Origin: Sphaerisporangium fuscum
Lineage (GTDB): Bacteria > Actinomycetota > Actinomycetes > Streptosporangiales > Streptosporangiaceae
NCBI RefSeq assembly: GCF_018531465.1
Contig: NZ_JAHDTF010000034.1
Coordinates: 62,001-126,000 of the forward strand
Direction: 5' to 3'
Length of the DNA: 64,000 nt
A model generated the notes under the pieces. That model had not been told where the DNA came from. It saw nothing but the letters and a program-made list of their open reading frames with translations, and did no database searches. Shown piece by piece: positions 1 through 64,000 of this stretch. A program made the translations under genes and the position numbers. Numbering within the stretch: the stretch's first letter is position 1; every line of letters starts with the position of its first letter.

Positions 1-31
1 GAGGGGCGCCACCTGAGCTACTGGCGAGTAA

Positions 32-71
32 CTTGATGTCGAGATACGTGGCCCGATATCTTGATATCGAG
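32..71. promoter_or_regulatory. Tandem palindromic operators upstream of acnA
   Basis: Two near-identical 12-bp imperfect palindromes, CTTGATGTCGAG (32-43) and CTTGATATCGAG (60-71), are spaced 28 bp centre to centre, in an unusually AT-rich patch before aconitase. Both fit CTYGAYRTCRAG. In Streptomyces coelicolor the MarR-family regulator TamR is known to control aconitase. That these are TamR-type sites is my inference, as I cannot compare the motif here. Confidence 0.6.
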
Positions 72-215
72 ACATCCGCGGCAACCGGGCGTGGTAAGGG
101 CAGCCTAACTGGCGACGGCACTCCACCGGTGCGGCAGGATCTATGGGCGAACCCGGCACAATGTGGCGGCCCATCATCAGTGGCGATGAGCGTGAAATGA
201 GGGAGGCGAGTCTCC

Positions 216-3002
<2,787 letters not shown>

Positions 3003-3010
3003 GCGGGGCG

Positions 3011-3033
3011 GGGCGGAGCCTCCGGCTCCGCCC
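3011..3033 (+). terminator. acnA terminator hairpin
   Basis: A perfect 10-bp stem, GGGCGGAGCC / GGCTCCGCCC, with a TCC loop begins 8 nt after the acnA stop. There is no U-tract, as is usual for actinobacterial terminators. Confidence 0.75.
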
Positions 3034-3108
3034 TTCGGGGGTCCACGACTCCTACAACAGAGCGGTCCGGCGGAACACCCACCCGCCGGGCCGTTCGGCG
3101 TTCCCGGG

Positions 3109-3209
3109 CCCTGTTCTCCGCACGAGCCCGAATCTGCCTGGTCAGCGCTGTTTGCGGTCCGCGTCAGTGACCGGCCCAGCTCGATGAGGGCGATGTGCGG
3201 AGAACAGGG
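3109..3209. repeat. Inverted-repeat element, copy 1
   Basis: This is a 101-bp element bounded by a perfect 15-bp inverted repeat (CCCTGTTCTCCGCAC and its complement). Just inside are conserved GAGCCCGAATC and GGGCGAT boxes that extend the stem beyond a GA/GAT internal loop. It lies between convergent acnA and the phosphotransferase gene, whose TAG stop is 5 nt from its right end. Related copies are at 20908-21005 (reversed) and 34737-34843. It could be a MITE/REP-like sequence or a structured 3' element. Confidence 0.8.
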
Positions 3210-3214
3210 GCCGG

Positions 3215-4228
3215 CTAGCCGGACATGCCCAGGGGGCCGTACTCGGCGTCCCCGGTCAACTGTCTTAGAAGGCCGCCGTAGAACCCCCACGCCTGTTCGG
3301 TGTCGGTCGTCCGCCCATGGGGTGCGCGGAACTGGCCGACGTAGACGCCGAGGTCCTCCAGGTCCCAGCGGAGGCGGTGGAGCGTCAGGGCCGACGGGTC
3401 CGGCGCCTGCCCGGTGGCGTCCGCGTAGCGCGCGAGGTCGCCGGCGTCCTCGGCGACCTGCCACAGATCGCGTTCGGGCTCGGCGACGCCCACGGTGTCC
3501 CAGTCGACCAGCAGGAGCCGCTCCCCGAGCCGCAGGAGGTTGCCGGGATGCGGCTCCCCGTGCGTCAGGACCGGCTCCCCGGCCTTCCCGTCGAGCTCGG
3601 CGACCCGCCGGTCGAACTCCTCCAGCCGCCGGCGCAGGCCCGGGGCGTGCTCCGCCAGCAGGGCCCTGGCCGGCCCGGCGTACGGCCCGCCCTCCCAGGG
3701 GCGGTCCAGCTCGCCGAGGCCCTGCTCCAGATGGGCGCGGGTGGAGAGCTCCGGCCGCAGGAGCGGGGCGTGGGACGGCGGCTTCGCCCGGTGCAGTTCG
3801 GCGAGCAGGTCGATGATCGGGGCCCGCTCCGCGGGGGTGAGCGCCCGGCCGAAGTCGCCGGCGACGCCGTCCACGAACGGGAAGACACTGACGGCGTACC
3901 GCTCCCCGAGGCGGCGCAGGGTCTCGCCGCCGGCGTCCGGCAGGGGCGCCACCACGAAGTCCAGCCCCGCCTCGTCGCGCAGCGCCGCGGCGGTGTCCAT
4001 GGCGCGGCGCAGCCCGTCGAAGGCGGCCTCCGCGCCGACGCCGCAGTGCGTCTTGTGCGCCAGGTCGGCCACGGTGACGAACCACCGCCGGTCCCCGTCG
4101 CCGGCCGCCGTCCAGTGGTAGTCGCCGAAGCCGACCGGCGCGTACTCCAGCCGGGCGTCCGCCACGCCCCAGGCGGCCAGGCCGTCCCGCAGCTCGGATT
4201 CGCCGAGCCCTTCGGGTAAATCGTTCAT
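3215..4228 (-). CDS. APH/choline-kinase-fold phosphotransferase
   Basis: This 337-residue protein has the aminoglycoside phosphotransferase fold. The catalytic Brenner motif reads HGEPHPGN and is followed by the metal-binding LLVDWDTV and the AEPERDLW helix, an arrangement like spectinomycin kinases APH(9). The substrate is unknown: it could be an antibiotic or a small hydroxyl compound. The ATG is chosen because TACCTT sits exactly 7 nt upstream, implying a leaderless transcript, and because extending the frame would run into the upstream gene. It ends in TAG, five bases from a repeat element. It is probably a single-gene unit, 41 bp downstream of the anti-sigma gene. Confidence 0.85.
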   Translation of the reverse strand: MNDLPEGLGESELRDGLAAWGVADARLEYAPVGFGDYHWTAAGDGDRRWFVTVADLAHKTHCGVGAEAAFDGLRRAMDTAAALRDEAGLDFVVAPLPDAGGETLRRLGERYAVSVFPFVDGVAGDFGRALTPAERAPIIDLLAELHRAKPPSHAPLLRPELSTRAHLEQGLGELDRPWEGGPYAGPARALLAEHAPGLRRRLEEFDRRVAELDGKAGEPVLTHGEPHPGNLLRLGERLLLVDWDTVGVAEPERDLWQVAEDAGDLARYADATGQAPDPSALTLHRLRWDLEDLGVYVGQFRAPHGRTTDTEQAWGFYGGLLRQLTGDAEYGPLGMSG

Positions 4229-4235
4229 GCCGGCC

Positions 4236-4241
4236 AAGGTA
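4236..4241 (-). promoter_or_regulatory. Leaderless -10 box of the phosphotransferase gene
   Basis: TACCTT read on the minus strand is separated by 7 nt from the ATG at 4228, the spacing expected for transcription starting at the initiation codon. No Shine-Dalgarno sequence is present. Confidence 0.5.
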
Positions 4242-4269
4242 TACGGCCGCGCCTTCGCCGGGCACGTGG

Positions 4270-5232
4270 TTATCTGTCGCGCTCCAGGTCGTAGGTGACG
4301 TCCGCGACCCGCACCGTCGCGACCCGGGGATCCTCGATGATCTTGCGGAGTTCCTCGACGGTTGCGACGGTGTCGACGTAGGCGTAGGTCTGCCCGCCGG
4401 CGGCGGATTCGCGCAGGCGCTTCAGGTTCACGCCGAGCCTTCTCAGGTTGGCGTCGTCGTACTCCCGCAGCGAAGCCACCCAGGCGCGAAAGTTCGCCAG
4501 CTCCTTCGGCACCAGATCGTGGCACGTGCCGCCGTCCATCCCTGAGGTGCTGGGGGACATGTCCCATCCCCAAGTGATCGGGGTGGCACGCGGGCGGTTC
4601 TCGTACACCACCAGATCAGGGCACGAGTCGTACTGTCTGCCGAAGGCGGCGAGCTGATCGGTGCCGAGCGGCGCGGCGAACTCCACGACCGCGAGCGCGT
4701 TCATGGTCCGGGGCAGCCGGGCCAGCACCTTGCGCATGCGGTCCTTGGGCTGGTTGCCGGTCCCGACGTTGTAGAGCGCGTAGGTCAGGGGGGTCTCGGT
4801 CGCGTACCCGAGCGGTGAGTGCAGCACGCGGCCGAAGAAGTCCTGGGTGATCTCGTCCTTGGTGTCCCCGAAGGCGGCCCCGGTGGAGAACGAGCCCTGC
4901 GCCCGCAGCGGGGTGATACCGACGTCGAGGGAGAGTGACAGCGGAGAGGCACTGATGCCGCCCAGCGTGATGCGGTAGCCCGGGTTGGCGATCTGCAGCG
5001 CTGTCCCCAGGACGTCCCGCATGCGCTTCTCCCGGTCGCCGCGCCGCTGGACCCATTCGGAGCCCGCGGTCGCGGCCACGAAGAGCAGCACCAGGGTGAC
5101 GGCGGCCACGAGGCCGGTCCGCAGGACGCCCCTGCGCACGGCCCTGCGGGTCCTCCTGGGGTCGAACTCCGGGATCTCGAAGGCGTCCTCGCCGGGTCCG
5201 GCGGGGTCGTCCGGGGTGGTCGTTCCGGTCAT
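4270..5232 (-). CDS. Membrane-anchored anti-sigma-type regulator
   Basis: A 320-residue protein with a cytoplasmic N-terminal region of about 40 residues, one transmembrane segment (LVAAVTLVLLFVAATAG, about residues 42-58) and a long extracytoplasmic domain. The layout resembles the Sigma_reg_N/Sigma_reg_C sigma-factor regulators of Bacillus and actinobacteria. Its ATG overlaps the sigma factor stop codon (ATGA), so the two are translationally coupled. That supports a role sequestering the cognate ECF sigma factor and sensing an outside signal. No zinc-binding HxxxCxxC motif is visible, so it is not of the ZAS class. The start at 5232 is chosen because upstream extension lies inside the sigma gene. 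Confidence 0.75.
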   Translation of the reverse strand: MTGTTTPDDPAGPGEDAFEIPEFDPRRTRRAVRRGVLRTGLVAAVTLVLLFVAATAGSEWVQRRGDREKRMRDVLGTALQIANPGYRITLGGISASPLSLSLDVGITPLRAQGSFSTGAAFGDTKDEITQDFFGRVLHSPLGYATETPLTYALYNVGTGNQPKDRMRKVLARLPRTMNALAVVEFAAPLGTDQLAAFGRQYDSCPDLVVYENRPRATPITWGWDMSPSTSGMDGGTCHDLVPKELANFRAWVASLREYDDANLRRLGVNLKRLRESAAGGQTYAYVDTVATVEELRKIIEDPRVATVRVADVTYDLERDR

Positions 5233-5760
5233 CGGGAGGCTCCGTACATCTCGGCGAAGGCGGCGCGGGCCCGCCACACGGCGGTCTTGATGGAGGAGGT
5301 GGAGCGGCCGGTCATCGCGGCCACCTCCACCAGGGAGAACCCGTCGAAGTAGACGAGGGTGAGCAGGCGTCGCTGCGGGTCCGGCAGCCGTCCGAGCACG
5401 TCGCGCACCGCGACGGCGTCCGTGACGAGCTCGGGCACGCCGAGGGCCTCGGCGTCGGGAAGGGGCAGTTCGGCGTGTCCGCGACGGAAGTGGTCGGCCA
5501 GCACGTTGCGGGCGATGCTGAGCAGCCAGGCGACCGGCGACTCACCGCGCCAGCCCAGCAGCGCCCGCGTCGCCCTGACGAACGTCTCCTGGGCGAGGTC
5601 TTCGGCCAGGTGCGGGTCACGGGTCCGGCGGAGGAGGTAACCGCAGACCAGGGGCCAGTGCTCCCGGTAGAGGTCTTCGATGCGGGTGCCGATGGTCGCC
5701 TCCGCGTCCGTGGTGGAATCTTCACACCCTGGGAGACGGAGCTCCGGCCCCCTTGGTCAC
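5229..5760 (-). CDS. ECF RNA polymerase sigma factor, frameshifted near its start
   Basis: Sigma-70 region 2 (RDPHLAEDLAQETFVRA, WLLSIARNVLADHFRR) and region 4 (RLPDPQRRLLTLVYFDGFSL, SIKTAVWRARAAF) identify a group IV sigma factor of about 176 residues. The frame encoding it has no ATG, GTG or TTG before region 2. A GTG at 5760 has a good ribosome site (AGGAG) and a TAACCT -10 box, but reads into a stop after 12 codons. Removing one base from the C-tract at 5748-5752 joins this start to the sigma frame. Either the gene is inactivated or switched by slippage, or the tract is a sequencing indel. It is coupled to the downstream anti-sigma gene. Confidence 0.85.
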
Positions 5761-5875
5761 ATCTCTCCTGCCGGGGAGGTTACGCCGCCGGGAGGAGAGC
5801 GGGCCCGGCGGGTGCGACCTCGGTAGCAGGGCGGGATCGGACGTGCGGGCGAGGCGGGCGGGCCGGTGCGGCCCG

Positions 5876-5881
5876 TAGCGT
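5876..5881 (+). promoter_or_regulatory. Leaderless -10 box TAGCGT
   Basis: TAGCGT lies 7 nt before the ATG at 5889, placing the predicted transcription start at that ATG. Confidence 0.5.
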
Positions 5882-5888
5882 GATCCGC

Positions 5889-5915
5889 ATGAGTTCGATC
5901 TTTGATGTCGCGTGA
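5889..5915 (+). CDS. Leaderless 8-codon upstream ORF (MSSIFDVA)
   Basis: The ATG lies 7 nt after a TAGCGT box, and the TGA stop overlaps the GTG start of the hydrolase gene (GTGA). The hydrolase start has no ribosome site, so terminating ribosomes may restart there. The peptide itself may have no function. The alternative is that an undetected frameshift fuses this peptide to the hydrolase. Confidence 0.4.
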   Translation: MSSIFDVA

Positions 5916-6922
5916 GGCGGCGGGGGACCGGTGAGGTGCCGGCGCGTCCGGGCCGGCGCCGTTGGAGGCGGGCGCTGGCGGGGGCGCTCGCCCTGGTCGC
6001 GGTCGTGAGCGTCTGCGGGTGGGCGTACGAGACCCTGGCCCGGCGCGGCGACCCCGCCCGCTATCCCGCGCCGGGACGGCTCGTCGACGTGGGCGGGCAC
6101 CGGCTGCGCCTCGACTGCACCGGCCCACGGGGGAGCGGTCCGACCGTGGTGTTCGAGGCAGGGCTGGGGGAGTCCGGTCTGACCTGGGCGCGGGTGCAGC
6201 AGGAGGTCAGCGGGCCGTCGTCCGGCGGTGGCCTGCGGGCCTGTTCCTACGATCGGGCGGGGTACGCCTGGAGTGAGCCGGGCCCGGGGCCGCGGGACGC
6301 GGGGAGGCTGGCGGGGGAGTTGCACGCCCTGCTCGGCGCGTCCGGCGAGCGCGGGCCGTACGTGCTGGTGGCGCACTCCTACGGCGGGAACGTGACACGG
6401 GTGTTCGCCGACCGGTGGCCCGCCCTCACCGCCGGCCTGGTGCTGGTCGACGTGACCGACGAGCAGGGCGTCGGCGAGCTGCGGATGGCGGAACGGCTCC
6501 TCGGCGTGCAGACGGCGGTCTACGGGGTCGCGGCCCGGGTCGGCGTCGTACGGCTGTTCGGGAGCCGTCTGGTGCCCGGCGGCACGCCAGAGGTCGCGCG
6601 GCGGCAGGCCGCCGTCGTCTACGGCGCCGGCACGATCGCCACCTCGGGCGCGGAGGGGGCGACCTCGGTGGACAGCGCGCGCCAGGTCCAGGCCACCGTA
6701 CGGCCCGGGGCGTGGGGGGCGCGGCCCGTGGTGGTGATCGCCTCCTCCGGCCAGCCGGAGGAGGCGTATGACCACTACGCCGCGCTCGCCCGGCTGAGCA
6801 GCAGGGGCCGGTTCGTCAGGGCCGCCACCGCCGACCACTACGTGCACTACGCCCAGCCGGACCTGGTCGCCGACGCGGTCCGGGACGTGGTGGCCGGGGC
6901 GTTCTCACCTCCACCGAGGTGA
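5912..6922 (+). CDS. Membrane-anchored alpha/beta hydrolase
   Basis: This 336-residue alpha/beta-hydrolase has the nucleophile elbow VAHSYGGN and a C-terminal DHYVHY, giving a plausible histidine of the triad. It starts with an arginine-rich stretch followed by one hydrophobic segment (about residues 20-38), so the catalytic domain is probably outside the cell. The substrate is unknown; esters or epoxides are possible. The start codon GTG overlaps the stop of a short leaderless ORF and has no Shine-Dalgarno sequence. A second in-frame GTG eight codons later is an alternative. The gene stands alone, divergent from the ECF sigma factor. Confidence 0.82.
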   Translation: MRRRGTGEVPARPGRRRWRRALAGALALVAVVSVCGWAYETLARRGDPARYPAPGRLVDVGGHRLRLDCTGPRGSGPTVVFEAGLGESGLTWARVQQEVSGPSSGGGLRACSYDRAGYAWSEPGPGPRDAGRLAGELHALLGASGERGPYVLVAHSYGGNVTRVFADRWPALTAGLVLVDVTDEQGVGELRMAERLLGVQTAVYGVAARVGVVRLFGSRLVPGGTPEVARRQAAVVYGAGTIATSGAEGATSVDSARQVQATVRPGAWGARPVVVIASSGQPEEAYDHYAALARLSSRGRFVRAATADHYVHYAQPDLVADAVRDVVAGAFSPPPR

Positions 6923-6959
6923 CTCTACTTTGTAAAGGACGGCGGACCGGTTCCCGCGC

Positions 6960-8531
6960 TCAGGCCGAGGGCGCCAGGTCGCGGCGGCAGAAGGACGCCA
7001 GCCCCGCCGCGGCCAGGGCCCCGGCCGCGAGGGTCAGGCCGAGGAGCGGCACCGCCGGCGAGGAGGCCTCGCCCAGCAACGTCCCCGGCACGTGCACGAA
7101 CGGCGACAGATCCTGCACGAACCCGCCCGCCAGCTTGAACTCCGCCAGCAGGTCCACCAGCAGGATGAGGCCGAACACGGTCCAGCTCACGGCCGCCGCC
7201 GGCCGGGGCAGCACGCCGAACAGCAGCGTCGCGAGCCCGACCACGGTCCACACCGCGGGCAGGTAGGCCAGCGTGGCGCCGGTGACGCGGACCACCTCGC
7301 CGTCGTAGGCGAGGCCCGCCGCCGCGCCCAGGGCGGTCAGCGACAGCGCGGGGCCCGCGACGGCGAACAGCAGGTGGCTCAGCGCCCAGCGCAGCCGGCC
7401 GACCGGGGTGGCCAGCAGTATCTCCGCCCGCCCCGCCGCCTCCTCGCCCCGGGCCCGCAGCGCCGACACCAGCGCCGCACCCGTGACGAGCTGGCTGAGG
7501 ACGTAGATCATGAACGTGAAGAACACGTCCGAGATGCGGGCGCCGGAGCCGCCGATCGTGGTGGCGAACTCCCGGAACTGCGGCGTGTCCAGCTGGGCGT
7601 CCAGCCCGTGCGCCGCCGCGCCGAGCAGCGCGCCCAGCAGCCCGAACCCGATCGCGAAGCCCGCCAGCGTGCCGCGGTGCAGCCGCCCGGCCAGGCCGAA
7701 CGGGCCCCGCAGGGTTCCGGCGGCGGGTCCGGGGCGGGCGGGCATCAGGGCGCCGGCCACGTCACGCCGGGCCGACAGCGCGAACGCGGCCGCGGCCAGG
7801 GCGGCGGCGAACGCCCCGAACAGCCCCAGCACCCACCACTGGTCGCCGGCGTAGGGCCTGGTCAGCCGGGCCCACCCGAACGGCGACAGCCACGCGAGCC
7901 AGGGGACGCCACCCGCGTCGCCCACCGAACGCAGTGCGAACAGCAGGCCGCCGGCGGCGATCGCGGTGCCGCGCGCCGTGCCGGACGAGGCGGAGAGCTG
8001 CGCGGTGACGGCGGCCACGGCCGCGAACGCCGAGCCGCCTCCGGCGGTGGAGAGCCCGAACAGCAGCGACGATCCCGCGGGCAGCCCGGCGGCGGCCAGG
8101 CCGGGAACCGACAGCAGGGCCGTCAGCAGGCCGGCGGCGACCACGACCGCGAGCGCGGCGGCCAGCGGGGCATGGCGGCCGACGACGCCCGACGCCAGCA
8201 GCTCGCGCCGGCCGGTCTCCTCCTCGGCCCGGGTGTGCCTGATCACCAGCAGGGCGCTGACCAGGCCCGCGATCAGCACACCGGACGAGCCGAGCGTCCA
8301 GGCGGTCAGGCCGCCGACGCTCGCGTCGTAGATGACGCCGCGGGTGGCGAGCTGGGCGGGGTTGTCCATGGAGGCCGCCGCGAACGCCTCGCGGGCCGCC
8401 TGGTCGCCGTACAGGCGGGTGGTGGCGGACGCGACGGCCGCCGGGAGCAGCGCGCTGATCGCGATCCACACCGGCAGCAGGACGCGGTCCCTGCGCAGGA
8501 TGAGCCGGATCAGCGTCCAGGTGCCGCTCAT
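6960..8531 (-). CDS. ABC-2 exporter permease, polyketide-antibiotic exporter type
   Basis: This 523-residue membrane protein has about 12 hydrophobic helices in two pseudo-repeats. Each half is introduced by a polar segment rich in [13 protein letters not shown] or [15 protein letters not shown], which is characteristic of the TnrB3-like 'exporter of polyketide antibiotics' family. It forms the membrane channel for the ATPase encoded immediately upstream, whose stop overlaps this ATG. The exported compound is unknown. The operon is TetR - ATPase - permease on the minus strand. Confidence 0.9.
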
Positions 8532-9418
8532 CTCGCGGCTCCCTCGTAGTGGCGCAGGAACAGCTCCTCCAGCGTCGGCGGCTGCGTGGTCACCGCGCGC
8601 ACGCCGGCCCTGGCCAGCTCGGCGAGCACCGGCGTGAGGGCGTCGGCGTCCACCTGGCAGTGCAGCCGGGCGCCGTCCACGGTGAGGTCGTGCACGCCGG
8701 GCAGCGCGGCCAGGCCGTGGGCCGGTCCGGCCAGCTCGGCCGTCACCGAGGTGCGGGTGAGGTGGCGCAGGTCGGCCAGGCTGCCGGACTCGACGGTACG
8801 GCCGGCGCGGATGATGCTCACGCGGTCGCACAGCGTCTCCACCTCCGAGAGGATGTGGCTGGACAGCAGGACGGTGCGGCCGCCGCGCTTCTCCCGCAGC
8901 ACGCACTCGTTGAAGACCGCCTCCATGAGCGGGTCGAGGCCCGAGGTCGGTTCGTCCAGCACCAGCAGGTCCACGTCGGAGGCGAAGGCGGCCACCAGCG
9001 CCACCTTCTGCCGGTTGCCCTTGGAGTAGGTGCGGCATTTCTTGCGCGGGTCGAGTTCGAAGCGTTCGAGCAGTTCGGCGCGCCGCCGGGGGTCGAGGCC
9101 GCCGCGCACCCTGCCCAGCAGGTCGATGACCTCCCCGCCGGTCAGCGAGGGCCACAGGGTGACGTCGCCGGGCACGTAGGCGAGCCTGCGGTGCAGTTCG
9201 GCGGCGTCCCGCCAGGGGTCTCCGCCGAGCAGGTCGACCCGGCCGCCGTCGGCGCGCATCTGGCCCAGCAGGATGCGGATGGCGGTGGTCTTGCCCGCGC
9301 CGTTGGGGCCGAGGAAGCCGTGTACCTCGCCCGTCCTGACGACGAGGTCGAGCCCGTCGAGCGCCCTGGTGGGGCCGAAGGTCTTGACCAGGCCCTCCAT
9401 GCGTACCGCCGCCTTCAC
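8528..9418 (-). CDS. ABC exporter ATP-binding protein, DrrA-like
   Basis: This 296-residue ATPase has Walker [10 protein letters not shown] (about residues 36-44), a C-loop reading YSKGNRQK in place of LSGGQ as in DrrA-like antibiotic exporters, and Walker [14 protein letters not shown]. It carries a C-terminal accessory region of about 80 residues. It partners with the coupled permease. Its start overlaps the stop of the TetR gene by four bases, making one translationally linked unit. Confidence 0.93.
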
Positions 9419-10041
9419 TGCCGGCCCTCGAATCGTTCGAGGCCCGTCCGTGCCTGCTCGAACAGCTCGCGGCCCAGGAACTCCGGCCTGATCAGGTCGA
9501 GCTGGGCCCTGCCGGTGCGCAGCGCGCCCTGCGGGCTGTGGAGGTCGGTGCCGAGAGCGCGGGAGACGTGCTCGTGCAGCACGGTGATGCCCAGTTTCAT
9601 CGCCGTCAGCACGGTCGCGCGGGCGCGGTGGTCGGCCTGCGGGTCGTCGTCGCGGGACAGATGCTTCTCCGTCACGCTCACGAGCTCGTCGAACATGGCG
9701 GCGGCCCCGGGGGAGCCGTCCACCAGTGCGCGGCCGAGGTACTTCATCAGCGGTGGCGCGGTGCGGTGGACGCTCTCGACGAACTCGGGCTTCTCCAGGT
9801 TGCGCCCGGTGATGCCCGTCTCGACCTGCTCGCGCACGTAGCTGAGGACGTATTCGTCGCAGGCGTGCCTCAGCTCCTCCTTGGAGCCGAAGTGGTGCTG
9901 CACCAGGCCGGGCGAGACGCCGGCCGCCTCGGCGATGCCCCGGATCGTGGTGGCCTTGACCCCCCGCTCGGCGAACAACGCCATCGCGACGTCGCGAATG
10001 CGGGCTCGCGCCGTGAGGTCCTCTTCAGATACTGGTCGCAT
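9415..10041 (-). CDS. TetR-family regulator of the ABC exporter
   Basis: A 208-residue TetR/AcrR repressor. The N-terminal helix-turn-helix reads [21 protein letters not shown], and the rest is a helical ligand domain. I place the start at the ATG encoding MRPVSEEDL (10041). A longer reading from 10074 would run through a 30-bp palindrome that is almost certainly the operator. It is co-transcribed with the exporter, so autorepression would induce the pump when a ligand binds. Confidence 0.9.
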
Positions 10042-10054
10042 GTCCAAGGATTTA

Positions 10055-10084
10055 AACACCTGTATGGGTGCCAATACAAGTGTT
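10055..10084. promoter_or_regulatory. TetR operator (30-bp inverted repeat)
   Basis: Arms AACACCTGTATGGG (10055-10068) and CCAATACAAGTGTT (10071-10084) match at 12 of 14 positions as an inverted repeat, around a TG centre. The site lies 14 bp upstream of the TetR start, a normal position for an autoregulated TetR operon. Confidence 0.75.
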
Positions 10085-10101
10085 CAATGAGCTCATCGGT
10101 G

Positions 10102-10557
10102 CTACGCGCCGGGGACGACCTTCCTGACCTCGGTGTCGGCGGGGTCCAGTCGCCGGCCGTCGGCGGAGTGGACCTCCAGCGTGCGGAGAGGCCGGCCGTG
10201 CCGGCGGTCGACCATCTCGGAGTGCGGTTCGTCCGGGGCGAAGAAGTGGGCCTCACCCCACTGCCGCAACGCCACGATGACGTTGAAGAGATCTTCGCCT
10301 TTGGGGGTCAGGACGTACTCGTTGTAGGCGCTGCCGTCGGAGGCCGGGACGACCGCGAGGATGCCGCCGTCGACGAGCGTGCGCAGGCGCGCCGCGAGGA
10401 TGTTCTTGGCCACGCCCAGGCTGCGCTGGAAATCGCCGAAACGGCGGCTGCCGTCGAAGGCGTCGCGCACGATCAGCAGGGACCACCAGTCGCCGATGGC
10501 GTCGACCGACCGGGCGACCGGGCAGTGATCCTCGTTGAGCCGCGTCCGCCTGACCAT
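10102..10557 (-). CDS. HxlR-family transcriptional regulator
   Basis: This 151-residue HxlR-type winged helix has CPVARSVDAIGDWWSLLIVRD near the N-terminus, including the single conserved cysteine at about residue 12, and the family RRFGDFQRSLGVAKNILAARL recognition region. It is divergent from an MFS transporter, with operator-like repeats between them, so it probably represses that transporter. A GAGGGAG ribosome site precedes the ATG. Confidence 0.9.
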   Translation of the reverse strand: MVRRTRLNEDHCPVARSVDAIGDWWSLLIVRDAFDGSRRFGDFQRSLGVAKNILAARLRTLVDGGILAVVPASDGSAYNEYVLTPKGEDLFNVIVALRQWGEAHFFAPDEPHSEMVDRRHGRPLRTLEVHSADGRRLDPADTEVRKVVPGA

Positions 10558-10580
10558 CGCGCATCTCCCTCACCATCGTG

Positions 10581-10633
10581 GTTGCAACATGCTACCAAAT
10601 CCGGCTAGCGTCTGTCTGGTAGCAACTTGCAAC
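10581..10633. promoter_or_regulatory. HxlR/MFS divergent operator and promoter
   Basis: GTTGCAACATGCTACCA (10581-10597) and TGGTAGCAACTTGCAAC (10617-10633) form an inverted pair matching at 15 of 17 positions, with a 19-nt spacer. The left arm covers a TTGCAA -35 (10582-10587). TAGCGT (10606-10611) is the matching -10 at 18-bp spacing, and the right arm covers the start region. A repressor bound to both arms would shut the MFS promoter. Confidence 0.7.
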
Positions 10634-10651
10634 TGATTTTCGGGAGGATCG

Positions 10652-11884
10652 ATGGCCGTCCGGCCGAGGACGACGACCGCCGACCCTGCGGCGGAGGCGC
10701 CGGAGATGTCGCGCGGCACCACGCTGCTGTTCGCCGCCGCCTGCGGGACGGCGGTCTCCAACGTCTACTTCGCGCAACCTCTCCTGGCGACCCTGGGAAG
10801 GGACTTCGCGATAGGGGAGGGGGCCGTCGGCGCCGTCGTCACTCTTACGCAGGTCGGTTACGGGCTGGGGCTGTTCCTTCTCGTGCCGCTGGGCGACCTC
10901 CTCGACCGGCGCCGCCTCATCGTGACGCAACTGCTGCTGCTGGCCACGGCGCTGGTCGCGGTGGCCACCGCCGTCACCGCGCCGATCCTGCTGGCCGCCC
11001 TGGCCGCGGTGGGGCTCCTCGCGGTCGTCACCCAGGCACTGGTGGCCTTCGCCGCGTCCCTCGCCCGCCCCGAACGCCGAGGGCGCGTCGTGGGCCAGGT
11101 GACCAGCGGCGTGGTGGTCGGCATCCTGCTCGCTCGAACGGTGTCCGGAACGCTCGCCGACCTCGCCGGCTGGCGGTCGGTCTACCTCACCTCGGCCGTC
11201 CTGACCCTCGTCATCGCCCTGGCCCTCCTGCGCGCGCTGCCGCGGTACGACAGGCCCAGGGACACCATGAGCTACGCGCGGCTGTTGTCCTCGACCCTCG
11301 CCCTGTTCGCCCGGGAACGCCTGTTCCGCGTCCGTGCCCTGCTCGCCCTGCTGGTCTTCGCGGCGTTCAGCACCTTGTGGAGCTGTGTCGCGCTGCCCCT
11401 GAGCGCCCCTCCGCTGTCGCTCTCCGAGACCGCGATCGGGTCCTTCGGGCTCGTGGCCGCGGCCGGCGCCCTGGCCGCCGCCCCCGCCGGGCGCCTGCAC
11501 GACCGCGGCCGCGCCCAGTGGACCACGGGCGTGGCGCTGGCCCTGCTGGTCGTCTCGTGGCTCCCCTTGGCCTTCACCCGGGAGTCGCTGTGGGCCCTGG
11601 TCGCCGGGGCGGTCGTTCTGGACCTCGCCGTGCAGGCCGTCCACGTCACCAGCCAGAGCATGATCTACACCCTGCGCCCGGAGGCGGGCAGCCGGCTGAT
11701 CGGGGGGTACATGATCTTCTACTCCGCCGGCAGCGCGATCGGGGCCCTCGCCTCGACCTCCGTCTACGCGATCGCCGGATGGACGGCCGTGTGCGTCCTG
11801 GGGGCGGCGATCAGCCTGTCCGCGGTCGTCCTGTGGGCCTGCACCGCCCGCGACAGGAAGGGCGGGACGAGAATCTCGAATTGA
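10652..11884 (+). CDS. MFS transporter
   Basis: This 410-residue major facilitator has about 12 hydrophobic helices and the loop 2-3 signature GDLLDRRRLI. It resembles YdhP/AraJ-type exporters often paired with HxlR or TetR regulators. The substrate is unknown. The ATG follows a GGGAGG ribosome site at 10642-10647. Expression is likely repressed by the divergent HxlR protein. Confidence 0.9.
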   Translation: MAVRPRTTTADPAAEAPEMSRGTTLLFAAACGTAVSNVYFAQPLLATLGRDFAIGEGAVGAVVTLTQVGYGLGLFLLVPLGDLLDRRRLIVTQLLLLATALVAVATAVTAPILLAALAAVGLLAVVTQALVAFAASLARPERRGRVVGQVTSGVVVGILLARTVSGTLADLAGWRSVYLTSAVLTLVIALALLRALPRYDRPRDTMSYARLLSSTLALFARERLFRVRALLALLVFAAFSTLWSCVALPLSAPPLSLSETAIGSFGLVAAAGALAAAPAGRLHDRGRAQWTTGVALALLVVSWLPLAFTRESLWALVAGAVVLDLAVQAVHVTSQSMIYTLRPEAGSRLIGGYMIFYSAGSAIGALASTSVYAIAGWTAVCVLGAAISLSAVVLWACTARDRKGGTRISN

Positions 11885-12006
11885 TCGGGGTTACCGTGAC
11901 CGCGTTTCACGGAGTTCGCGGGGAGGACGGCGCCGATAAGCGGCGGCGGCCCGGGACGCCGGGGGTATGCGGGAAATTTACTGCACCCGATAACTCCCTT
12001 AATTCA

Positions 12007-12030
12007 CTGAAATTTCAGGGCTTGTAAGGT
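12007..12030 (+). promoter_or_regulatory. P450 promoter with palindrome
   Basis: A perfect 12-bp palindrome, CTGAAATTTCAG (12007-12018), lies just upstream of a TAAGGT -10 box (12025-12030), in an AT-rich island. A related half-site, GGAAATTTACTG, lies about 35 bp further upstream. This is a likely operator for the P450 gene. Confidence 0.5.
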
Positions 12031-12055
12031 CTGGTGGAAAAGGGAGGAGCGCATC

Positions 12056-13252
12056 ATGACGCATGCCATGTCGAGCCCCGTGGCCCTTCCCCTCGAACGC
12101 CGGAACCCCTTCGACCCGCCCCCGGATCTGCGCGCCTGGCGCGAGGAGGGCCCGATCAGGCCGCTGCTCTACGCCGACGGGCACGTGGGCTGGCTGGTGA
12201 CCGCCTACTCCACCGCCCGCGCCGTGCTCGCCGACCCCCGTTTCAGCAGCGACCCCGACCTGCTGCACCCTCCGGTGGGGCAGCGGATCACCCAGCAGCT
12301 GCTCGCCGAGGTGCCGGGATTCTTCCTGCGTGAGGACCCGCCCGAGCACACCCGCTTCCGCCGCCGGCTGACCGGTCACTTCACCGTCCGCCACATGCAG
12401 CGGCTCGCGCCGAGGATCGCGGAGATCACCGCGGCCCGGCTCGACGCCATGGAGGAGACCGGCGCCCCCTGCGACCTGGTGCAGGAGTTCGCGCTGCCGG
12501 TCCCGTCGCTGGTGATCTGCGAGCTGCTCGGCGTGCCGTACGCCGGGCACGAGCGGTTCCAGCGGCGGTCGGCGGTGATGCTGAACCTCGACTCGACGCC
12601 CGACCAGGTGCGGGAGGCGATGTACGACCTGCTGGACTTCATGCGTGAGCTCGTGGACCACAAGCGCGCCGAGCCGGGCGACGACCTGGTCAGCCAGCTC
12701 GTGGCGGGACGGCAGCTGACCAAGGACGAGATAACGGGTGTGTCGATGCTCCTGCTCGTCGCGGGCCACGAGACGACGGCCAACATGCTGGCCCTCGGCA
12801 CCTTCACACTGCTGCGGAACCCGGCGCAGCTCGCCGCGCTGCGCGAGGATCCTCTCCTGGTGGGAGCCGCGGTGGAGGAACTGCTGCGTTACCTGACCAT
12901 CGTCCACCTCGGCCCGGTGCGCGCCGCCCGGGAGGACGTCGAGATCGAGGGGCACATGGTCAGGGCGGGAGAGTCGGTGACGCTGTCCCTGGCCGCCGCC
13001 AACCGCGATCCGGCCCAGTTCGAGGATCCCGACACCCTCGACATCACGCGGCGGCCGGTCAACCATCTCGCCTTCGGCCACGGCATCCACCAGTGCCTCG
13101 GGCAGCAGCTGGCGCGCATGGAGATGTGCGTCGCCTATCCCGCGCTGCTGCGGCGCTTCCCGGACCTGCGCCTGGCGATCCCGGCCGAGGACGTCGCCAC
13201 CCGGACGCACATGGCGATCTACGGGGTGCACCGTCTCCCGGTCGCCTGGTAG
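12056..13252 (+). CDS. Cytochrome P450 (CYP105/107-like class I)
   Basis: This 398-residue soluble P450 has the I-helix AGHETT (about residues 235-240), the K-helix EELLR and the heme loop AFGHGIHQCLGQ with the axial cysteine at about residue 347. Such bacterial monooxygenases take electrons from a ferredoxin. No ferredoxin or reductase gene is adjacent, so partners must be elsewhere. No PKS, NRPS or terpene gene is nearby, so a catabolic or detoxification role is as likely as biosynthesis. A GGGAGGAG ribosome site precedes the ATG. An HxlR regulator follows 35 bp downstream. Confidence 0.95.
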   Translation: MTHAMSSPVALPLERRNPFDPPPDLRAWREEGPIRPLLYADGHVGWLVTAYSTARAVLADPRFSSDPDLLHPPVGQRITQQLLAEVPGFFLREDPPEHTRFRRRLTGHFTVRHMQRLAPRIAEITAARLDAMEETGAPCDLVQEFALPVPSLVICELLGVPYAGHERFQRRSAVMLNLDSTPDQVREAMYDLLDFMRELVDHKRAEPGDDLVSQLVAGRQLTKDEITGVSMLLLVAGHETTANMLALGTFTLLRNPAQLAALREDPLLVGAAVEELLRYLTIVHLGPVRAAREDVEIEGHMVRAGESVTLSLAAANRDPAQFEDPDTLDITRRPVNHLAFGHGIHQCLGQQLARMEMCVAYPALLRRFPDLRLAIPAEDVATRTHMAIYGVHRLPVAW

Positions 13253-13274
13253 CCCACGGAGGCGGGCTCGGGGC

Positions 13275-13280
13275 TAGATT
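13275..13280 (+). promoter_or_regulatory. Leaderless -10 box TAGATT
   Basis: TAGATT is 7 nt before the ATG at 13288, with no ribosome site, so a leaderless transcript is expected. Confidence 0.55.
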
Positions 13281-13287
13281 CGACATC

Positions 13288-13659
13288 ATGCAGCCGCTAG
13301 ATCCGGACATGTTCGATCCCGCGTGCCCTTCCAGCGTGTCGCCGATCCGCATCGGCGACAAGTGGGGCGGCATGGTCATCCTCTGCCTGACGCAGGGGCC
13401 GCGCCGGTTCTCCGAGCTCCGCGTCCCGTTGCGCCGTGTCACGCCGAAGGTGCTGGCCGAGACGCTGCGCGCGCTCGAACGCGACGGGTTCGTCACCCGG
13501 ACCGCCTACGCCGAGATCCCGCCCAGGGTGGAGTACGAGCTGACGCCGCTCGGCCGCACCCTGCTGGAGCCCATCGCGGCCTGCCGGGAGTGGGCGAGCA
13601 GGAACCTGCCCGCCCTGCTCCAGGCCCGCGAGGCCTACGAGAGCCGCGCCTCGGCGTGA
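13288..13659 (+). CDS. HxlR-family transcriptional regulator
   Basis: A 123-residue HxlR winged-helix protein with an N-terminal CPSS cysteine, IRIGDKWGGMVILCL, RRFSELRVPLRRVTPKVLAETLRALE and a C-terminal YELTPLGRTLLEPI. The start is fixed by the TAGATT box 7 nt upstream. It follows the P450 gene, which it may regulate; family members often sense electrophiles through the cysteine. Confidence 0.88.
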   Translation: MQPLDPDMFDPACPSSVSPIRIGDKWGGMVILCLTQGPRRFSELRVPLRRVTPKVLAETLRALERDGFVTRTAYAEIPPRVEYELTPLGRTLLEPIAACREWASRNLPALLQAREAYESRASA

Positions 13660-13699
13660 CCCGCGAGGCCGTGACCGCGCTCCGGTGTGGGCGGTCCGG

Positions 13700-13831
13700 T
13701 CAGTGGACGGCGTTCCACACCGCGAGCGCGGTCCGCCACACCAGCAGGGTCATCTCGGCTCCCAGCCGCAGCCATTCCCGCCGTTCGCGGTCCCCGCACC
13801 GGCGGCCGTGCCTCTTTCGCCTGTCGGACAT
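13700..13831 (-). CDS. Small basic hypothetical protein (43 aa)
   Basis: An Arg-rich N-terminus (MSDRRKRHGRRCGDRERREW) is followed by a hydrophobic helix containing MTLLVWRTALAVWNAV. A GAAGGGGG ribosome site lies upstream. It could be a tail-anchored membrane peptide. I do not recognise it, and it may be spurious. Confidence 0.35.
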   Translation of the reverse strand: MSDRRKRHGRRCGDRERREWLRLGAEMTLLVWRTALAVWNAVH

Positions 13832-14306
13832 CGTGCCCCCTTCCCGCCTGTCTGCCGAGGCGGAACGTCGAAAGCGGGCGCCGCCTCATTGCCGTGTTCG
13901 TCGAAGCCTGCGCGGGATGGAGGAACTCGCGGCGGGCGACCGGGGGGCGGGTCGTGAGCCGTTTCGCACTGCGACCATGCCGGCGCGTCGGTGAACGTGA
14001 ATTGCCGTGGTGTTCCGGCGCGTAGGGTGCGGGTCCCTCCGGCCGGCGGAGGGGAAATCGCCTCATCCGCGCACGACTATCAGTGGCATGATCGTACCCA
14101 GCGGTAATAAGGATGTAACCCGCAGGAATCCAGGTTGGTGATACATCCCGATATGTCGGCTCGATAAGTCCTGATTTGGGAAGCTCCCGGCCCAGAGGAA
14201 GGCGATCGGGAACCAGCGGCACCGGAGCCGCGCGGGAACGGCCGCCCCCGAGCCGCTCCAATAACCCGTTGCGGCCGGTGGACGCCCGCCCTCTAGCGTG
14301 CCGTGC
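13832..14306. other. Intergenic region upstream of the TSUP gene
   Basis: No convincing gene is present. The stretch from 14080 to 14180 is AT-rich for this genome and holds an imperfect palindrome, CCGATATGTCGG (14148-14159), which may be regulatory. TAGCGT at 14294-14299, 7 nt before the ATG at 14307, is a leaderless -10 box. Confidence 0.5.
14294..14299 (+). promoter_or_regulatory. Leaderless -10 box TAGCGT
   Basis: TAGCGT lies exactly 7 nt before the ATG of the TSUP gene. An upstream in-frame GTG at 14298 overlaps this box and is therefore unlikely to be the start. Confidence 0.6.
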
Positions 14307-15032
14307 ATGACACATGAGCTTTTTCTCCTCTTTCTGGGTGGTTTGGCGGTATTTGTCGGCGCGGTCGTCCAGGGCGGGGTGGGGTTCGGGCTGGGACTGG
14401 TGGCCGCGCCGCTGATCACGGTGCTCGACCCCACGGTGATGCCGGGCGCCGTCCAGATCGTCAACGTCACGCTGCCGCTGCTCACCCTCGCGAAGGAGTG
14501 GCGGGGGGTCGACTGGCGCGGCCTCGGCTTCGCCCTGCTCGGCCGGCTCCCGGGGAGCGCGGTGGGGGCGTTCGTCGTCGTCTACGTCAGCACCCGGACC
14601 CTCGGGGTCTTCGTCGGCCTGATGGTGCTGGTGGCGGTGACGGTCACCGCGGCGGCGGTGGCGATCCCGAGGAACGGCGCGACCCTGACCGCCGCAGGGT
14701 TCCTGTCGGGCGTCACCGGCACGGCGACCGGGATCGGCGGCCCGCCCATGGCGATCGTGTACCAGCACGCCAAGGGCCCGCAGATCCGCGCGACCCTGGC
14801 CATGTACTTCTTCCTCGCCGCCGCCCAGTCGATCGCCATCCTCGCCGCCGTCGGCAAGCTGCCCGGCCGGTCGGTCGTGGCGGGCGCGGTGCTCATCCCG
14901 TTCATGGTCGCGGGCTTCGCCGCGTCGGGGCCGCTGCGGCGCTTCCTGGACGGCGGGCGGGTGCGCGCCGGCGTGCTCGTGGTCGCCTCCGCCTCCGCCT
15001 TCGTCCTGATCGCCCAGAGCCTCGCGGGTTAA
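14307..15032 (+). CDS. TSUP/TauE-SafE family permease
   Basis: A 241-residue integral membrane protein with 7-8 helices and the family glycine-rich motifs VQGGVGFGLGL and SGVTGTATGIGGPP. TSUP proteins export or import sulfite, sulfoacetate or other small organic anions; the substrate cannot be read from sequence. The start is set by a leaderless promoter. It is a single gene between the HxlR regulator and the xylose-type importer. Confidence 0.88.
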   Translation: MTHELFLLFLGGLAVFVGAVVQGGVGFGLGLVAAPLITVLDPTVMPGAVQIVNVTLPLLTLAKEWRGVDWRGLGFALLGRLPGSAVGAFVVVYVSTRTLGVFVGLMVLVAVTVTAAAVAIPRNGATLTAAGFLSGVTGTATGIGGPPMAIVYQHAKGPQIRATLAMYFFLAAAQSIAILAAVGKLPGRSVVAGAVLIPFMVAGFAASGPLRRFLDGGRVRAGVLVVASASAFVLIAQSLAG

Positions 15033-15262
15033 TCTTGCGTTTCCTGATTGTTACCGGCGACAACAAACTTTGCCCTCCGGGGGTCTGGCGTCCCGGCGCG
15101 GGACGGAATACGTTGCCGCAAACAACATTCAAGAGGGCGGCCGGGCCCGCGACCCGGCGAAGGTCGTCCTCTCCCCGGTCAGAGCTCGGCCGGGCACCTC
15201 CCACCAGACCCCCACGGCCACGACTTCCGTGGCCATCTCTGCAGAAAGGACCCGGTGCACTC

Positions 15263-16384
15263 ATGCGCAAGGGGATCCTCGGCCTGACCGCCGCCGCCGC
15301 GGCGCTCTCTCTCGGTCTCACCGCCTGCGGGGGCGACGGCGGTGGCACCAGCACGGCCCAGAACTCCGGTGGCGCCTCCGCGTCGTCGGCCGCCAAGCCC
15401 GGCAAGATCGGCGTCATCCTGCCCGACAGCAAGTCGTCGCCCCGCTGGGAGACCGCCGACCACAAGTACCTCGAAGAGGCGTTCAAGGCCGCCGGTGTGG
15501 CCTACGACATCCAGAACGCGCAGAACGACAAGTCGGCGTTCCAGACCATCGCGGACCAGATGATCACCAACGGCGCGACGGTACTGATGATCGTCAACCT
15601 GGACAGCGGCACCGGCAAGGCGGTCATCGACAAGGCCAAGGGGCAGGGCGTCCCGGTCATCGACTACGACCGGCTGACCCTCGGCGGCGGCGCCTCGTAC
15701 TACGTCAGCTTCGACAACGTGAAGGTCGGCCAGCTGCAGGGCGAGGGCCTGGTGAAGTGCCTGGCCGACAAGAAGGTCGAGAAGCCGATCATCGCCGAGC
15801 TGAACGGCTCGCCCACCGACAACAACGCGACGCAGTTCAAGCAGGGCTACGACGGCGTGCTGAAGCCGAAGTTCGACTCCGGTGAGTACACCAAGGGCCC
15901 GGACCAGTCGGTGCCCGAGTGGGACCCGGTCAAGGCCGGCACGATCTTCGAGCAGATGCTGACCTCCCAGCCCAAGATCGCCGGTGTGCTCGCGGCCAAC
16001 GACAACCTCGGCAACGCCGCCATCACCGTGCTGAAGAAGCAGAAGCTCAACGGCAAGGTGCCGGTGACCGGCCAGGACGCCGGCGTCCAGGGCCTGCAGA
16101 ACATCCTCGCCGGCGACCAGTGCATGACGGTCTACAAGGCGGTCAAGAAGGAGGCGGACGCGGCGTCCCAGCTGGCCGTCGCCCTCGCCAAGGGCGAGAA
16201 GCCCTCGGTCGGCGGCACGACCAAGGACACCCAGACCGGCCAGGACGTCCCCGCGGTCCTGCTGGACCCGCTGTCGGTCACCTTCGACAACGTCAAGGAC
16301 GTCGTCGCCGACGGGTTCGTCACCAAGGACGAACTGTGCAAGGGCGAGTACGCCGACAAGTGCACCAAGGCCGGAATCCAGTAG
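15263..16384 (+). CDS. Xylose-type ABC transporter substrate-binding lipoprotein
   Basis: A 373-residue periplasmic-binding-protein fold of the XylF/ChvE group in the CUT2 family. The signal peptide ends in lipobox LTAC (Cys about 26) followed by a Gly/Ser linker, so it is a membrane-tethered lipoprotein. Family features include the IGVILPDSKSSPRWE start and two conserved cysteine-bearing segments near the C-terminus. D-xylose is the best guess, by similarity and by the downstream ROK regulator. An AGAAAGGA ribosome site precedes the ATG. An intergenic hairpin separates it from the ATPase gene. A TTGT-N8-ACAA inverted repeat at 15048-15063 is a possible operator. Confidence 0.88.
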   Translation: MRKGILGLTAAAAALSLGLTACGGDGGGTSTAQNSGGASASSAAKPGKIGVILPDSKSSPRWETADHKYLEEAFKAAGVAYDIQNAQNDKSAFQTIADQMITNGATVLMIVNLDSGTGKAVIDKAKGQGVPVIDYDRLTLGGGASYYVSFDNVKVGQLQGEGLVKCLADKKVEKPIIAELNGSPTDNNATQFKQGYDGVLKPKFDSGEYTKGPDQSVPEWDPVKAGTIFEQMLTSQPKIAGVLAANDNLGNAAITVLKKQKLNGKVPVTGQDAGVQGLQNILAGDQCMTVYKAVKKEADAASQLAVALAKGEKPSVGGTTKDTQTGQDVPAVLLDPLSVTFDNVKDVVADGFVTKDELCKGEYADKCTKAGIQ

Positions 16385-16411
16385 CCGAGGTCCCAAGCGG
16401 CACGCGCCTGA

Positions 16412-16439
16412 GGGGAGGCCTCCGGAAGGGGGCCTCCCC
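16412..16439 (+). terminator. Intercistronic hairpin after the binding-protein gene
   Basis: A perfect 9-bp stem, GGGGAGGCC / GGCCTCCCC, with a 10-nt loop lies 28 nt after the binding-protein stop and 43 nt before the ATPase start. It probably lowers expression of the membrane genes relative to the binding protein, or stabilises the upstream mRNA. Confidence 0.65.
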
Positions 16440-16481
16440 CTCGGGACGTGCGTGGCGTACCTTCAGTCTCTGAGGAGCAAC

Positions 16482-17258
16482 GTGTCACCCCATCCCGTCC
16501 TGGAGATCCGCGGGCTCGACAAGAGCTTCGGTCCCGTGCAGGTCCTGCACGACGTCGCCTTCTCGGCCTACGCCGGTGAGGTCACCGCGCTGGTCGGCGA
16601 CAACGGCGCGGGCAAGTCCACCATGGTCAAGTGCATCGGCGGCACCTACACGGCCGACGCCGGGGAGTTCCTGTTCGACGGCGCGCCCGTCCAGATCACC
16701 AGCCCCCGCGACGCCGCCGAGCTGGGCATCGAGATCGTCTACCAGGACCTCGCCCTCTGCGACAACCTCGACATCGTCCAGAACATGTTCCTCGGCCGCG
16801 AGAAGCGCAGTGGCCTGGTGCTGGACGAGGCGACCATGGAGGAGATGGCGGCGAAGACGCTGGAGAGCCTGTCGATCCGCACCGTCAGATCGATCCGCCA
16901 GCTCGTCTCCAGCCTCTCCGGCGGCCAGCGCCAGACGGTCGCCATCGCCAAGGCCGTGCTGTGGAACAGCAAGGTCGTCATCCTGGACGAGCCCACCGCC
17001 GCGCTCGGCGTCGCCCAGACCGCCCAGGTGCTGGAGCTGGTGCGCCGCCTGGCCGACAACGGGCTCGCCGTCATCCTCATCTCCCACAACATGAACGACG
17101 TCTTCGCCGTCTCCGACCGGGTCGCGGCGCTCTACCTCGGCCGCATGGCCGCGCAGGTGAGGACGGCCGACGTCACCCATTCGCAGGTCGTCGAACTGAT
17201 CACCTCAGGGCGCAGCGGCGAGCTCGGCCTGCAGAACGTCAACGGAGTGACCGCATGA
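16482..17258 (+). CDS. Sugar ABC transporter ATP-binding protein, single-domain XylG-like
   Basis: A 258-residue ATPase with Walker A GDNGAGKST, signature LSGGQRQ, Walker B VVILDEPTAALG and switch His in ISHNM. Most CUT2 ATPases are fused double domains of about 500 residues; this one has a single domain and presumably works as a homodimer, as in several actinobacterial xylose systems. The GTG start is chosen because GAGGAG lies 4 nt upstream; a start at 16452 has no ribosome site. The permease start overlaps its stop (ATGA). Confidence 0.92.
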   Translation: MSPHPVLEIRGLDKSFGPVQVLHDVAFSAYAGEVTALVGDNGAGKSTMVKCIGGTYTADAGEFLFDGAPVQITSPRDAAELGIEIVYQDLALCDNLDIVQNMFLGREKRSGLVLDEATMEEMAAKTLESLSIRTVRSIRQLVSSLSGGQRQTVAIAKAVLWNSKVVILDEPTAALGVAQTAQVLELVRRLADNGLAVILISHNMNDVFAVSDRVAALYLGRMAAQVRTADVTHSQVVELITSGRSGELGLQNVNGVTA

Positions 17259-18508
17259 GCACGACGACGCTCCCCGGCGAGAAGACCGCCGCGCCGCCCA
17301 GAAGCCTCGGCGGCAACTTCCGTGATTACCTCGGACGCGTCAGGGGCGGCGACATCGGCGCCCTTCCGGCCATCCTCGGGCTGCTCGTGCTGTGCACGGC
17401 GTTCGCCGTCCCGCGGCCGGTGTTCCTCTCGGCGACCAACTTCGCCAACCTGTTCACCCAGGGCGCCGCGATCAGCCTGATCGCCATGGGCCTGGTCTTC
17501 GTCCTGCTGCTCGGCGAGATCGACCTGTCCGCCGGCTACACCAGCGGCGTCTGCGCGGCCGTCCTCGCGGTCACGATGACCCAGCACGGGTTCCCCTGGT
17601 ACGTGGGCGTCGGCGCGGCGATCCTCACCGGCATGGTGATCGGGCTCGTGCTCGGCACGCTGGTCGCCAAGCTCGGCATCCCGTCGTTCGTGGTCACCCT
17701 GGCCGCCTTCCTGGGGTTCCAGGGCCTGCTGCTCGTCCTGGTGAACGAGGGCAACAACATCGCGATCCGCGACCCGGTGATCATCGCGATCGAGAACAAG
17801 TACCTCCCGCCGGCTCTGGGCTGGATCCTGTACGTCGTGTGCGTCCTGGCGTACGCCGCTCTCCAGGTCGTGCGGGCGCGCCGGCGCGCGGGACGCGGCC
17901 TCGCGGCCGACCCCGCCGGGCTCATCGCCGTCCGGGTGGGCTCCCTCGCGGTCCTCGGCGGGCTCGCGGTCTACGTCCTGAACCTGGAGCGCAGCCGCAA
18001 CGCCCTGCTCGTGTCGCTCAAGGGCGTGCCGATCGTCGTCCCGATCGTCCTGACGCTGCTGATCCTCGGGACCTTCGTGCTGCGCCGCACCTCCTTCGGC
18101 CGGCACATCTACGCCGTCGGCGGCAACGCCGAGGCGGCGCGCCGCGCGGGCATCAACGTCGACTTCATCCGGGTGAGCGCCTTCGTCATCTGCTCCGGCA
18201 TGGCCTCGATCGGCGGCATCGTCCTGGCCTCCCAGGCCAGTTCGGTGGACCCCAGCACCGGTGGCAGCGACGTGCTGCTGTTCGCGGTGGGCGCCGCGGT
18301 CATCGGCGGCACGAGCCTGTTCGGTGGCAAGGGGCGGGTGCTGGACGCGGTGCTCGGCGGAGCGGTGGTCGCGGTGATCAACAACGGCATGGGCCTGATG
18401 GGCTACAGCGCGAGCGTGAAGTACATCGTCACCGGCTGTGTGCTGCTGCTGGCCGCCGGGGTCGACGCGCTCTCCCGCAAGCGGGCCGCCGCCTCTGGTC
18501 TAAGGTGA
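17255..18508 (+). CDS. Sugar ABC transporter permease, XylH-like
   Basis: A 417-residue membrane protein of the BPD_transp_2 (RbsC/XylH) family, with about 10-12 helices and the family segments GEIDLSAGY and AVGGNAEAARRAGI. The length and a longer central loop (RARRRAGRG) fit XylH. It is translationally coupled to the ATPase, and together with the lipoprotein forms one importer. Confidence 0.92.
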   Translation: MSTTTLPGEKTAAPPRSLGGNFRDYLGRVRGGDIGALPAILGLLVLCTAFAVPRPVFLSATNFANLFTQGAAISLIAMGLVFVLLLGEIDLSAGYTSGVCAAVLAVTMTQHGFPWYVGVGAAILTGMVIGLVLGTLVAKLGIPSFVVTLAAFLGFQGLLLVLVNEGNNIAIRDPVIIAIENKYLPPALGWILYVVCVLAYAALQVVRARRRAGRGLAADPAGLIAVRVGSLAVLGGLAVYVLNLERSRNALLVSLKGVPIVVPIVLTLLILGTFVLRRTSFGRHIYAVGGNAEAARRAGINVDFIRVSAFVICSGMASIGGIVLASQASSVDPSTGGSDVLLFAVGAAVIGGTSLFGGKGRVLDAVLGGAVVAVINNGMGLMGYSASVKYIVTGCVLLLAAGVDALSRKRAAASGLR

Positions 18509-18576
18509 TCTGCGGCCGGGGCAGGGGGACCACCCCCGTCCCGGAGCCGCTGATTTGCCAAAGGAACGTCCAAGAT

Positions 18577-18588
18577 GTTCACATGAAC
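18577..18588. promoter_or_regulatory. Inverted repeat upstream of the ROK regulator
   Basis: GTTCA-CA-TGAAC lies in an AT-richer patch about 100 bp upstream of the ROK gene, downstream of the permease. It is a candidate operator for autoregulation. The weak point is its short 5-bp arms. Confidence 0.35.
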
Positions 18589-18685
18589 GCCGACGGTGTT
18601 CCCAGCCGGCGCGCGCCGGGGCGGTTCCCGTCCCGGGCGGCGTACGCCACCCTCCTGGTCGCCACGAAGAACCCTAAGGACAGCG

Positions 18686-19891
18686 ATGATGCGCGCGGGC
18701 CCCTCACAGGAGGAGATCCGGCGCCACAACCTCGGGGTGCTGCTTCGCCACGTCCACCTGGGCGGTCCCACCTCCCGCGCCGAGCTGACCACGCGCATGG
18801 GGCTCAACCGCAGCACGATCATGGCGTTGACCGCCGACCTCACCGCCGCGGGCCTGGTGCGCGAGGAACTGCCCAGGGAGACCGGCCGCGCCGGGCGGCC
18901 GTCCCTGGTGGTCCGGCCCGAGTCGGCGCGGGTGTACGTGCTGGCCTTCGACATCGGCGTCGACCGGCTCGTCGCCGCGCGGGTGGGGCTCGGCGGGGTG
19001 ATCCTCGACCGCCGTGAGGCCATCCGCAGGCGGGGGCCGCTCGTCCTGGACGAGGTGACCGCGCAGCTCGGCTCCTTCGCCCGGCAGATTCTGAAGAAGA
19101 CGCGTTCCGACACCATCTGCGTCGGCGTCGGCGTCTCCTTCTCCGGCGGCGTGCGCAGCGGCGACGGCATGGTGCGCTACGCCCCCAACATGGGCGCCGA
19201 CGACACCCCGCTCGGCGAGGCGCTCGCCGAGCGCCTCGCCCTCGGCGTCCCCGTCGCGGTCGGCAACGACGCCAACCTCGGCGCGCTCGCCGAGCAGGCC
19301 CGCGGCGTCGGGGTCGGCTGCCGCGACCTCATCTACCTGCACGGCGACGTCGGCATCGGGGGCGGCATCATCGCCGGGGGCCAGTTGCTCGGCGGCCGGG
19401 ACGGCTACGGCGGTGAGGTCGGCCACATGGTGGTCAACTCCGGTGGCCGGCCCTGCGGGTGCGGGGCGCGCGGCTGCCTGGAGGCCGAGGTGGGGGAGCG
19501 GGCCCTGCTGGAGGCGGCCGGGCGCTTCGGCCGGCAGGTGGGCCGCGACGCCGTACGGGCCGTCGTCGACGCCGCCGACCGGGGCGACGTCGTCGCGCAG
19601 GACGCCCTGGCCCGGGTGGGCGACTGGCTGGGCCTCGGCGTCGCCAACCTCGTCAAGATCTTCAATCCCGAGATGGTGATCTTCGGCGGGATGCTCCGCG
19701 AGATCTACCTCGGCGCGGCGGCCCAGGTGCGCAGCCGCGTCGCCACCGACGTCATGCCCGCCTCCCGCGAGGGGCTGCGGCTGCGCACCCCGGTGCTCGG
19801 CGACGACACCACCCTGGTCGGCGCCGCCGAGCTGGCCTTCGCCCAGGTGCTGGCCGACCCCCTCGACACCCTGGCCCGCGTCGGCGCCTGA
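18686..19891 (+). CDS. ROK-family transcriptional regulator (XylR-like)
   Basis: A 401-residue protein with an N-terminal winged helix (GGPTSRAELTTRMGLNRSTIMALT) and a C-terminal ROK sugar-kinase-like domain. The ROK domain has the zinc motif CGCGARGCLE and the GDVGIGGGII loop. ROK repressors bind sugars or sugar phosphates. Its position after the xylose-type importer suggests it represses that operon. Two adjacent ATG codons (18686 and 18689) are possible starts; the first is 5 nt after AAGGA. Confidence 0.9.
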   Translation: MMRAGPSQEEIRRHNLGVLLRHVHLGGPTSRAELTTRMGLNRSTIMALTADLTAAGLVREELPRETGRAGRPSLVVRPESARVYVLAFDIGVDRLVAARVGLGGVILDRREAIRRRGPLVLDEVTAQLGSFARQILKKTRSDTICVGVGVSFSGGVRSGDGMVRYAPNMGADDTPLGEALAERLALGVPVAVGNDANLGALAEQARGVGVGCRDLIYLHGDVGIGGGIIAGGQLLGGRDGYGGEVGHMVVNSGGRPCGCGARGCLEAEVGERALLEAAGRFGRQVGRDAVRAVVDAADRGDVVAQDALARVGDWLGLGVANLVKIFNPEMVIFGGMLREIYLGAAAQVRSRVATDVMPASREGLRLRTPVLGDDTTLVGAAELAFAQVLADPLDTLARVGA

Positions 19892-19955
19892 CCCGCCTCC
19901 CACCGGGGCGGGCCGAGGCGTCCCCGTGCCCGCCGGCGGGTCCGGGTCCGGGACG

Positions 19956-20771
19956 TCAGGTGGCCGGGGTGGCGGCGACCATCGCCGCGCCGGCGGACCA
20001 GGTGTTGCAGGCGGAGGGGGAGGCGGCCTTGTAACCGCGGCTGAGCCAGTTGGCGATGTTGCGCCCCTTGCCGTGGTCGCGGATCTTGGTGTACTCGTCA
20101 CCGCTCTCGCGCGTGGCGTCGATCAGGTAGTCCCAGTCGTCGGTGGTGCGGTCGAGGGAGTCCCAGACGCTGCCGATGAAGGCCCCGGCGAAGCACTCGG
20201 CCTGGAGCTCCAGCCGCCGGTACTGCTCGTAGTACTCCTTCTTGTCGCGGTACTGCAGCCTGTTGAAGGCGCTCTCGATGCCGGCGAGGTTCTGGATGTG
20301 GTGGCCGTACTCGTGGGAGATCACGTCCATGAGGAACAGGCTCTCGGCCTGCTCGACGATGTCCTTGTCGAGCAGGATGACCATCTTGCGGTACGACGGG
20401 CAGTACAGACCCTGGGTCTTCTTCGGCCACTTCTCGCCGCACACCCGCTGGGGCCGGGTGATGAACTGGATGCGGGGCTTGGAGAACGCGATCCCCGCCT
20501 TCTTCAGCTGCTGCGACCACGACTGGTTGAGGCAGTTGAGGAGGGGCATGACGTACTTCCTGGCGGAGGCCACGCTCCCGGCGGTGACGGGCTGCTCCGG
20601 GCAGTCGGCGGTGGGGAGCGCGCCGGAGGTATAGAGAGTGCTCTTGGTGAGCGCCGGGGCTTTGACGGGGTAGGCGGCGGCGGAGGCGGGGGCCGCGTAG
20701 GCCGCTCCGGCCAGGAGGGACGCGGCCAGCAGCCCGGCGGGCAGCGCCACGGAAGAGGGGGAAACGATCAC
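19956..20771 (-). CDS. Secreted neutral zinc metallopeptidase (YpfJ-like), copy B
   Basis: A 271-residue exported protein. The HEYGHH zinc motif, the downstream ELQAECFAG acidic motif and the DHGKGRNIANWL tail place it in the Zn_peptidase (YpfJ) family. Four cysteines (ADCPEQ, LLNCLNQ, RVCGEKW and LYCP) may form disulfides. A hydrophobic signal segment ends near APASA. I chose GTG 20771 because TAACCT lies 8 nt upstream; an ATG at 20843 is possible and would add a positively charged n-region. It is paralogous to the next gene upstream, separated by a repeat element. Confidence 0.85.
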   Translation of the reverse strand: MIVSPSSVALPAGLLAASLLAGAAYAAPASAAAYPVKAPALTKSTLYTSGALPTADCPEQPVTAGSVASARKYVMPLLNCLNQSWSQQLKKAGIAFSKPRIQFITRPQRVCGEKWPKKTQGLYCPSYRKMVILLDKDIVEQAESLFLMDVISHEYGHHIQNLAGIESAFNRLQYRDKKEYYEQYRRLELQAECFAGAFIGSVWDSLDRTTDDWDYLIDATRESGDEYTKIRDHGKGRNIANWLSRGYKAASPSACNTWSAGAAMVAATPAT

Positions 20772-20779
20772 AGCAGAGC

Positions 20780-20785
20780 AGGTTA
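20780..20785 (-). promoter_or_regulatory. Candidate leaderless -10 box
   Basis: TAACCT on the minus strand lies 8 nt before GTG 20771. Confidence 0.4.
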
Positions 20786-20907
20786 GCCGGTATGTCTCCC
20801 TAAAGACGATGATTACGCCAGTTGCCGGATTTAGGACGGGCATACCGGGTGGTTACGGCCCGGGTCCGCCGCCCACGCGGTCCCGGGCCGCTGCGAAAGG
20901 TTCTCAG

Positions 20908-21005
20908 GCCCGCTTTCCGCACATCGCCCGCGTCTGTCTTGGCCGACCACGCACAGCGCAGGACCGTGGACGGCGTCCGGATTCGGGCTCGTGCGGAGAA
21001 CAGGC
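20908..21005. repeat. Inverted-repeat element, copy 2 (reversed)
   Basis: This 98-bp copy lies in the opposite orientation to copies 1 and 3. Read on the minus strand it starts CCTGTTCTCCGCACGAG, directly after the TAG stop of the metallopeptidase gene at 21006, and ends with GGGCGATGTGCGGA. The arms match at 11 of 14 positions. The centre differs from the other copies. Confidence 0.78.
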
Positions 21006-21794
21006 CTAGGCGACCGTGGCCGAGCCGGCGCTCCAGGTGTTGCAGCCGGAGGGGGAGACCGCCTTGAAGCCCCGGTCGAGCCACTCGGCGATGTTGCGCC
21101 CCTTGCCGTGGTCGCGGACGTCGGTGGTCTCGTCGCCGCTCTCCAGGTCGTCCCGCAGCAGGGTCTTCCAGTCCTGGCCGGTACGGTCCAGGGAGGTCCA
21201 GATGCTGCCGATGAACACCCCGGCCAGGCACTCGGCCTGCAGCTCGTGGCGGCGCGTCTGCTCGAGGTACTCGGCCTTGCCGCGGTTGGGCAGGCGGTCC
21301 AGGGCGTGCGACATCCCGGCCATGTTCTGCACGTGGTGCCCGTACTCGTGCGCGATCACGTCCATGAGGAAGAGGTCCTCGGGGTGGTCGACGACGCTCT
21401 TGTCCAGCATCACGGTGATCTGGCGGGTCTCGTCGCAGTACAGGGCCTGGACGTCCTTGCCCCACTTCTCGCCGCAGACGCGCTGTGGGGTGGTGATGAA
21501 TTTCACACGCGGCTTGACGAAACCGATGCCCGCCTTGGCGAACTGGGCGCTCCACGCGGTGTCCAGGCACTTCAGCAGCGGGGTGAGGTAGTTGCGGACC
21601 GAGGCGACGTCGCCGGCCCGGACGGCGGGCTCGGGGCAGTTGGTGCCCGCGAGGCGGCCGGAGGCGTACAGGGCGTTGTGCGTGAGGACCGTGGCGTTCT
21701 CGACCGGGTAGGCGGCCGGGGCGGCCTGGGCGGTGCCTCCCAGGAACAGGCTTCCGACCAGGGCAAAAAGCAGGGCAAACGTGGGCTTTCGCAT
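21006..21794 (-). CDS. Secreted neutral zinc metallopeptidase (YpfJ-like), copy A
   Basis: A 262-residue paralogue of the neighbouring gene. It has a classical signal peptide (MRKPTFALLFALVGSLFLGG, cleavage after AQA), the HEYGHH zinc motif, ELQAECLAG, and conserved NCPEP, RVCGEKW and LYCDE cysteines. It ends in DHGKGRNIAEWLDRGFKAVSPSGCNTW, nearly the same as copy B, pointing to tandem duplication. Substrates are unknown for the family. Its TAG stop directly abuts the inverted-repeat element. Confidence 0.88.
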   Translation of the reverse strand: MRKPTFALLFALVGSLFLGGTAQAAPAAYPVENATVLTHNALYASGRLAGTNCPEPAVRAGDVASVRNYLTPLLKCLDTAWSAQFAKAGIGFVKPRVKFITTPQRVCGEKWGKDVQALYCDETRQITVMLDKSVVDHPEDLFLMDVIAHEYGHHVQNMAGMSHALDRLPNRGKAEYLEQTRRHELQAECLAGVFIGSIWTSLDRTGQDWKTLLRDDLESGDETTDVRDHGKGRNIAEWLDRGFKAVSPSGCNTWSAGSATVA

Positions 21795-21966
21795 GGTTCC
21801 GTGAGGGTATGCGAGTGGAGCGCTTGCCGTAAAACGGATCTAATGTGGACAAGTCGTGGAGGTTTGGCGAGGGCGGCCCACGAGCCCCGCAGGGGTGGGA
21901 CGCTTGGGGTAAATAAACTCGGGCTGGCCGGCGACCGGTCGGTCAACGGGCGGAGGAGATGATTCC

Positions 21967-23922
21967 GTGAGTGAGCGGAGCCGGTGGACCGAGGGTCCGG
22001 GCGAGGGGCGGGCGGGTCTGCTGGAGTCCATGAAGGGCCCGGGGGACGTGCAGCGCCTGGAGGCCGGCGAACTGCCGGCGCTGGCCGCCGAGATCCGCGA
22101 CCTGCTGGTCTCCACCACCTCCCGCTTCGGCGGGCACCTCGGCCCCAACCTCGGCGTCGTCGAGCTGACCATCGCCCTGCACCGGGTCTTCGACTCCCCG
22201 CGCGACCGCATCCTGTGGGACACCGGCCACCAGGCGTACGTCCACAAGATGCTCACCGGCCGCGCGGCCGACTTCACCGCCCTGCGCCAGGAGGGCGGCC
22301 TGTCCGGCTACCCCAGCCAGGCCGAGTCCGAGCACGACATCATCGAGAACTCCCACGCCTCCACCGCCCTGTCGTACGCCGACGGGCTCGCCAAGGCGTA
22401 CAAGCTGCGCGGCGAGCACGACCGCACCGTGGTCGCGATCATCGGCGACGGCGCGCTCACCGGGGGCATGGCCTGGGAGGCCCTGAACAACATCGCCGGC
22501 CACGCCAAGGACCCCGACCTCCCCCTGGTGATCGTCGTCAACGACAACGGCCGCTCCTACTCCCCGACGATCGGCGGCCTCGCCTCCCACCTGGCGTCGC
22601 TGCGGATGACGCAGAACTACGAGCACATGCTCGAGTTCGTCAAGCAGAACCTCGGCCGCGTGCCCGTCGTCGGCCCCCCGCTGTACGAGACGCTGCACGG
22701 CGTCAAGAAGGGCATCAAGGACGTCCTCGCGCCCCAGGTGATGTTCGAGGACCTCGGACTGAAGTACGTCGGCCCCATCGACGGCCACGACGAGCAGGCG
22801 CTGGAGGCGGCGCTGCGCAAGGCGCGCGACTTCCGCAGGCCGGTCATCGTGCACGTGCTGACCAAGAAGGGCTACGGCTACTCACCGGCCGAGAACCACG
22901 ACGAGGACTGCTTCCACTCCCCGGCGCCGTTCGACCCGCTGACCGGCGAGGAGCAGCCCAAGCCCCACAGCTGGACCAACGTCTTCAGCCAGGAGCTCGT
23001 CCGGCTCGGCGCCGAGCGCGACGACATCGTCGCCATCACCGCGGCCATGCTCCATCCCACCGGGCTCGCCGCGTTCGCCGAGGCCTACCCCGACCGCACC
23101 TACGACGTCGGCATCGCCGAGCAGCACGCCCTCACCAGCGCCGCGGGGCTCGCCCTCGGCGGCCTGCACCCGGTCGTCGCGGTCTACGCGACGTTCCTCA
23201 ACCGCGCCTTCGACCAGCTCCTCATGGACGTCGCGCTGCACCGCCTGCCCGTCACGGTCGTGCTCGACCGCGCCGGCGTCACCGGCGACGACGGGGCCAG
23301 CCACAACGGCATGTGGGACCTGTCGATCCTCCAGGTGGTCCCGGGGCTCGCCATCGCCGCGCCGCGCGACGCCGTTCGCCTGCGCGAGCTGCTGGCCGAG
23401 GCGGTCGAGGTCGACGACGGCCCCACCGTGGTCCGCTTCCCCAAGGGCGCCGTCGGCGCCGACATCGAGGCCGTCGGCAAGATCGGCTCGATGGACGTCC
23501 TGCGCGGCGGCCTCGACGGCGCCGACGTCCTGCTGGTGGCCGCCGGTCCGATGGCGCAGGCGTGCCTGGAGGCCGCCGCCCTGCTCGACGCCCACGGCAT
23601 CTCCTCCACGGTGATCGACCCCCGCTGGGTCAAGCCCCTCGACGCCGCGCTCGTCGCGGCGGCGGCCGGGCACAGGATGGTCGCCGTGGTGGAGGACAAC
23701 GGCCGCGTGGGCGGGGTCGGCGACGCCGTGGCCCGCCTGCTCAGGGACGCCGACGTCGACGTGCCCGTGCGCACCTACGGCATCCCGCAGCGGTTCCTCG
23801 ACCACGCCAAGCGGGCCAAGATCCTCTCGGAGGTCGGGCTGACCGGGCAGGACATCGCCCGCGAGATCACCGGCGCCATGGCCAAGCGCACCGCCCCCCT
23901 GGAGGGCGACCCCGCGCGCTGA
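21967..23922 (+). CDS. dxs: 1-deoxy-D-xylulose-5-phosphate synthase
   Basis: This 651-residue thiamine-diphosphate enzyme makes DXP from pyruvate and glyceraldehyde 3-phosphate, the first step of the MEP isoprenoid pathway. The TPP-binding motif [18 protein letters not shown], an active-site [15 protein letters not shown] and a transketolase-like C-terminal domain are visible. GTG is chosen for the GGAGGAG ribosome site 8 nt upstream; the N-terminus is slightly longer than in many homologues, which begin near LLESMKGP. It is transcribed alone. Confidence 0.97.
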
Positions 23923-23935
23923 CCCCCGTCCCGCC

Positions 23936-23965
23936 GCGCGCGCCGCCGACACGGCGGTGGCGCGC
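23936..23965 (+). terminator. Probable dxs terminator
   Basis: CCGCCG-ACA-CGGCGG forms the tip of a longer imperfect GC stem that begins just after the dxs stop. Confidence 0.5.
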
Positions 23966-24140
23966 ACGGCCACGGGCCGCCGTGATCGCGCACGGGCGCC
24001 GCGGGACCGTCACCAGGGCGGTGCCGCGGGATCGCCGCGCCAGGGCAGCCGAATGTTTGCCTTATGGTGAAGGTGCGCATGACCTGCGTTTTCTCGGGCA
24101 GGCGCCCGGTGCGAACCACGGCGAACAGGGAGGCGTGCCC

Positions 24141-25613
24141 ATGACGATCTTCCGCACCAAATCCGTCGAACAATCGATCCAGGACAGCGAGGCGCCCGAG
24201 CATCGGCTCCGGCGTAACCTCAGCGCGCTCGACCTGACCGTGTTCGGCGTCGGAGTCATCGTCGGCACCGGCATCTTCGTCCTCACCGGCCAGGTGGCAC
24301 GGGACACCGCCGGTCCCGCCGTCGCCCTGTCGTTCGTCGTCGCCGCGGTCGTCTGCGGGCTCGCCGCCCTCTGCTACGCCGAGTTCGCCTCCACGGTGCC
24401 GGTCGCCGGGTCCGCCTACACCTTCTCCTACGCCACCATCGGCGAGTTCCCCGCCTGGATCGTCGGCTGGGACCTCATGCTGGAGCTCGCCCTCGGAGCC
24501 GCGGTGGTGGCGGTCGGCTGGTCGGGCTACTTCAGCGAGCTGCTCACCTCGCTGGGGATCCACCTGCCCGCGTCCATCGCGGGCGACCACGCCGTCTTCA
24601 ACGTCCCGGCCGTCGTCGTGGTGCTCGCGCTGACGGCGGTGCTGGCGGCCGGCATCAAGCTGTCGGCCAGGTTCAACCTCGTGGTGGTGGCGATCAAGAT
24701 CACGGTCATCCTGCTGGTCATCGTCGCCGGGCTGTTCTTCATCAAGACCGGCAACTACACCCCCTTCATCCCGCCGGCGCAGCCCACCGAGGCCGTCCAC
24801 GGGCTCAAGGCGCCGCTGATCCAGACCCTGTTCGGGATCACTCCCGTCGCCTACGGCGTGTTCGGCGTCTTCGCCGGCGCCGCCGTCGTCTTCTTCGCCT
24901 TCATCGGGTTCGACGTCGTCGCCACCGCCGCCGAGGAGACCCGCCGGCCGCAGCGCGACCTGCCGATCGGCATCATCGCCTCGCTCACCATCTGCACGAT
25001 CCTGTACGTCGCGGTGTCGCTGGTCGTCGTCGGCATGCAGCCGTACAACCGGCTCAGCCGGTCGGCGCCGCTGGCCGGCGCGTTCCGGGTCGTCGGGCAG
25101 GACTGGCTCGCCGGCATCATCAGCGTCGGCGCGCTCGCCGGGCTCACGACCGTCGTCATGATCCTGATGCTCGGCCAGAGCCGCGTGTTCTTCGCAATGA
25201 GCCGTGACAACCTGCTGCCCCGCCGCCTGGCCGCCGTCCACCCCCGCTTCGGCACGCCGTACATCATCACGATCGTCATCGGCGCGGTGACCGCGCTGCT
25301 CGCCGGGCTGATCCCCCTGTCGGCGCTGGCCGAACTGGTGAACATCGGCACGCTGTTCGCGTTCATCCTGGTCTCGATCGGCGTGGTGATCCTGCGCCGG
25401 ACCCGCCCCGACCTGCCCCGGTCGTTCCGCACACCGCTGGTGCCGCTGGTGCCGATCCTGTCGGTGCTGGCCTGCGTCTACCTCATGCTGAACCTGCCGG
25501 TCGAGACCTGGCTGCGGTTCCTGGTCTGGATGGCGATCGGCGTCGCGGTCTACTTCCTGTACGGCGTGCGGCACAGCCGGGTCGAGGAGGAGCCCCGGGT
25601 GGCGGTGCGCTGA
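24141..25613 (+). CDS. APC-superfamily cationic amino acid permease
   Basis: A 490-residue transporter with 12 or more helices. The first carries the APC motif FGVGVIVGTGIFVLTG, and FFAFIGFDVVATAAEETRRPQRDLP is typical of the cationic amino acid transporter (CAT/YfnA) group. The substrate is probably basic or neutral amino acids. The ATG follows AGGGAGGC. An open frame running in from inside dxs is not coding, as it uses the wrong frame of dxs. The upstream 218 bp holds a hairpin and a possible TATGGT -10 at about 24063. Confidence 0.92.
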   Translation: MTIFRTKSVEQSIQDSEAPEHRLRRNLSALDLTVFGVGVIVGTGIFVLTGQVARDTAGPAVALSFVVAAVVCGLAALCYAEFASTVPVAGSAYTFSYATIGEFPAWIVGWDLMLELALGAAVVAVGWSGYFSELLTSLGIHLPASIAGDHAVFNVPAVVVVLALTAVLAAGIKLSARFNLVVVAIKITVILLVIVAGLFFIKTGNYTPFIPPAQPTEAVHGLKAPLIQTLFGITPVAYGVFGVFAGAAVVFFAFIGFDVVATAAEETRRPQRDLPIGIIASLTICTILYVAVSLVVVGMQPYNRLSRSAPLAGAFRVVGQDWLAGIISVGALAGLTTVVMILMLGQSRVFFAMSRDNLLPRRLAAVHPRFGTPYIITIVIGAVTALLAGLIPLSALAELVNIGTLFAFILVSIGVVILRRTRPDLPRSFRTPLVPLVPILSVLACVYLMLNLPVETWLRFLVWMAIGVAVYFLYGVRHSRVEEEPRVAVR

Positions 25614-25701
25614 GAGCGCCGGTCGCCGCGCCAGGGTGAGAGCACGCCCCGCGCGGCCCCACAATGAGGAAGAAGCCGTGAGGGGCTCGGGGAGGGCGAT
25701 C

Positions 25702-26712
25702 ATGGTCACGCTGGAAGACGTCGCCAGGCACGCGGGGGTGTCGCTGGCGACCGCCTCGCGCGTGCTCAACGGCAGCAGCCGCCAGGTGGGGGCGGCGATG
25801 CGCGCGAGGGTCGAGTCGTCGGCCGCCAAGCTCGGCTATCGTGCCGACGCGACCGCGCAGACCCTGGCGCGGGGCGCGAGCAACGTCGTCGGCGTCGTCA
25901 TCCAGGACCTCACCGACCCCTACTTCGCCGCCATCGCCGACGGCGCCATCCGCGCGGCCGACACGCACAACATGGTGGTCACGCTCGGCACCACCTACCG
26001 CGACCCCGAGCGCGAGATCGCGCTGGTCGCCACGCTGAACGCCCAGCGCGCCCGCGCCGTGCTGATCGCGGGGTCCCGCCTGGCCGACGAGGTCATGCTG
26101 CGGCGGCTGCGCGCCGAGCTCGACGTCTACCGCGCCTCCGGCGGACGGGTCGCGATCATCGGGCAGGACCTCCTCGGCACCGACACCGTCGCGCCGCTCA
26201 ACCATGAGGGCGCCCGCGATCTCGCCCACGCGCTGGCCGGGCGGGGGCACCGCCGTTTCGCCGTGCTCGCCGGGCCGCCCGGCCTCTACACGGCCCTCGA
26301 CCGCGCCTCGGGTTTCGCCGCCGGGCTGGCCGAGCTCGGGCTGCCCGCGCCGGTCGTCGTGCACGGCGGGTTCGACCGGGACGGCGGCCACACCGCCGCC
26401 GTCGAGCTGCTGCGGATGGGGACGGACGCCACGTGCGTGTTCGCGGTGAACGACGTCATGGCGACGGGGGCGCTGTCCGCCATGCGCGAGCACGGCGTCG
26501 ACGTGCCCGGCGCCATGTCGCTGGCGGGCTTCGACGACGCGGCGTCGCTGCGTGACGTGGTGCCCTCGATGACGACGGTTCGACTGCCGCTGGCCCGTAT
26601 GGGAACCCTCGCGGTCGACCTCGCCCTCTCGTCCGACGGGCAGCCCCGCGTCGAGCACATCGAGGGCGAGGTCGTCCTCCGCGACAGCGTGCGCACCCTC
26701 CCCGTCTCCTGA
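25702..26712 (+). CDS. LacI-family transcriptional regulator
   Basis: A 336-residue LacI/GalR regulator with N-terminal VTLEDVARHAGVSLATASRVLNG and a periplasmic-binding-protein-like effector domain, ending in VVLRDSVR. The start ATG follows GGGAGGG by 5 nt; GTG 25678 is less likely. No sugar operon is adjacent, so the target is unknown. A neighbouring amino acid permease is upstream and RNase D lies convergently downstream. Confidence 0.92.
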   Translation: MVTLEDVARHAGVSLATASRVLNGSSRQVGAAMRARVESSAAKLGYRADATAQTLARGASNVVGVVIQDLTDPYFAAIADGAIRAADTHNMVVTLGTTYRDPEREIALVATLNAQRARAVLIAGSRLADEVMLRRLRAELDVYRASGGRVAIIGQDLLGTDTVAPLNHEGARDLAHALAGRGHRRFAVLAGPPGLYTALDRASGFAAGLAELGLPAPVVVHGGFDRDGGHTAAVELLRMGTDATCVFAVNDVMATGALSAMREHGVDVPGAMSLAGFDDAASLRDVVPSMTTVRLPLARMGTLAVDLALSSDGQPRVEHIEGEVVLRDSVRTLPVS

Positions 26713-26727
26713 GGGCCGGCGGCCCTC
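26711..26727 (+). terminator. Hairpin at the LacI stop codon
   Basis: GAGGGCC-GGC-GGCCCTC is a perfect 7-bp stem that starts within the stop codon. Confidence 0.5.
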
Positions 26728-26842
26728 CCCTTACCCGCTGGGGACGGTGTGTCCATCGGCGCCGGGTCGGCGAAGTGGAGTACGGCGAAGCCGGCGCCCC
26801 CGTACGGCGAGCGGCCGGTGGAACGCCGCACGGGAACGCCGC

Positions 26843-28090
26843 TCAGCCGAGGAGGTCCTCCTTGCCGGCCAGGCGGATCAGGGCCTTCGACAGCGGGCGC
26901 GCGGTCAGGCCGATCTGCCACTCGCGGGCGCCCAGGGCACGCAGGCGGGCCGCCACCGACTCCTCGCCGAGGTCGTCCGGCGGCTCCCAGGTCAGGCGGC
27001 GGATCGCCTCGGGCTGCAGCAGGTTCTCGGTCGGCATGCGGTGCTCGTCGGCCAGCGCCGCGACGGCGGCCCGCGCCGTCGCCAGGCGCCTGGCGGCCGC
27101 CGGATCGCGGTCGGCCCAGCGGTTCGCCGGGGGCGGTCCCTCGCCGGGGCCGGTCGGCTGCGGGAGCTGCCCGTCGGGCAACGCGCGGGCCTTGTTGACG
27201 GCGTTGAGCCAGGCCCGCAGATGGCGGCGCGCGCTGCGGCCGGTGAACGGCGTGATCTCCGTCAGGGCCTTCGTCGTGCGCGGCTGCTCCAGCGCGGCCG
27301 CCACGATCGCCGAGTCGGGCAGCACCCGCCCCGGCGCGAGGTCGGCCTCCCGGGCCAGCTCGTCGCGCAGCGTCCACAGCTCACGCACCACCGCCAGGCC
27401 GCGCAGGGAACGCACCTTGTGGATGCCGGAGGTGCGCCGCCACGGGTCGGTGCGCGGCGGGGCCGGGGGAGCGGCCAGGATGGAGGCGAACTCCTCCAGC
27501 GCCCACTCGAGCTTCCCGCTGTCGGTCAGCTCGTCGTACAACTTGTCGCGCAGCTCGATCAGCACCTCGACGTCGAGCGCGGCGTAGCGCAGCCAGGCCT
27601 CCGGGAGCGGGCGGTGCGACCAGTCGGCCGCGGAGTGGCCCTTCTCCAGGCGCAGGCCGAGGACGTTCTCGACCATCGTGCCGAGTCCGACGCGCTCGTA
27701 GCCGAGGAGCCGGCCGGCCAGTTCGGTGTCGAACAGCTTGCGAGGGGTGAAGCCCAGCTCGGCCAGGCAGGCGAGGTCCTGCGTGGCGGCGTGCAGGACG
27801 ACCTCGGCGTCGGCCAGCACGGCGTCGAGCTCGGAAAGGTCGGGGCAGGCGGTGGGGTCGATGAGGGCGCTGCCGGCTCCGGCGCGGCGCAGCTGCACGA
27901 GGTAGGCGCGCCCGCTGTAGCGGTAGCCCGACGCGCGTTCCGCGTCGACGGCGACGGGGCCGGTGCCCTTGGCGAACGCGCGTACGGCCGCCGCGAGCGC
28001 GGCGGGGTCCTCGATGACCGGCGGGATCCCCTCTCGGGGCTCCAGGAGCGGCACTATTTCGGATGCGGGGATGATTTCGTCGTCGGTCAC
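26843..28090 (-). CDS. rnd: Ribonuclease D (DEDD exonuclease with HRDC domain)
   Basis: This 415-residue 3'-5' exoribonuclease trims tRNA and other stable RNA ends. The DEDD residues begin with VAVDAERA (D and E), then ATQDLACL and the RYAALDVEVLIEL motif. An HRDC domain follows around residues 215-300. The GTG start overlaps the DUF3000 stop (GTGA). Pairing of RNase D, DUF3000 and nearby hemE is a conserved actinobacterial arrangement. Confidence 0.93.
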   Translation of the reverse strand: MTDDEIIPASEIVPLLEPREGIPPVIEDPAALAAAVRAFAKGTGPVAVDAERASGYRYSGRAYLVQLRRAGAGSALIDPTACPDLSELDAVLADAEVVLHAATQDLACLAELGFTPRKLFDTELAGRLLGYERVGLGTMVENVLGLRLEKGHSAADWSHRPLPEAWLRYAALDVEVLIELRDKLYDELTDSGKLEWALEEFASILAAPPAPPRTDPWRRTSGIHKVRSLRGLAVVRELWTLRDELAREADLAPGRVLPDSAIVAAALEQPRTTKALTEITPFTGRSARRHLRAWLNAVNKARALPDGQLPQPTGPGEGPPPANRWADRDPAAARRLATARAAVAALADEHRMPTENLLQPEAIRRLTWEPPDDLGEESVAARLRALGAREWQIGLTARPLSKALIRLAGKEDLLG

Positions 28091-28689
28091 GTCCTGAAGG
28101 ACTCCGGGTCTTCGCGACGCGCGGACCGCGGCGGGAGGGCCGCGACGTCGGGTGGCAGGGGTGGAATGCCCGCCGCGAGGCAGATCAGGTCGCACCAGGC
28201 GGCGACGTGCGCCGAGAGGTCCTCCTCCAGGGGGGACCAGGAAGCGCGCAGCTCCAGCTCGGTGGTGACCGGGTCGTCGGCCTTGTTGCCGAACCCCTCG
28301 GACACCGCCCGGGTGACCGTGCCGCCGGCGGCGGCGTAGCGTGCGTGGTGGGAGTCGAGGGCCTCGGTGAGCCAGCTCCACGCCACCGGCCCCAGCATGG
28401 GGTCGGAGGTGATCTCCGGCTCCATGTCGGCGCGGACGTAGGCGACCAGCCGGAACGGGCCGTCCCAGCCGCGTTGCCCGTCGGGGTCGAAGAGCATGAT
28501 CAGGCGGCCGACCGCGAGCTCGTCGTCGTCGCGGTAGACCGAGGCGCCCACGGCGCCGGAGTAGGGCGCGAGCCGCTGGGGAGCGGGGATGTCCTCCAGC
28601 TCGATCTCGGGCCTGACCTGGGCGGGACGCAGGCTCGCGAGGGCCCGCCGGAAGGCGGCGGGGGCCGGCGGCGCGTCACCGATGGTCAT
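28087..28689 (-). CDS. DUF3000 family protein
   Basis: A 200-residue actinobacteria-specific protein of unknown function. Recognisable segments are FRRALASLRPAQVRPEIELEDIPAPQRLAPYS and PMLGPVAWSWLTEALD. It is translationally coupled to RNase D. The ATG is fixed by TACGCT 6 nt upstream, which indicates a leaderless message. Confidence 0.9.
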   Translation of the reverse strand: MTIGDAPPAPAAFRRALASLRPAQVRPEIELEDIPAPQRLAPYSGAVGASVYRDDDELAVGRLIMLFDPDGQRGWDGPFRLVAYVRADMEPEITSDPMLGPVAWSWLTEALDSHHARYAAAGGTVTRAVSEGFGNKADDPVTTELELRASWSPLEEDLSAHVAAWCDLICLAAGIPPLPPDVAALPPRSARREDPESFRT

Positions 28690-28695
28690 GATGGC

Positions 28696-28701
28696 AGCGT
28701 A
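28696..28701 (-). promoter_or_regulatory. Leaderless -10 box of DUF3000-rnd
   Basis: TACGCT on the minus strand lies 6 nt before the ATG at 28689. Confidence 0.5.
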
Positions 28702-28758
28702 GGCCGGGGCGGGCGGTGCCGGAAGCAGGGGGGTATGCGCTTGGGACATCGATGGTGA

Positions 28759-28917
28759 TCAATCCGCCATCACCGGGGCGTCGCCACGCTTCCCGTAGAC
28801 CCTGTGGCCGTGATGGTCGTACCCGTCGAGGCGCGGTCGTCGCCCGGACTCCGGTTTGGCGGCACGGAGCGCACAAGGCACAGTGCGGTGCTCGGAGGAA
28901 CTCCACATCGCGGTCAT
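28759..28917 (-). CDS. Possible small protein (52 aa)
   Basis: The frame begins MTAMWSSSEHRTVPCALRAA and ends GKRGDAPVMAD. A GAAAGG ribosome site is present, and third-position GC is fairly high but below neighbouring genes. No domain is recognised. It may be spurious. Confidence 0.3.
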   Translation of the reverse strand: MTAMWSSSEHRTVPCALRAAKPESGRRPRLDGYDHHGHRVYGKRGDAPVMAD

Positions 28918-29486
28918 CGCGGGCCTTTCGTCGGGTCCCATGATCGAGAGTTCGCACGGACAGGAATGCGCGTCGCCTGGCCGGCGCTCCCCGTCGCGCG
29001 CCTTGTCCGTGAACTCGACGGCTGGTCCGACGTTGACACGTCACGGCGACATTTCCCCGCAACGCGCTCGGCGTGTCCCGAAAGTGGTCACCGAATCGGT
29101 GCCGCGCGGTGATTTGACCAACGTTTGAGCCAGCCGCGACATGAGCCCGGACCTAACGTGAGACGTACTGTACCTGCGCTTTCCGACCCGTTGACACCGG
29201 CGACCGGCGCACGGGGCTCCCGCTTGCTCTATCGAATCAGACATAGTGTACGTATCACACCCCGCAAGGCCGTGACCGGACATGATTCGGGTAACCCGCA
29301 ATTCCCGCCAGCCCAGCCCTCGCCGTACGCCGGCCTCACCCCTCGCCGTACGCCGGCGCCGGACCGCCCCCGGCGTGCCGCCCGGCGGACGTCGGCGCGG
29401 CGACGAAGAGAGGCCGAGGTCGTGGTGCGGGTGGAGGGGGTGTACGCGGTGCGCCGACCGGTCCTGCCGCGTGGCACCCTGGTTAC
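28918..29486. other. Long intergenic region upstream of hemE
   Basis: About 570 bp without a convincing gene. It has lower GC than its surroundings from 29090 to 29300, with GTGT-N7-ACAC symmetry near 29246-29260, and an 18-bp direct repeat at 29317-29357. It probably holds the hemE promoter and regulatory sites. Confidence 0.5.
29317..29357. repeat. 18-bp direct repeat upstream of hemE
   Basis: CCCTCGCCGTACGCCGGC occurs at 29317-29334 and again at 29340-29357, with a 23-bp period. Each unit contains a near-palindromic GGCGTACGGCG core (complement strand), so these could be tandem protein-binding sites. Confidence 0.55.
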
Positions 29487-30524
29487 GTGAATCCCGAGAC
29501 CGCCGAATCACCCTTCATCCGCGCCTGCCGGGGCCTGTCCGTGCCGCACACCCCGGTCTGGTACATGCGCCAGGCGGGGCGCGCGCTGCCCGAATACCGG
29601 GCCGTCCGCGCCGACGTGCCGATGCTCACCGCGTGCGCCACCCCCGACCTCATCGTGGAGATCACGATGCAGCCCGTGCGCCGCTACGGCGTGGACGCGG
29701 CGATCTTCTTCAGCGACATCGTCGTGCCGCTGAAGGCCATCGGGATCGACCTCGACCTCAAGCCCGGCGTCGGCCCCGTGATCGCCGACCCGATCCGCGA
29801 CGCCTCGGGCCTCGCGCCCCTGCGGCCCCTTTCGGCCGAGGACGTCCCCTATGTCACCGAGGCCGTGCGGGCGCTGGTCAAGGAGCTCGGGTCCACGCCC
29901 CTCATCGGCTTCGCCGGGGCGCCGTTCACGCTGGCGTCCTATCTCATCGAGGGCGGCCCCTCGAAGAACCACGACCACACCAAGGCCATGATGTACGGCG
30001 AGCCCGAGCTGTGGCACGCCCTGATGGACCGCCTCACGGGCATCACGATCACCTACCTCCGCACCCAGATCGAGGCCGGCGCGTCGGCGATCCAGCTGTT
30101 CGACTCCTGGGTCGGCGCGGTCGCCCCCGACGACTACCGCGAGTTCGTCCTGCCGTACACCAGCCGCATCTTCGCCGGCGTGGCCGACCTCGACGTGCCG
30201 CGCATCCACTTCGGCGTGGGCACCGGCGAGCTGCTCGGCCTGCTCGGCGATGCGGGGGCCGACGTCGTCGGCGTCGACTGGCGGGTCCCGCTCGACGAGG
30301 CCGCGCGCCGTGTCGGGCCGGGCAAGGCACTGCAGGGCAACCTCGACCCGGCCGTGCTGTTCGCGCCCTTCGAGGTCGTCGAGCGCCGCGCCCGCGACAT
30401 CCTGGCCCGGGGTCGCGCCGCCGAGGGGCACGTGTTCAACCTCGGCCACGGCGTCCCGCCCTCCGCCGACCCCGACCAACTCACCCGCCTCACCGACCTC
30501 GTCCACGAGGCCACCACCTCCTGA
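29487..30524 (+). CDS. hemE: Uroporphyrinogen decarboxylase
   Basis: This 345-residue enzyme decarboxylates uroporphyrinogen III to coproporphyrinogen III in heme synthesis. Both family signatures are present: [13 protein letters not shown] (about residue 26) and [17 protein letters not shown] (about 137). GTG is the start; there is no ribosome site, and CACCCT 6 nt upstream may be a weak leaderless -10 box. It lies 5.5 kb from nothing else of the early heme pathway but 1.2 kb from hemY and hemQ. Confidence 0.96.
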
Positions 30525-30543
30525 CCCGCCCACGGGGACGGAT

Positions 30544-30561
30544 CCCTCCGGTGTCGGAGGG
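30544..30561. terminator. hemE terminator
   Basis: CCCTCCG-GTGT-CGGAGGG is a perfect 7-bp stem between convergent hemE and the DUF4349 gene; it may serve both. Confidence 0.6.
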
Positions 30562-30623
30562 AAGGGCGATGGTTCCGGCGCCGGTCGCGGTGGGTGACCC
30601 GCCGGGGCGAACGGCGGGGCCGG

Positions 30624-31610
30624 TCAGTCCTCGGAGGCCGCCGGCGCCGGGCGTTCCGGCGCCTGTGAAGCCGGTTCCCCCGTTGCCGGTGGCTGCGGTG
30701 CCGCAGGCGGCCGAGGGACCGTGGTCGTGGTACGGCGGGTTCGCCGGCGTAGCAGGCGGAAGGCCAGCACCATCAGGGCCAGGGGGATCGCCCAGGGCAG
30801 GAGCACGCCGGCGCCGGTCACGGCGACCTTGACGCTGGTCACCAGGGCGTGCCAGCCGGTCTTGAGGCCGCCCAGGAAGCCCGACGGCTCGTCGTCCGTC
30901 TCCGGGAGTACGGCGGCGGGCCCGACCAGGCGCAGGGTCAACGTGGCGGCGGCCGTCTGCGCGGCCAGCACCTTCTGGCGGGCCTCCAGCGACTCCAGGT
31001 CGGCCTCCCTGCTGGAGATCTCCCGCTCGATGGACAGCACCTCACCGATCGTCTTGGCCTTGCCCAGCAGCGCGCGGAGCTGGTCGAGCGACGAGCGGGC
31101 GGACTTCAGCCTGCTCTCCACGTCGGCGACCTTCTCGGTGACGTCCTCGGTGCCCTGCTGGAGCGCCTCGCGCTTGCCGAGGACCTTCCCGAGCTGGTCG
31201 AGGACCGCCGGGTAGCGGTCCGGCGGGATCTTGAAGACCAGGGTGGCGCTCTCCTCCCCGCTGCCGGAGGCCGACTCCTCGTGGTCGAGGCGGCCCCCGG
31301 CGCCGGTGACGATCTGCTTGGCCCTGTCGGCGGCCGCGGCGACGCTCTTGGCGCGCACCGTCATGTCGCCGGTGTAGATGATCGCCCGCTCGGGCTGCCG
31401 TATCCGCACCTTGGACAGGCCGCCGGGCGACCTCATGGGCACCGTGTCGCCGTTCTGCGGGGACGGGACGGCACCCTCGTCCCGCAGGGGCGCGGGCGCG
31501 CCGGCCGCCGAGCCCTCCGTCTTGACCGCCCCGCCGGCGCACCCGGAGACGACGAGGACGACCGCCGCCAGCGCCGCGGCGAGCGGCGGACCACACCGTG
31601 ATCTGCTCAT
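30624..31610 (-). CDS. DUF4349 lipoprotein
   Basis: A 328-residue protein with lipobox VSGC and a conserved DUF4349 domain (RAIIYTGDMTVRAKSVAAAA, then KIPPDRYPAVLDQL). It then has a predicted coiled coil at about residues 165-220 (KVADVESRLKSARSSLDQL, EISSREADLESLEARQ), and finally a C-terminal transmembrane segment and a Pro-rich tail. It would be held at the outer face of the membrane at both ends. Function is unknown. The ATG at 31610 puts the signal peptide correctly at the N-terminus. Confidence 0.88.
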   Translation of the reverse strand: MSRSRCGPPLAAALAAVVLVVSGCAGGAVKTEGSAAGAPAPLRDEGAVPSPQNGDTVPMRSPGGLSKVRIRQPERAIIYTGDMTVRAKSVAAAADRAKQIVTGAGGRLDHEESASGSGEESATLVFKIPPDRYPAVLDQLGKVLGKREALQQGTEDVTEKVADVESRLKSARSSLDQLRALLGKAKTIGEVLSIEREISSREADLESLEARQKVLAAQTAAATLTLRLVGPAAVLPETDDEPSGFLGGLKTGWHALVTSVKVAVTGAGVLLPWAIPLALMVLAFRLLRRRTRRTTTTVPRPPAAPQPPATGEPASQAPERPAPAASED

Positions 31611-31721
31611 ACCCTGTTGACGAAAGCCGGGAGGCGCGGGTTTGGTGACCGCCGTCACGATGCGGTCACGTTCTCGCCCACATTGATCGAGGTCGGCGGA
31701 GCGACCGCCTACCTGGGCGGG

Positions 31722-31727
31722 TAACGT
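31722..31727 (+). promoter_or_regulatory. Leaderless -10 box of hemY
   Basis: TAACGT lies 8 nt before the ATG at 31736, with no ribosome site. Confidence 0.5.
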
Positions 31728-31735
31728 CTGAAGGC

Positions 31736-33184
31736 ATGGAAGGGACTCGCCCGCACGTCGTGGTGGTCGGCGCAGGCATCGCCGGTCTGGCCGCGGCGTG
31801 GCACCTCCGCCAGGAGGACGACCGCCTCGCGGTGACCGTGCTCGAAGGCTCCCCGCGCATCGGCGGCAAGCTGCACGCCTCCGAGGTCGCCGGCATACCG
31901 GTCGACGAGGGCGCCGAGGCCATGCTGGCCCGCCGCCCCGAGGGCAAGGAGCTCGCCCGCGTGGCCGGGCTGGGCGACCGGCTGGTGCACCCCGCGCCCG
32001 TGGGAGCGTCGATCTACAGCAGGGGCGCGCTGCGGGCGATGCCCAAGGGGCACGTCATGGGCGTCCCCTCCGACGTGGCCGAGCTCGGGCGTTCGGGCAT
32101 CCTGTCGCCCGCGGGCTTCGTCCGGGTTCCGCTCGACCAGATCCTGCCCGCCACCCTCATCAGCTCCGACGTGTCGGTCGCGGCGTACATCCGCGCCCGC
32201 ATGGGTGGCGAGGTCGTCGACCGGCTGGTGGAGCCGCTCCTCGGCGGCGTCTACGCCGGGCGGGCCGAGTTCCTGTCGCTGGACGCCACGATGCCGCACA
32301 TCGCGACCGCGGCCCGCACCGAGCGGTCACTGCTCAGGGCCGCGCGCGAGATCTCCCAGGACGCCCCGAAGAACGCCGGTCCGGTGTTCACCACGATCGA
32401 GGACGGCATGGGCGCCCTGCCCGGCGCGGTCGCCGCGGCGTCCGGCGCCGACGTCAGGACCGGCGTCATGGTCCGCGAGCTCAAGCGCACCCGCGACGGC
32501 TGGCGCCTGGTCACCGGGCCGGCCCGCGCCCCCGAGACGATCGAGGCCGACGCCGTCATCGTGGCGGTCCCCGCGCCCGCGGCCGGGCGCCTGCTCGCGG
32601 ACGAGGTGCCCAAGGCCGCCGCCGAGCTGGCCCGTGTCGAGTACGCCAGCATGGCCATCGTCACCCTCGCCTACCCTCGCTCGGCGTTCCCCGAGCAGCC
32701 CTCGGGCAGCGGCTACCTCGTGCCCTCGGTCGAGGGGCGGGCGGTGAAGGCCGTGACGTTCAGCACGGTGAAGTGGCCCCACCTGGCCGCGGCCGACCCG
32801 GGTCTGCTGGTGCTGCGCTGCTCCATCGGGCGCCTCGGCGAGGAGTACCTCCTCCAGCGCGACGACGGCGAGCTCGTGGCGATGGCGATGGCCGAGATGG
32901 CGGAGGTCATGGGGGTCCGCGGGCTTCCGGTGGACAGCCGGGTGACCCGCTGGGGCGGCGCCCTGCCGCAGTACGACGTGGGCCACCTCGACCGGGTCGC
33001 GCGCGTGCGGGCCGCGGTCGCCGTGCAGCCCGGCCTCGCGGTGTGCGGCGCGGCGTACGACGGGGTGGGTGTCCCGGCGTGCGTGGCCACCGGCCGTACG
33101 GCCGCGGCGAAGGTCCTGGCGTACCTGGCGGAGGACCACGGAGGAGAATGGCACGAGGACAGGCGGACGGCGGGCACCCGCTGA
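31736..33184 (+). CDS. hemY: Coproporphyrinogen III / protoporphyrinogen oxidase
   Basis: This 482-residue FAD enzyme has the N-terminal [17 protein letters not shown] dinucleotide fold and the C-terminal [18 protein letters not shown] flavin motif. In actinobacteria this HemY-type enzyme oxidises coproporphyrinogen III to coproporphyrin III (also called CgoX), as the adjacent hemQ supports. The start is fixed by the leaderless promoter. Confidence 0.95.
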
Positions 33185-33239
33185 GCGGCCGGCCGTGCCG
33201 AGTGATCGAAGCCGTCGATTGGGAAGGCGAGTACGACCA

Positions 33240-33941
33240 GTGACCGAGAGCAACGCGAAGCCGAAGGCCCGCGATCTCAACCAGGTGATCCGCTACACGA
33301 TGTGGTCGGTGTTCCGGGTGCGTGAGCCGCTGCCGGGCGACCGCACGCAGGTGGCCCACGAGGTGCAGGCCGTGCTCTCGCAGGCGGCCGAGAAGGACGT
33401 CGTGACCCGGGGCTCCTACGAGGTGGCCGGCTTCCGGGCCGACGCCGACTACATGTTCTGGTGGCACGCCTCCACTCCGGACGACCTCCAGGAGGTCTAC
33501 GGCCGCTTCCGGCGCACGTCGCTGGGGCGGGCGAGCGAGCCGGTGTGGTCGGTGATGGCGCTGCACCGTCCGGCGGAGTTCAACAAGTCCCACATCCCCG
33601 CGTTCCTCGCCGAGGAGGAGCCGCGGGGCTACGTCTCGGTCTACCCGTTCGTCCGGTCGCTGGAGTGGTACCTCCTGGACGACTCCGAGCGCCGCGCGAT
33701 GCTGGCCGAGCACGGGCGCATGGCCCGGGGGTACCCCGACGTGCGGGCGAACACGGTGGCGTCGTTCGCGCTGAACGACTTCGAGTGGATCCTCGCCTTC
33801 GAGGCCGACGAGATGCACCGCATCGTCGACCTGATGCGCGATCTGCGGGCGGCGCAGGCGCGCCGGCACACCCGTCTGGAGATCCCGTTCTACGCCGGCA
33901 CCCGCAAGCCGCTGGAGGAGCTGGTGGCGGCCCTGCCGTAG
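33240..33941 (+). CDS. hemQ: Coproheme decarboxylase HemQ (chlorite-dismutase family)
   Basis: This 233-residue member of the chlorite-dismutase-like family converts coproheme to heme b, the last step of the coproporphyrin-dependent pathway. Recognisable blocks are [26 protein letters not shown] and [12 protein letters not shown]. The GTG start follows GGAAGGCGAG. It lies 55 bp after hemY and is probably co-transcribed. Confidence 0.95.
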
Positions 33942-34068
33942 CCGCGCCCAACCGGACAAAGCCCTTCGTTCATCACTTCAGTCGCAAACGCCACCACGGC
34001 TGGTTTTCCGGGAACAAGTCACCTCAGTTTCCGATCTCTGGCATACTCGGTGTGATTCCCGTGTCTAC

Positions 34069-34728
34069 GTGAGGCAGAGGGTGAACAGGGGCAGAAGTCT
34101 GGCGCGTTCCAGGCGAGGGGGGCAACACCGGCGGCGCAAGTCCGGCCGCCGACGGGTTCTCGAGTATGTGGCGGGGCTGGCCGCCGTGGCGGTGCCCGCC
34201 GTGGCGATCGGCGCGGTGTTCGCGAGCCCGGGTGGCGGTTCGGCCGCCTCCGGGGCGGAGTGGGCGCCGCCCAGCGTGGCCGCGGCTCCGGCGACGACCG
34301 GTGCCGCCCAGGCCATGGGCGATCCCGCCGGTGACGGCGGCAAGGTCTCGACGGCGAGCAAGCGCGTCAAGAAGGCGCGCGACCCCGCCGATACGGCGTC
34401 GGGCCCGTCGAAGCACACCGACACCAAGGCCGTGACGTATTTCAAGCAGCGCTGGGCGAAGGACAAGGCCGTCAAGCGCATCACCGACATCAGGACGGTG
34501 GGCAAGTACCTCCGGATCTACACCAACCTCCCGGAGAACGCCCACAACTCCAAGTCGGCGATCGACCTGTGCAAGCGGGGCCTCGAATACCTCTCCAAGG
34601 AGGTCGGCGAGCAGAGCCCGGTGGTGTTCGTCCAGGCGCAGTTCGGCCAGAACGGCAACCCGGTGCTCGCCAACGTCATCGGCCCCGGCGACCACTCCTG
34701 CCGCCTCAGCGCGCCCGACCCCAAGTAG
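34069..34728 (+). CDS. Membrane-anchored extracytoplasmic hypothetical protein
   Basis: A 219-residue protein with a strongly basic N-terminus (RSLARSRRGGQHRRRKSGRRR), one membrane segment (about residues 32-52) and a low-complexity Ala/Gly linker. A compact C-terminal domain of about 90 residues (TYFKQRWAKDKAVKRITDIRTV onward) contains two cysteines. The domain resembles small extracellular sensors, but I do not recognise a family. GTG 34069 has no clear ribosome site; GTG 34081 is an alternative. Its TAG stop is 8 bp from repeat copy 3. Confidence 0.75.
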   Translation: MRQRVNRGRSLARSRRGGQHRRRKSGRRRVLEYVAGLAAVAVPAVAIGAVFASPGGGSAASGAEWAPPSVAAAPATTGAAQAMGDPAGDGGKVSTASKRVKKARDPADTASGPSKHTDTKAVTYFKQRWAKDKAVKRITDIRTVGKYLRIYTNLPENAHNSKSAIDLCKRGLEYLSKEVGEQSPVVFVQAQFGQNGNPVLANVIGPGDHSCRLSAPDPK

Positions 34729-34736
34729 GGCTCCTA

Positions 34737-34843
34737 GGCCTGTTTTCCGCACGAGCCCGAATCTCCCTGGTCGGTCGCTACATGCGGTCCGGCACTATCA
34801 GTGATCACCGCAGGTCATTGAGGGCGATGTGCGGAAAATGGGC
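34737..34843. repeat. Inverted-repeat element, copy 3
   Basis: A 107-bp element between convergent genes. Its ends read GCCTGTTTTCCGCAC and GTGCGGAAAATGGGC. Compared with copy 1, a C-to-T change in the left arm is matched by a G-to-A change in the right arm, so the stem is kept. Internal GAGCCCGAATC and GAGGGCGAT boxes are conserved. Its right end meets the TAG stop of the small zinc-ribbon gene. Confidence 0.8.
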
Positions 34844-35056
34844 CTACGGGGTGGGTGGCCGGGGCGCCGGGTCCGGCGGGCGGGGCGGACGGCGCCCCAC
34901 CCGCACCCGGGTCTTGCCGCACACTTCGCATCGCTGGGTGACCACCTGGCCGATGGCCTCGATGGTCTCCCATCTGTGGCGTATGTGCACCGCGGCCCCC
35001 AGACCGGGCTGCCCTGCTCCGCCGACGCGGGTGGCGCGGAGGACCCCATGGCTCAT
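34844..35056 (-). CDS. Small zinc-ribbon-like protein (70 aa)
   Basis: The core IRHRWETIEAIGQVVTQRCE, with CEVCGK, places a histidine and two cysteines like a minimal zinc ribbon. The pattern HxW...RCxxCGK recurs in small actinobacterial proteins of unknown role. The tail is a disordered Arg/Pro stretch. The ATG has only a weak GAGTGGG ribosome site. The TAG stop directly meets the repeat element. Confidence 0.65.
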   Translation of the reverse strand: MSHGVLRATRVGGAGQPGLGAAVHIRHRWETIEAIGQVVTQRCEVCGKTRVRVGRRPPRPPDPAPRPPTP

Positions 35057-35120
35057 TACCCACTCAGGGTCGTGACCATACCGGTCCGGTGACCGTGCGC
35101 GTGCTTTCCGTTACCATCGG

Positions 35121-35156
35121 CGTGGGCGCGCTCGCGCTGCGGCGGGCGCGCCCACG
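35121..35156 (-). terminator. msrB terminator
   Basis: A perfect 11-bp stem, CGTGGGCGCGC / GCGCGCCCACG, with a 14-nt loop lies 17 bp beyond the msrB stop. Confidence 0.65.
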
Positions 35157-35172
35157 AAGGCGGGTCGTCCGG

Positions 35173-35574
35173 TCACTCCGCCGGCACGAGGCGCAGCGAG
35201 ATCGAGTTGATGCAGTAGCGGTCGTCGGTGGGGGTGGGGTAGCCCTCGCCGTGGAAGACGTGGCCGAGGTGGGAGTCGCAGCGGGCGCAGCGGACCTCGA
35301 CGCGTGACATGCCGAGCGAGTGGTCCTCCACGAGGGTCACGGCGTCCGACTCGCTCGGCTCGAAGAACGACGGCCAGCCGCAGTGCGACTCGAACTTCGT
35401 CTCCGAGCGGAACAGCTCCGCCCCGCAGGCCCGGCAGGCGTAGACGCCCACGGTCTTGGTGTCGACGTACTCCCCGGTGAACGGCCGCTCGGTGCCCGCC
35501 TGCCGCAGCACCCGGAACTCCTCGGGCGAAAGCTGCACACGCCATTCGGCGTCACTCTTGACCACCTTTTCCAT
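35173..35574 (-). CDS. msrB: Peptide-methionine (R)-S-oxide reductase
   Basis: This 133-residue MsrB reduces methionine-R-sulfoxide. The two zinc CxxC pairs are CRAC and CARC, followed by HLGHVF and the catalytic Cys in RYCINSISL. The start is fixed by TAGGCT 6 nt upstream (leaderless). Confidence 0.96.
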   Translation of the reverse strand: MEKVVKSDAEWRVQLSPEEFRVLRQAGTERPFTGEYVDTKTVGVYACRACGAELFRSETKFESHCGWPSFFEPSESDAVTLVEDHSLGMSRVEVRCARCDSHLGHVFHGEGYPTPTDDRYCINSISLRLVPAE

Positions 35575-35580
35575 GCCCCA

Positions 35581-35586
35581 AGCCTA
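35581..35586 (-). promoter_or_regulatory. Leaderless -10 box of msrB
   Basis: TAGGCT on the minus strand is 6 nt before the ATG at 35574. Confidence 0.5.
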
Positions 35587-35921
35587 TGCGGGCCCGCCCG
35601 AACCGGCGGCGGCCCGTCCCGCCGGCCGAATTTTTCCGGGGGCAGGCATCCTTCGGGGCCGCTTTCGGCGTCTTCCCAGGCGGAGGGTTGATCACCTCCG
35701 CGTGAGGGAAGATCGCTGGTTCGTCCTCGTTTCAGGCGATGTCCGGGTCAAGGCCGGGCGCCGTCGTACGGTCGGGGACGGCGCCGGACGGGTGGCACGT
35801 CAGCGCCCGCGCCGGTGCCCGTGACCAGCGGTCTTCACCAGGTCCGCCCCGTTCGAGCGCCGGTCCGCCACCGGGGGCTCCGGGGCGGGCCTTCCTCCCG
35901 GTTTCTGTCGGCGGCGGGGGG

Positions 35922-35927
35922 TACGGT
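35922..35927 (+). promoter_or_regulatory. Leaderless -10 box of ligD
   Basis: TACGGT is exactly 7 nt before the ATG at 35935, with no ribosome site. Confidence 0.55.
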
Positions 35928-35934
35928 CGAAGGC

Positions 35935-36939
35935 ATGGCGTCGCCGTACATCGAGCTCAATGTCGAGGGCCGGGTCGTGAAGGTCACCAACCCGGACAAG
36001 ATCTATTTCCCTGAGATCGGGGCCACCAAGCGCGAGCTTGTCGAATATTACGTCGCGGTGGGCGAGGGCGCCCTGCGCGCCCTGCGTGACCGCCCGACGT
36101 ATCTCAAGCGCCACCCGGACGGCGTGCAGTCCGAGGCGATCTACCAGAAGCGCGTGCCGCCCCGCCACCCCGACTGGCTGGAGACGGTCACGATCCGCTT
36201 CCCCAGCGGGCGCAGCGCCGACGCCCTGAGGGTCACCGAGATCGCCTGCCTGGCCTACTGCGCCAACCTCGGCACCATCGACTTCCATCCCTGGCCCACG
36301 CGGGCCGACGACGTCGAGCATCCCGACGAGCTGCGCATCGACCTCGACCCGCAGCCCGGCACCGACTTCGACGACGCCAGGCGCACCGCGTTCATCGTGC
36401 GCGAGCTGCTCGACGAGCTCGGCATGCGGGGGTTCCCCAAGACCTCCGGCACGCGCGGCATCCACATCAACGTCCGCATCCAGCGCCGCTGGTCGTTCAC
36501 CCAGGTGCGGCAGAGCGCGATCGCCCTGGCCCGCGAGGTCGAGCGGCGCCGTCCCGACCTCGCCACCTCGGCCTGGTGGAAGGAGGAGCGCGGCGAGAAG
36601 GTCTTCATCGACTACAACCAGAACGCCCGCGACCGCACCATCGCCAGCGCCTACTCCGTGCGAGCCCGGCCGCACGCCCCGGTGTCGACCCCGGTGACCT
36701 GGGAGGAGCTCGCCGACGTCGATCCGCGCGACTTCGACATCCGCACGGTGCCGCAGCGTTTCGCCCGCCTCGGCGACGTCCACAAGGAGATCGACGACGA
36801 GGCGTTCTCGATCGAGCCCCTACTGGAGTGGTACGCCAAGGACGAGCGCGGCGACATGCCGTACCCGCCCAACTATCCCAAGATGCCCGGCGAGCCCAAG
36901 AGGGTCCAGCCGAGCAAGGCCCGGCCCTCGGAGAGCTGA
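35935..36939 (+). CDS. ligD: LigD-type primase-polymerase (NHEJ polymerase domain)
   Basis: A 334-residue stand-alone LigD polymerase domain of the archaeo-eukaryotic primase superfamily. Catalytic aspartates are in LRIDLDPQPG, and SGTRGIHINV supplies the His motif. These enzymes fill gaps with ribonucleotides during Ku-dependent end joining. No Ku gene is adjacent. A LigC-like ATP ligase occurs 11 kb downstream, so ligase and polymerase are encoded separately here. Confidence 0.93.
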   Translation: MASPYIELNVEGRVVKVTNPDKIYFPEIGATKRELVEYYVAVGEGALRALRDRPTYLKRHPDGVQSEAIYQKRVPPRHPDWLETVTIRFPSGRSADALRVTEIACLAYCANLGTIDFHPWPTRADDVEHPDELRIDLDPQPGTDFDDARRTAFIVRELLDELGMRGFPKTSGTRGIHINVRIQRRWSFTQVRQSAIALAREVERRRPDLATSAWWKEERGEKVFIDYNQNARDRTIASAYSVRARPHAPVSTPVTWEELADVDPRDFDIRTVPQRFARLGDVHKEIDDEAFSIEPLLEWYAKDERGDMPYPPNYPKMPGEPKRVQPSKARPSES

Positions 36940-36960
36940 GGGCCGAGCCCGGGGCGCCTG

Positions 36961-38223
36961 CTACCAGTTGGCGGGCAGGCCGGGAGTGGTGGGCGGGAGC
37001 CGGTGGCCGGCGGGGTGGATGATGTAGGCGACGCCGCCGCTGCCGGTGCTGCGCAGCCAGACGTTCTCGAAGTTCGCGCGCGGGTAGACCCGGCGCACGG
37101 CCTCGTCACCGGGGGAGGCGGGGTCGTTGGCGATCACGTCGCCGGTCGGGGTGAAGCCGATCACCACCATGAGGTGGCCGTTGGTGCTGTACCCCGCGCC
37201 GGGCAGCTCGCCGGCCTGGAACGACTGCGAGGTGATGACCGGGATGCCGGCCTTGATCAGGCGCTCCACCTCGGTCAGCGAGCGCAGCCGGGTGATGAAG
37301 CCGTCGAGCCCGTAGCGGCCCGCGTAGGCGGTGTTGAACGGCCAGTTCCCCGCGCCCTGGTAGGCGTAGTCGTAGGTGTACCTGGCGGCGTAGTCGACCT
37401 CCGGGTCGGCGTAGGACGGGTCGACCCAGGAGGTGTCCTGCGCGCTCGGCCACCTGCCCCAGTAGCCGAGCACCATGGTCGTCGAGGTCGGGCTGCACCA
37501 CGCCTCTCCGCCGCCGTCCCACTCGGGGTACTGGCCCTGGTGGATGCTCTGCGAGCGGCGCGGTACGTTGAGCTCGATCCCCCAGGCGCGGCCGCCGGGG
37601 CTGACCGGGACGGTCGGCCGGTCGGGCACGGCCGACGCCATCGCGCCGAGGGTCCGCACGACGGGGGTGACCGCCGAGCCGGGGGTGCGGTGCAGCGTGA
37701 CGCGCAGCTGGTAGGCGGTGATGGGCTTCCCGGTGGCGGCGACGAAGGTGTCGACGGAGACGGTGCCGTCGGCGTCCCGCTGACCTGGCAGGGAGGTGCG
37801 CTGGATGTCGCCGTCACCGTACGCCCAGCGGCCGAGCACGTACCACTTGGTCAGCCCGGCGGCGTTGCGGCCGCGCATCTCGATCTGCACCCAGCTGCCG
37901 GGCGGGGTGTCGGCGGTCCAGGAGGCCACGAGCTCGGTGGCGGCGAAGCCGATGCGCTGCTCGGCGCCGGTCCAGCGGGCGTACTCCCAGTCCTTGGTGC
38001 CGAGCGCGTCGGTGTAGGTGGTGGTGCCGGCGGGGGAGGCGAAGGCCAGCCTGTCGTGCTTGGCCGTCACCCCTTCGGGGGTGCCTGTGGTGAACGAGGT
38101 CCGCTTGTAGACGACGTTCACGGTGTCGGGCGAGGTCGCGGCCTCGGCGGAGGCGGGGCTCACGACGGACGCCGCGAGCGTCGTACTCATGACGATCGAG
38201 AGGAACACGGTCAGCACGCGCAT
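36961..38223 (-). CDS. Secreted C39-like cysteine peptidase
   Basis: This 420-residue exported protein has a signal peptide (cleavage near ASAEA), an N-terminal beta-rich domain of about 190 residues, and a Peptidase_C39_2 domain. In that domain GGEAWCSPTSTTMVLGYW carries the nucleophile, NGHLMVVIGF the histidine and IANDPAS the aspartate. C39-like secreted peptidases are common in actinomycetes, but substrates are unknown. An AAGGTGAG ribosome site precedes the ATG. It lies just downstream of a sugar importer on the same strand, 86 bp away. Confidence 0.9.
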   Translation of the reverse strand: MRVLTVFLSIVMSTTLAASVVSPASAEAATSPDTVNVVYKRTSFTTGTPEGVTAKHDRLAFASPAGTTTYTDALGTKDWEYARWTGAEQRIGFAATELVASWTADTPPGSWVQIEMRGRNAAGLTKWYVLGRWAYGDGDIQRTSLPGQRDADGTVSVDTFVAATGKPITAYQLRVTLHRTPGSAVTPVVRTLGAMASAVPDRPTVPVSPGGRAWGIELNVPRRSQSIHQGQYPEWDGGGEAWCSPTSTTMVLGYWGRWPSAQDTSWVDPSYADPEVDYAARYTYDYAYQGAGNWPFNTAYAGRYGLDGFITRLRSLTEVERLIKAGIPVITSQSFQAGELPGAGYSTNGHLMVVIGFTPTGDVIANDPASPGDEAVRRVYPRANFENVWLRSTGSGGVAYIIHPAGHRLPPTTPGLPANW

Positions 38224-38309
38224 GGCTCACCTTGCCTGTGGGGTTGTCGACGTCGCCGACGGTAGATCGCAGGTGCGCTTCCCGCATCGGCCGTTTTACG
38301 TATGGCGGG

Positions 38310-39113
38310 TCACTCGCGGACGGAGCCTTCGAGCATCCCCCGGATGAAGTGCCGCTGGAGGAACAGGTAGAACACCACCACGGGGGTGGCGACGATCACC
38401 GCGCCCGCGGCGAGCAGCGTGAAGCCGGAGGTGTACTGGCCCTGGAAGAACGTCAGCCCGAGCGGCGCGGTGCGCAGTGACTCCTTGGTGACCATGATGA
38501 GGGGGATGAGGAACTCGTTCCACGTCCACATGAACACCAGCACCGTGAGCGTGACGATGGCCGGGCGGGCCGGGGGCACGAGCACCTGCCACAGGGTGCG
38601 CCAGTGCGAGGCGCCGTCGATGCGGGCCGCCTCGACGATGGCCCGGCTGCTGGAGCGGAAGTAGGCACGCATCCAGAACGTGCCGAAGGACACCGACATG
38701 GCGACCTGCGGCAGCGCGACGGCCCAGAACGTGTCGGTCAGGCCGATGGTGCGCAGGTCGAAGAACAGCGGCACCGCGACCGCCTCGCTCGGCATCATGA
38801 TCCCGAGCAGGAGGAGGTTGAACAGCACGCCCTGCCCCCGGAAGCGCATCGTGCCGAAGGCGTATCCGCTCATCACCGACAGCACCACGGCGAGCACGAC
38901 CACGAACGCCGAGATGGCGAGGCTGGTGCGCAGGTAGCTGCCGAACCTGCCGATCTCCCAGGCGCGGGCGAAGTTCGCAAGGCCGGCGGACCCGCCCTGG
39001 GCGTCGTCCGGGCCGAGGGCGGCCGACAGGATCGACACGATGGGGAACAGCGCGAAGGCGGCGAAGACGATGAGGACGGTGTAGTTCGCCGCGCGCTCGG
39101 CCCGCGAGATCAT
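38310..39113 (-). CDS. CUT1 sugar ABC transporter permease (MalG-like)
   Basis: This 267-residue permease has 6 helices and the EAA loop EAARIDGASHWRTLWQVLVPPARP. It is the second permease of the importer, and its ATG overlaps the stop of the partner permease. No ATPase gene is present, so a shared MsiK-type ATPase elsewhere is likely, as is usual in actinomycetes. Confidence 0.93.
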   Translation of the reverse strand: MISRAERAANYTVLIVFAAFALFPIVSILSAALGPDDAQGGSAGLANFARAWEIGRFGSYLRTSLAISAFVVVLAVVLSVMSGYAFGTMRFRGQGVLFNLLLLGIMMPSEAVAVPLFFDLRTIGLTDTFWAVALPQVAMSVSFGTFWMRAYFRSSSRAIVEAARIDGASHWRTLWQVLVPPARPAIVTLTVLVFMWTWNEFLIPLIMVTKESLRTAPLGLTFFQGQYTSGFTLLAAGAVIVATPVVVFYLFLQRHFIRGMLEGSVRE

Positions 39114-40027
39114 CGGCTGCCGCCCCGGTCGGCCAGGCGGTTGACCGCGAAGGACACCACGAAGATGATCGCGGTCAGCGTCACGCCGACGGCCGCCGCC
39201 GAGCCGACCTGGCCGAGCTCGAAGGCCCGCCGGTACACCTCGAACGACGGCACCGACGTCGAGTCGCCCGGCCCGCCGCGCGTGGTGACGTACACCAGGT
39301 CGAAGGTCCGCAGCGCCGCGATCACGGTCAGCGTGAGCGCGACGGCGATCTCGCCGCGCACCGAGGGCAGGGTGACGGCGAAGAACTCGCGGACCGCCCC
39401 CGCGCCGTCCAGTCGCGCGGCCTCGTACAGCTCCAGCGGGACGCGGCTCATCCCGGCCAGCAGCAGTACGGTGACCAGACCGCTCTCGAACCACGTTCCG
39501 ACCACCCCGACGGCGGGGAGCGCGAAGGTGTAGTCGCCGAGCCAGCCGCGGGTGAGGGCGTCGAGGCCGACGGCCCGCAGGACGTCGTTGAGGCCGCCGT
39601 CCGGGGCGTACACGCGGCGCCAGGCGACGGCGACCACCACCATGGCGATCACCTGCGGGAGGAACACCACGGTGCGGAAGAAGCCGAGCCCGCGCACCTT
39701 GGCGTGGTTGAGGACGGCGGCCAGGATCAGTCCGACGGCCAGCGGCAGCAGGGCGTAGAACGCCACGAGCACCGCCGCGTGGCCGAAGGCGGCCCGCAGG
39801 CCCTCGTCGGCGGCGATCGCCGCGTAGTTGCCGAGCCCGATCCAGCGGCCCAGGGTGAGGCCGTCCCAGTCGTACAGCGAGAACTGCACGGCACGGCCGA
39901 TGGGGAAGAGGAGGAACGCCGCGTAGACGGCGAAGGCGGGCAGGATGTAGAGGTAGGCCACCCGCCGAGGCTCGCCCGGAGGCGTTCCCGCGGGCCTGCG
40001 GCCGCGGGTCGAGGACGTCAGGGCCAT
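39110..40027 (-). CDS. CUT1 sugar ABC transporter permease (MalF-like)
   Basis: This 305-residue permease has the N-terminal YLYILPAFAVYAAFLLFPIG and the EAA loop YEAARLDGAGAVREFFAVTLP. It lies between the binding-protein gene (9 bp upstream) and the partner permease (ATGA overlap). Confidence 0.93.
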   Translation of the reverse strand: MALTSSTRGRRPAGTPPGEPRRVAYLYILPAFAVYAAFLLFPIGRAVQFSLYDWDGLTLGRWIGLGNYAAIAADEGLRAAFGHAAVLVAFYALLPLAVGLILAAVLNHAKVRGLGFFRTVVFLPQVIAMVVVAVAWRRVYAPDGGLNDVLRAVGLDALTRGWLGDYTFALPAVGVVGTWFESGLVTVLLLAGMSRVPLELYEAARLDGAGAVREFFAVTLPSVRGEIAVALTLTVIAALRTFDLVYVTTRGGPGDSTSVPSFEVYRRAFELGQVGSAAAVGVTLTAIIFVVSFAVNRLADRGGSR

Positions 40028-40036
40028 CGCCCGGCG

Positions 40037-41401
40037 CTACCCGTTGCTCTCGGCGAAGGCGTGGTAGTCCTTCTCCAGCCGGTCGAGGAACTGCTGGGGC
40101 GTGGTCCTCCTTGCCAGCAGGTCCTGCAGCGCCGCGCCCAGGGTGTCGTACATGGTGGGCGTGGCGTAGTCGAGGTAGGGCAGCAGCCCGCCGGCCGTGC
40201 TCACCTGGCCGAACGCGCTGTAGACCTGCTTCTGCGCGCCCTCGGCCGCGCCCTGCCGCGCGGTGTCGACGACGGGCAGGTTGCCCGTCTCGGCGAGCAC
40301 CTTCATGGCGTCGGCGTCGGTGATGAAGTCGATGTACGCGGCGGCGGCGTCGGGGTTGGGGCTCTTGGCCGTGACGGCGAACGGCAGGCCGGTGCCGCCC
40401 GTGGCCACCGGCGGCGCCCCCGCGGTGGTGCCGGGCGGGAGCATGAAGCCGAGGTCGGCCCCGAGCGCCTTGGACAGGTCGGCCAGCAGCCAGGTGCCCG
40501 CGATGAGGAAGACGCCCTGGCCCTTGCCGAAGGCCTGCCACGCCGGGTCGTAGCCCTGCCCGTTGAAGCCCTTCTCGAAGTAGCCCTTGTCCACCCAGCC
40601 GGCCAGCTGCTCGGCGGCCTTGGTGTTCTCGGGGGTGTTCCACGAGGCGCCCCTGCGGCCGAAGGCGAGGGTGCGGATCACCTCGGGGGTGACCGCGCGT
40701 CCCTGCACGGTGCCGAAGACGTGGATTGCCGGCCACTTGTCGAGGTTGCCGAGCTGCATCGGCACCTCGCCCGCCTGCTTGGCCTTCTCCAGGGCCGTCT
40801 GGAAGTCGTCCCAGGTGGCGGGGGGCTGGAGGCCGAGCTTGCGGAGCTTGGCGGCGTTGTAGTAGATGCCGACGACCTCGCCGACCTGGGGCAGGCCGAA
40901 CAGGTTGCCCTCGCCGAAGATCTTGCCGTCGGCCGTGTAGCGGGAGTAGCTCAGGACGGAGGCCGGATAGCGCCTGACCCAGCCGTACGCCTCGGCGTAG
41001 GCGTCGAGCGGGCGCAGCTGGCCCGCCTTGACGAAGGCGCCCATGTCGGAGCGGCCGTTGTTGGCCTCGACGACGTCGGGGGGCTCGTTGCCGGTGAGGG
41101 CCAGCCGCAGGGTGGTCTTGAGGTCGTCGAACGACCGGGAGACCCGTTTGATGGTGATGTTCGGGTATTTCGCCATAAAAGCGGCGTTGAGCCGCTTCAT
41201 CTGGGCGTCCTGGCCGCCGCGGACCTCCTGGTCCCACACGGTCAGGGTCACCTTGCCCAGCGCGGCGACGTCGGTGCGCACCGCCTGAGTCGGTGCGGGG
41301 CTGGAGGCCACGGGCGCGCTCCCCGAGCCGGGGGCGCAGGCGGCGGTGAGCGCGACGAGACCGGCGGCGAGCGCCATGGCGCGGCGCGGGCGGGAGGTCA
41401 T
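40037..41401 (-). CDS. CUT1 sugar-binding lipoprotein
   Basis: A 454-residue extracellular solute-binding protein (SBP_bac_1/UgpB-MalE group) with lipobox LTAAC and start VTLTVWDQEVRGGQ. The neighbouring PfkB kinase and GH4 glycosidase suggest that it imports a disaccharide or glycoside. The specific sugar cannot be read. Confidence 0.92.
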   Translation of the reverse strand: MTSRPRRAMALAAGLVALTAACAPGSGSAPVASSPAPTQAVRTDVAALGKVTLTVWDQEVRGGQDAQMKRLNAAFMAKYPNITIKRVSRSFDDLKTTLRLALTGNEPPDVVEANNGRSDMGAFVKAGQLRPLDAYAEAYGWVRRYPASVLSYSRYTADGKIFGEGNLFGLPQVGEVVGIYYNAAKLRKLGLQPPATWDDFQTALEKAKQAGEVPMQLGNLDKWPAIHVFGTVQGRAVTPEVIRTLAFGRRGASWNTPENTKAAEQLAGWVDKGYFEKGFNGQGYDPAWQAFGKGQGVFLIAGTWLLADLSKALGADLGFMLPPGTTAGAPPVATGGTGLPFAVTAKSPNPDAAAAYIDFITDADAMKVLAETGNLPVVDTARQGAAEGAQKQVYSAFGQVSTAGGLLPYLDYATPTMYDTLGAALQDLLARRTTPQQFLDRLEKDYHAFAESNG

Positions 41402-41461
41402 GGGCCTGTGACGGACGGTCGGGGGGCGGTACCGGGGGTCATGTCGGCCCTGTCCTTTCTC

Positions 41462-42601
41462 CTAGTCCGCGAGCTCGGTGGCGCCCGCTTCGACGTCGGC
41501 GTGCCGGGACATGGTGGCGGCGGCGCGGCGCACGGCGCCGACCGGCACGGTGGGGACGAGAGTGTCGAGAAAGGCGTAGCGGCGCAGGAGCGACTCGATG
41601 TACGCCCCGCCCCGCCCCTTGGCGGCCCGCACGTCGTGCCACCAGTCGGCGATGTCGCCCCAGCCGGGCGCGGCGAGCGAGCCGCCGAACTGCTGGACGG
41701 CGAGCGCCGAGCAGACCCCGGCGAACGCCAGCCGGTCGGTGAGCGGCCAGCCCGACAGCGTGCCGAGCACCAGCCCCGCCCCGAACACGTCACCGGCCCC
41801 GGTGGGGTCGAGGGCGGTCACCCGCAGCGCGGGGACGTACGCCTCCTCGCCGGTGGTGGAGTCGATGGCCATGGCCCCGTTCGCACCGTCGGTGACGATG
41901 GCGAGCGGGACGCGGTCGGCGATGGCGTACAGGGCTTCGCGCGGGGTGTCGGTGCCGGTGTACGCCATGGCCTCGACGGCGTTCGGCATGAAGCCGTGGC
42001 AGGTGGCGAGCTGTTCGAGCACCGACGACGACCACGTCTCGGAGGGGTCCCATCCGACGTCGGCGAAGACCAGCGCCCCGTCCTTGCGGGCGAGGTCGGC
42101 CCAGCTGCAGCCGTCGGGCTCGCCGAGCGGCTCCTCGGGGGACAGCGTCACGATCACGGCGCTGGACCGCGGGGGGTGGCCGATCATCTCGGTGGCCGCC
42201 ATGGGCGGCGGGTGGCCGTGGGTGACCATGCTGCGGTCGCGGTTGACCGCCATGGAGACGGTGACGGGGGAGTGCCAGTGCTGGAAGCGCCGCGAGCGCG
42301 ACAGGTCGACCGACTCCTGCTCCGACAGGATGCGCCAGTTGAAGTCGGCGTAGTCGTCGTCGCCGAAGGCGGCGGCCATCGAGGTGCGCAGGCCGAGGCG
42401 GCTGGTGGCGATGGCGAGGTTGGCGATGCCGCCGGGGCACGAGCCCATGCCCTCGGCCCAGACCTCGGTGCCGGCCGCCGGCATGGCCTGCAGCCCGGTG
42501 AAGACGATGTCCAGGAACACCGTTCCCGCGGTGAACACGTCGAACTCTGGACCATCGGGGCTGCGCTTGTCGGCGAGCGGATCGTAGGCCTGGGCAGACA
42601 A
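41462..42601 (-). CDS. PfkB-family carbohydrate kinase
   Basis: A 379-residue ribokinase-like protein with the N-terminal GSCPGGIANLAIATSRLG sugar-binding motif and the C-terminal DPTGAGDVFGAGLV motif containing the catalytic aspartate. It has about 60 extra residues at the C-terminus beyond the kinase core. It is first in the operon with the sugar importer. I place the start at TTG 42601, with GAGGAGG 10 nt upstream; a GTG at 42640 would put that ribosome site inside the gene. Confidence 0.88.
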   Translation of the reverse strand: MSAQAYDPLADKRSPDGPEFDVFTAGTVFLDIVFTGLQAMPAAGTEVWAEGMGSCPGGIANLAIATSRLGLRTSMAAAFGDDDYADFNWRILSEQESVDLSRSRRFQHWHSPVTVSMAVNRDRSMVTHGHPPPMAATEMIGHPPRSSAVIVTLSPEEPLGEPDGCSWADLARKDGALVFADVGWDPSETWSSSVLEQLATCHGFMPNAVEAMAYTGTDTPREALYAIADRVPLAIVTDGANGAMAIDSTTGEEAYVPALRVTALDPTGAGDVFGAGLVLGTLSGWPLTDRLAFAGVCSALAVQQFGGSLAAPGWGDIADWWHDVRAAKGRGGAYIESLLRRYAFLDTLVPTVPVGAVRRAAATMSRHADVEAGATELAD

Positions 42602-42733
42602 CGGAGTGGATCCTCCTCGACTGTGCGAAGATGTGCGCACTCTTGCACGTTTCGGTTGCCCATATCAAGCGTTGACGGGCTTCGGTGCTCATTCTTGCTT
42701 AGTTGCGCCTGCCGATGATTGGTACGATCCTGC

Positions 42734-42747
42734 CGTGCTGCAGCACG
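42734..42747. promoter_or_regulatory. Perfect palindrome in the kinase/GH4 divergent promoter
   Basis: CGTGCTGCAGCACG is a 14-bp perfect palindrome 6 nt downstream of a TACGAT -10 box (42723-42728), so it would cover the transcription start of the GH4 gene. No regulator gene is adjacent. Confidence 0.55.
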
Positions 42748-42778
42748 TCCGGAACGGCGAGATCGCGAGGCGGCGGCC

Positions 42779-44143
42779 ATGAGGCTGACGATTCTCGGGG
42801 GCGGCGGATTCCGCGTCCCCTTGGTGTACGGCGCGCTGCTGCGCGACCACGGGCGGCCCAGGGTCGAGGAGGTCGTGCTGCACGACATCTCCGCCGAACG
42901 CCTCGAGGCCATCCGTCACGTGCTCGTCCAGCTCGCCGCCGGGCACGCCGACCCGCCCCGCGTCCGGGTGACCACCGACCTCGACGACGCGCTGCGCGAC
43001 GCGACGTTCGTCTTCTCGGCGATCCGGGTCGGCGGCCTCGAGGGCCGCACCGCCGACGAGCGGGTGGCGCTCGACCTCGGGCTGCTCGGGCAGGAGACCG
43101 TCGGGCCGGGCGGCATCGCGTTCGGCCTGCGCACGATCCCCGTGGCGATGAGCGTGGCCGAGCGCATCGCCGTGCTGGCCCCCCGCGCCTGGGTGATCAA
43201 CTTCACCAACCCCGCCGGCATGATCACCGAGGCGATGCAGCGGGTGCTCGGCGAGCGCGTCGTCGGCATCTGCGACTCGCCGCTGGGCCTGATCCGCAGG
43301 GCCGCCCGCGCCCTCGGCCTCGACCCCGTCCGCACGGCCCCCGACTACGCCGGGCTCAACCACCTCGGCTGGCTGCGCGGCCTGTCGTACGGCGGGCGTG
43401 ACGTGCTGCCCGACCTGCTGGCCGACGACACCGCGCTCAAGCGCGTCGAGGAGGCGCGGCTGTTCGGCCCCGAGTGGGTGCGCTCGCTCGGCGCGCTGCC
43501 CAACGAATATCTCCACTACTACTACTTCACCCGCGAGGCGATCGCCGCGATCGGCGGCGCCGCGCAGACCCGCGGGGAGGCGCTGCTCGAACAGCAGAGC
43601 CGGTTCTACGCCACCGTGGCCCGGGAGCCGCACGGCGCCCTGGCGGAGTGGCAGCACACCCGCAGGGAGCGGGACGCCTCCTACATGGCCGAGACCCGTG
43701 AGAGCGCCCAGGCGGGCGAGCGCGAGGCGGCCGACCTCGCCGCCGGGGGGTACGAAGGCATCGCCCTCGCCCTGATGGCGGCCATCGCCCGCGGCGGCAC
43801 CACCACCATGATCCTCAACGTCCGCAACGGTTCGGCGGTCGCCGGCCTGCCGCCCGAGGCCGTCGTGGAGGTCCCGTGCGCGGTCGACGCGGGCGGCGTA
43901 CGGCCGCTGGCGACCCGCCCGCTGCCGGGCCAGTTCCTCGGGCTCGTCCAGCAGGTCAAGGCGGTCGAGCAGCTCACCATCGAGGCCGCCGTCACCGGCT
44001 CGGCCGGTGTGGCCCTGCGGGCCTTCGCCACGCACCCGCTGGTCGACTCGGTCTCCGTGGCCCGCCGGCTCCTCGACGGCTACCGCGCCCGCATCCCCGA
44101 GCTGGCCGCCGTCCTCCCGCCCGCCTCGGCGTCCGGGTTCTGA
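42779..44143 (+). CDS. Glycoside hydrolase family 4 (6-phospho-beta-glucosidase type)
   Basis: A 454-residue NAD- and metal-dependent glycosidase. The N-terminal ILGGGGFRVP binds NAD. The metal-binding Cys and His are in GICDSPLG and LNHLGWLRG, and NFTNPAGMITEA is also typical. GH4 enzymes hydrolyse by oxidation and elimination at C3. The divergent PfkB kinase and CUT1 importer suggest one catabolic locus. Because CUT1 uptake does not phosphorylate, the substrate may be phosphorylated internally, or this may act on a non-phosphorylated glycoside. Confidence 0.9.
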   Translation: MRLTILGGGGFRVPLVYGALLRDHGRPRVEEVVLHDISAERLEAIRHVLVQLAAGHADPPRVRVTTDLDDALRDATFVFSAIRVGGLEGRTADERVALDLGLLGQETVGPGGIAFGLRTIPVAMSVAERIAVLAPRAWVINFTNPAGMITEAMQRVLGERVVGICDSPLGLIRRAARALGLDPVRTAPDYAGLNHLGWLRGLSYGGRDVLPDLLADDTALKRVEEARLFGPEWVRSLGALPNEYLHYYYFTREAIAAIGGAAQTRGEALLEQQSRFYATVAREPHGALAEWQHTRRERDASYMAETRESAQAGEREAADLAAGGYEGIALALMAAIARGGTTTMILNVRNGSAVAGLPPEAVVEVPCAVDAGGVRPLATRPLPGQFLGLVQQVKAVEQLTIEAAVTGSAGVALRAFATHPLVDSVSVARRLLDGYRARIPELAAVLPPASASGF

Positions 44144-44156
44144 TCAGCAGACCCCC

Positions 44157-45608
44157 TCAGGTCTGGATGATGGCGGCCTTCTCGCGCGTATAGGCGAGGA
44201 CGGCGTCGTGGCCGTAGCCGCTGTCCTTGACGCCGCCGAAGGGGAGGCCGGGGGGCATCTGGCGGAAGGTGTTCACCCACACGGTGCCGCTCTCCAGGTC
44301 GCGGACGAAGCGGTGGGCGCGGCCGAGGTCGCGGGTCCAGACGCCGGCGGCCAGGCCGTAACCGGAGTCGTTGGAGATGGCCAGCGCCTCCTCGTCGGTG
44401 TCGAACGGCAGGGCGACCGCGACCGGGCCGAAGATCTCCTCCTGGCAGATCCGCAGGGAGTTGTCGGTGGTGGTGTAGAGGGTCGGGGCGACCCAGTAGC
44501 CGCCGGGCATCGACGGGACGACGCAGGCGCCCGTCGCGCCGCCGAACACCAGCTCCGCCCCTTCCTTCTCCGCGATCCGCAGATAGCCGGTGACGCGCTC
44601 GTACTGGCCGGCCGAGACGATGGGGCCCATCGTGGTGGCGAGGTCCAGGGGGTCGGCCAAGGTGAGCCCGCCGGCGATCGCGGTGATGCGGCCGATCATC
44701 TCGTCCCAGACCGGGCGCTGGATGAGGATGCGGGACCCCGCCACGCACACCTGACCGGCGTTCCCGGTGTAGATGGAGTTGACGGTGACGCCCGCGGCGG
44801 CGGCGGCGAGGTCGGCGTCGGCGAAGACGATGTTCGGCGACTTGCCGCCGAGCTCGAAGGTCAGCGGCTTCAGCGAGTCCGCGCTGGCGCGGGTGATGGC
44901 CCGGCCGGTCTCGGTGGAGCCCGTGAGGCTGATCTTGTTGACGCCGCGATGGCGTACGAGGGCGTCCCCGGCCTCCTCGCCGAGCCCGCTGACGATGTTG
45001 AGCACGCCCGGCGGCAGCACCTCGGCGAGCAGTTCGCCCAGGCGGAGCACCGACGCCGACGCCTGCTCGGCCGGCTTGACGATCACGGTGTTGCCGGCGG
45101 CCAGCGCGTACGCGGCCTTGGCGGAGAACGTCGAGATGGGGGAGTTCCAGGGGATGACGCCGAGCACCACCCCGTACGGCTCGCGCCGGGTCATGCCCAG
45201 GGTGTCGGGGCCGAGGATGACCGTGTCGCCCTTGACCGCGTCGATGACGTCCCCGGCGGCGATCTGCCACAGGTAGGTCATGCCGGGCAGGTCCTTGTTC
45301 AGCGTGTCGCGCAGGATGCGGCCGTTGTCGCGGGTCTCGATACGGGCGAGCTCCTCGGCGTTCGCGGCGAAGACCTCGGCGACCCGGCGCAGGAAGTGGG
45401 CGCGGCCCAGGGCGGGCATCGCCGACCAGGCGGGGAAGGCCTTGCGCGCGGCGGCCACGGCGGCCTCGGCGTCGGCCCGTCCGCTCGCGGGGATCCGTGC
45501 CCATGGCTCACCCGTGGCGGGGTTGACCGAGTCGATGGTGCGGCCGTCCGCGGCGGCGACCAGCCTGCCCCCGATCAGGTTGCGGTATTCCACGATGCTC
45601 TGCGCCAT
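44157..45608 (-). CDS. Aldehyde dehydrogenase (NAD(P)+)
   Basis: This 483-residue ALDH has the catalytic Glu in FELGGKSPN, the catalytic Cys in GNAGQVCVAGSR and the cofactor loop GSTETGRAI. It oxidises an aldehyde to an acid; the specific substrate is unknown. The ATG at 45608 is chosen because GGGAG lies 10 nt upstream. A perfect palindrome flanks its promoter. Confidence 0.93.
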   Translation of the reverse strand: MAQSIVEYRNLIGGRLVAAADGRTIDSVNPATGEPWARIPASGRADAEAAVAAARKAFPAWSAMPALGRAHFLRRVAEVFAANAEELARIETRDNGRILRDTLNKDLPGMTYLWQIAAGDVIDAVKGDTVILGPDTLGMTRREPYGVVLGVIPWNSPISTFSAKAAYALAAGNTVIVKPAEQASASVLRLGELLAEVLPPGVLNIVSGLGEEAGDALVRHRGVNKISLTGSTETGRAITRASADSLKPLTFELGGKSPNIVFADADLAAAAAGVTVNSIYTGNAGQVCVAGSRILIQRPVWDEMIGRITAIAGGLTLADPLDLATTMGPIVSAGQYERVTGYLRIAEKEGAELVFGGATGACVVPSMPGGYWVAPTLYTTTDNSLRICQEEIFGPVAVALPFDTDEEALAISNDSGYGLAAGVWTRDLGRAHRFVRDLESGTVWVNTFRQMPPGLPFGGVKDSGYGHDAVLAYTREKAAIIQT

Positions 45609-45643
45609 CCTCAACTCCCGCGTCGGGCCGCGTCGAACCGTAC

Positions 45644-45657
45644 CAAGCGTACGCTTG
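45644..45657. promoter_or_regulatory. ALDH operator (perfect 14-bp palindrome)
   Basis: CAAGCGTACGCTTG immediately precedes a TACGGT -10 box (minus strand, 45637-45642), so a bound repressor, TetR-like by appearance, would block the promoter. A second half-site, CGCTCAAGC, flanks it. Confidence 0.65.
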
Positions 45658-45806
45658 CTTGAGCGTGGAGTGGAAGCGTCCGTGTCCCCGCACGCGGAGC
45701 GAAAGGGGACAAATCGCCATCAACCGGGTACATAGCGGGCAGGAGAACGGCGACGGGAGGGCTGCTTACCAGGGACTCGCTTTCCACGCGGGAGGCAGCG
45801 GAAAAT

Positions 45807-46541
45807 ATGGAGCGCGGTGACCGGCCCGCACTGCGGGTCGTTCTTCTGGGCGGCTTCCGGCTGCTGGCCGATGAGGAGCAGATCGTGGTCTCGGGCGGGT
45901 CCGAGCGGCTGCTCTCCTTCCTCGCGCTGTGCGGCCCGGTCGTGTCCCGGACGTTGATGGCGGGCACCCTCTGGCCCGACCGCCCCGACCGTCAGGCGTA
46001 CGCCAGCCTCCGCTCCGCCCTGGCGCGGGTGGAAGGGGCCGGACGCCTGTTCCTCGACATCGGCGGGACCGAGGTACGGCTGCGCGAGGGCACCGAGGTC
46101 GACCTCGAGGAGGCACGGGCCCTCGCCCGCCGCGTCCTCGACCCGGCCGAGCCCATCAGCGACCACGACCTCAGCGCCTTCTCGGTGGAGGCCCTGTCGA
46201 TGGACCTGCTGCCCGGCTGGTACGACGACTGGGTGGTCCACGTGGCCGAGGAGTGGCACCAGCTGCGCCTGCACGCCCTGGAGGCCCTGGCCGAGGAGTT
46301 CACCCGGGAGGGGCGCTTCGCCGACGCGGTCACCGCCGCCGGGGTCGCCGTACGCGCCGAGCCGCTGCGCGAGAGCGCCTACGCCGCGCTGATCCGGGCC
46401 CACCTGGCCGAGGGCAACCAGGCCGAGGCGCTGCGCGACTTCGAACGCTACGAGCGCCTGCTGGACACCGAGCTCGGCCTGCGCCCGACCCCGCGTCTGG
46501 AGGAGCTCGTCGCCGACCTGCGGGCCCTGCCGCACCGCTGA
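45807..46541 (+). CDS. Small SARP-type regulator (winged helix plus BTAD)
   Basis: A 244-residue protein with an N-terminal OmpR-like DNA-binding domain of about 90 residues (RVVLLGGFRLLADEEQIVVS, ALARVEGAGRLFLDIGGTEVRL) and a C-terminal bacterial transcriptional activator domain (EEWHQLRLHALEALAEEFTR, ESAYAALIRAHLAEGNQAEA). The layout and size match short SARP activators such as ActII-ORF4. No antibiotic genes are nearby. It is followed by 11-bp direct repeats of the type SARPs bind, then a secreted small protein. Upstream, TGTCCCC/GGGGACA (45683-45711) forms an inverted repeat. Confidence 0.87.
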   Translation: MERGDRPALRVVLLGGFRLLADEEQIVVSGGSERLLSFLALCGPVVSRTLMAGTLWPDRPDRQAYASLRSALARVEGAGRLFLDIGGTEVRLREGTEVDLEEARALARRVLDPAEPISDHDLSAFSVEALSMDLLPGWYDDWVVHVAEEWHQLRLHALEALAEEFTREGRFADAVTAAGVAVRAEPLRESAYAALIRAHLAEGNQAEALRDFERYERLLDTELGLRPTPRLEELVADLRALPHR

Positions 46542-46572
46542 GATCGGCCCTCACGGGCGGGCCGTCACGACC

Positions 46573-46605
46573 GGCGTCACGGCGGCGTCACGGCGGCGTC
46601 ACGCC
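46573..46605 (+). promoter_or_regulatory. Three 11-bp direct repeats, SARP-type binding array
   Basis: GGCGTCACGGC is repeated three times head to tail (46573, 46584, 46595; the third ends GCC). A fourth GTCAC lies 12 bp before the first. The 11-bp pitch is the hallmark of SARP operators. It lies between the SARP-like gene and the secreted-protein gene. Confidence 0.6.
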
Positions 46606-46678
46606 GGTGTCGCGTGGCGGTCGCGGGCGTCCGGTCATGATGCGGGAGACGGAAGGGCACAGCTCGAAGGAGGAGTGC

Positions 46679-47092
46679 ATGTCCGGTAAGACGTATCTCG
46701 CACTGCTGGGCCCGGCGCTGGCCACGGCCCTCACTCTCGGTTCCGCCGGAGTCGCCGGGGCCGCGACCGTCTCCACCGCGCACTCGGCGACGGCCACGAC
46801 CTCGTACGGCCTCCCCTACGACAAGACGGAGTACAAGAACGGCTACCGGGACGGCTTCAAGGACGGTCTGGCCGACTGCAAGTCCGCCTCGAAGAAGAAG
46901 AGCATCCAGGGCCTGGCCGCGCCCAGCGACTACGAGCGCGGTTACGGCGAGGGCTACGACCATGGCTTCACCAACTGCGGCAAGCACGAGAAGTCGTCCA
47001 AGGGCTCGGGGAAGACGAAGAAGTCCGAGAGGGGACAGATGGGCCGGATGGACGGCATACAGGAGAGCGGGGACATCCTGCCCGGCATGTGA
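46679..47092 (+). CDS. Secreted aromatic/glycine two-repeat protein (137 aa)
   Basis: After a signal peptide (cleavage about residue 29) the protein has two copies of a YxxGYxxG[FY]xxG[LF]x[DN]C unit, at residues 52-67 and 85-100. Each ends in the protein's only cysteines (67 and 100), so a disulfide or a dimer is possible. Lys-rich linkers and a Met/Gly-rich tail follow. The function is unknown; the repeats resemble short YxxG motifs of Yae1-like or cell-surface proteins. An AAGGAGGAG ribosome site precedes the ATG. It is probably controlled by the upstream SARP-type regulator. Confidence 0.8.
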   Translation: MSGKTYLALLGPALATALTLGSAGVAGAATVSTAHSATATTSYGLPYDKTEYKNGYRDGFKDGLADCKSASKKKSIQGLAAPSDYERGYGEGYDHGFTNCGKHEKSSKGSGKTKKSERGQMGRMDGIQESGDILPGM

Positions 47093-47133
47093 TCGCCGGC
47101 CCCACCCCGTGAGCGCCACATGAGAACCCCCGG

Positions 47134-47162
47134 AAGGGGTACGGGCCCGGCCCGTACCCCTT
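47134..47162. terminator. Bidirectional terminator
   Basis: A perfect 12-bp stem, AAGGGGTACGGG / CCCGTACCCCTT, with a CCCGG loop lies between the convergent secreted-protein and DNA ligase genes. Confidence 0.75.
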
Positions 47163-47189
47163 CTCCGCGTCCCGGCGAAGACGGGTGGG

Positions 47190-48293
47190 TCAGCGGGCGA
47201 GGATGTCGTCGAGGTTGTAGCCGATGGGGCGTTCGAGCTGGTCGTAGGTGCACGACTCGGGGGTGCGATCGGTGCGCCAGCGGCGGAACTGCGCGGTGTG
47301 GCGGAACCGGTCGCCCTCCATGTGGTCGTAGGCGACCTCGACGACCAGCCGGGGGGTGAGCGGGACGAAGGCGAGGTTCTTGCCGGCGCTCCAGCGGGAG
47401 ATCGCCCCGGGCATGCGCTGGGTGGTGGTCTCGTCCTGCGACATCCACGACCCCCATGGGTGGTCGCCGAGGTCCTCCAGGAGGTAGGGCTTGAGCTCGT
47501 CGACCAGCTCGGCGCGCCGCTTCATCGGGAACGACGCGGCCACCCCGACGTGGTGGAGCACGCCGGCCGAGTCGTAGAGCCCGAGCAGCAGCGACCCCAC
47601 CACCGGCCCGGACTTGTGCTCGCGGTAGCCGGCCACGACGCAGTCGGCCGTGCGCTCGTGCTTGACCTTGAACATCGTGCGCCTGTCGGGCTCGTAGGGC
47701 TGGTCGGTGCGCTTGACGACGATGCCGTCGAGCCCGGCCCCCTCGAACATCTCGAACCACTCGCCGGCCCGCTCGTCGTCGGCCGTGACGGGGGTCAGCC
47801 GCACCATGTCGCCCGCGCCGGCGAGCGCGGAGGCGAGGCGGGCGCGGCGCTCGCCGAAGGGCGTCTCCATGAGGTCGTCGTCGCCGAGGGCGAGCAGGTC
47901 GAAGGCGACGAACGACGCCGGGGTCTGCTCGGCCAGCAGCTTGACCCGCGAGGCGGCCGGGTGGATGCGCTGCTGGAGGGCGTCGAAGTCGAGGACGTCG
48001 CCGCGGCGCAGGACGATCTCGCCGTCGACGACGCACCGCTCGGGCAGCTCGCGCCTGACCGCCTCGATGAGCTCGGGGAAGTAGCGGTTGAACGGGCGCT
48101 CGTTGCGGCTGCCCAGGTAGACCTCGTCGCCGTCGCGGAACACGATGCAGCGGAAGCCGTCCCACTTGGGCTCGTACAGCAGGGTGCCGTCCTGGCGGGG
48201 CAGCTCCTTGACGGCCTTGGCGAGCATCGGCGCGACGGGCGGGCCGACGGGGAGGTTCATCCGGGGCGGCTCGGACTCGACGGGCACGGTCAT
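47190..48293 (-). CDS. ligC: ATP-dependent DNA ligase (LigC-like)
   Basis: This 367-residue ligase is close in size to mycobacterial LigC. The adenylated lysine is in EPKWDGFR (motif I), followed by VDGEIV (III), GLDGIVVKR (IV) and TMFKVKH (V). LigC-type ligases back up end joining and ribonucleotide repair. The ATG overlaps the stop of the upstream reductase gene. A LigD-type polymerase is encoded at 35935. Confidence 0.92.
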   Translation of the reverse strand: MTVPVESEPPRMNLPVGPPVAPMLAKAVKELPRQDGTLLYEPKWDGFRCIVFRDGDEVYLGSRNERPFNRYFPELIEAVRRELPERCVVDGEIVLRRGDVLDFDALQQRIHPAASRVKLLAEQTPASFVAFDLLALGDDDLMETPFGERRARLASALAGAGDMVRLTPVTADDERAGEWFEMFEGAGLDGIVVKRTDQPYEPDRRTMFKVKHERTADCVVAGYREHKSGPVVGSLLLGLYDSAGVLHHVGVAASFPMKRRAELVDELKPYLLEDLGDHPWGSWMSQDETTTQRMPGAISRWSAGKNLAFVPLTPRLVVEVAYDHMEGDRFRHTAQFRRWRTDRTPESCTYDQLERPIGYNLDDILAR

Positions 48294-49012
48294 GCCTGCT
48301 CCCTTGTGTATCTGCAGAACAGGAAGCCGTCTTCCTCGAGGATGTGGGAGACGGCGAGGTTGGTCAGGGAGGCCGGGCCGTTGAGGACGCGCGCGGCGTC
48401 GCCTCCGATCAGCAACGGGCTGACGGTGAGGCACAGCTCGTCGATCAGGCCCGCCGCCGCCAGCTGGGCGTTGACCCGCGGCCCGCCCTCGCAGAGGATG
48501 CGGCCCAGGCCGCGCTCGCGCAGCACCCTGACGGCGGTGGCGAGGTCGACGCGGTCGTCACCGGCGACGATCACGTCGGCGTGCTTGGCCACCTCGTCGC
48601 GGCGGTCGCCTGGGGCGCTCCCGGTAGTGATCACGATGGTGCGGGCGCCCGGCTCGGCCTCGGTGAACAGCGGGCTCGCCAGGTCGAGGTCGAGGCGCCG
48701 GGTGACGACGGCGACCGGCGGCACGGGCGGCCGCCCCTGCCGCGGCTCGGCCCAGGAGGCGCGCGGGCGGACCGGGCCGTACCCCTCGGTGCGGACCGTG
48801 GCGGCGCCGACCAGCACGACGTCGGCCAGGCCGCGCAGGACCCCGAACACCCGCCGGTCGGCCTTGCCGGACAGGCCCTCGGACAGGCCCTTGAGCCATG
48901 CGCCGCCGTCGACGCTCGCCACCATGTTGAGGCGGAGCCACTCGCGGCTCGGATAGGCATAGGCCTCGGCGAGGTCGACCTCGTCACCGGGGCTGGGAAG
49001 GATCCGTCGCAC
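48290..49012 (-). CDS. RibD C-terminal/dihydrofolate-reductase-like pyrimidine reductase
   Basis: This 240-residue protein has the RibD_C fold (RLNMVASVDGGAWLKGLSEG, GAATVRTEGYGPVRP, ILCEGGPRVNAQLAAAGLID). Family members reduce pyrimidines with NADPH, but actinobacterial stand-alone copies are uncharacterised. GTG is the start, with AAGGTAGGA upstream. It is translationally coupled to the DNA ligase, a pairing seen in several actinomycetes. Confidence 0.88.
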   Translation of the reverse strand: MRRILPSPGDEVDLAEAYAYPSREWLRLNMVASVDGGAWLKGLSEGLSGKADRRVFGVLRGLADVVLVGAATVRTEGYGPVRPRASWAEPRQGRPPVPPVAVVTRRLDLDLASPLFTEAEPGARTIVITTGSAPGDRRDEVAKHADVIVAGDDRVDLATAVRVLRERGLGRILCEGGPRVNAQLAAAGLIDELCLTVSPLLIGGDAARVLNGPASLTNLAVSHILEEDGFLFCRYTREQA

Positions 49013-49185
49013 GTTCCTACCTTGGCACAGGCCCCCGACAGTTCCACGGCGCGGGGCGGCGCGCGCCGTTGCAGTACCACTTCCGCATATATGGCGAGAT
49101 GTGAGATAAGGAATGCGTAGCGTTACCTCGCCGGGCGGAGATGTAAGGGAGAACGGAATCCGGCGCGGACACCGGGAGGACACGG

Positions 49186-49581
49186 GTGCGGTGGGTCACT
49201 GTGGCGACATGGCTCGTCACCGCGGGATTCGGCGCGTATCTGCTGTGCCTGTGGCTGGCCGGGGGAGGGCTACGCCGGCAGAAGACCAAGGTGACCCGGT
49301 TCCCGACCGCGCTGATCTTCGTGCATCCCGTGCTGGGGCTCGCGGGCCTCGCCTCCTGGCTGGCCTTCGCCTTCTCCGCCGGGCGCGGGTACGGGTGGCT
49401 GGCCCTCGGCCTGCTGTCGCCGGCGGCCCTGCTCGGCTTCGTGATGTTCACCCGCTGGCTGGGCGGCGGAAGGCATGAGAAGGGCGCCGAGCAGGGCTTC
49501 CCCCTGCTGGCCGTGATCATGCACGGCGTGCTCGCGGTGGTGACGTTCGTCCTGGTGCTCCTCGGCACGACGACCCTGTAG
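49186..49581 (+). CDS. Four-helix integral membrane protein (131 aa)
   Basis: Four hydrophobic helices with polar KGAEQGFPLLAVIMHG before the last. It resembles small DUF-type actinobacterial membrane proteins. Function is unknown. The GTG start follows GGGAGGA by 5 nt. TAGCGT at 49118-49123 may be its -10. Confidence 0.8.
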   Translation: MRWVTVATWLVTAGFGAYLLCLWLAGGGLRRQKTKVTRFPTALIFVHPVLGLAGLASWLAFAFSAGRGYGWLALGLLSPAALLGFVMFTRWLGGGRHEKGAEQGFPLLAVIMHGVLAVVTFVLVLLGTTTL

Positions 49582-49769
49582 ACGCCGGCGCGACGGCCTC
49601 TCTCGGCGCGGCCGGACGACCCTCCGGGTGCGGCGCGACGACCCGTGCCCGTGACCCGCGGTGTCCATAGTGACGACGAGCGATTCATGAAATACACTTC
49701 GGTAAAAGTTCATCGGGTGTGGCCGGCTCCCGGCCGCACCGTTGCCGTGAGGAAGGCGGGGGAGCGGGG

Positions 49770-50099
49770 TTGAGCGACAGTGTGGCGGGTGACAGGAGCT
49801 GGACGTTCCTGACCAACCACGCCCGGGTCCTGGTGGAGATCGCCCGGCACCCCCACTCACGCCTGCGCGACATCGCCGCGACGATCGGCATCACCGAACG
49901 CGCCGCTCAGACGATCGTGACCGACCTGGAGCAGGCGGGTTACATCACCCGCACCAGGGTGGGGCGCCGCAACCACTACAGCGTCGACCCCAGCCGGCCC
50001 TTCCGCCACCCCGCTGACGCCAACCACAACGTCGAGGCGTTGCTGGCGGTCTTCGCCGGGGAGGACCAGGAGGACCGGCCGCAGGATGAGGAGCGGTGA
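49770..50099 (+). CDS. Winged-helix transcriptional regulator (109 aa)
   Basis: A small MarR/ArsR-like winged helix (HARVLVEIARHPHSRLRDIAATIG, ITERAAQTIVTDLEQAGYITRTRVGRRNHY). The start may be TTG 49770 or GTG 49782; a GGGGGAG ribosome site favours TTG. Its stop overlaps the start of the response regulator by one base (TGATG), so the two are coupled. Confidence 0.82.
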   Translation: MSDSVAGDRSWTFLTNHARVLVEIARHPHSRLRDIAATIGITERAAQTIVTDLEQAGYITRTRVGRRNHYSVDPSRPFRHPADANHNVEALLAVFAGEDQEDRPQDEER

Positions 50100-50554
50100 T
50101 GAGCCCGACGCGGCGGCCCCCGCTGGTCCTGGTCGTGGAGGACGACCCGGGCGACCAGGTGCTGATCCAGGAGGCCTTCGCCGAGCAGGCGATCGACCCG
50201 GCCCCGCGGCTGATCCTGGCCGGCGACGGCCAGGAGGCGCTCGACTTCCTCCACGGGCGCGGCGCGCACGCCGGCGCGTCCCGTCCCGATCTGGTGGTGC
50301 TGGATCTGAACCTGCCCCTGTGCGACGGGCGGGCGGTGCTGCGGCAGGTCAAGTCCGATGAGGGGCTGCGGTCGATCCCGGTGGTGGTGTTCACCACCTC
50401 CACCCTGGCCGAGGACATCGCCGAAACCTACCTGCTGCACGCCAACGCGTACGTGGCCAAGCCGCTGGACTTCGCCGACTTCACCGCCGCGGTCCGCAGC
50501 ATCGGCGAGTTCTTCACCCGTACCGCCCGCCTGCCCGGCCTCACCGCCGTCTGA
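50099..50554 (+). CDS. Single-domain response regulator, Rcp1-like
   Basis: A 151-residue receiver domain with acidic pocket VEDDPGD, phospho-acceptor Asp in VVLDLNLPL, VFTTS and the conserved Lys in YVAKPLDF. The LTP/NLP spacing and long alpha-4 region match Rcp1-type regulators that work with phytochrome-like kinases. It has no output domain, and no histidine kinase is adjacent. The ATG at 50099 is chosen because GAGGAG lies 5 nt upstream. Confidence 0.9.
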   Translation: MSPTRRPPLVLVVEDDPGDQVLIQEAFAEQAIDPAPRLILAGDGQEALDFLHGRGAHAGASRPDLVVLDLNLPLCDGRAVLRQVKSDEGLRSIPVVVFTTSTLAEDIAETYLLHANAYVAKPLDFADFTAAVRSIGEFFTRTARLPGLTAV

Positions 50555-50650
50555 CCTTGCGCGAGCCCTGCGATGTCAGGGCGTGCGGCCCCGACAAGGA
50601 CGTCCGATTTCCGCCGACGGTGCGCCGTCCTGACAGGACACCATGGGCTC

Positions 50651-51109
50651 ATGACCACGGAGACGAGGTTGAACGACGAGAGCAGGCGCTCACTCGAAGT
50701 CCTGGAGAGGTTCTACCGGGCGGAGGCCGTCTACATCGGCGCCGGCGGCCCGGGCAAGGCCGACTTCGGTGTGATGGCCGAGTGCCTGGATCCCGAGGTG
50801 GTGATGTACCAGGCGGACTCCCTGCCGTACGGCGGCACCTGGCACGGGCCGAGCGGCATCGAGGGGTTCATGGCCGGCATGAGCGAGGCCTGGGAGTCCC
50901 TGGAGTTCCTGGAGCAGAGGTACGTGGTCGACGGCGGCAGCGTGGTGGTCTGGAACCGCGGCCTCCTTCGCGCCCGTGCCACCGGGCGTGAGCTGGAGAC
51001 AGAGGTGATGCAGCTGATGACCATCAAGGACGGCCGCATCGCCGAGATCCGTCCGTTCTACCTGGACACCGCCGCGGTCCTCGCCGCCCTGCGCCCCGGC
51101 GGCGCGTGA
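50651..51109 (+). CDS. SnoaL-like (NTF2-fold) protein
   Basis: A 152-residue NTF2-like domain (LERFYRAEAVYIGAGG, GPSGIEGFMAGMSEAWESLEF, IKDGRIAEIRPFYLD). Some family members are polyketide cyclases, others ketosteroid isomerases or unknown. No biosynthetic genes are nearby. It is convergent with glgX, 4 bp apart. Confidence 0.8.
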   Translation: MTTETRLNDESRRSLEVLERFYRAEAVYIGAGGPGKADFGVMAECLDPEVVMYQADSLPYGGTWHGPSGIEGFMAGMSEAWESLEFLEQRYVVDGGSVVVWNRGLLRARATGRELETEVMQLMTIKDGRIAEIRPFYLDTAAVLAALRPGGA

Positions 51110-51113
51110 CGGG

Positions 51114-53246
<2,133 letters not shown>

Positions 53247-53551
53247 GTAGCCTCATTGTGGTTGTGAAACGGTCCGCGGAGCAGCTCGATCGCGTGCTTG
53301 TTTCCTTCTCGTGACGAGGCGGGCCTGATCAGCTCCTTCCTTCGAAGGCCCCGTGGTGGCGTACCTGGATGGTGGCGTCCCGGCTCTACAGTCGATATTA
53401 GGGCCGACCGTCTGATTTGCCAGATCTTTTGGGCCAGGCGGGGGGTGGCCATCCGGAACGGCCTGACGAGCGCCTCCGTGGACGGACAAACTACCCCAAA
53501 TCCGACAAAAGCGCATAGTTCTGTCAAGGCTTCGGTAAACCCGGACGGCAA
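53247..53551. other. Intergenic region between glgX and OsmC
   Basis: About 300 bp. It is AT-rich from 53390 to 53540 relative to its surroundings, with no convincing gene, and probably holds the glgX promoter. Confidence 0.4.
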
Positions 53552-53580
53552 GGCCCCCGCGTGCCGCGCACGCGGGGGCC
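53552..53580 (-). terminator. OsmC-gene terminator
   Basis: A perfect 11-bp stem, GGCCCCCGCGT / ACGCGGGGGCC, with a 7-nt loop lies 12 bp past the stop. Confidence 0.75.
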
Positions 53581-53591
53581 CAGGACGATGC

Positions 53592-54020
53592 TCAGCCGAT
53601 CAGTTCGGCGTTCAGCGTGATCGTGGTGCCCGCGAGGGCCTTGCTGACCGGGCAGTTGGCCTTGGCGGTCTCGGCGGCGGCCTGGAAGTCCTCGGCCGAG
53701 ATGCCCGGCACCTGGGCCCGGACGGACAGCACGATGCCGGTGATGCCCTCACCCGGCTGGAAGGTCACGTCGGCCTTGGTCTCGACGGTCTGCGGCGGCG
53801 TGCCGGCCTGGGCGAGCCCGTGCGACAGCGCCATCGAGAAGCAGGAGGAGTGGGCCGCCGCGATGAGCTCCTCGGGGCTGGTCTTGCCGTTCGCCTGCTC
53901 GGCCCGCGAAGGCCACGAGACGTCGAACGTGCCGACGCCCGAGGTGTCGAGCGAGACGGTGCCGGAGCCGTCGAGCAGCGCGCCCTTCCACTGCGTCGTC
54001 GCGGTACGTGTGGTCGCCAT
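53592..54020 (-). CDS. OsmC-family peroxiredoxin
   Basis: A 142-residue OsmC/Ohr-fold protein with the two redox cysteines, in HSSCFSMALSHGL and KANCPVSKALAG. It is closer to the OsmC subgroup than to Ohr by length and by TSPEELIAAAHSSCF. It reduces organic or inorganic peroxides using thiols. The ATG at 54020 follows AAGGGA by 9 nt. TAGGTT at 54054-54059 (minus strand) is a probable -10. Confidence 0.92.
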   Translation of the reverse strand: MATTRTATTQWKGALLDGSGTVSLDTSGVGTFDVSWPSRAEQANGKTSPEELIAAAHSSCFSMALSHGLAQAGTPPQTVETKADVTFQPGEGITGIVLSVRAQVPGISAEDFQAAAETAKANCPVSKALAGTTITLNAELIG

Positions 54021-54603
54021 AGCGATCATCCCTTCGATTCAGATCCTTCACCGAACCTACATGTGCACCGGCAAGCGGGATGCCCGGCACGAACGGACCC
54101 GGCCGCCCGTGGAGGGCGCCGGGTCCGGTAGGTGATCCTATCGACGTCGGGCCCGTCGCCGGCGGGTGGCCACCTCGCCCGCCTCGGAGTCATGGTGGTA
54201 CGGCGGCCGCCGTACCGTCGGCCACCGCGGTGAGCGGCGCCGTGCCGGCCCGCCCCTCGGCCCTCGCCGTGCGGCCGATGCCGTCCGTCCGCCGCGGCGG
54301 GGCTCTCACCAGCAAGATCAGCTCGTTGCGGCCGGTTCTGCCGAGGGTCCGTCGAATTCATCGCGTCTTTCTTCCGGAAGGTTGACGTAAATACCGGGTG
54401 ACGCTTAGGTTTCGGACAGGTCGACGCCGAGCACACACGCGCTCCACCGCCTCGGTGCGCCCCCGGGGCGGGGAGGCGGCTTCGGCGTCCTGCGATGGAC
54501 GCGCCGGGCGTCCCTCTCCCTTCGCGCGGCCTGGCACCGGTTTCCCCTGGTCAGAGGCATCGCCGTTTCGCCCGCCGAGTGAGAAGTTCTTTTTGCCACA
54601 TTC
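54021..54603. other. Gene-poor region upstream of the sulfatase operon
   Basis: About 580 bp. Open frames here are Arg/Gly-rich, with no consistent codon bias. It contains a GGACCCGGC/GCCGGGTCC stem (54092-54125) and a 20-bp perfect palindrome at 54197-54216. Confidence 0.45.
54197..54216. repeat. 20-bp perfect palindrome
   Basis: The left half is GGTACGGCGG and the right half its exact reverse complement, centred on GC. There is no flanking gene within 170 bp upstream or 400 bp downstream. Confidence 0.6.
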
Positions 54604-54639
54604 TTGACAGAAAAACTAGGGATCTCTACGTTGCGACCC
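54604..54639 (+). promoter_or_regulatory. Promoter of the sulfatase-operon regulator
   Basis: TTGACA (54604-54609) and TACGTT (54627-54632) are 17 bp apart, close to consensus. The ATG follows 7 nt after the -10 box, so the transcript is leaderless. AGTTCTTTTT upstream and AGAAAAACT overlapping the spacer may form a ROK operator. Confidence 0.75.
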
Positions 54640-55821
54640 ATGGCAACTCCCAGCGGAGTCCACGCACTCGTCCGCCGGTCCCACGAGGAACGGGTGCTGC
54701 GTGTACTCCGGCAGAACGGCGCCCAGAGCCGCAACGAGATCGCGGCGCAGGTCGGCCTGTCCCGCACCACGGTCTCCGAGATCACCGGCGATCTCCTCGC
54801 CCGCGGCGCCATCCGCGTCGTCGCCACCGACGCGGGCGAGCGCGTGGGCAGCGGCCGTCCGGCCGAACGCCTCGCGCTCGACCCCGCGTCGGGGCAGTAC
54901 ATGGGCGTCGACTTCGGCCACCGCCGGGTGAACGTCCTGGTGGCGGACGCCGCGCACGAGATCATCGCCTCCGGGACCGCCCGCTACGAGGAGTCGGCGC
55001 AGTGGCCCGAGCGCCTCCAGGCGGGGCTGGCCCTCACCGACCGGCTGAGCGCCGACACCGGCGTCCACTACGGGGCGCTGCAGGCCATCGGGATCGGCGT
55101 GCCCGGCTGGGGCGACCGGTCACGCGCCGACGGCGTCGCGGAGGTGTTCGCCGAGCGCTTCCACGCCGGGGTGATCGTCGACAACAACGTGCGGTTCGCG
55201 GGGCTGGCCGAGGCGCTGAACACCCAGAGCGACTCCGTGCGCGACCTCATCTACCTGCGCCTGTCCGACGGTGTCGGCGGCGGGCTGGTCGTGGGCGGCC
55301 AGCTCGCGCGGGGATTCAAGGGGTACGCGGGCGAGCTCGGCCACGTGAACGCGGTCCCGGGCGGCGCCCAGTGCCGGTGCGGCAAGCGGGGCTGCGTGGA
55401 GACCGTCGCCTCGGTGCCCGGGATCCTGCGGCGGTGCCGCGAGCTGGGCGTGCCGATGAACTCGCTGGACGACCTGGAGGCCGCCGTGCGGATCGCGCAC
55501 CCGGTCGTGGACCAGGTGCTCCGCGAGGCCGGGACGGTCGTCGGCCGGGTGCTCGGCACGGCCGCGATGACGCTCAACCCGAGCGAGATCGTGCTCGGCG
55601 GCGAGATCGTCCAGATCGCCCCGGCGCTGATCCGGCAGGTCGCGGACACGGTCACCTACGAGCTGTCGTGGCTGACCGACGCCGTGCCGGTGATCCGGCC
55701 CGCCCTGCTCTCCGACGACGGCGGGGCGCGCGGGGCCATCGCGGCCCTGTTCCACGAGTCCCCCCTGCTCGCCGGATACGAAGCGAACGTGACGACGGAC
55801 GGAGGCCGGCAGTGGCAGTGA
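54640..55821 (+). CDS. ROK-family regulator of the sulfatase operon
   Basis: A 393-residue protein with an N-terminal winged helix ([22 protein letters not shown]) and a ROK domain with zinc motif [10 protein letters not shown] and nucleotide-like loop [10 protein letters not shown]. It is the first gene of the operon; its stop lies inside the start of the permease gene. As a ROK protein it probably senses a sugar released by the sulfatases. The start is fixed by the leaderless promoter. Confidence 0.92.
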
Positions 55822-56612
55822 TCAGTGCGGATTCCGCGAGGGCCGTGAACGCTCCCGCCCGGACGCGCAGGAGCCGGACCTTCCTGGTCCTGAACGCCGT
55901 CTCGGTGGTGGCCGGGGTGGCGATCTGGTGGGGGCTGTCCCTGGCCGGTCTCCAGTTCCCGACTCCCGTCCAGGTGGTCGCGGCCGCCTGGACGATGATC
56001 CAGGACGGCACCCTGGTGACCGACATCGGCGCCTCCCTCGGGCGCGTGCTGGCCGGCTTCGCCCTCGGCTCGGTGGCGGCGGTCCTGGTCGGCTTCGTCA
56101 TGGGGTGGTACACGGTCGCCCGCGGCCTGTTCGAGCCGTGGATCCAGTTCTTCCGGACCATCCCGCCGCTGGCGATGCTGCCCCTGGTGCTGGTCCTGAT
56201 GGGCATCGGCGAGAGCCCGAAGATCTTCGTCATCTTCCTGGCGGCGTTCCTGGCCTGCGTGATCTCGACCTACCAGGGCGTGGTGAGCGTGGACAGGACG
56301 CTCGTCAACGCGGCCCGGGTGCTCGGCGGCAACGACGGCACGATCTTCGCGCGGGTCGTGGTGCCGGCCTCGACGCCGTTCATCCTCGTCGGGATGCGGG
56401 TCGGGCTCGGCTCGGCCTGGGGCACGCTCGTGGCCGCCGAACTGCTGGCCGCCCAGGCCGGGCTCGGGCACCGGATGCAGAGCGCCCAGCTCTACTACGA
56501 CCTGCCGACGATCTTCGTGGGCATCATCACGATCGGGGTCCTCGGCCTGATCATGGACCGGCTGCTCATGCTCGCCGGCAACAAACTGACGGCCTGGCAG
56601 GAGAACCGATGA
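55812..56612 (+). CDS. SsuC/TauC-type ABC transporter permease
   Basis: This 266-residue permease has 6 helices and the EAA-like loop [23 protein letters not shown]. It belongs to the nitrate/sulfonate/taurine family. GTG 55812 follows GGAGG by 6 nt; GTG 55818 is possible. It overlaps the regulator's 3' end and is coupled to the ATPase (ATGA). Confidence 0.9.
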
Positions 56613-57394
56613 GCACCCCCAAGATCTCCGTGCGCGACGTCCAGAAGGTCTTCCCCGTGGGGAAGGAGGACTTCGTCGCCCTCGGCGGGGTCTCCCTCGA
56701 CATCGCCGACAACGAGTTCGTGACCGTCGTCGGCCCCTCCGGCTGCGGCAAGAGCACCCTGCTCAACATCCTCGCCGGGCTGGAGGAGCCCACCGGCGGC
56801 ACCGCGCTGGTCGACGGGAAGCCGGTCACCGGTCCCGGCCCCGAGCGCGGGGTCATCTTCCAGCAGTACGCCCTGTTCCCCTGGCTGACCGTCCGCGAGA
56901 ACGTCGAGTTCGGCATGCGCACCGCGAAGGTCCCCAAGGACGAGCGGCGGCGGCGGGCCGAGCACTTCATCCGCCTGGTCGGCCTGGAGCAGTTCGCCGA
57001 CGCGCTGCCGAAGACGCTCTCGGGCGGCATGAAGCAGCGCTGCGCGATCGCCCGCGCGTACGCGGTGAACCCGTCGATCCTGCTCATGGACGAGCCCTTC
57101 GGCGCGCTGGACGCGCTGACCCGGGTGAGGCTCCAGGAGCAGCTCCTCTCGACGTGGAGCCAGGACCGGCGGACGGTCATGTTCATCACCCACGACGTCG
57201 ACGAGGCGGTCTTCCTGGCCAACCGGGTGGTCGTCATGGCCGCCCGGCCCGGCCGGATCGCCGACGTCATCGACGTCGACCTCCCCTATCCGCGTGACGA
57301 GGACATGAGGCTGAGCCCCGAGTTCGGGGCGCTGCGCAACCGCGTCTGGCATTCGGTGTACCACCAGCGGCAGATCAAGGAGTCCGCGCAATGA
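56609..57394 (+). CDS. SsuB/TauB-type ABC transporter ATPase
   Basis: A 261-residue ATPase with Walker [10 protein letters not shown], signature LSGGMKQR, Walker [16 protein letters not shown] and switch His in ITHDVDEA. It is coupled to the permease and to the binding-protein gene by ATGA overlaps. Confidence 0.94.
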
Positions 57395-58380
57395 GGAAGA
57401 CATTCATGGCCGCCGCGGCCGTCGTCGTGGCGTTGTCGGCGGCCGCCTGCTCGTCGGACGACTCCGGCGGCTCGGGCGGCGGCGCCACCCACGTGGACTT
57501 CGGCTACATCGGCGACTTCAACGGCGCGAGCCTGCTCGCCGTCGCCGACTCCCAGGGGCTGTGGAAGAAGCACGGACTGGACGTCAAGACCAGCGTCTTC
57601 ACCAACGGGCCGCTGCAGATCCAGGCGCTCGGCACCGGCGACCTCGACTTCGGCTACATCGGCCCCGGCGCCATGTGGCTGCCCGCCTCCGGCAAGGCCA
57701 AGGTCGTCGCGCTGAACACGCTCGGCAACGCCGACCGCGTCATCGCCCAGGCCGGGACGAAGACGATGGCCGACCTGAAGGGCAAGACCGTCGGCGTGCC
57801 CGAGGGCACCTCCGGCGACATGATCCTCACGCTCGCGCTGAAGAAGGCCGGGCTCACCAAGCAGGACGTCAAGATCGTCCCTATGGACGCCTCCACGATC
57901 GTCTCGGCGTTCACCTCCAAGCAGATCGACGCGGCCGGCTTCTGGTACCCGGCCATCGGCACCATCAAGAAGACGGTCCCGGACCTGGTCGAGCTGGCCA
58001 AGAACGAGGACTTCGCCGACACGGTGTCGTTCCCGACCGCCTTCGTCGCCGGCAACGACGTCGTCGCCAAGGACCGGCCCAAGGCCGAGAAGGTGGTCGC
58101 CGCGCTGCGGGAGGCGATCCAGTACCGCAGCGACCACCTCGACGAGACCATCGCCGCGACCGCCACGATGCTCAAGCTGCCGGTCGACCAGGTCAAGGCC
58201 GACGCGGCCAACTCCAAGGTGCTGTCGCTGTCCGACCTGGACGGCTACACCAAGGACGGGACGATCGACAAGTGGCTCAGCGGGATGAACGACTACTTCG
58301 CCGGCGCGGGCAAGCTGACCGGGGCGGTCGACCCCAAGACCTACTACACGGCCGATCTGTTCACGGGCGCCGCCAAGTGA
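57391..58380 (+). CDS. SsuA/TauA-type substrate-binding lipoprotein
   Basis: A 329-residue NMT1/SsuA-type binding protein. Its signal peptide ends SAAAC, the expected lipid-anchor cysteine, followed by a Ser/Gly linker. Family motifs include GYIGDFNGASLLAVADSQGL and GVPEGTSGDMILTLAL. The operon suggests it binds a sulfonate, sulfate ester or related organosulfur compound, but the ligand is not readable. Confidence 0.9.
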   Translation: MRKTFMAAAAVVVALSAAACSSDDSGGSGGGATHVDFGYIGDFNGASLLAVADSQGLWKKHGLDVKTSVFTNGPLQIQALGTGDLDFGYIGPGAMWLPASGKAKVVALNTLGNADRVIAQAGTKTMADLKGKTVGVPEGTSGDMILTLALKKAGLTKQDVKIVPMDASTIVSAFTSKQIDAAGFWYPAIGTIKKTVPDLVELAKNEDFADTVSFPTAFVAGNDVVAKDRPKAEKVVAALREAIQYRSDHLDETIAATATMLKLPVDQVKADAANSKVLSLSDLDGYTKDGTIDKWLSGMNDYFAGAGKLTGAVDPKTYYTADLFTGAAK

Positions 58381-59846
58381 ACATCCTCTTCCTGATGACC
58401 GACCAGCACCGGGCCGACACCCTGGGCACGTACGGGAACCGGCTGGCCGCCACCCCGGTGCTGGACGAGCTGGCCCGGACCGGGACCCGGTTCGACCGCT
58501 GGTACACCCCGACCGCGATCTGCACACCGGCGCGGGCGAGCCTGCTCACCGGGCAGGCGCCGTTCCGGCACAAGCTGCTCGCCAACCACGAGAGGAACGT
58601 CGGCTACATCGAGGACCTGCCGGAGGGCCAGTGGAGCTTCTCCGGGGCGCTGCGGGACGCCGGGTACAACTGCGGGCTCATCGGCAAGTGGCACGTCGGG
58701 CACCACCGGCGGGCGGCCGACTTCGGGTTCGACGGGCCGGACCTTCCGGGGTGGCACAACCCGGTCGACCACCCCGACTACCTGGACTACCTCGCCGCGA
58801 ACGACCTGCCGCCGTACGAGATCCACGACCGTGTCCGCGGCACGCTGCCGAACGGCGGCCCGGGCAACCTGCTCGCCGCCAGGCTGCGCCAGCCCATCGA
58901 GGCGACGTTCGAGTACTACCTGGCCACCCGGGCGATCGAGATGCTCGAACGGTACGCGGCCGAGCCCCGGCCGTTCTTCCTGCAGCTCAACTTCTTCGGC
59001 CCGCACCTGCCGTACATCGTGCCGGACGAGTACTTCGACATGTTCGACCCCGAACTGGTCGAGCTGCCGAAGTCGATCGCGGAGACCTTCGCCGGCAAGC
59101 CGCCGGTGCAGGCCAACTACAGCGCGCACTGGACGTTCGACACCATGCCGCTGGAGGTGACGCGCAAGCTGATCGCCGTCTACTGGGGGTACGTCGCGCT
59201 CATCGACGAGCAGATCGGGCGGGTCATGGACGCCATGCGGCGCCTGGGACTGACCGACGACACGGCGGTGTTCTTCACCTGCGACCACGGCGAGTTCACC
59301 GGCGCCCACCGCCTGCACGACAAGGGGCCGGCGATGTATGAGGACATCTACCGCACGCCGGGCATGCTGCGCATCCCGGGCCAGGAGCCGGGGGTCGTCC
59401 GGACGGAGTTCGTCAGCCTGCTCGACTGCACCGCGACGATCCTCGAACTGGCCGGCCTCGACCCGGCCCCCGCCGTCGACTCGCGCAGCCTCGTGCCGCT
59501 CGCGTCCACCGGCGAGGTGGCGTGGGAGCAGGACATCGTCTGCGAGTTCCACGGGCACCACTTCCCCTACCCGCAGCGGATGATCCGGACCGACCGCTAC
59601 AAACTGGTCGTCAACCCCGACTCGACCAACGAGCTGTACGACCTGTTCACCGACCCGGACGAACTGCTCAACGTGTACGACCACCCCGAGATGGCGCAGG
59701 TGCGCGCACGGCTGATGCGGCGGCTGTACCAGGTGCTGCGTGACCGGGGCGACAACTTCTACCACTGGATGACCTCGATGTACGACGTCGGCGACGTCTC
59801 CTACGACCCGACACTGAGCGGGCTGGACGAGGCGACCTACCGGTGA
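58377..59846 (+). CDS. Type I sulfatase (formylglycine-dependent)
   Basis: A 489-residue alkaline-phosphatase-fold sulfatase. The sulfatase signature CTPARASLLTG carries the Cys (about residue 49) that must become formylglycine. Metal ligands are LMTDQHR at the start and TCDHGEF. There is no signal peptide, so it acts in the cytoplasm after uptake. The GTG start overlaps the stop of the binding-protein gene. Confidence 0.93.
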   Translation: MNILFLMTDQHRADTLGTYGNRLAATPVLDELARTGTRFDRWYTPTAICTPARASLLTGQAPFRHKLLANHERNVGYIEDLPEGQWSFSGALRDAGYNCGLIGKWHVGHHRRAADFGFDGPDLPGWHNPVDHPDYLDYLAANDLPPYEIHDRVRGTLPNGGPGNLLAARLRQPIEATFEYYLATRAIEMLERYAAEPRPFFLQLNFFGPHLPYIVPDEYFDMFDPELVELPKSIAETFAGKPPVQANYSAHWTFDTMPLEVTRKLIAVYWGYVALIDEQIGRVMDAMRRLGLTDDTAVFFTCDHGEFTGAHRLHDKGPAMYEDIYRTPGMLRIPGQEPGVVRTEFVSLLDCTATILELAGLDPAPAVDSRSLVPLASTGEVAWEQDIVCEFHGHHFPYPQRMIRTDRYKLVVNPDSTNELYDLFTDPDELLNVYDHPEMAQVRARLMRRLYQVLRDRGDNFYHWMTSMYDVGDVSYDPTLSGLDEATYR

Positions 59847-61393
59847 CGCCGATCAGACGTCCCAACATCGTCATGATCCTCACCGACGACCACGCCGCGC
59901 ACGCCGTCGGCGCGTACGGGTCGGTGGTCAACCGGACGCCGCGCATCGACGAGATCGCCGAGCTCGGCGCACGGTTCGACAACTGCTTCGCGACCAACGC
60001 GCTCTGCTCGCCGAGCCGGGCCAGCATCCTGACCGGCACGTATTCGCACGTCAACGGGGTATCAACGCTGGTCACGCCCATCGACGCCGCGCAGCCGACG
60101 TTCGTGAGCCAGTTGAAGGCCGCCGGCTACCGCACCGCCATCGTCGGCAAGTGGCACATGGGGGACGGACCCGGTCACGACCCCCAGGGGTTCGACCACT
60201 GGGACGTGCTGATCGAGCAGGGGGAGTACTTCGACCCCTCGTTCCTGTCGGAGGACGGCCTGCGGACCGTCCCCGGCTACGCCACCGACCTCATCACCGA
60301 CATGGCGCTGGCCTGGGCGGACGGGCTCGACGGCGACGACCCGTGGTGCCTGCTGATCTACCACAAGGCGCCGCACCGCCCGTGGGAGCCCGACGAGAAG
60401 CACGCCGGGATGTACGCCGATCCCATCCCGGTGCCCGCGACGTTCACCGACGACCACGCGACGCGCTCGGCGTCCGCGCGGCGGGCCGCCATGCGGATCG
60501 CCGAGCACCTCAACGCCGAGGACCTCAAGCAGGACCCGCCCGAAGGGCTGTCCTACGAGGAGACGGCGCTGTGGAAGTACCAGCGGTACATGGAGGACTA
60601 CCTGGCCGTCGTCGCGTCGGTGGACGACAACGTGGGCCGGGTCGTCGACTGGCTCCGCGCGCGGGGGGACCTCGACGACACCCTCCTGATGTACTGCTCC
60701 GACCAGGGCTTCTTCCTGGGCGACCACGGGTGGTTCGACAAGCGCTTCATGTACGAGGAGTCGCTGCGGATGCCGCTGGTGCTGAGCTACCCCCGGCGGA
60801 TCCCCGCCGGGCAGGTGCACACCGGGATCGTCACGAACGTCGACTTCGCCCAGACCGTGCTGGACGTGGCGGGGGTGCCGCACCATCCCCGCATGCAGGG
60901 CCGCAGCTTCCTGGCCGACCTGACCGGCGAACCCGGCCCGCCCCCGGCGGAGGGGATGTACTACCGCTACTGGGAGCACGACGACGTCTTCCACAAGGCG
61001 CCGGCCCACTACGGCTACCGGACGTCCCGCTACAAGATCATCTATTTCTACAACGACGGCATGGGGATCCCCGGCACGGGTGCGTTCACCTACAGCGGCG
61101 AATGGGAGCTGTACGACCTGGAGGTGGATCGGGAGGAACTGCGCAACGTCTACCACGACCCGGCCTACCGCGGGGTCCGCGAGGAGATGAAGGTCCGCAT
61201 GTGGCACGCCCAGGCGGCCCTCGGCGACGAGCCGCACCCCAGCCAGCCGGTGCCCGAGGGACTCCATACGGCTGGCGGGAACGGCCGGCCGGTGCCCGAG
61301 GAACTCTACGTGACCGGCGGGAGCGGCCGGCCGGTGCCCGAGGGACTCCACGTGGCCGGCGGGAGCGGCCGGCCGGCGCCCGAGGGGATCTGA
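59843..61393 (+). CDS. Type I sulfatase with C-terminal repeat tail
   Basis: A 516-residue second sulfatase with metal motif MILTDDHA, modification site LCSPSRASILTG (Cys about 55) and CSDQGFFLGDHG. No signal peptide is seen. After the catalytic domain, residues from about 469 form three 14-residue repeats (PVPEGLHTAGGNGR type), which are unusual for this family. GTG overlaps the stop of the first sulfatase. The two sulfatases are only distantly similar, so they probably act on different positions or substrates. Confidence 0.92.
   Translation: MTPIRRPNIVMILTDDHAAHAVGAYGSVVNRTPRIDEIAELGARFDNCFATNALCSPSRASILTGTYSHVNGVSTLVTPIDAAQPTFVSQLKAAGYRTAIVGKWHMGDGPGHDPQGFDHWDVLIEQGEYFDPSFLSEDGLRTVPGYATDLITDMALAWADGLDGDDPWCLLIYHKAPHRPWEPDEKHAGMYADPIPVPATFTDDHATRSASARRAAMRIAEHLNAEDLKQDPPEGLSYEETALWKYQRYMEDYLAVVASVDDNVGRVVDWLRARGDLDDTLLMYCSDQGFFLGDHGWFDKRFMYEESLRMPLVLSYPRRIPAGQVHTGIVTNVDFAQTVLDVAGVPHHPRMQGRSFLADLTGEPGPPPAEGMYYRYWEHDDVFHKAPAHYGYRTSRYKIIYFYNDGMGIPGTGAFTYSGEWELYDLEVDREELRNVYHDPAYRGVREEMKVRMWHAQAALGDEPHPSQPVPEGLHTAGGNGRPVPEELYVTGGSGRPVPEGLHVAGGSGRPAPEGI
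61247..61393 (+). repeat. 42-bp in-frame tandem repeat
   Basis: Three units of 42 bp (61247-61288, 61289-61330, 61331-61372) plus a partial fourth encode the sulfatase tail. Each starts CCGGTGCCCGAGG (the partial unit begins CCGGCGCCC). A multiple-of-three unit keeps frame, so copy number may vary between strains. Confidence 0.85.
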
Positions 61394-61394
61394 C

Positions 61395-62312
61395 GTGTCC
61401 GGAAGCTGCTGCACGCCCGCGACGCCGGGAGCGCCGATGGAGCCCGTGCGGTTCGCGGCGCGGGGGAGGCACGCCGTCGAGCAGGTGCGCCTGCCCGGCG
61501 GCGGGTTCGCCATGGGGGACGCCACCGGCGACGGCAACCCGGGTGACGGGGAGACGCCCGTGCACCGGGTCGCCGTGGCGCCGTTCTCGATCGACGCGAC
61601 CGCCGTGACCACGGCCGACTTCGCCGCGTTCACCGACGCGACCGGCTACCGGACCGAGGCGGAGGAGTACGGCTTCTCCGCGGTGTTCCACCTGGCCCTG
61701 CGCGCCCGCCCCGAGGACGTGATGAACCCCGTCCCCGGCACCCCCTGGTGGGTCGGCGTGCGCGGCGCCGACTGGCGGCACCCCGGCGGCCCGCTGTCCG
61801 CCGCGGAGCCCGACCATCCCGTGGTCCACGTGAGCTGGAACGACGCGGCCGCGTACTGCTCGTGGGCCGGCCGGCGCCTGCCCACCGAGGCCGAATGGGA
61901 GTACGCCGCCAGGGGCGGCCTGGAGGGCGCGCGCTACCCCTGGGGCGACGACCTGCCCGAGGACGAGTGGCGGGTGAACATCTGGCAGGGCGTCTTCCCC
62001 ACCGAGAACACCGAGGCGGACGGCTACCTGACCACCGCTCCGGTCCGCGCCTACGAGCCCAACCCCTACGGTTTGTGGCAGATGGTGGGGAACGTCTGGG
62101 AGTGGTGTTCGGACTGGTACGCGCCCGACTACTACGCCTACTCGCCGTCGGACGACCCGCGCGGCCCGCTTCACGGAACGGCGCGGGTGCTGCGCGGCGG
62201 CTCGTTCCTGTGCCACGACTCCTACTGCAACCGCTACCGCAACTCGGCGCGCTCGGCGAACACCCCCGACTCCTCGATGGCCAACGCCGGTTTCCGCACC
62301 GTGGCGCTCTGA
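61395..62312 (+). CDS. Formylglycine-generating enzyme
   Basis: A 305-residue FGE (SUMF1 family) that oxidises the sulfatase Cys to formylglycine. The two catalytic copper-binding cysteines are in RGGSFLCHDSYCNRYR, matching human FGE. The N-terminus carries an extra CC pair (MSGSCCTPA) also found in other actinobacterial FGEs. It follows the sulfatases in the same operon, so enzyme and modification system are co-inherited. The GTG start follows GAGGGG. Confidence 0.95.
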   Translation: MSGSCCTPATPGAPMEPVRFAARGRHAVEQVRLPGGGFAMGDATGDGNPGDGETPVHRVAVAPFSIDATAVTTADFAAFTDATGYRTEAEEYGFSAVFHLALRARPEDVMNPVPGTPWWVGVRGADWRHPGGPLSAAEPDHPVVHVSWNDAAAYCSWAGRRLPTEAEWEYAARGGLEGARYPWGDDLPEDEWRVNIWQGVFPTENTEADGYLTTAPVRAYEPNPYGLWQMVGNVWEWCSDWYAPDYYAYSPSDDPRGPLHGTARVLRGGSFLCHDSYCNRYRNSARSANTPDSSMANAGFRTVAL

Positions 62313-62397
62313 CGTCCGCCACCCGGCCGGCGGGCCCCGGCGACCGGCGGCAACGACGACCTGACCCTGATACCGACGACGCGAAGGCGGCGAGACG

Positions 62398-62834
62398 ATG
62401 AGCACGATCCATGTCGAGGTGCTGAAGACCTCCTCCCTGGGCGACCGCAGCTACCTGGCCCACGACGGCCGCGTCGCGCTGGTGGTCGACCCCCAGCGCG
62501 ACATCGACCGGATCCTGACCCTGGCCGGACGGCTCGGCGTGCGCATCACGCACGTGGCCGAAACCCACCTGCACAACGACTACGTCTCCGGTGGCCTGGC
62601 CCTAGCGCAGGTGACCGGCGCCGCCTACACCTGCTGGGCCAGCGGCACGCCCACACCCTGGCCCATCACCAGCACGCCTCCGCGCGCCGCCTGGCCGACC
62701 TGCACTGCGGTACCGGCTACCGGGCCGCCGCCGCCAGCCTGCTGGCCCGGAACGGACGGACGGTGGTGCACATCGACGACGCCTACGAAAACGCCGCCGA
62801 TGCGGGACTTCTCATCACCGCCCCCGCGAACTGA
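62398..62834 (+). pseudogene. Decayed MBL-fold/rhodanese persulfide dioxygenase gene
   Basis: The first 76 codons encode the N-terminus of an ETHE1-like metallo-beta-lactamase protein (TSSLGDRSYLAHDGRVALVV, ETHLHNDYVSGGLALAQ). The frame is then lost. From about 62690 a different frame encodes the C-terminal rhodanese tail (LHCGTGYRAAAASLLARNG, DDAYENAADAGLLIT) ending at TGA 62832. Intact homologues are about 450 residues, so about 300 residues are missing. Confidence 0.8.
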
Positions 62835-62849
62835 CCACCACGACCGCCC

Positions 62850-62960
62850 ACCGGCAGAGCCGGCGCCCCCCTCGCCACCGGGCAAGCGCGCTGGGACCTG
62901 GAGCGCCAGGTGCGCCTGGCGGCCGGCTCCATCGTGCCGGCCTCGGCGGAGGGGCCGGGT
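62850..62960 (+). pseudogene. Remnant of a rhodanese-DUF2892 protein gene
   Basis: A short frame reads AGAPLATGQARWDLERQVRL followed by AAGSIV, the junction between the rhodanese and DUF2892 domains of proteins usually encoded after the MBL-rhodanese gene. No start codon or membrane helices remain. Confidence 0.6.
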
Positions 62961-62973
62961 GGCCCCTCCGCCG
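62944..62973. terminator. Strong bidirectional terminator
   Basis: A perfect 13-bp stem, CGGCGGAGGGGCC / GGCCCCTCCGCCG, with a GGGT loop lies 18 bp past the acyl-CoA dehydrogenase stop. Confidence 0.75.
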
Positions 62974-62990
62974 GGCTGTCCTGGGCCTGC

Positions 62991-64000
62991 TCAGGGGATC
63001 TTCACGGTGGCTCTCTCGATGATCGAACTGAGGTCGAGGCCAGGGGGGAGGGTGCCGAAGGCGTGTCCCCAGTCGGCGTCCAGGCGGGAGGCGCAGAAGG
63101 CGTCGGCGACGTCGGGGTGGCCGTACCTGACCAGCAGGGACGCCTGGAGGGTGAGGATGAGCCGTTCGACCACCAGGCGGGCCCGGTACTCCATGGTGGC
63201 GGCGTCGGTGACGGAGTCCTTGGCCCTGAGGATGGCGGCGTCGAGGCGGCGGTCGGCGCCTTCGGCGAGGCAGGCCTCCTCGAAGAAGGCGTCGAGGGCC
63301 TGGGGTTCCTTCATGATGGCCCGGAGCACGTCCAGCGCGGCCACGTTGCCCGATCCCTCCCAGATGCCGTTGAGGGGAGATTCCCGGAACAGCCGGGGCA
63401 TCTGCGACTCCTCGACGTACCCGTTGCCGCCCAGGCACTCCAGCGACTCGGCCGCGTGGCCGGGGGCGCGCTTGCACACCCAGTACTTGGCCGCCGCCAG
63501 GGCGGTGCGGCGCAGGGCGCTCTCGCCGGTCACGCCGCGGATCGCCTTGTCCGTCGCCCCGGCGAGGCGCAGCATGACGGCCGTCGCGGCCTCCGACTCC
63601 ACCACCAGGTCCGCCAGGACGTTGCGCATCAGCGGCTGCTCGGCCAGCGCCTTGCCGAACGCCTTTCGGTGGACGGTGTGGTGCACCGCCTGCGTGACGC
63701 CGTACCTCATGCCGGCCGCCGAGCCGATCACGCAGTCGAGCCGCGTCATGTTGACCATCTCGATGATCGTGCGCACGCCCCGGCCCTCCTCACCGACGAG
63801 GAACGCGAGCGCGCGCTCGTACTCCACCTCCGCCGAGGCGTTGGACCTGTTGCCCAGCTTGTCCTTCAACCGCATGATCCGCATGGCGTTGCGGGAGCCG
63901 TCGGGCAGCACACGGGGGAGCAGGAAGCACGACAGGCCGCCCGGGGCCTGCGCCAGCACCAGGAACACGTCGCACATCGGGGCCGAGTTGAACCACTTGT
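62991..64000 (-). CDS. AidB-like acyl-CoA dehydrogenase, 5' end outside the window
   Basis: About 336 C-terminal residues are present. KWFNSAP at the window edge, GLSCFLLPRVLPDG, RLKDKLGNRSNASAEVEY and LGGNGYVEESQMPRLFRESP match the AidB/long-chain acyl-CoA dehydrogenase group. The flavin-binding middle and helical C-terminal domains are in view. AidB is linked to alkylation stress in E. coli; actinobacterial homologues may be true acyl-CoA dehydrogenases. It is truncated by the window edge, not broken. Confidence 0.93.
   Translation of the reverse strand, partial: KWFNSAPMCDVFLVLAQAPGGLSCFLLPRVLPDGSRNAMRIMRLKDKLGNRSNASAEVEYERALAFLVGEEGRGVRTIIEMVNMTRLDCVIGSAAGMRYGVTQAVHHTVHRKAFGKALAEQPLMRNVLADLVVESEAATAVMLRLAGATDKAIRGVTGESALRRTALAAAKYWVCKRAPGHAAESLECLGGNGYVEESQMPRLFRESPLNGIWEGSGNVAALDVLRAIMKEPQALDAFFEEACLAEGADRRLDAAILRAKDSVTDAATMEYRARLVVERLILTLQASLLVRYGHPDVADAFCASRLDADWGHAFGTLPPGLDLSSIIERATVKIP

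Follow-up and report, generated by a model that had tools for sequence, protein, structure and literature searches.

What is the inverted-repeat sequence of about 100 bases that occurs three times in this stretch of actinobacterial DNA, each time at or beside the stop codon of a gene? The window (the whole 64,000-nucleotide stretch analysed, G000:C25:62001-126000) belongs to a genome of 10.13 Mb in 93 contigs, and an earlier note on it had offered two readings of the repeat: a paired structure kept by selection, or arms recognised by a transposase. We find that the repeat is a gene-less, mobile element of ~100 bases present at about 45 places in one bacterial genome. We put a probability of roughly 0.85 on its being a MITE, a non-autonomous DNA transposon without a gene, 42–114 bp long, with a target, NCTAGG, that can hold a stop codon.

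Three copies in the window

Direct reading of the stretches placed all three copies at the positions and in the orientations that the earlier note had given. Their parts are as follows.

3104..3109, plus strand: copy 1, left target-side 6-mer, CCGGGC, not CTAG-like
3110..3208, plus strand: copy 1, element, 99 bp
3209..3214, plus strand: copy 1, right target-side 6-mer, GGCCGG, 1 of 6 letters equal to the left 6-mer
20903..20908, minus strand: copy 2, right target-side 6-mer, CCTGAG on the minus strand, 4 of 6 letters equal to the left 6-mer
20909..21004, minus strand: copy 2, element, 96 bp
21005..21010, minus strand: copy 2, left target-side 6-mer, CCTAGG
34733..34738, plus strand: copy 3, left target-side 6-mer, CCTAGG
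34739..34842, plus strand: copy 3, element, 104 bp, 97% identical to the copy at G000:C19:133654-133768
34843..34848, plus strand: copy 3, right target-side 6-mer, CCTACG, 5 of 6 letters equal to the left 6-mer

The 21-base left arm, TTYTCCGCACGAGCCCGAATC, has three mismatch-free occurrences in the window, against 0.01 expected from shuffles when up to three mismatches are allowed. The right arm is likewise present three times, with 0.49 expected from shuffles at the three mismatches allowed and 2 of 100 shuffles reaching three; by itself it is weaker evidence than the left arm. The TAG stop (3215–3217) of a minus-strand gene at 3215–4228 directly adjoins the right 6-mer of copy 1, the TAG stop (21006–21008) of a minus-strand gene at 21006–21794 lies inside the left 6-mer of copy 2, and the left 6-mer of copy 3 sits 4 bp past the TAG stop of the gene at 34168–34728.

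A dispersed element with conserved arms

Across the genome, an 18-base core of the left arm occurs 30 times at up to two mismatches, and a reversed control pattern does not occur at all. We built a covariance model from 29 aligned copies (alignments A2 and R1) and scored 150 candidates with it, which gave at least 61 matches; 15 of these are the opposite strand of another match, leaving at least 46 places. Two places, on contigs C17 and C80, share their flanks and appear to be one site duplicated in the assembly, so that at least 45 distinct places remain; one of these is a short remnant of a left end that adjoins another copy on contig C8. The model thus counts about 45 copies in the genome, many more than the three from which the earlier note had described the element.

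The element has inverted ends, CCTGTTTTCCGCAC at the left and GTGCGGAAAAYGGG at the right, a variable centre and no gene. In alignment A2 its terminal inverted repeats are CCTGTTTTCCGCAC and CCCRTTTTCCGCAC, as expected of a MITE. The consensus, read by eye from A2, runs NCTAGG, CCTGTTTTCCGCAC-GA-GCCC-GA-ATC-TC-CCTGG in the left half, then the variable centre, then CCAGG-TC-GAT-GA-GGGC-GAT-GTGCGGAAAAYGGG, NCTAGG in the right half; the aligned copies carry the inner boxes and the unpaired GA/GAT described before. Between the target 6-mers the element measures 42–114 bp (median 94) and encodes no transposase, a size typical of MITEs, which are under about 600 bp.

Among the 29 aligned copies, arms differ from the consensus by ~5% and centres by ~20%, in keeping with the differing centres seen in the window, although the choice of copies mostly by the left arm flatters the conservation of that arm. 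In a model-based set of 44 loci, the 27 strong copies have arms 4.5% and centres 20% off the consensus, and the 17 weak copies 19% and 24%. The arms are better conserved than the centre and also than the flanks. With further copies in the genome and arms more conserved than flanks, neither of the two refuting outcomes named in the earlier note occurred. The 45 places have a median flank identity of 62%, as for the dispersed copies of a MITE. Copy 3 and its counterpart on C19 are 97% alike between flanks that are 57% and 65% alike; the copies on C39 and C45 are likewise 97% alike, with unrelated flanks. On C8, an older, truncated copy has a CTAGG in its left end, at which another copy sits.

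Direct repeats flank the element

We compared the 6-mers on the two sides in 41 of the 45 copies, those with recognisable ends, four having been dropped beforehand. Direct agreement between left and right came to 141 letters, where shuffled pairings gave 124.6 (p = 0.0012). By position, the variable first letter agreed in 22 of the 41 copies versus 12.6 expected, and the sixth letter in 31 versus 27.1 expected (p = 0.023). For the CTAG core alone, which is nearly fixed, direct agreement did not exceed that of shuffles (p = 0.24), a result that counts against the MITE reading, and inverted agreement was slightly above shuffles (96 versus 88.4, p = 0.041). When perfect CTAG pairs were left out, six-letter direct agreement was 111 versus 100.1 (p = 0.020), and inverted agreement 76 versus 71.2 (p = 0.14). 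The target repeat extends beyond CTAG at least to the preceding base, and probably to the following base.

Perfect 6-bp repeats flank 6 of the 41 copies, reading TCTAGG in four (L002, L004, L014, L024), CCTAGG in one (L006) and CCTCGG in one (L003). The repeat of L003 is not CTAG and therefore favours a genuine duplication; in L030, both sides read CTGAGG once the right end is taken one base further on. Most repeats are imperfect, and copy 1 of the window has none. Among the 27 strong copies, 13 have mismatches at two or more of the six letters despite near-intact arms. In three copies (L009, L026, L028) the right side is CTGAG, which is two changes away from CTAGG and hard to account for by simple decay; both observations count against the MITE reading.

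Repeat quality can be set against divergence within the element, with 7 polymorphic arm positions left out of the arm figures. The 14 of 27 strong copies with good target repeats (0–1 mismatch, a one-base shift allowed) have arms 1.6% and centres 19% off the consensus, a combination which suggests that the variety of the centre lies mostly between source lineages. The 13 of 27 with worse repeats (at least two mismatches) have arms 2.2–2.5% off; either their repeats were never exact, or their arms are held by selection in place. The decaying arms of the weak copies speak against strong constraint in place. Such constraint is suggestive in the strong copies, with no sign of it in the weak ones.

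Relatives carry element-free sites

Comparison with related genomes uncovered element-free sites holding a single target. At L014, each of the six relatives examined lacks the element and has a single TCTAGG, in ...GGAATC TAG GTG..., where this genome reads ...GGGATC TAGG-element-TCTAGG TGG.... At three further places (L024, L015, L021), the relatives' sequence, compared by eye, matches the flanks across the element minus one copy of the repeat. At copy 3, the flank matches lie 20 bases apart in relative G002 and 163 apart in this genome. The agreement beyond shuffles, the six perfect repeats and the L014 empty site together show a target site duplication, as in MITEs; unrelated flanks, direct repeats and empty sites support the view that the arms are recognised by a transposase.

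We also asked what the genes beside the element look like in relatives that lack it at these places. In ten relatives, the orthologue of the gene at copy 2 reaches its end at, or close to, the same residue. G005 carries CCTAGG with no element at this stop, G001 has TAG in another context, G004 has no stop there, and 7 of 10 end in TGA rather than TAG, which weighs against the MITE reading. The ends of 14 of the 34 genes listed were searched in ten relatives, and 70 loci among the matches listed were examined. Orthologues were found for 12 of the 14 genes (11 ending in TAG, 1 in TGA; 66 rows) and for neither L013 nor L166. In 59 of the 66 rows the orthologue stops at the same codon, so the element-bearing genes were not cut short.

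For copies on TAG, the orthologue also ends in TAG in 34 of 60 rows, versus 44 of 258 stops (17%) outside elements in this genome. The shared stops are unevenly spread. For five copies (L014, L015, L021, L162, L024), 33 of 34 orthologue rows have TAG, which rules out for these places that the element always brings its own TAG. For six others (L001, L004, L012, L016, L167, L168) only 1 of 26 rows does; here either this lineage may already have gained TAG when the element inserted, or insertion may itself have altered the flank.

Copies land on stop codons

The position of the copies relative to stop codons was mapped on gene calls from a codon-usage caller trained on this genome, a home-made tool rather than reference annotation. 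The flanking target holds a gene's stop codon, TAG, in 27 of the 45 copies, 20 times at the left end and 7 times at the right; 20 of these 27 read CTAG and the rest GTAG, TTAG or ATAG. In two more copies (L011, L030) a TGA inside the left target is the stop, and L029 has a TGA stop in its left target besides the TAG at its right end. All copies but three (L017, L027 and the C8 remnant), 42 of 45, are on a predicted gene end or no more than 60 bp from one.

Outside the elements, CTAG is scarce, with 83 occurrences in 302 kb versus ~780 expected from base composition. Ten of the 83 are stops, 11 are coding and 4 lie at edges; the rest are intergenic, with co-directional neighbours in 34 cases, divergent ones in 21 and convergent ones in 3. 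We considered whether random insertion into CTAG would alone explain the stops, and rejected this because only 10 of the 83 background sites are TAG stops; stops are thus over-represented among occupied sites. We infer that the enrichment reflects target choice together with the disappearance of insertions that hit promoters or coding regions.

These findings can be joined in a proposed mechanism. A transposase acting in trans would recognise the 14-bp inverted ends (CCTGTTTTCCGCAC, CCCRTTTTCCGCAC) together with the asymmetric inner boxes, and would insert the element into ~6 bp of consensus NCTAGG, so that the target ends up on both sides. CTAG is scarce in this high-GC genome, and some of its occurrences are TAG stop codons; an insertion at a CTAG stop would copy the stop and leave the gene intact. 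Insertions in coding regions or promoters would be lost, and elements would become concentrated on and just past stop codons. In this scheme the copies, their ends, the direct repeats, the empty sites and the position on stops are observed, whereas the enzyme with its family, and the role of purifying selection in producing the enrichment, are presumed.

Pairing within the element and a possible role at transcript ends

A position at gene ends could also mean that the hairpin does something for the host. Two such readings were weighed. In the first, stop codons are safe landing sites and copies were later kept as 3'-end modules under host selection, which we consider unlikely; it draws on the arms of strong copies, near 2% divergent even where the target 6-mers have ceased to agree, which would mean that the host selects the installed element as a terminator, transcript stabiliser or protein-binding site. 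In the second, which we hold slightly less likely again, the element is from the outset a structured RNA, a bidirectional terminator or an mRNA 3'-end element, kept because the hairpin works in the transcript. The closeness of nearly all copies to predicted gene ends fits this second reading, as do arms at 4.5% beside centres at 20% in the strong copies, and arms near 2% off consensus even where the 6-mers disagree (with the 7 polymorphic positions left out). The three window copies also fold far better than shuffles on the element strand (z = −6.3, −4.5 and −7.6), but strong folding is what any palindrome must show.

Covariation offers a sharper view. Over 19 pairs in the 29 copies, 8 cells were changed on both sides versus 2.9 in shuffles, an apparent point for a selected structure as long as the pairs in the target repeat are counted. 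This signal came from the two outermost pairs, which lie in that repeat, and vanishes without them: in the 17 pairs within the element, 3 cells were changed on both sides versus 1.5 in shuffles (72 of 500 shuffles as high), and 1 pair showed paired changes versus 0.9. All three cells fall at one pair, that of the C-to-T change in one arm between copies 1 and 3, matched by G-to-A in the other arm, to which the earlier note had drawn attention. That change exists, but over the 29 copies it is not evidence of compensation, the pair being UA in 18, CG in 3, UG in 2 and unpaired in 6. With no covariation beyond shuffles in the 17 pairs, the proposal that the paired structure is selected finds no backing, and the arms look like enzyme-recognised ends rather than a kept RNA structure.

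Other results also run against a function in the transcript. By eye, no T-run of an intrinsic terminator follows the hairpin at copies 1–3; a terminator scan, which allows short loops only, was blank at copy 3; and Rfam gave no match at gathering score within the window. The arms of the 17 weak copies (19%) have decayed nearly like their centres (24%), as expected without constraint, and the L014 copy lies in a gap of ~10 bp between two co-directional genes.

Recombination sites and REP elements

Returning to the MITE reading, we compared it with two other kinds of small palindromic sequence. An attC-like cassette, or another tyrosine-recombinase site in which the 6 bp would be an overlap region and not a DDE target duplication, would account for an imperfect palindrome with a variable centre directly after stop codons, and for left and right 6-mers that often differ, as coupling sequences would. 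Integron attC sites carry R and L boxes of the form GTTRRRY; the A2 consensus, read by eye, contains no such box, cassette genes are absent, and the left and right 6-mers agree beyond shuffles, which makes this reading very improbable. A REP/BIME element moved by a RAYT (Y1) transposase is less credible still: the element is palindromic, lies at gene ends and has a left foot, CTAGG, resembling the GTAG tag of one REP super-family, but it carries repeats on both sides instead of a one-sided tag, its median of 94 bp compares with 20–40 bp for REPs, and the assembly has no Y1 match (REP features from PMC3733652).

The search for a parent and for relatives of the element

If the element is a MITE, its transposase should come from elsewhere, and we looked for an autonomous element with the same ends. 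None was found in the assembly by the end pattern or by searches for three transposase families, DDE_5, Y1 and DDE_Tnp_1_4, and this negative result counts against the MITE reading. The end pattern in the element's own genome marked only small elements, remnants and weak places at three mismatches. The RAYT gene with matching ends that had been suggested as a possible source did not turn up: Y1 (PF01797) had 0 matches in the assembly, and the same search was positive in 5 of 14 control genomes, including E. coli. DDE_Tnp_1_4 had no match in the assembly. DDE_5 had four matches at three places in the genome and was rejected as parent because the ends there differ from those of the element. Single-arm leftovers were tried as possible ends of an autonomous element, and the ten regions contained small or truncated elements only, or lacked an arm altogether.

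One of the DDE_5 elements, at G000:C27 (L157), which we take to be IS701-type, is bounded by CTAG at each end, and one of these two sites contains the TAG stop of an adjacent gene. It is one independent example of the same landing rule.

Among the collections searched, the element was found in one species only. Ten congeneric genomes lack the exact arm pattern. With up to two mismatches allowed, 296 other genomes of the family gave one match, without a right arm, and at up to three mismatches, 393 other genomes of the class gave four matches, none of which the model recognises as the element: on these four it reported two matches, the best at 11.9 bits, compared with 18.8 for the weakest accepted copy. 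The arm pattern revealed no autonomous relative sharing the ends in the 393 class genomes, and it had no match in plasmids, phages or viral contigs. In GTDB-220 contigs, where records near the element's own genome may be missing, it had three matches, all without a right arm. The covariance model found nothing in 40 stretches (265 kb) of relatives, and strongly diverged copies may exist elsewhere in their genomes. Among the papers listed, titles and abstract openings gave no account of this element or of a MITE that lands on stop codons in actinobacteria.

Comparison with known systems

The element offers a simple route by which a selfish sequence could colonise gene ends harmlessly, through a target that can hold a stop codon and is copied on insertion. 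Its hairpins, inserted at stops, in differing states of decay and with element-free orthologous sites, could be used to test the effect of a hairpin at a stop on expression.

REP/BIME elements with RAYT resemble it in being palindromic and at gene ends. A REP is a palindrome of 20–40 bp with a one-sided GTAG or CGTC tag, as described in PMC3733652; our element has CTAG-like 6-mers on both sides and, at 42–114 bp, is mostly longer, and no Y1 was found with it. The DDE_5 element at C27 shares its genome, the CTAG on both sides and the landing on a TAG stop, but has ends, TACTCCAGCATCAGTTTGTGATCT, unrelated to CCTGTTTTCCGCAC. IS5 is reported to duplicate a Py-T-A-Pu tetranucleotide, most often CTAG (PMC5493358), and the CTAG target core duplicated on insertion is thus a common feature. 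IS5 duplicates 4 bp, whereas the repeat of our element includes the base before CTAG and probably the base after it; compared with an IS5-family MITE, it has the same core and a repeat at least one base longer than 4 bp.

As a general kind, the closest comparison is with bacterial MITEs such as Correia elements and ERIC/RU-1, which according to PMC2229807 are likewise short and gene-less, with inverted ends, many dispersed and mostly intergenic copies, and direct target repeats. Unlike the known bacterial MITEs, this element has no sequence match in the collections searched, was found in one species only and yielded no parent in the search described above, and its target repeat is ~6 bp of NCTAGG that often covers a stop codon. 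It is a new MITE family of one actinobacterial lineage, of a known kind, with landing on stop codons as its unusual feature.

Individual copies of the element

Three of the copies of the putative MITE, namely the second copy in the window (L009) and two elsewhere in the genome (L026 and L028), carry CTAGG in the left target 6-mer, the roughly 6 bp that adjoin the element, and CTGAG in the right. The same two-letter difference between left and right is found three times, and simple decay accounts for it poorly.

At two further places on two contigs, L021 (G000:C17:44626) and L025 (C80:38904), the same element stands in the same surrounding sequence. Because the same flanks occur on two contigs and the estimated contamination of the assembly is 6.95%, this pair looks like sequence duplicated in the assembly.

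At L014 (G000:C45:131548-131662), the element has a perfect target repeat and sits in a gap of ~10 bp between two co-directional genes, which makes this copy a natural test of the element's effect on the downstream gene. At L022 (G000:C24:80584-80689), a gene apparently continues through the left end of the element to a TAG stop within the changed inner box, 32 bases on from where the left-hand target 6-mer begins; the element may have lengthened the protein.

Other mobile and repeated sequences

The window also holds a repeat of ~60 bp, distinct from the MITE, between convergent genes (26750-26825). It has one other place (L176, 78%) in 302 kb of its own genome and, among the matches listed, many dispersed matches in at least five of ten congeneric genomes; it is possibly a genus-wide intergenic repeat.

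Elsewhere in the genome, a transposon is also inserted at a stop codon, the TAG of an adjoining minus-strand gene:

L157:1390-2755 (G000:C27), DDE_5 transposon, with CTAG and the ends TACTCCAGCATCAGTTTGTGATCT on both sides

We take this transposon to be of the IS701 type.
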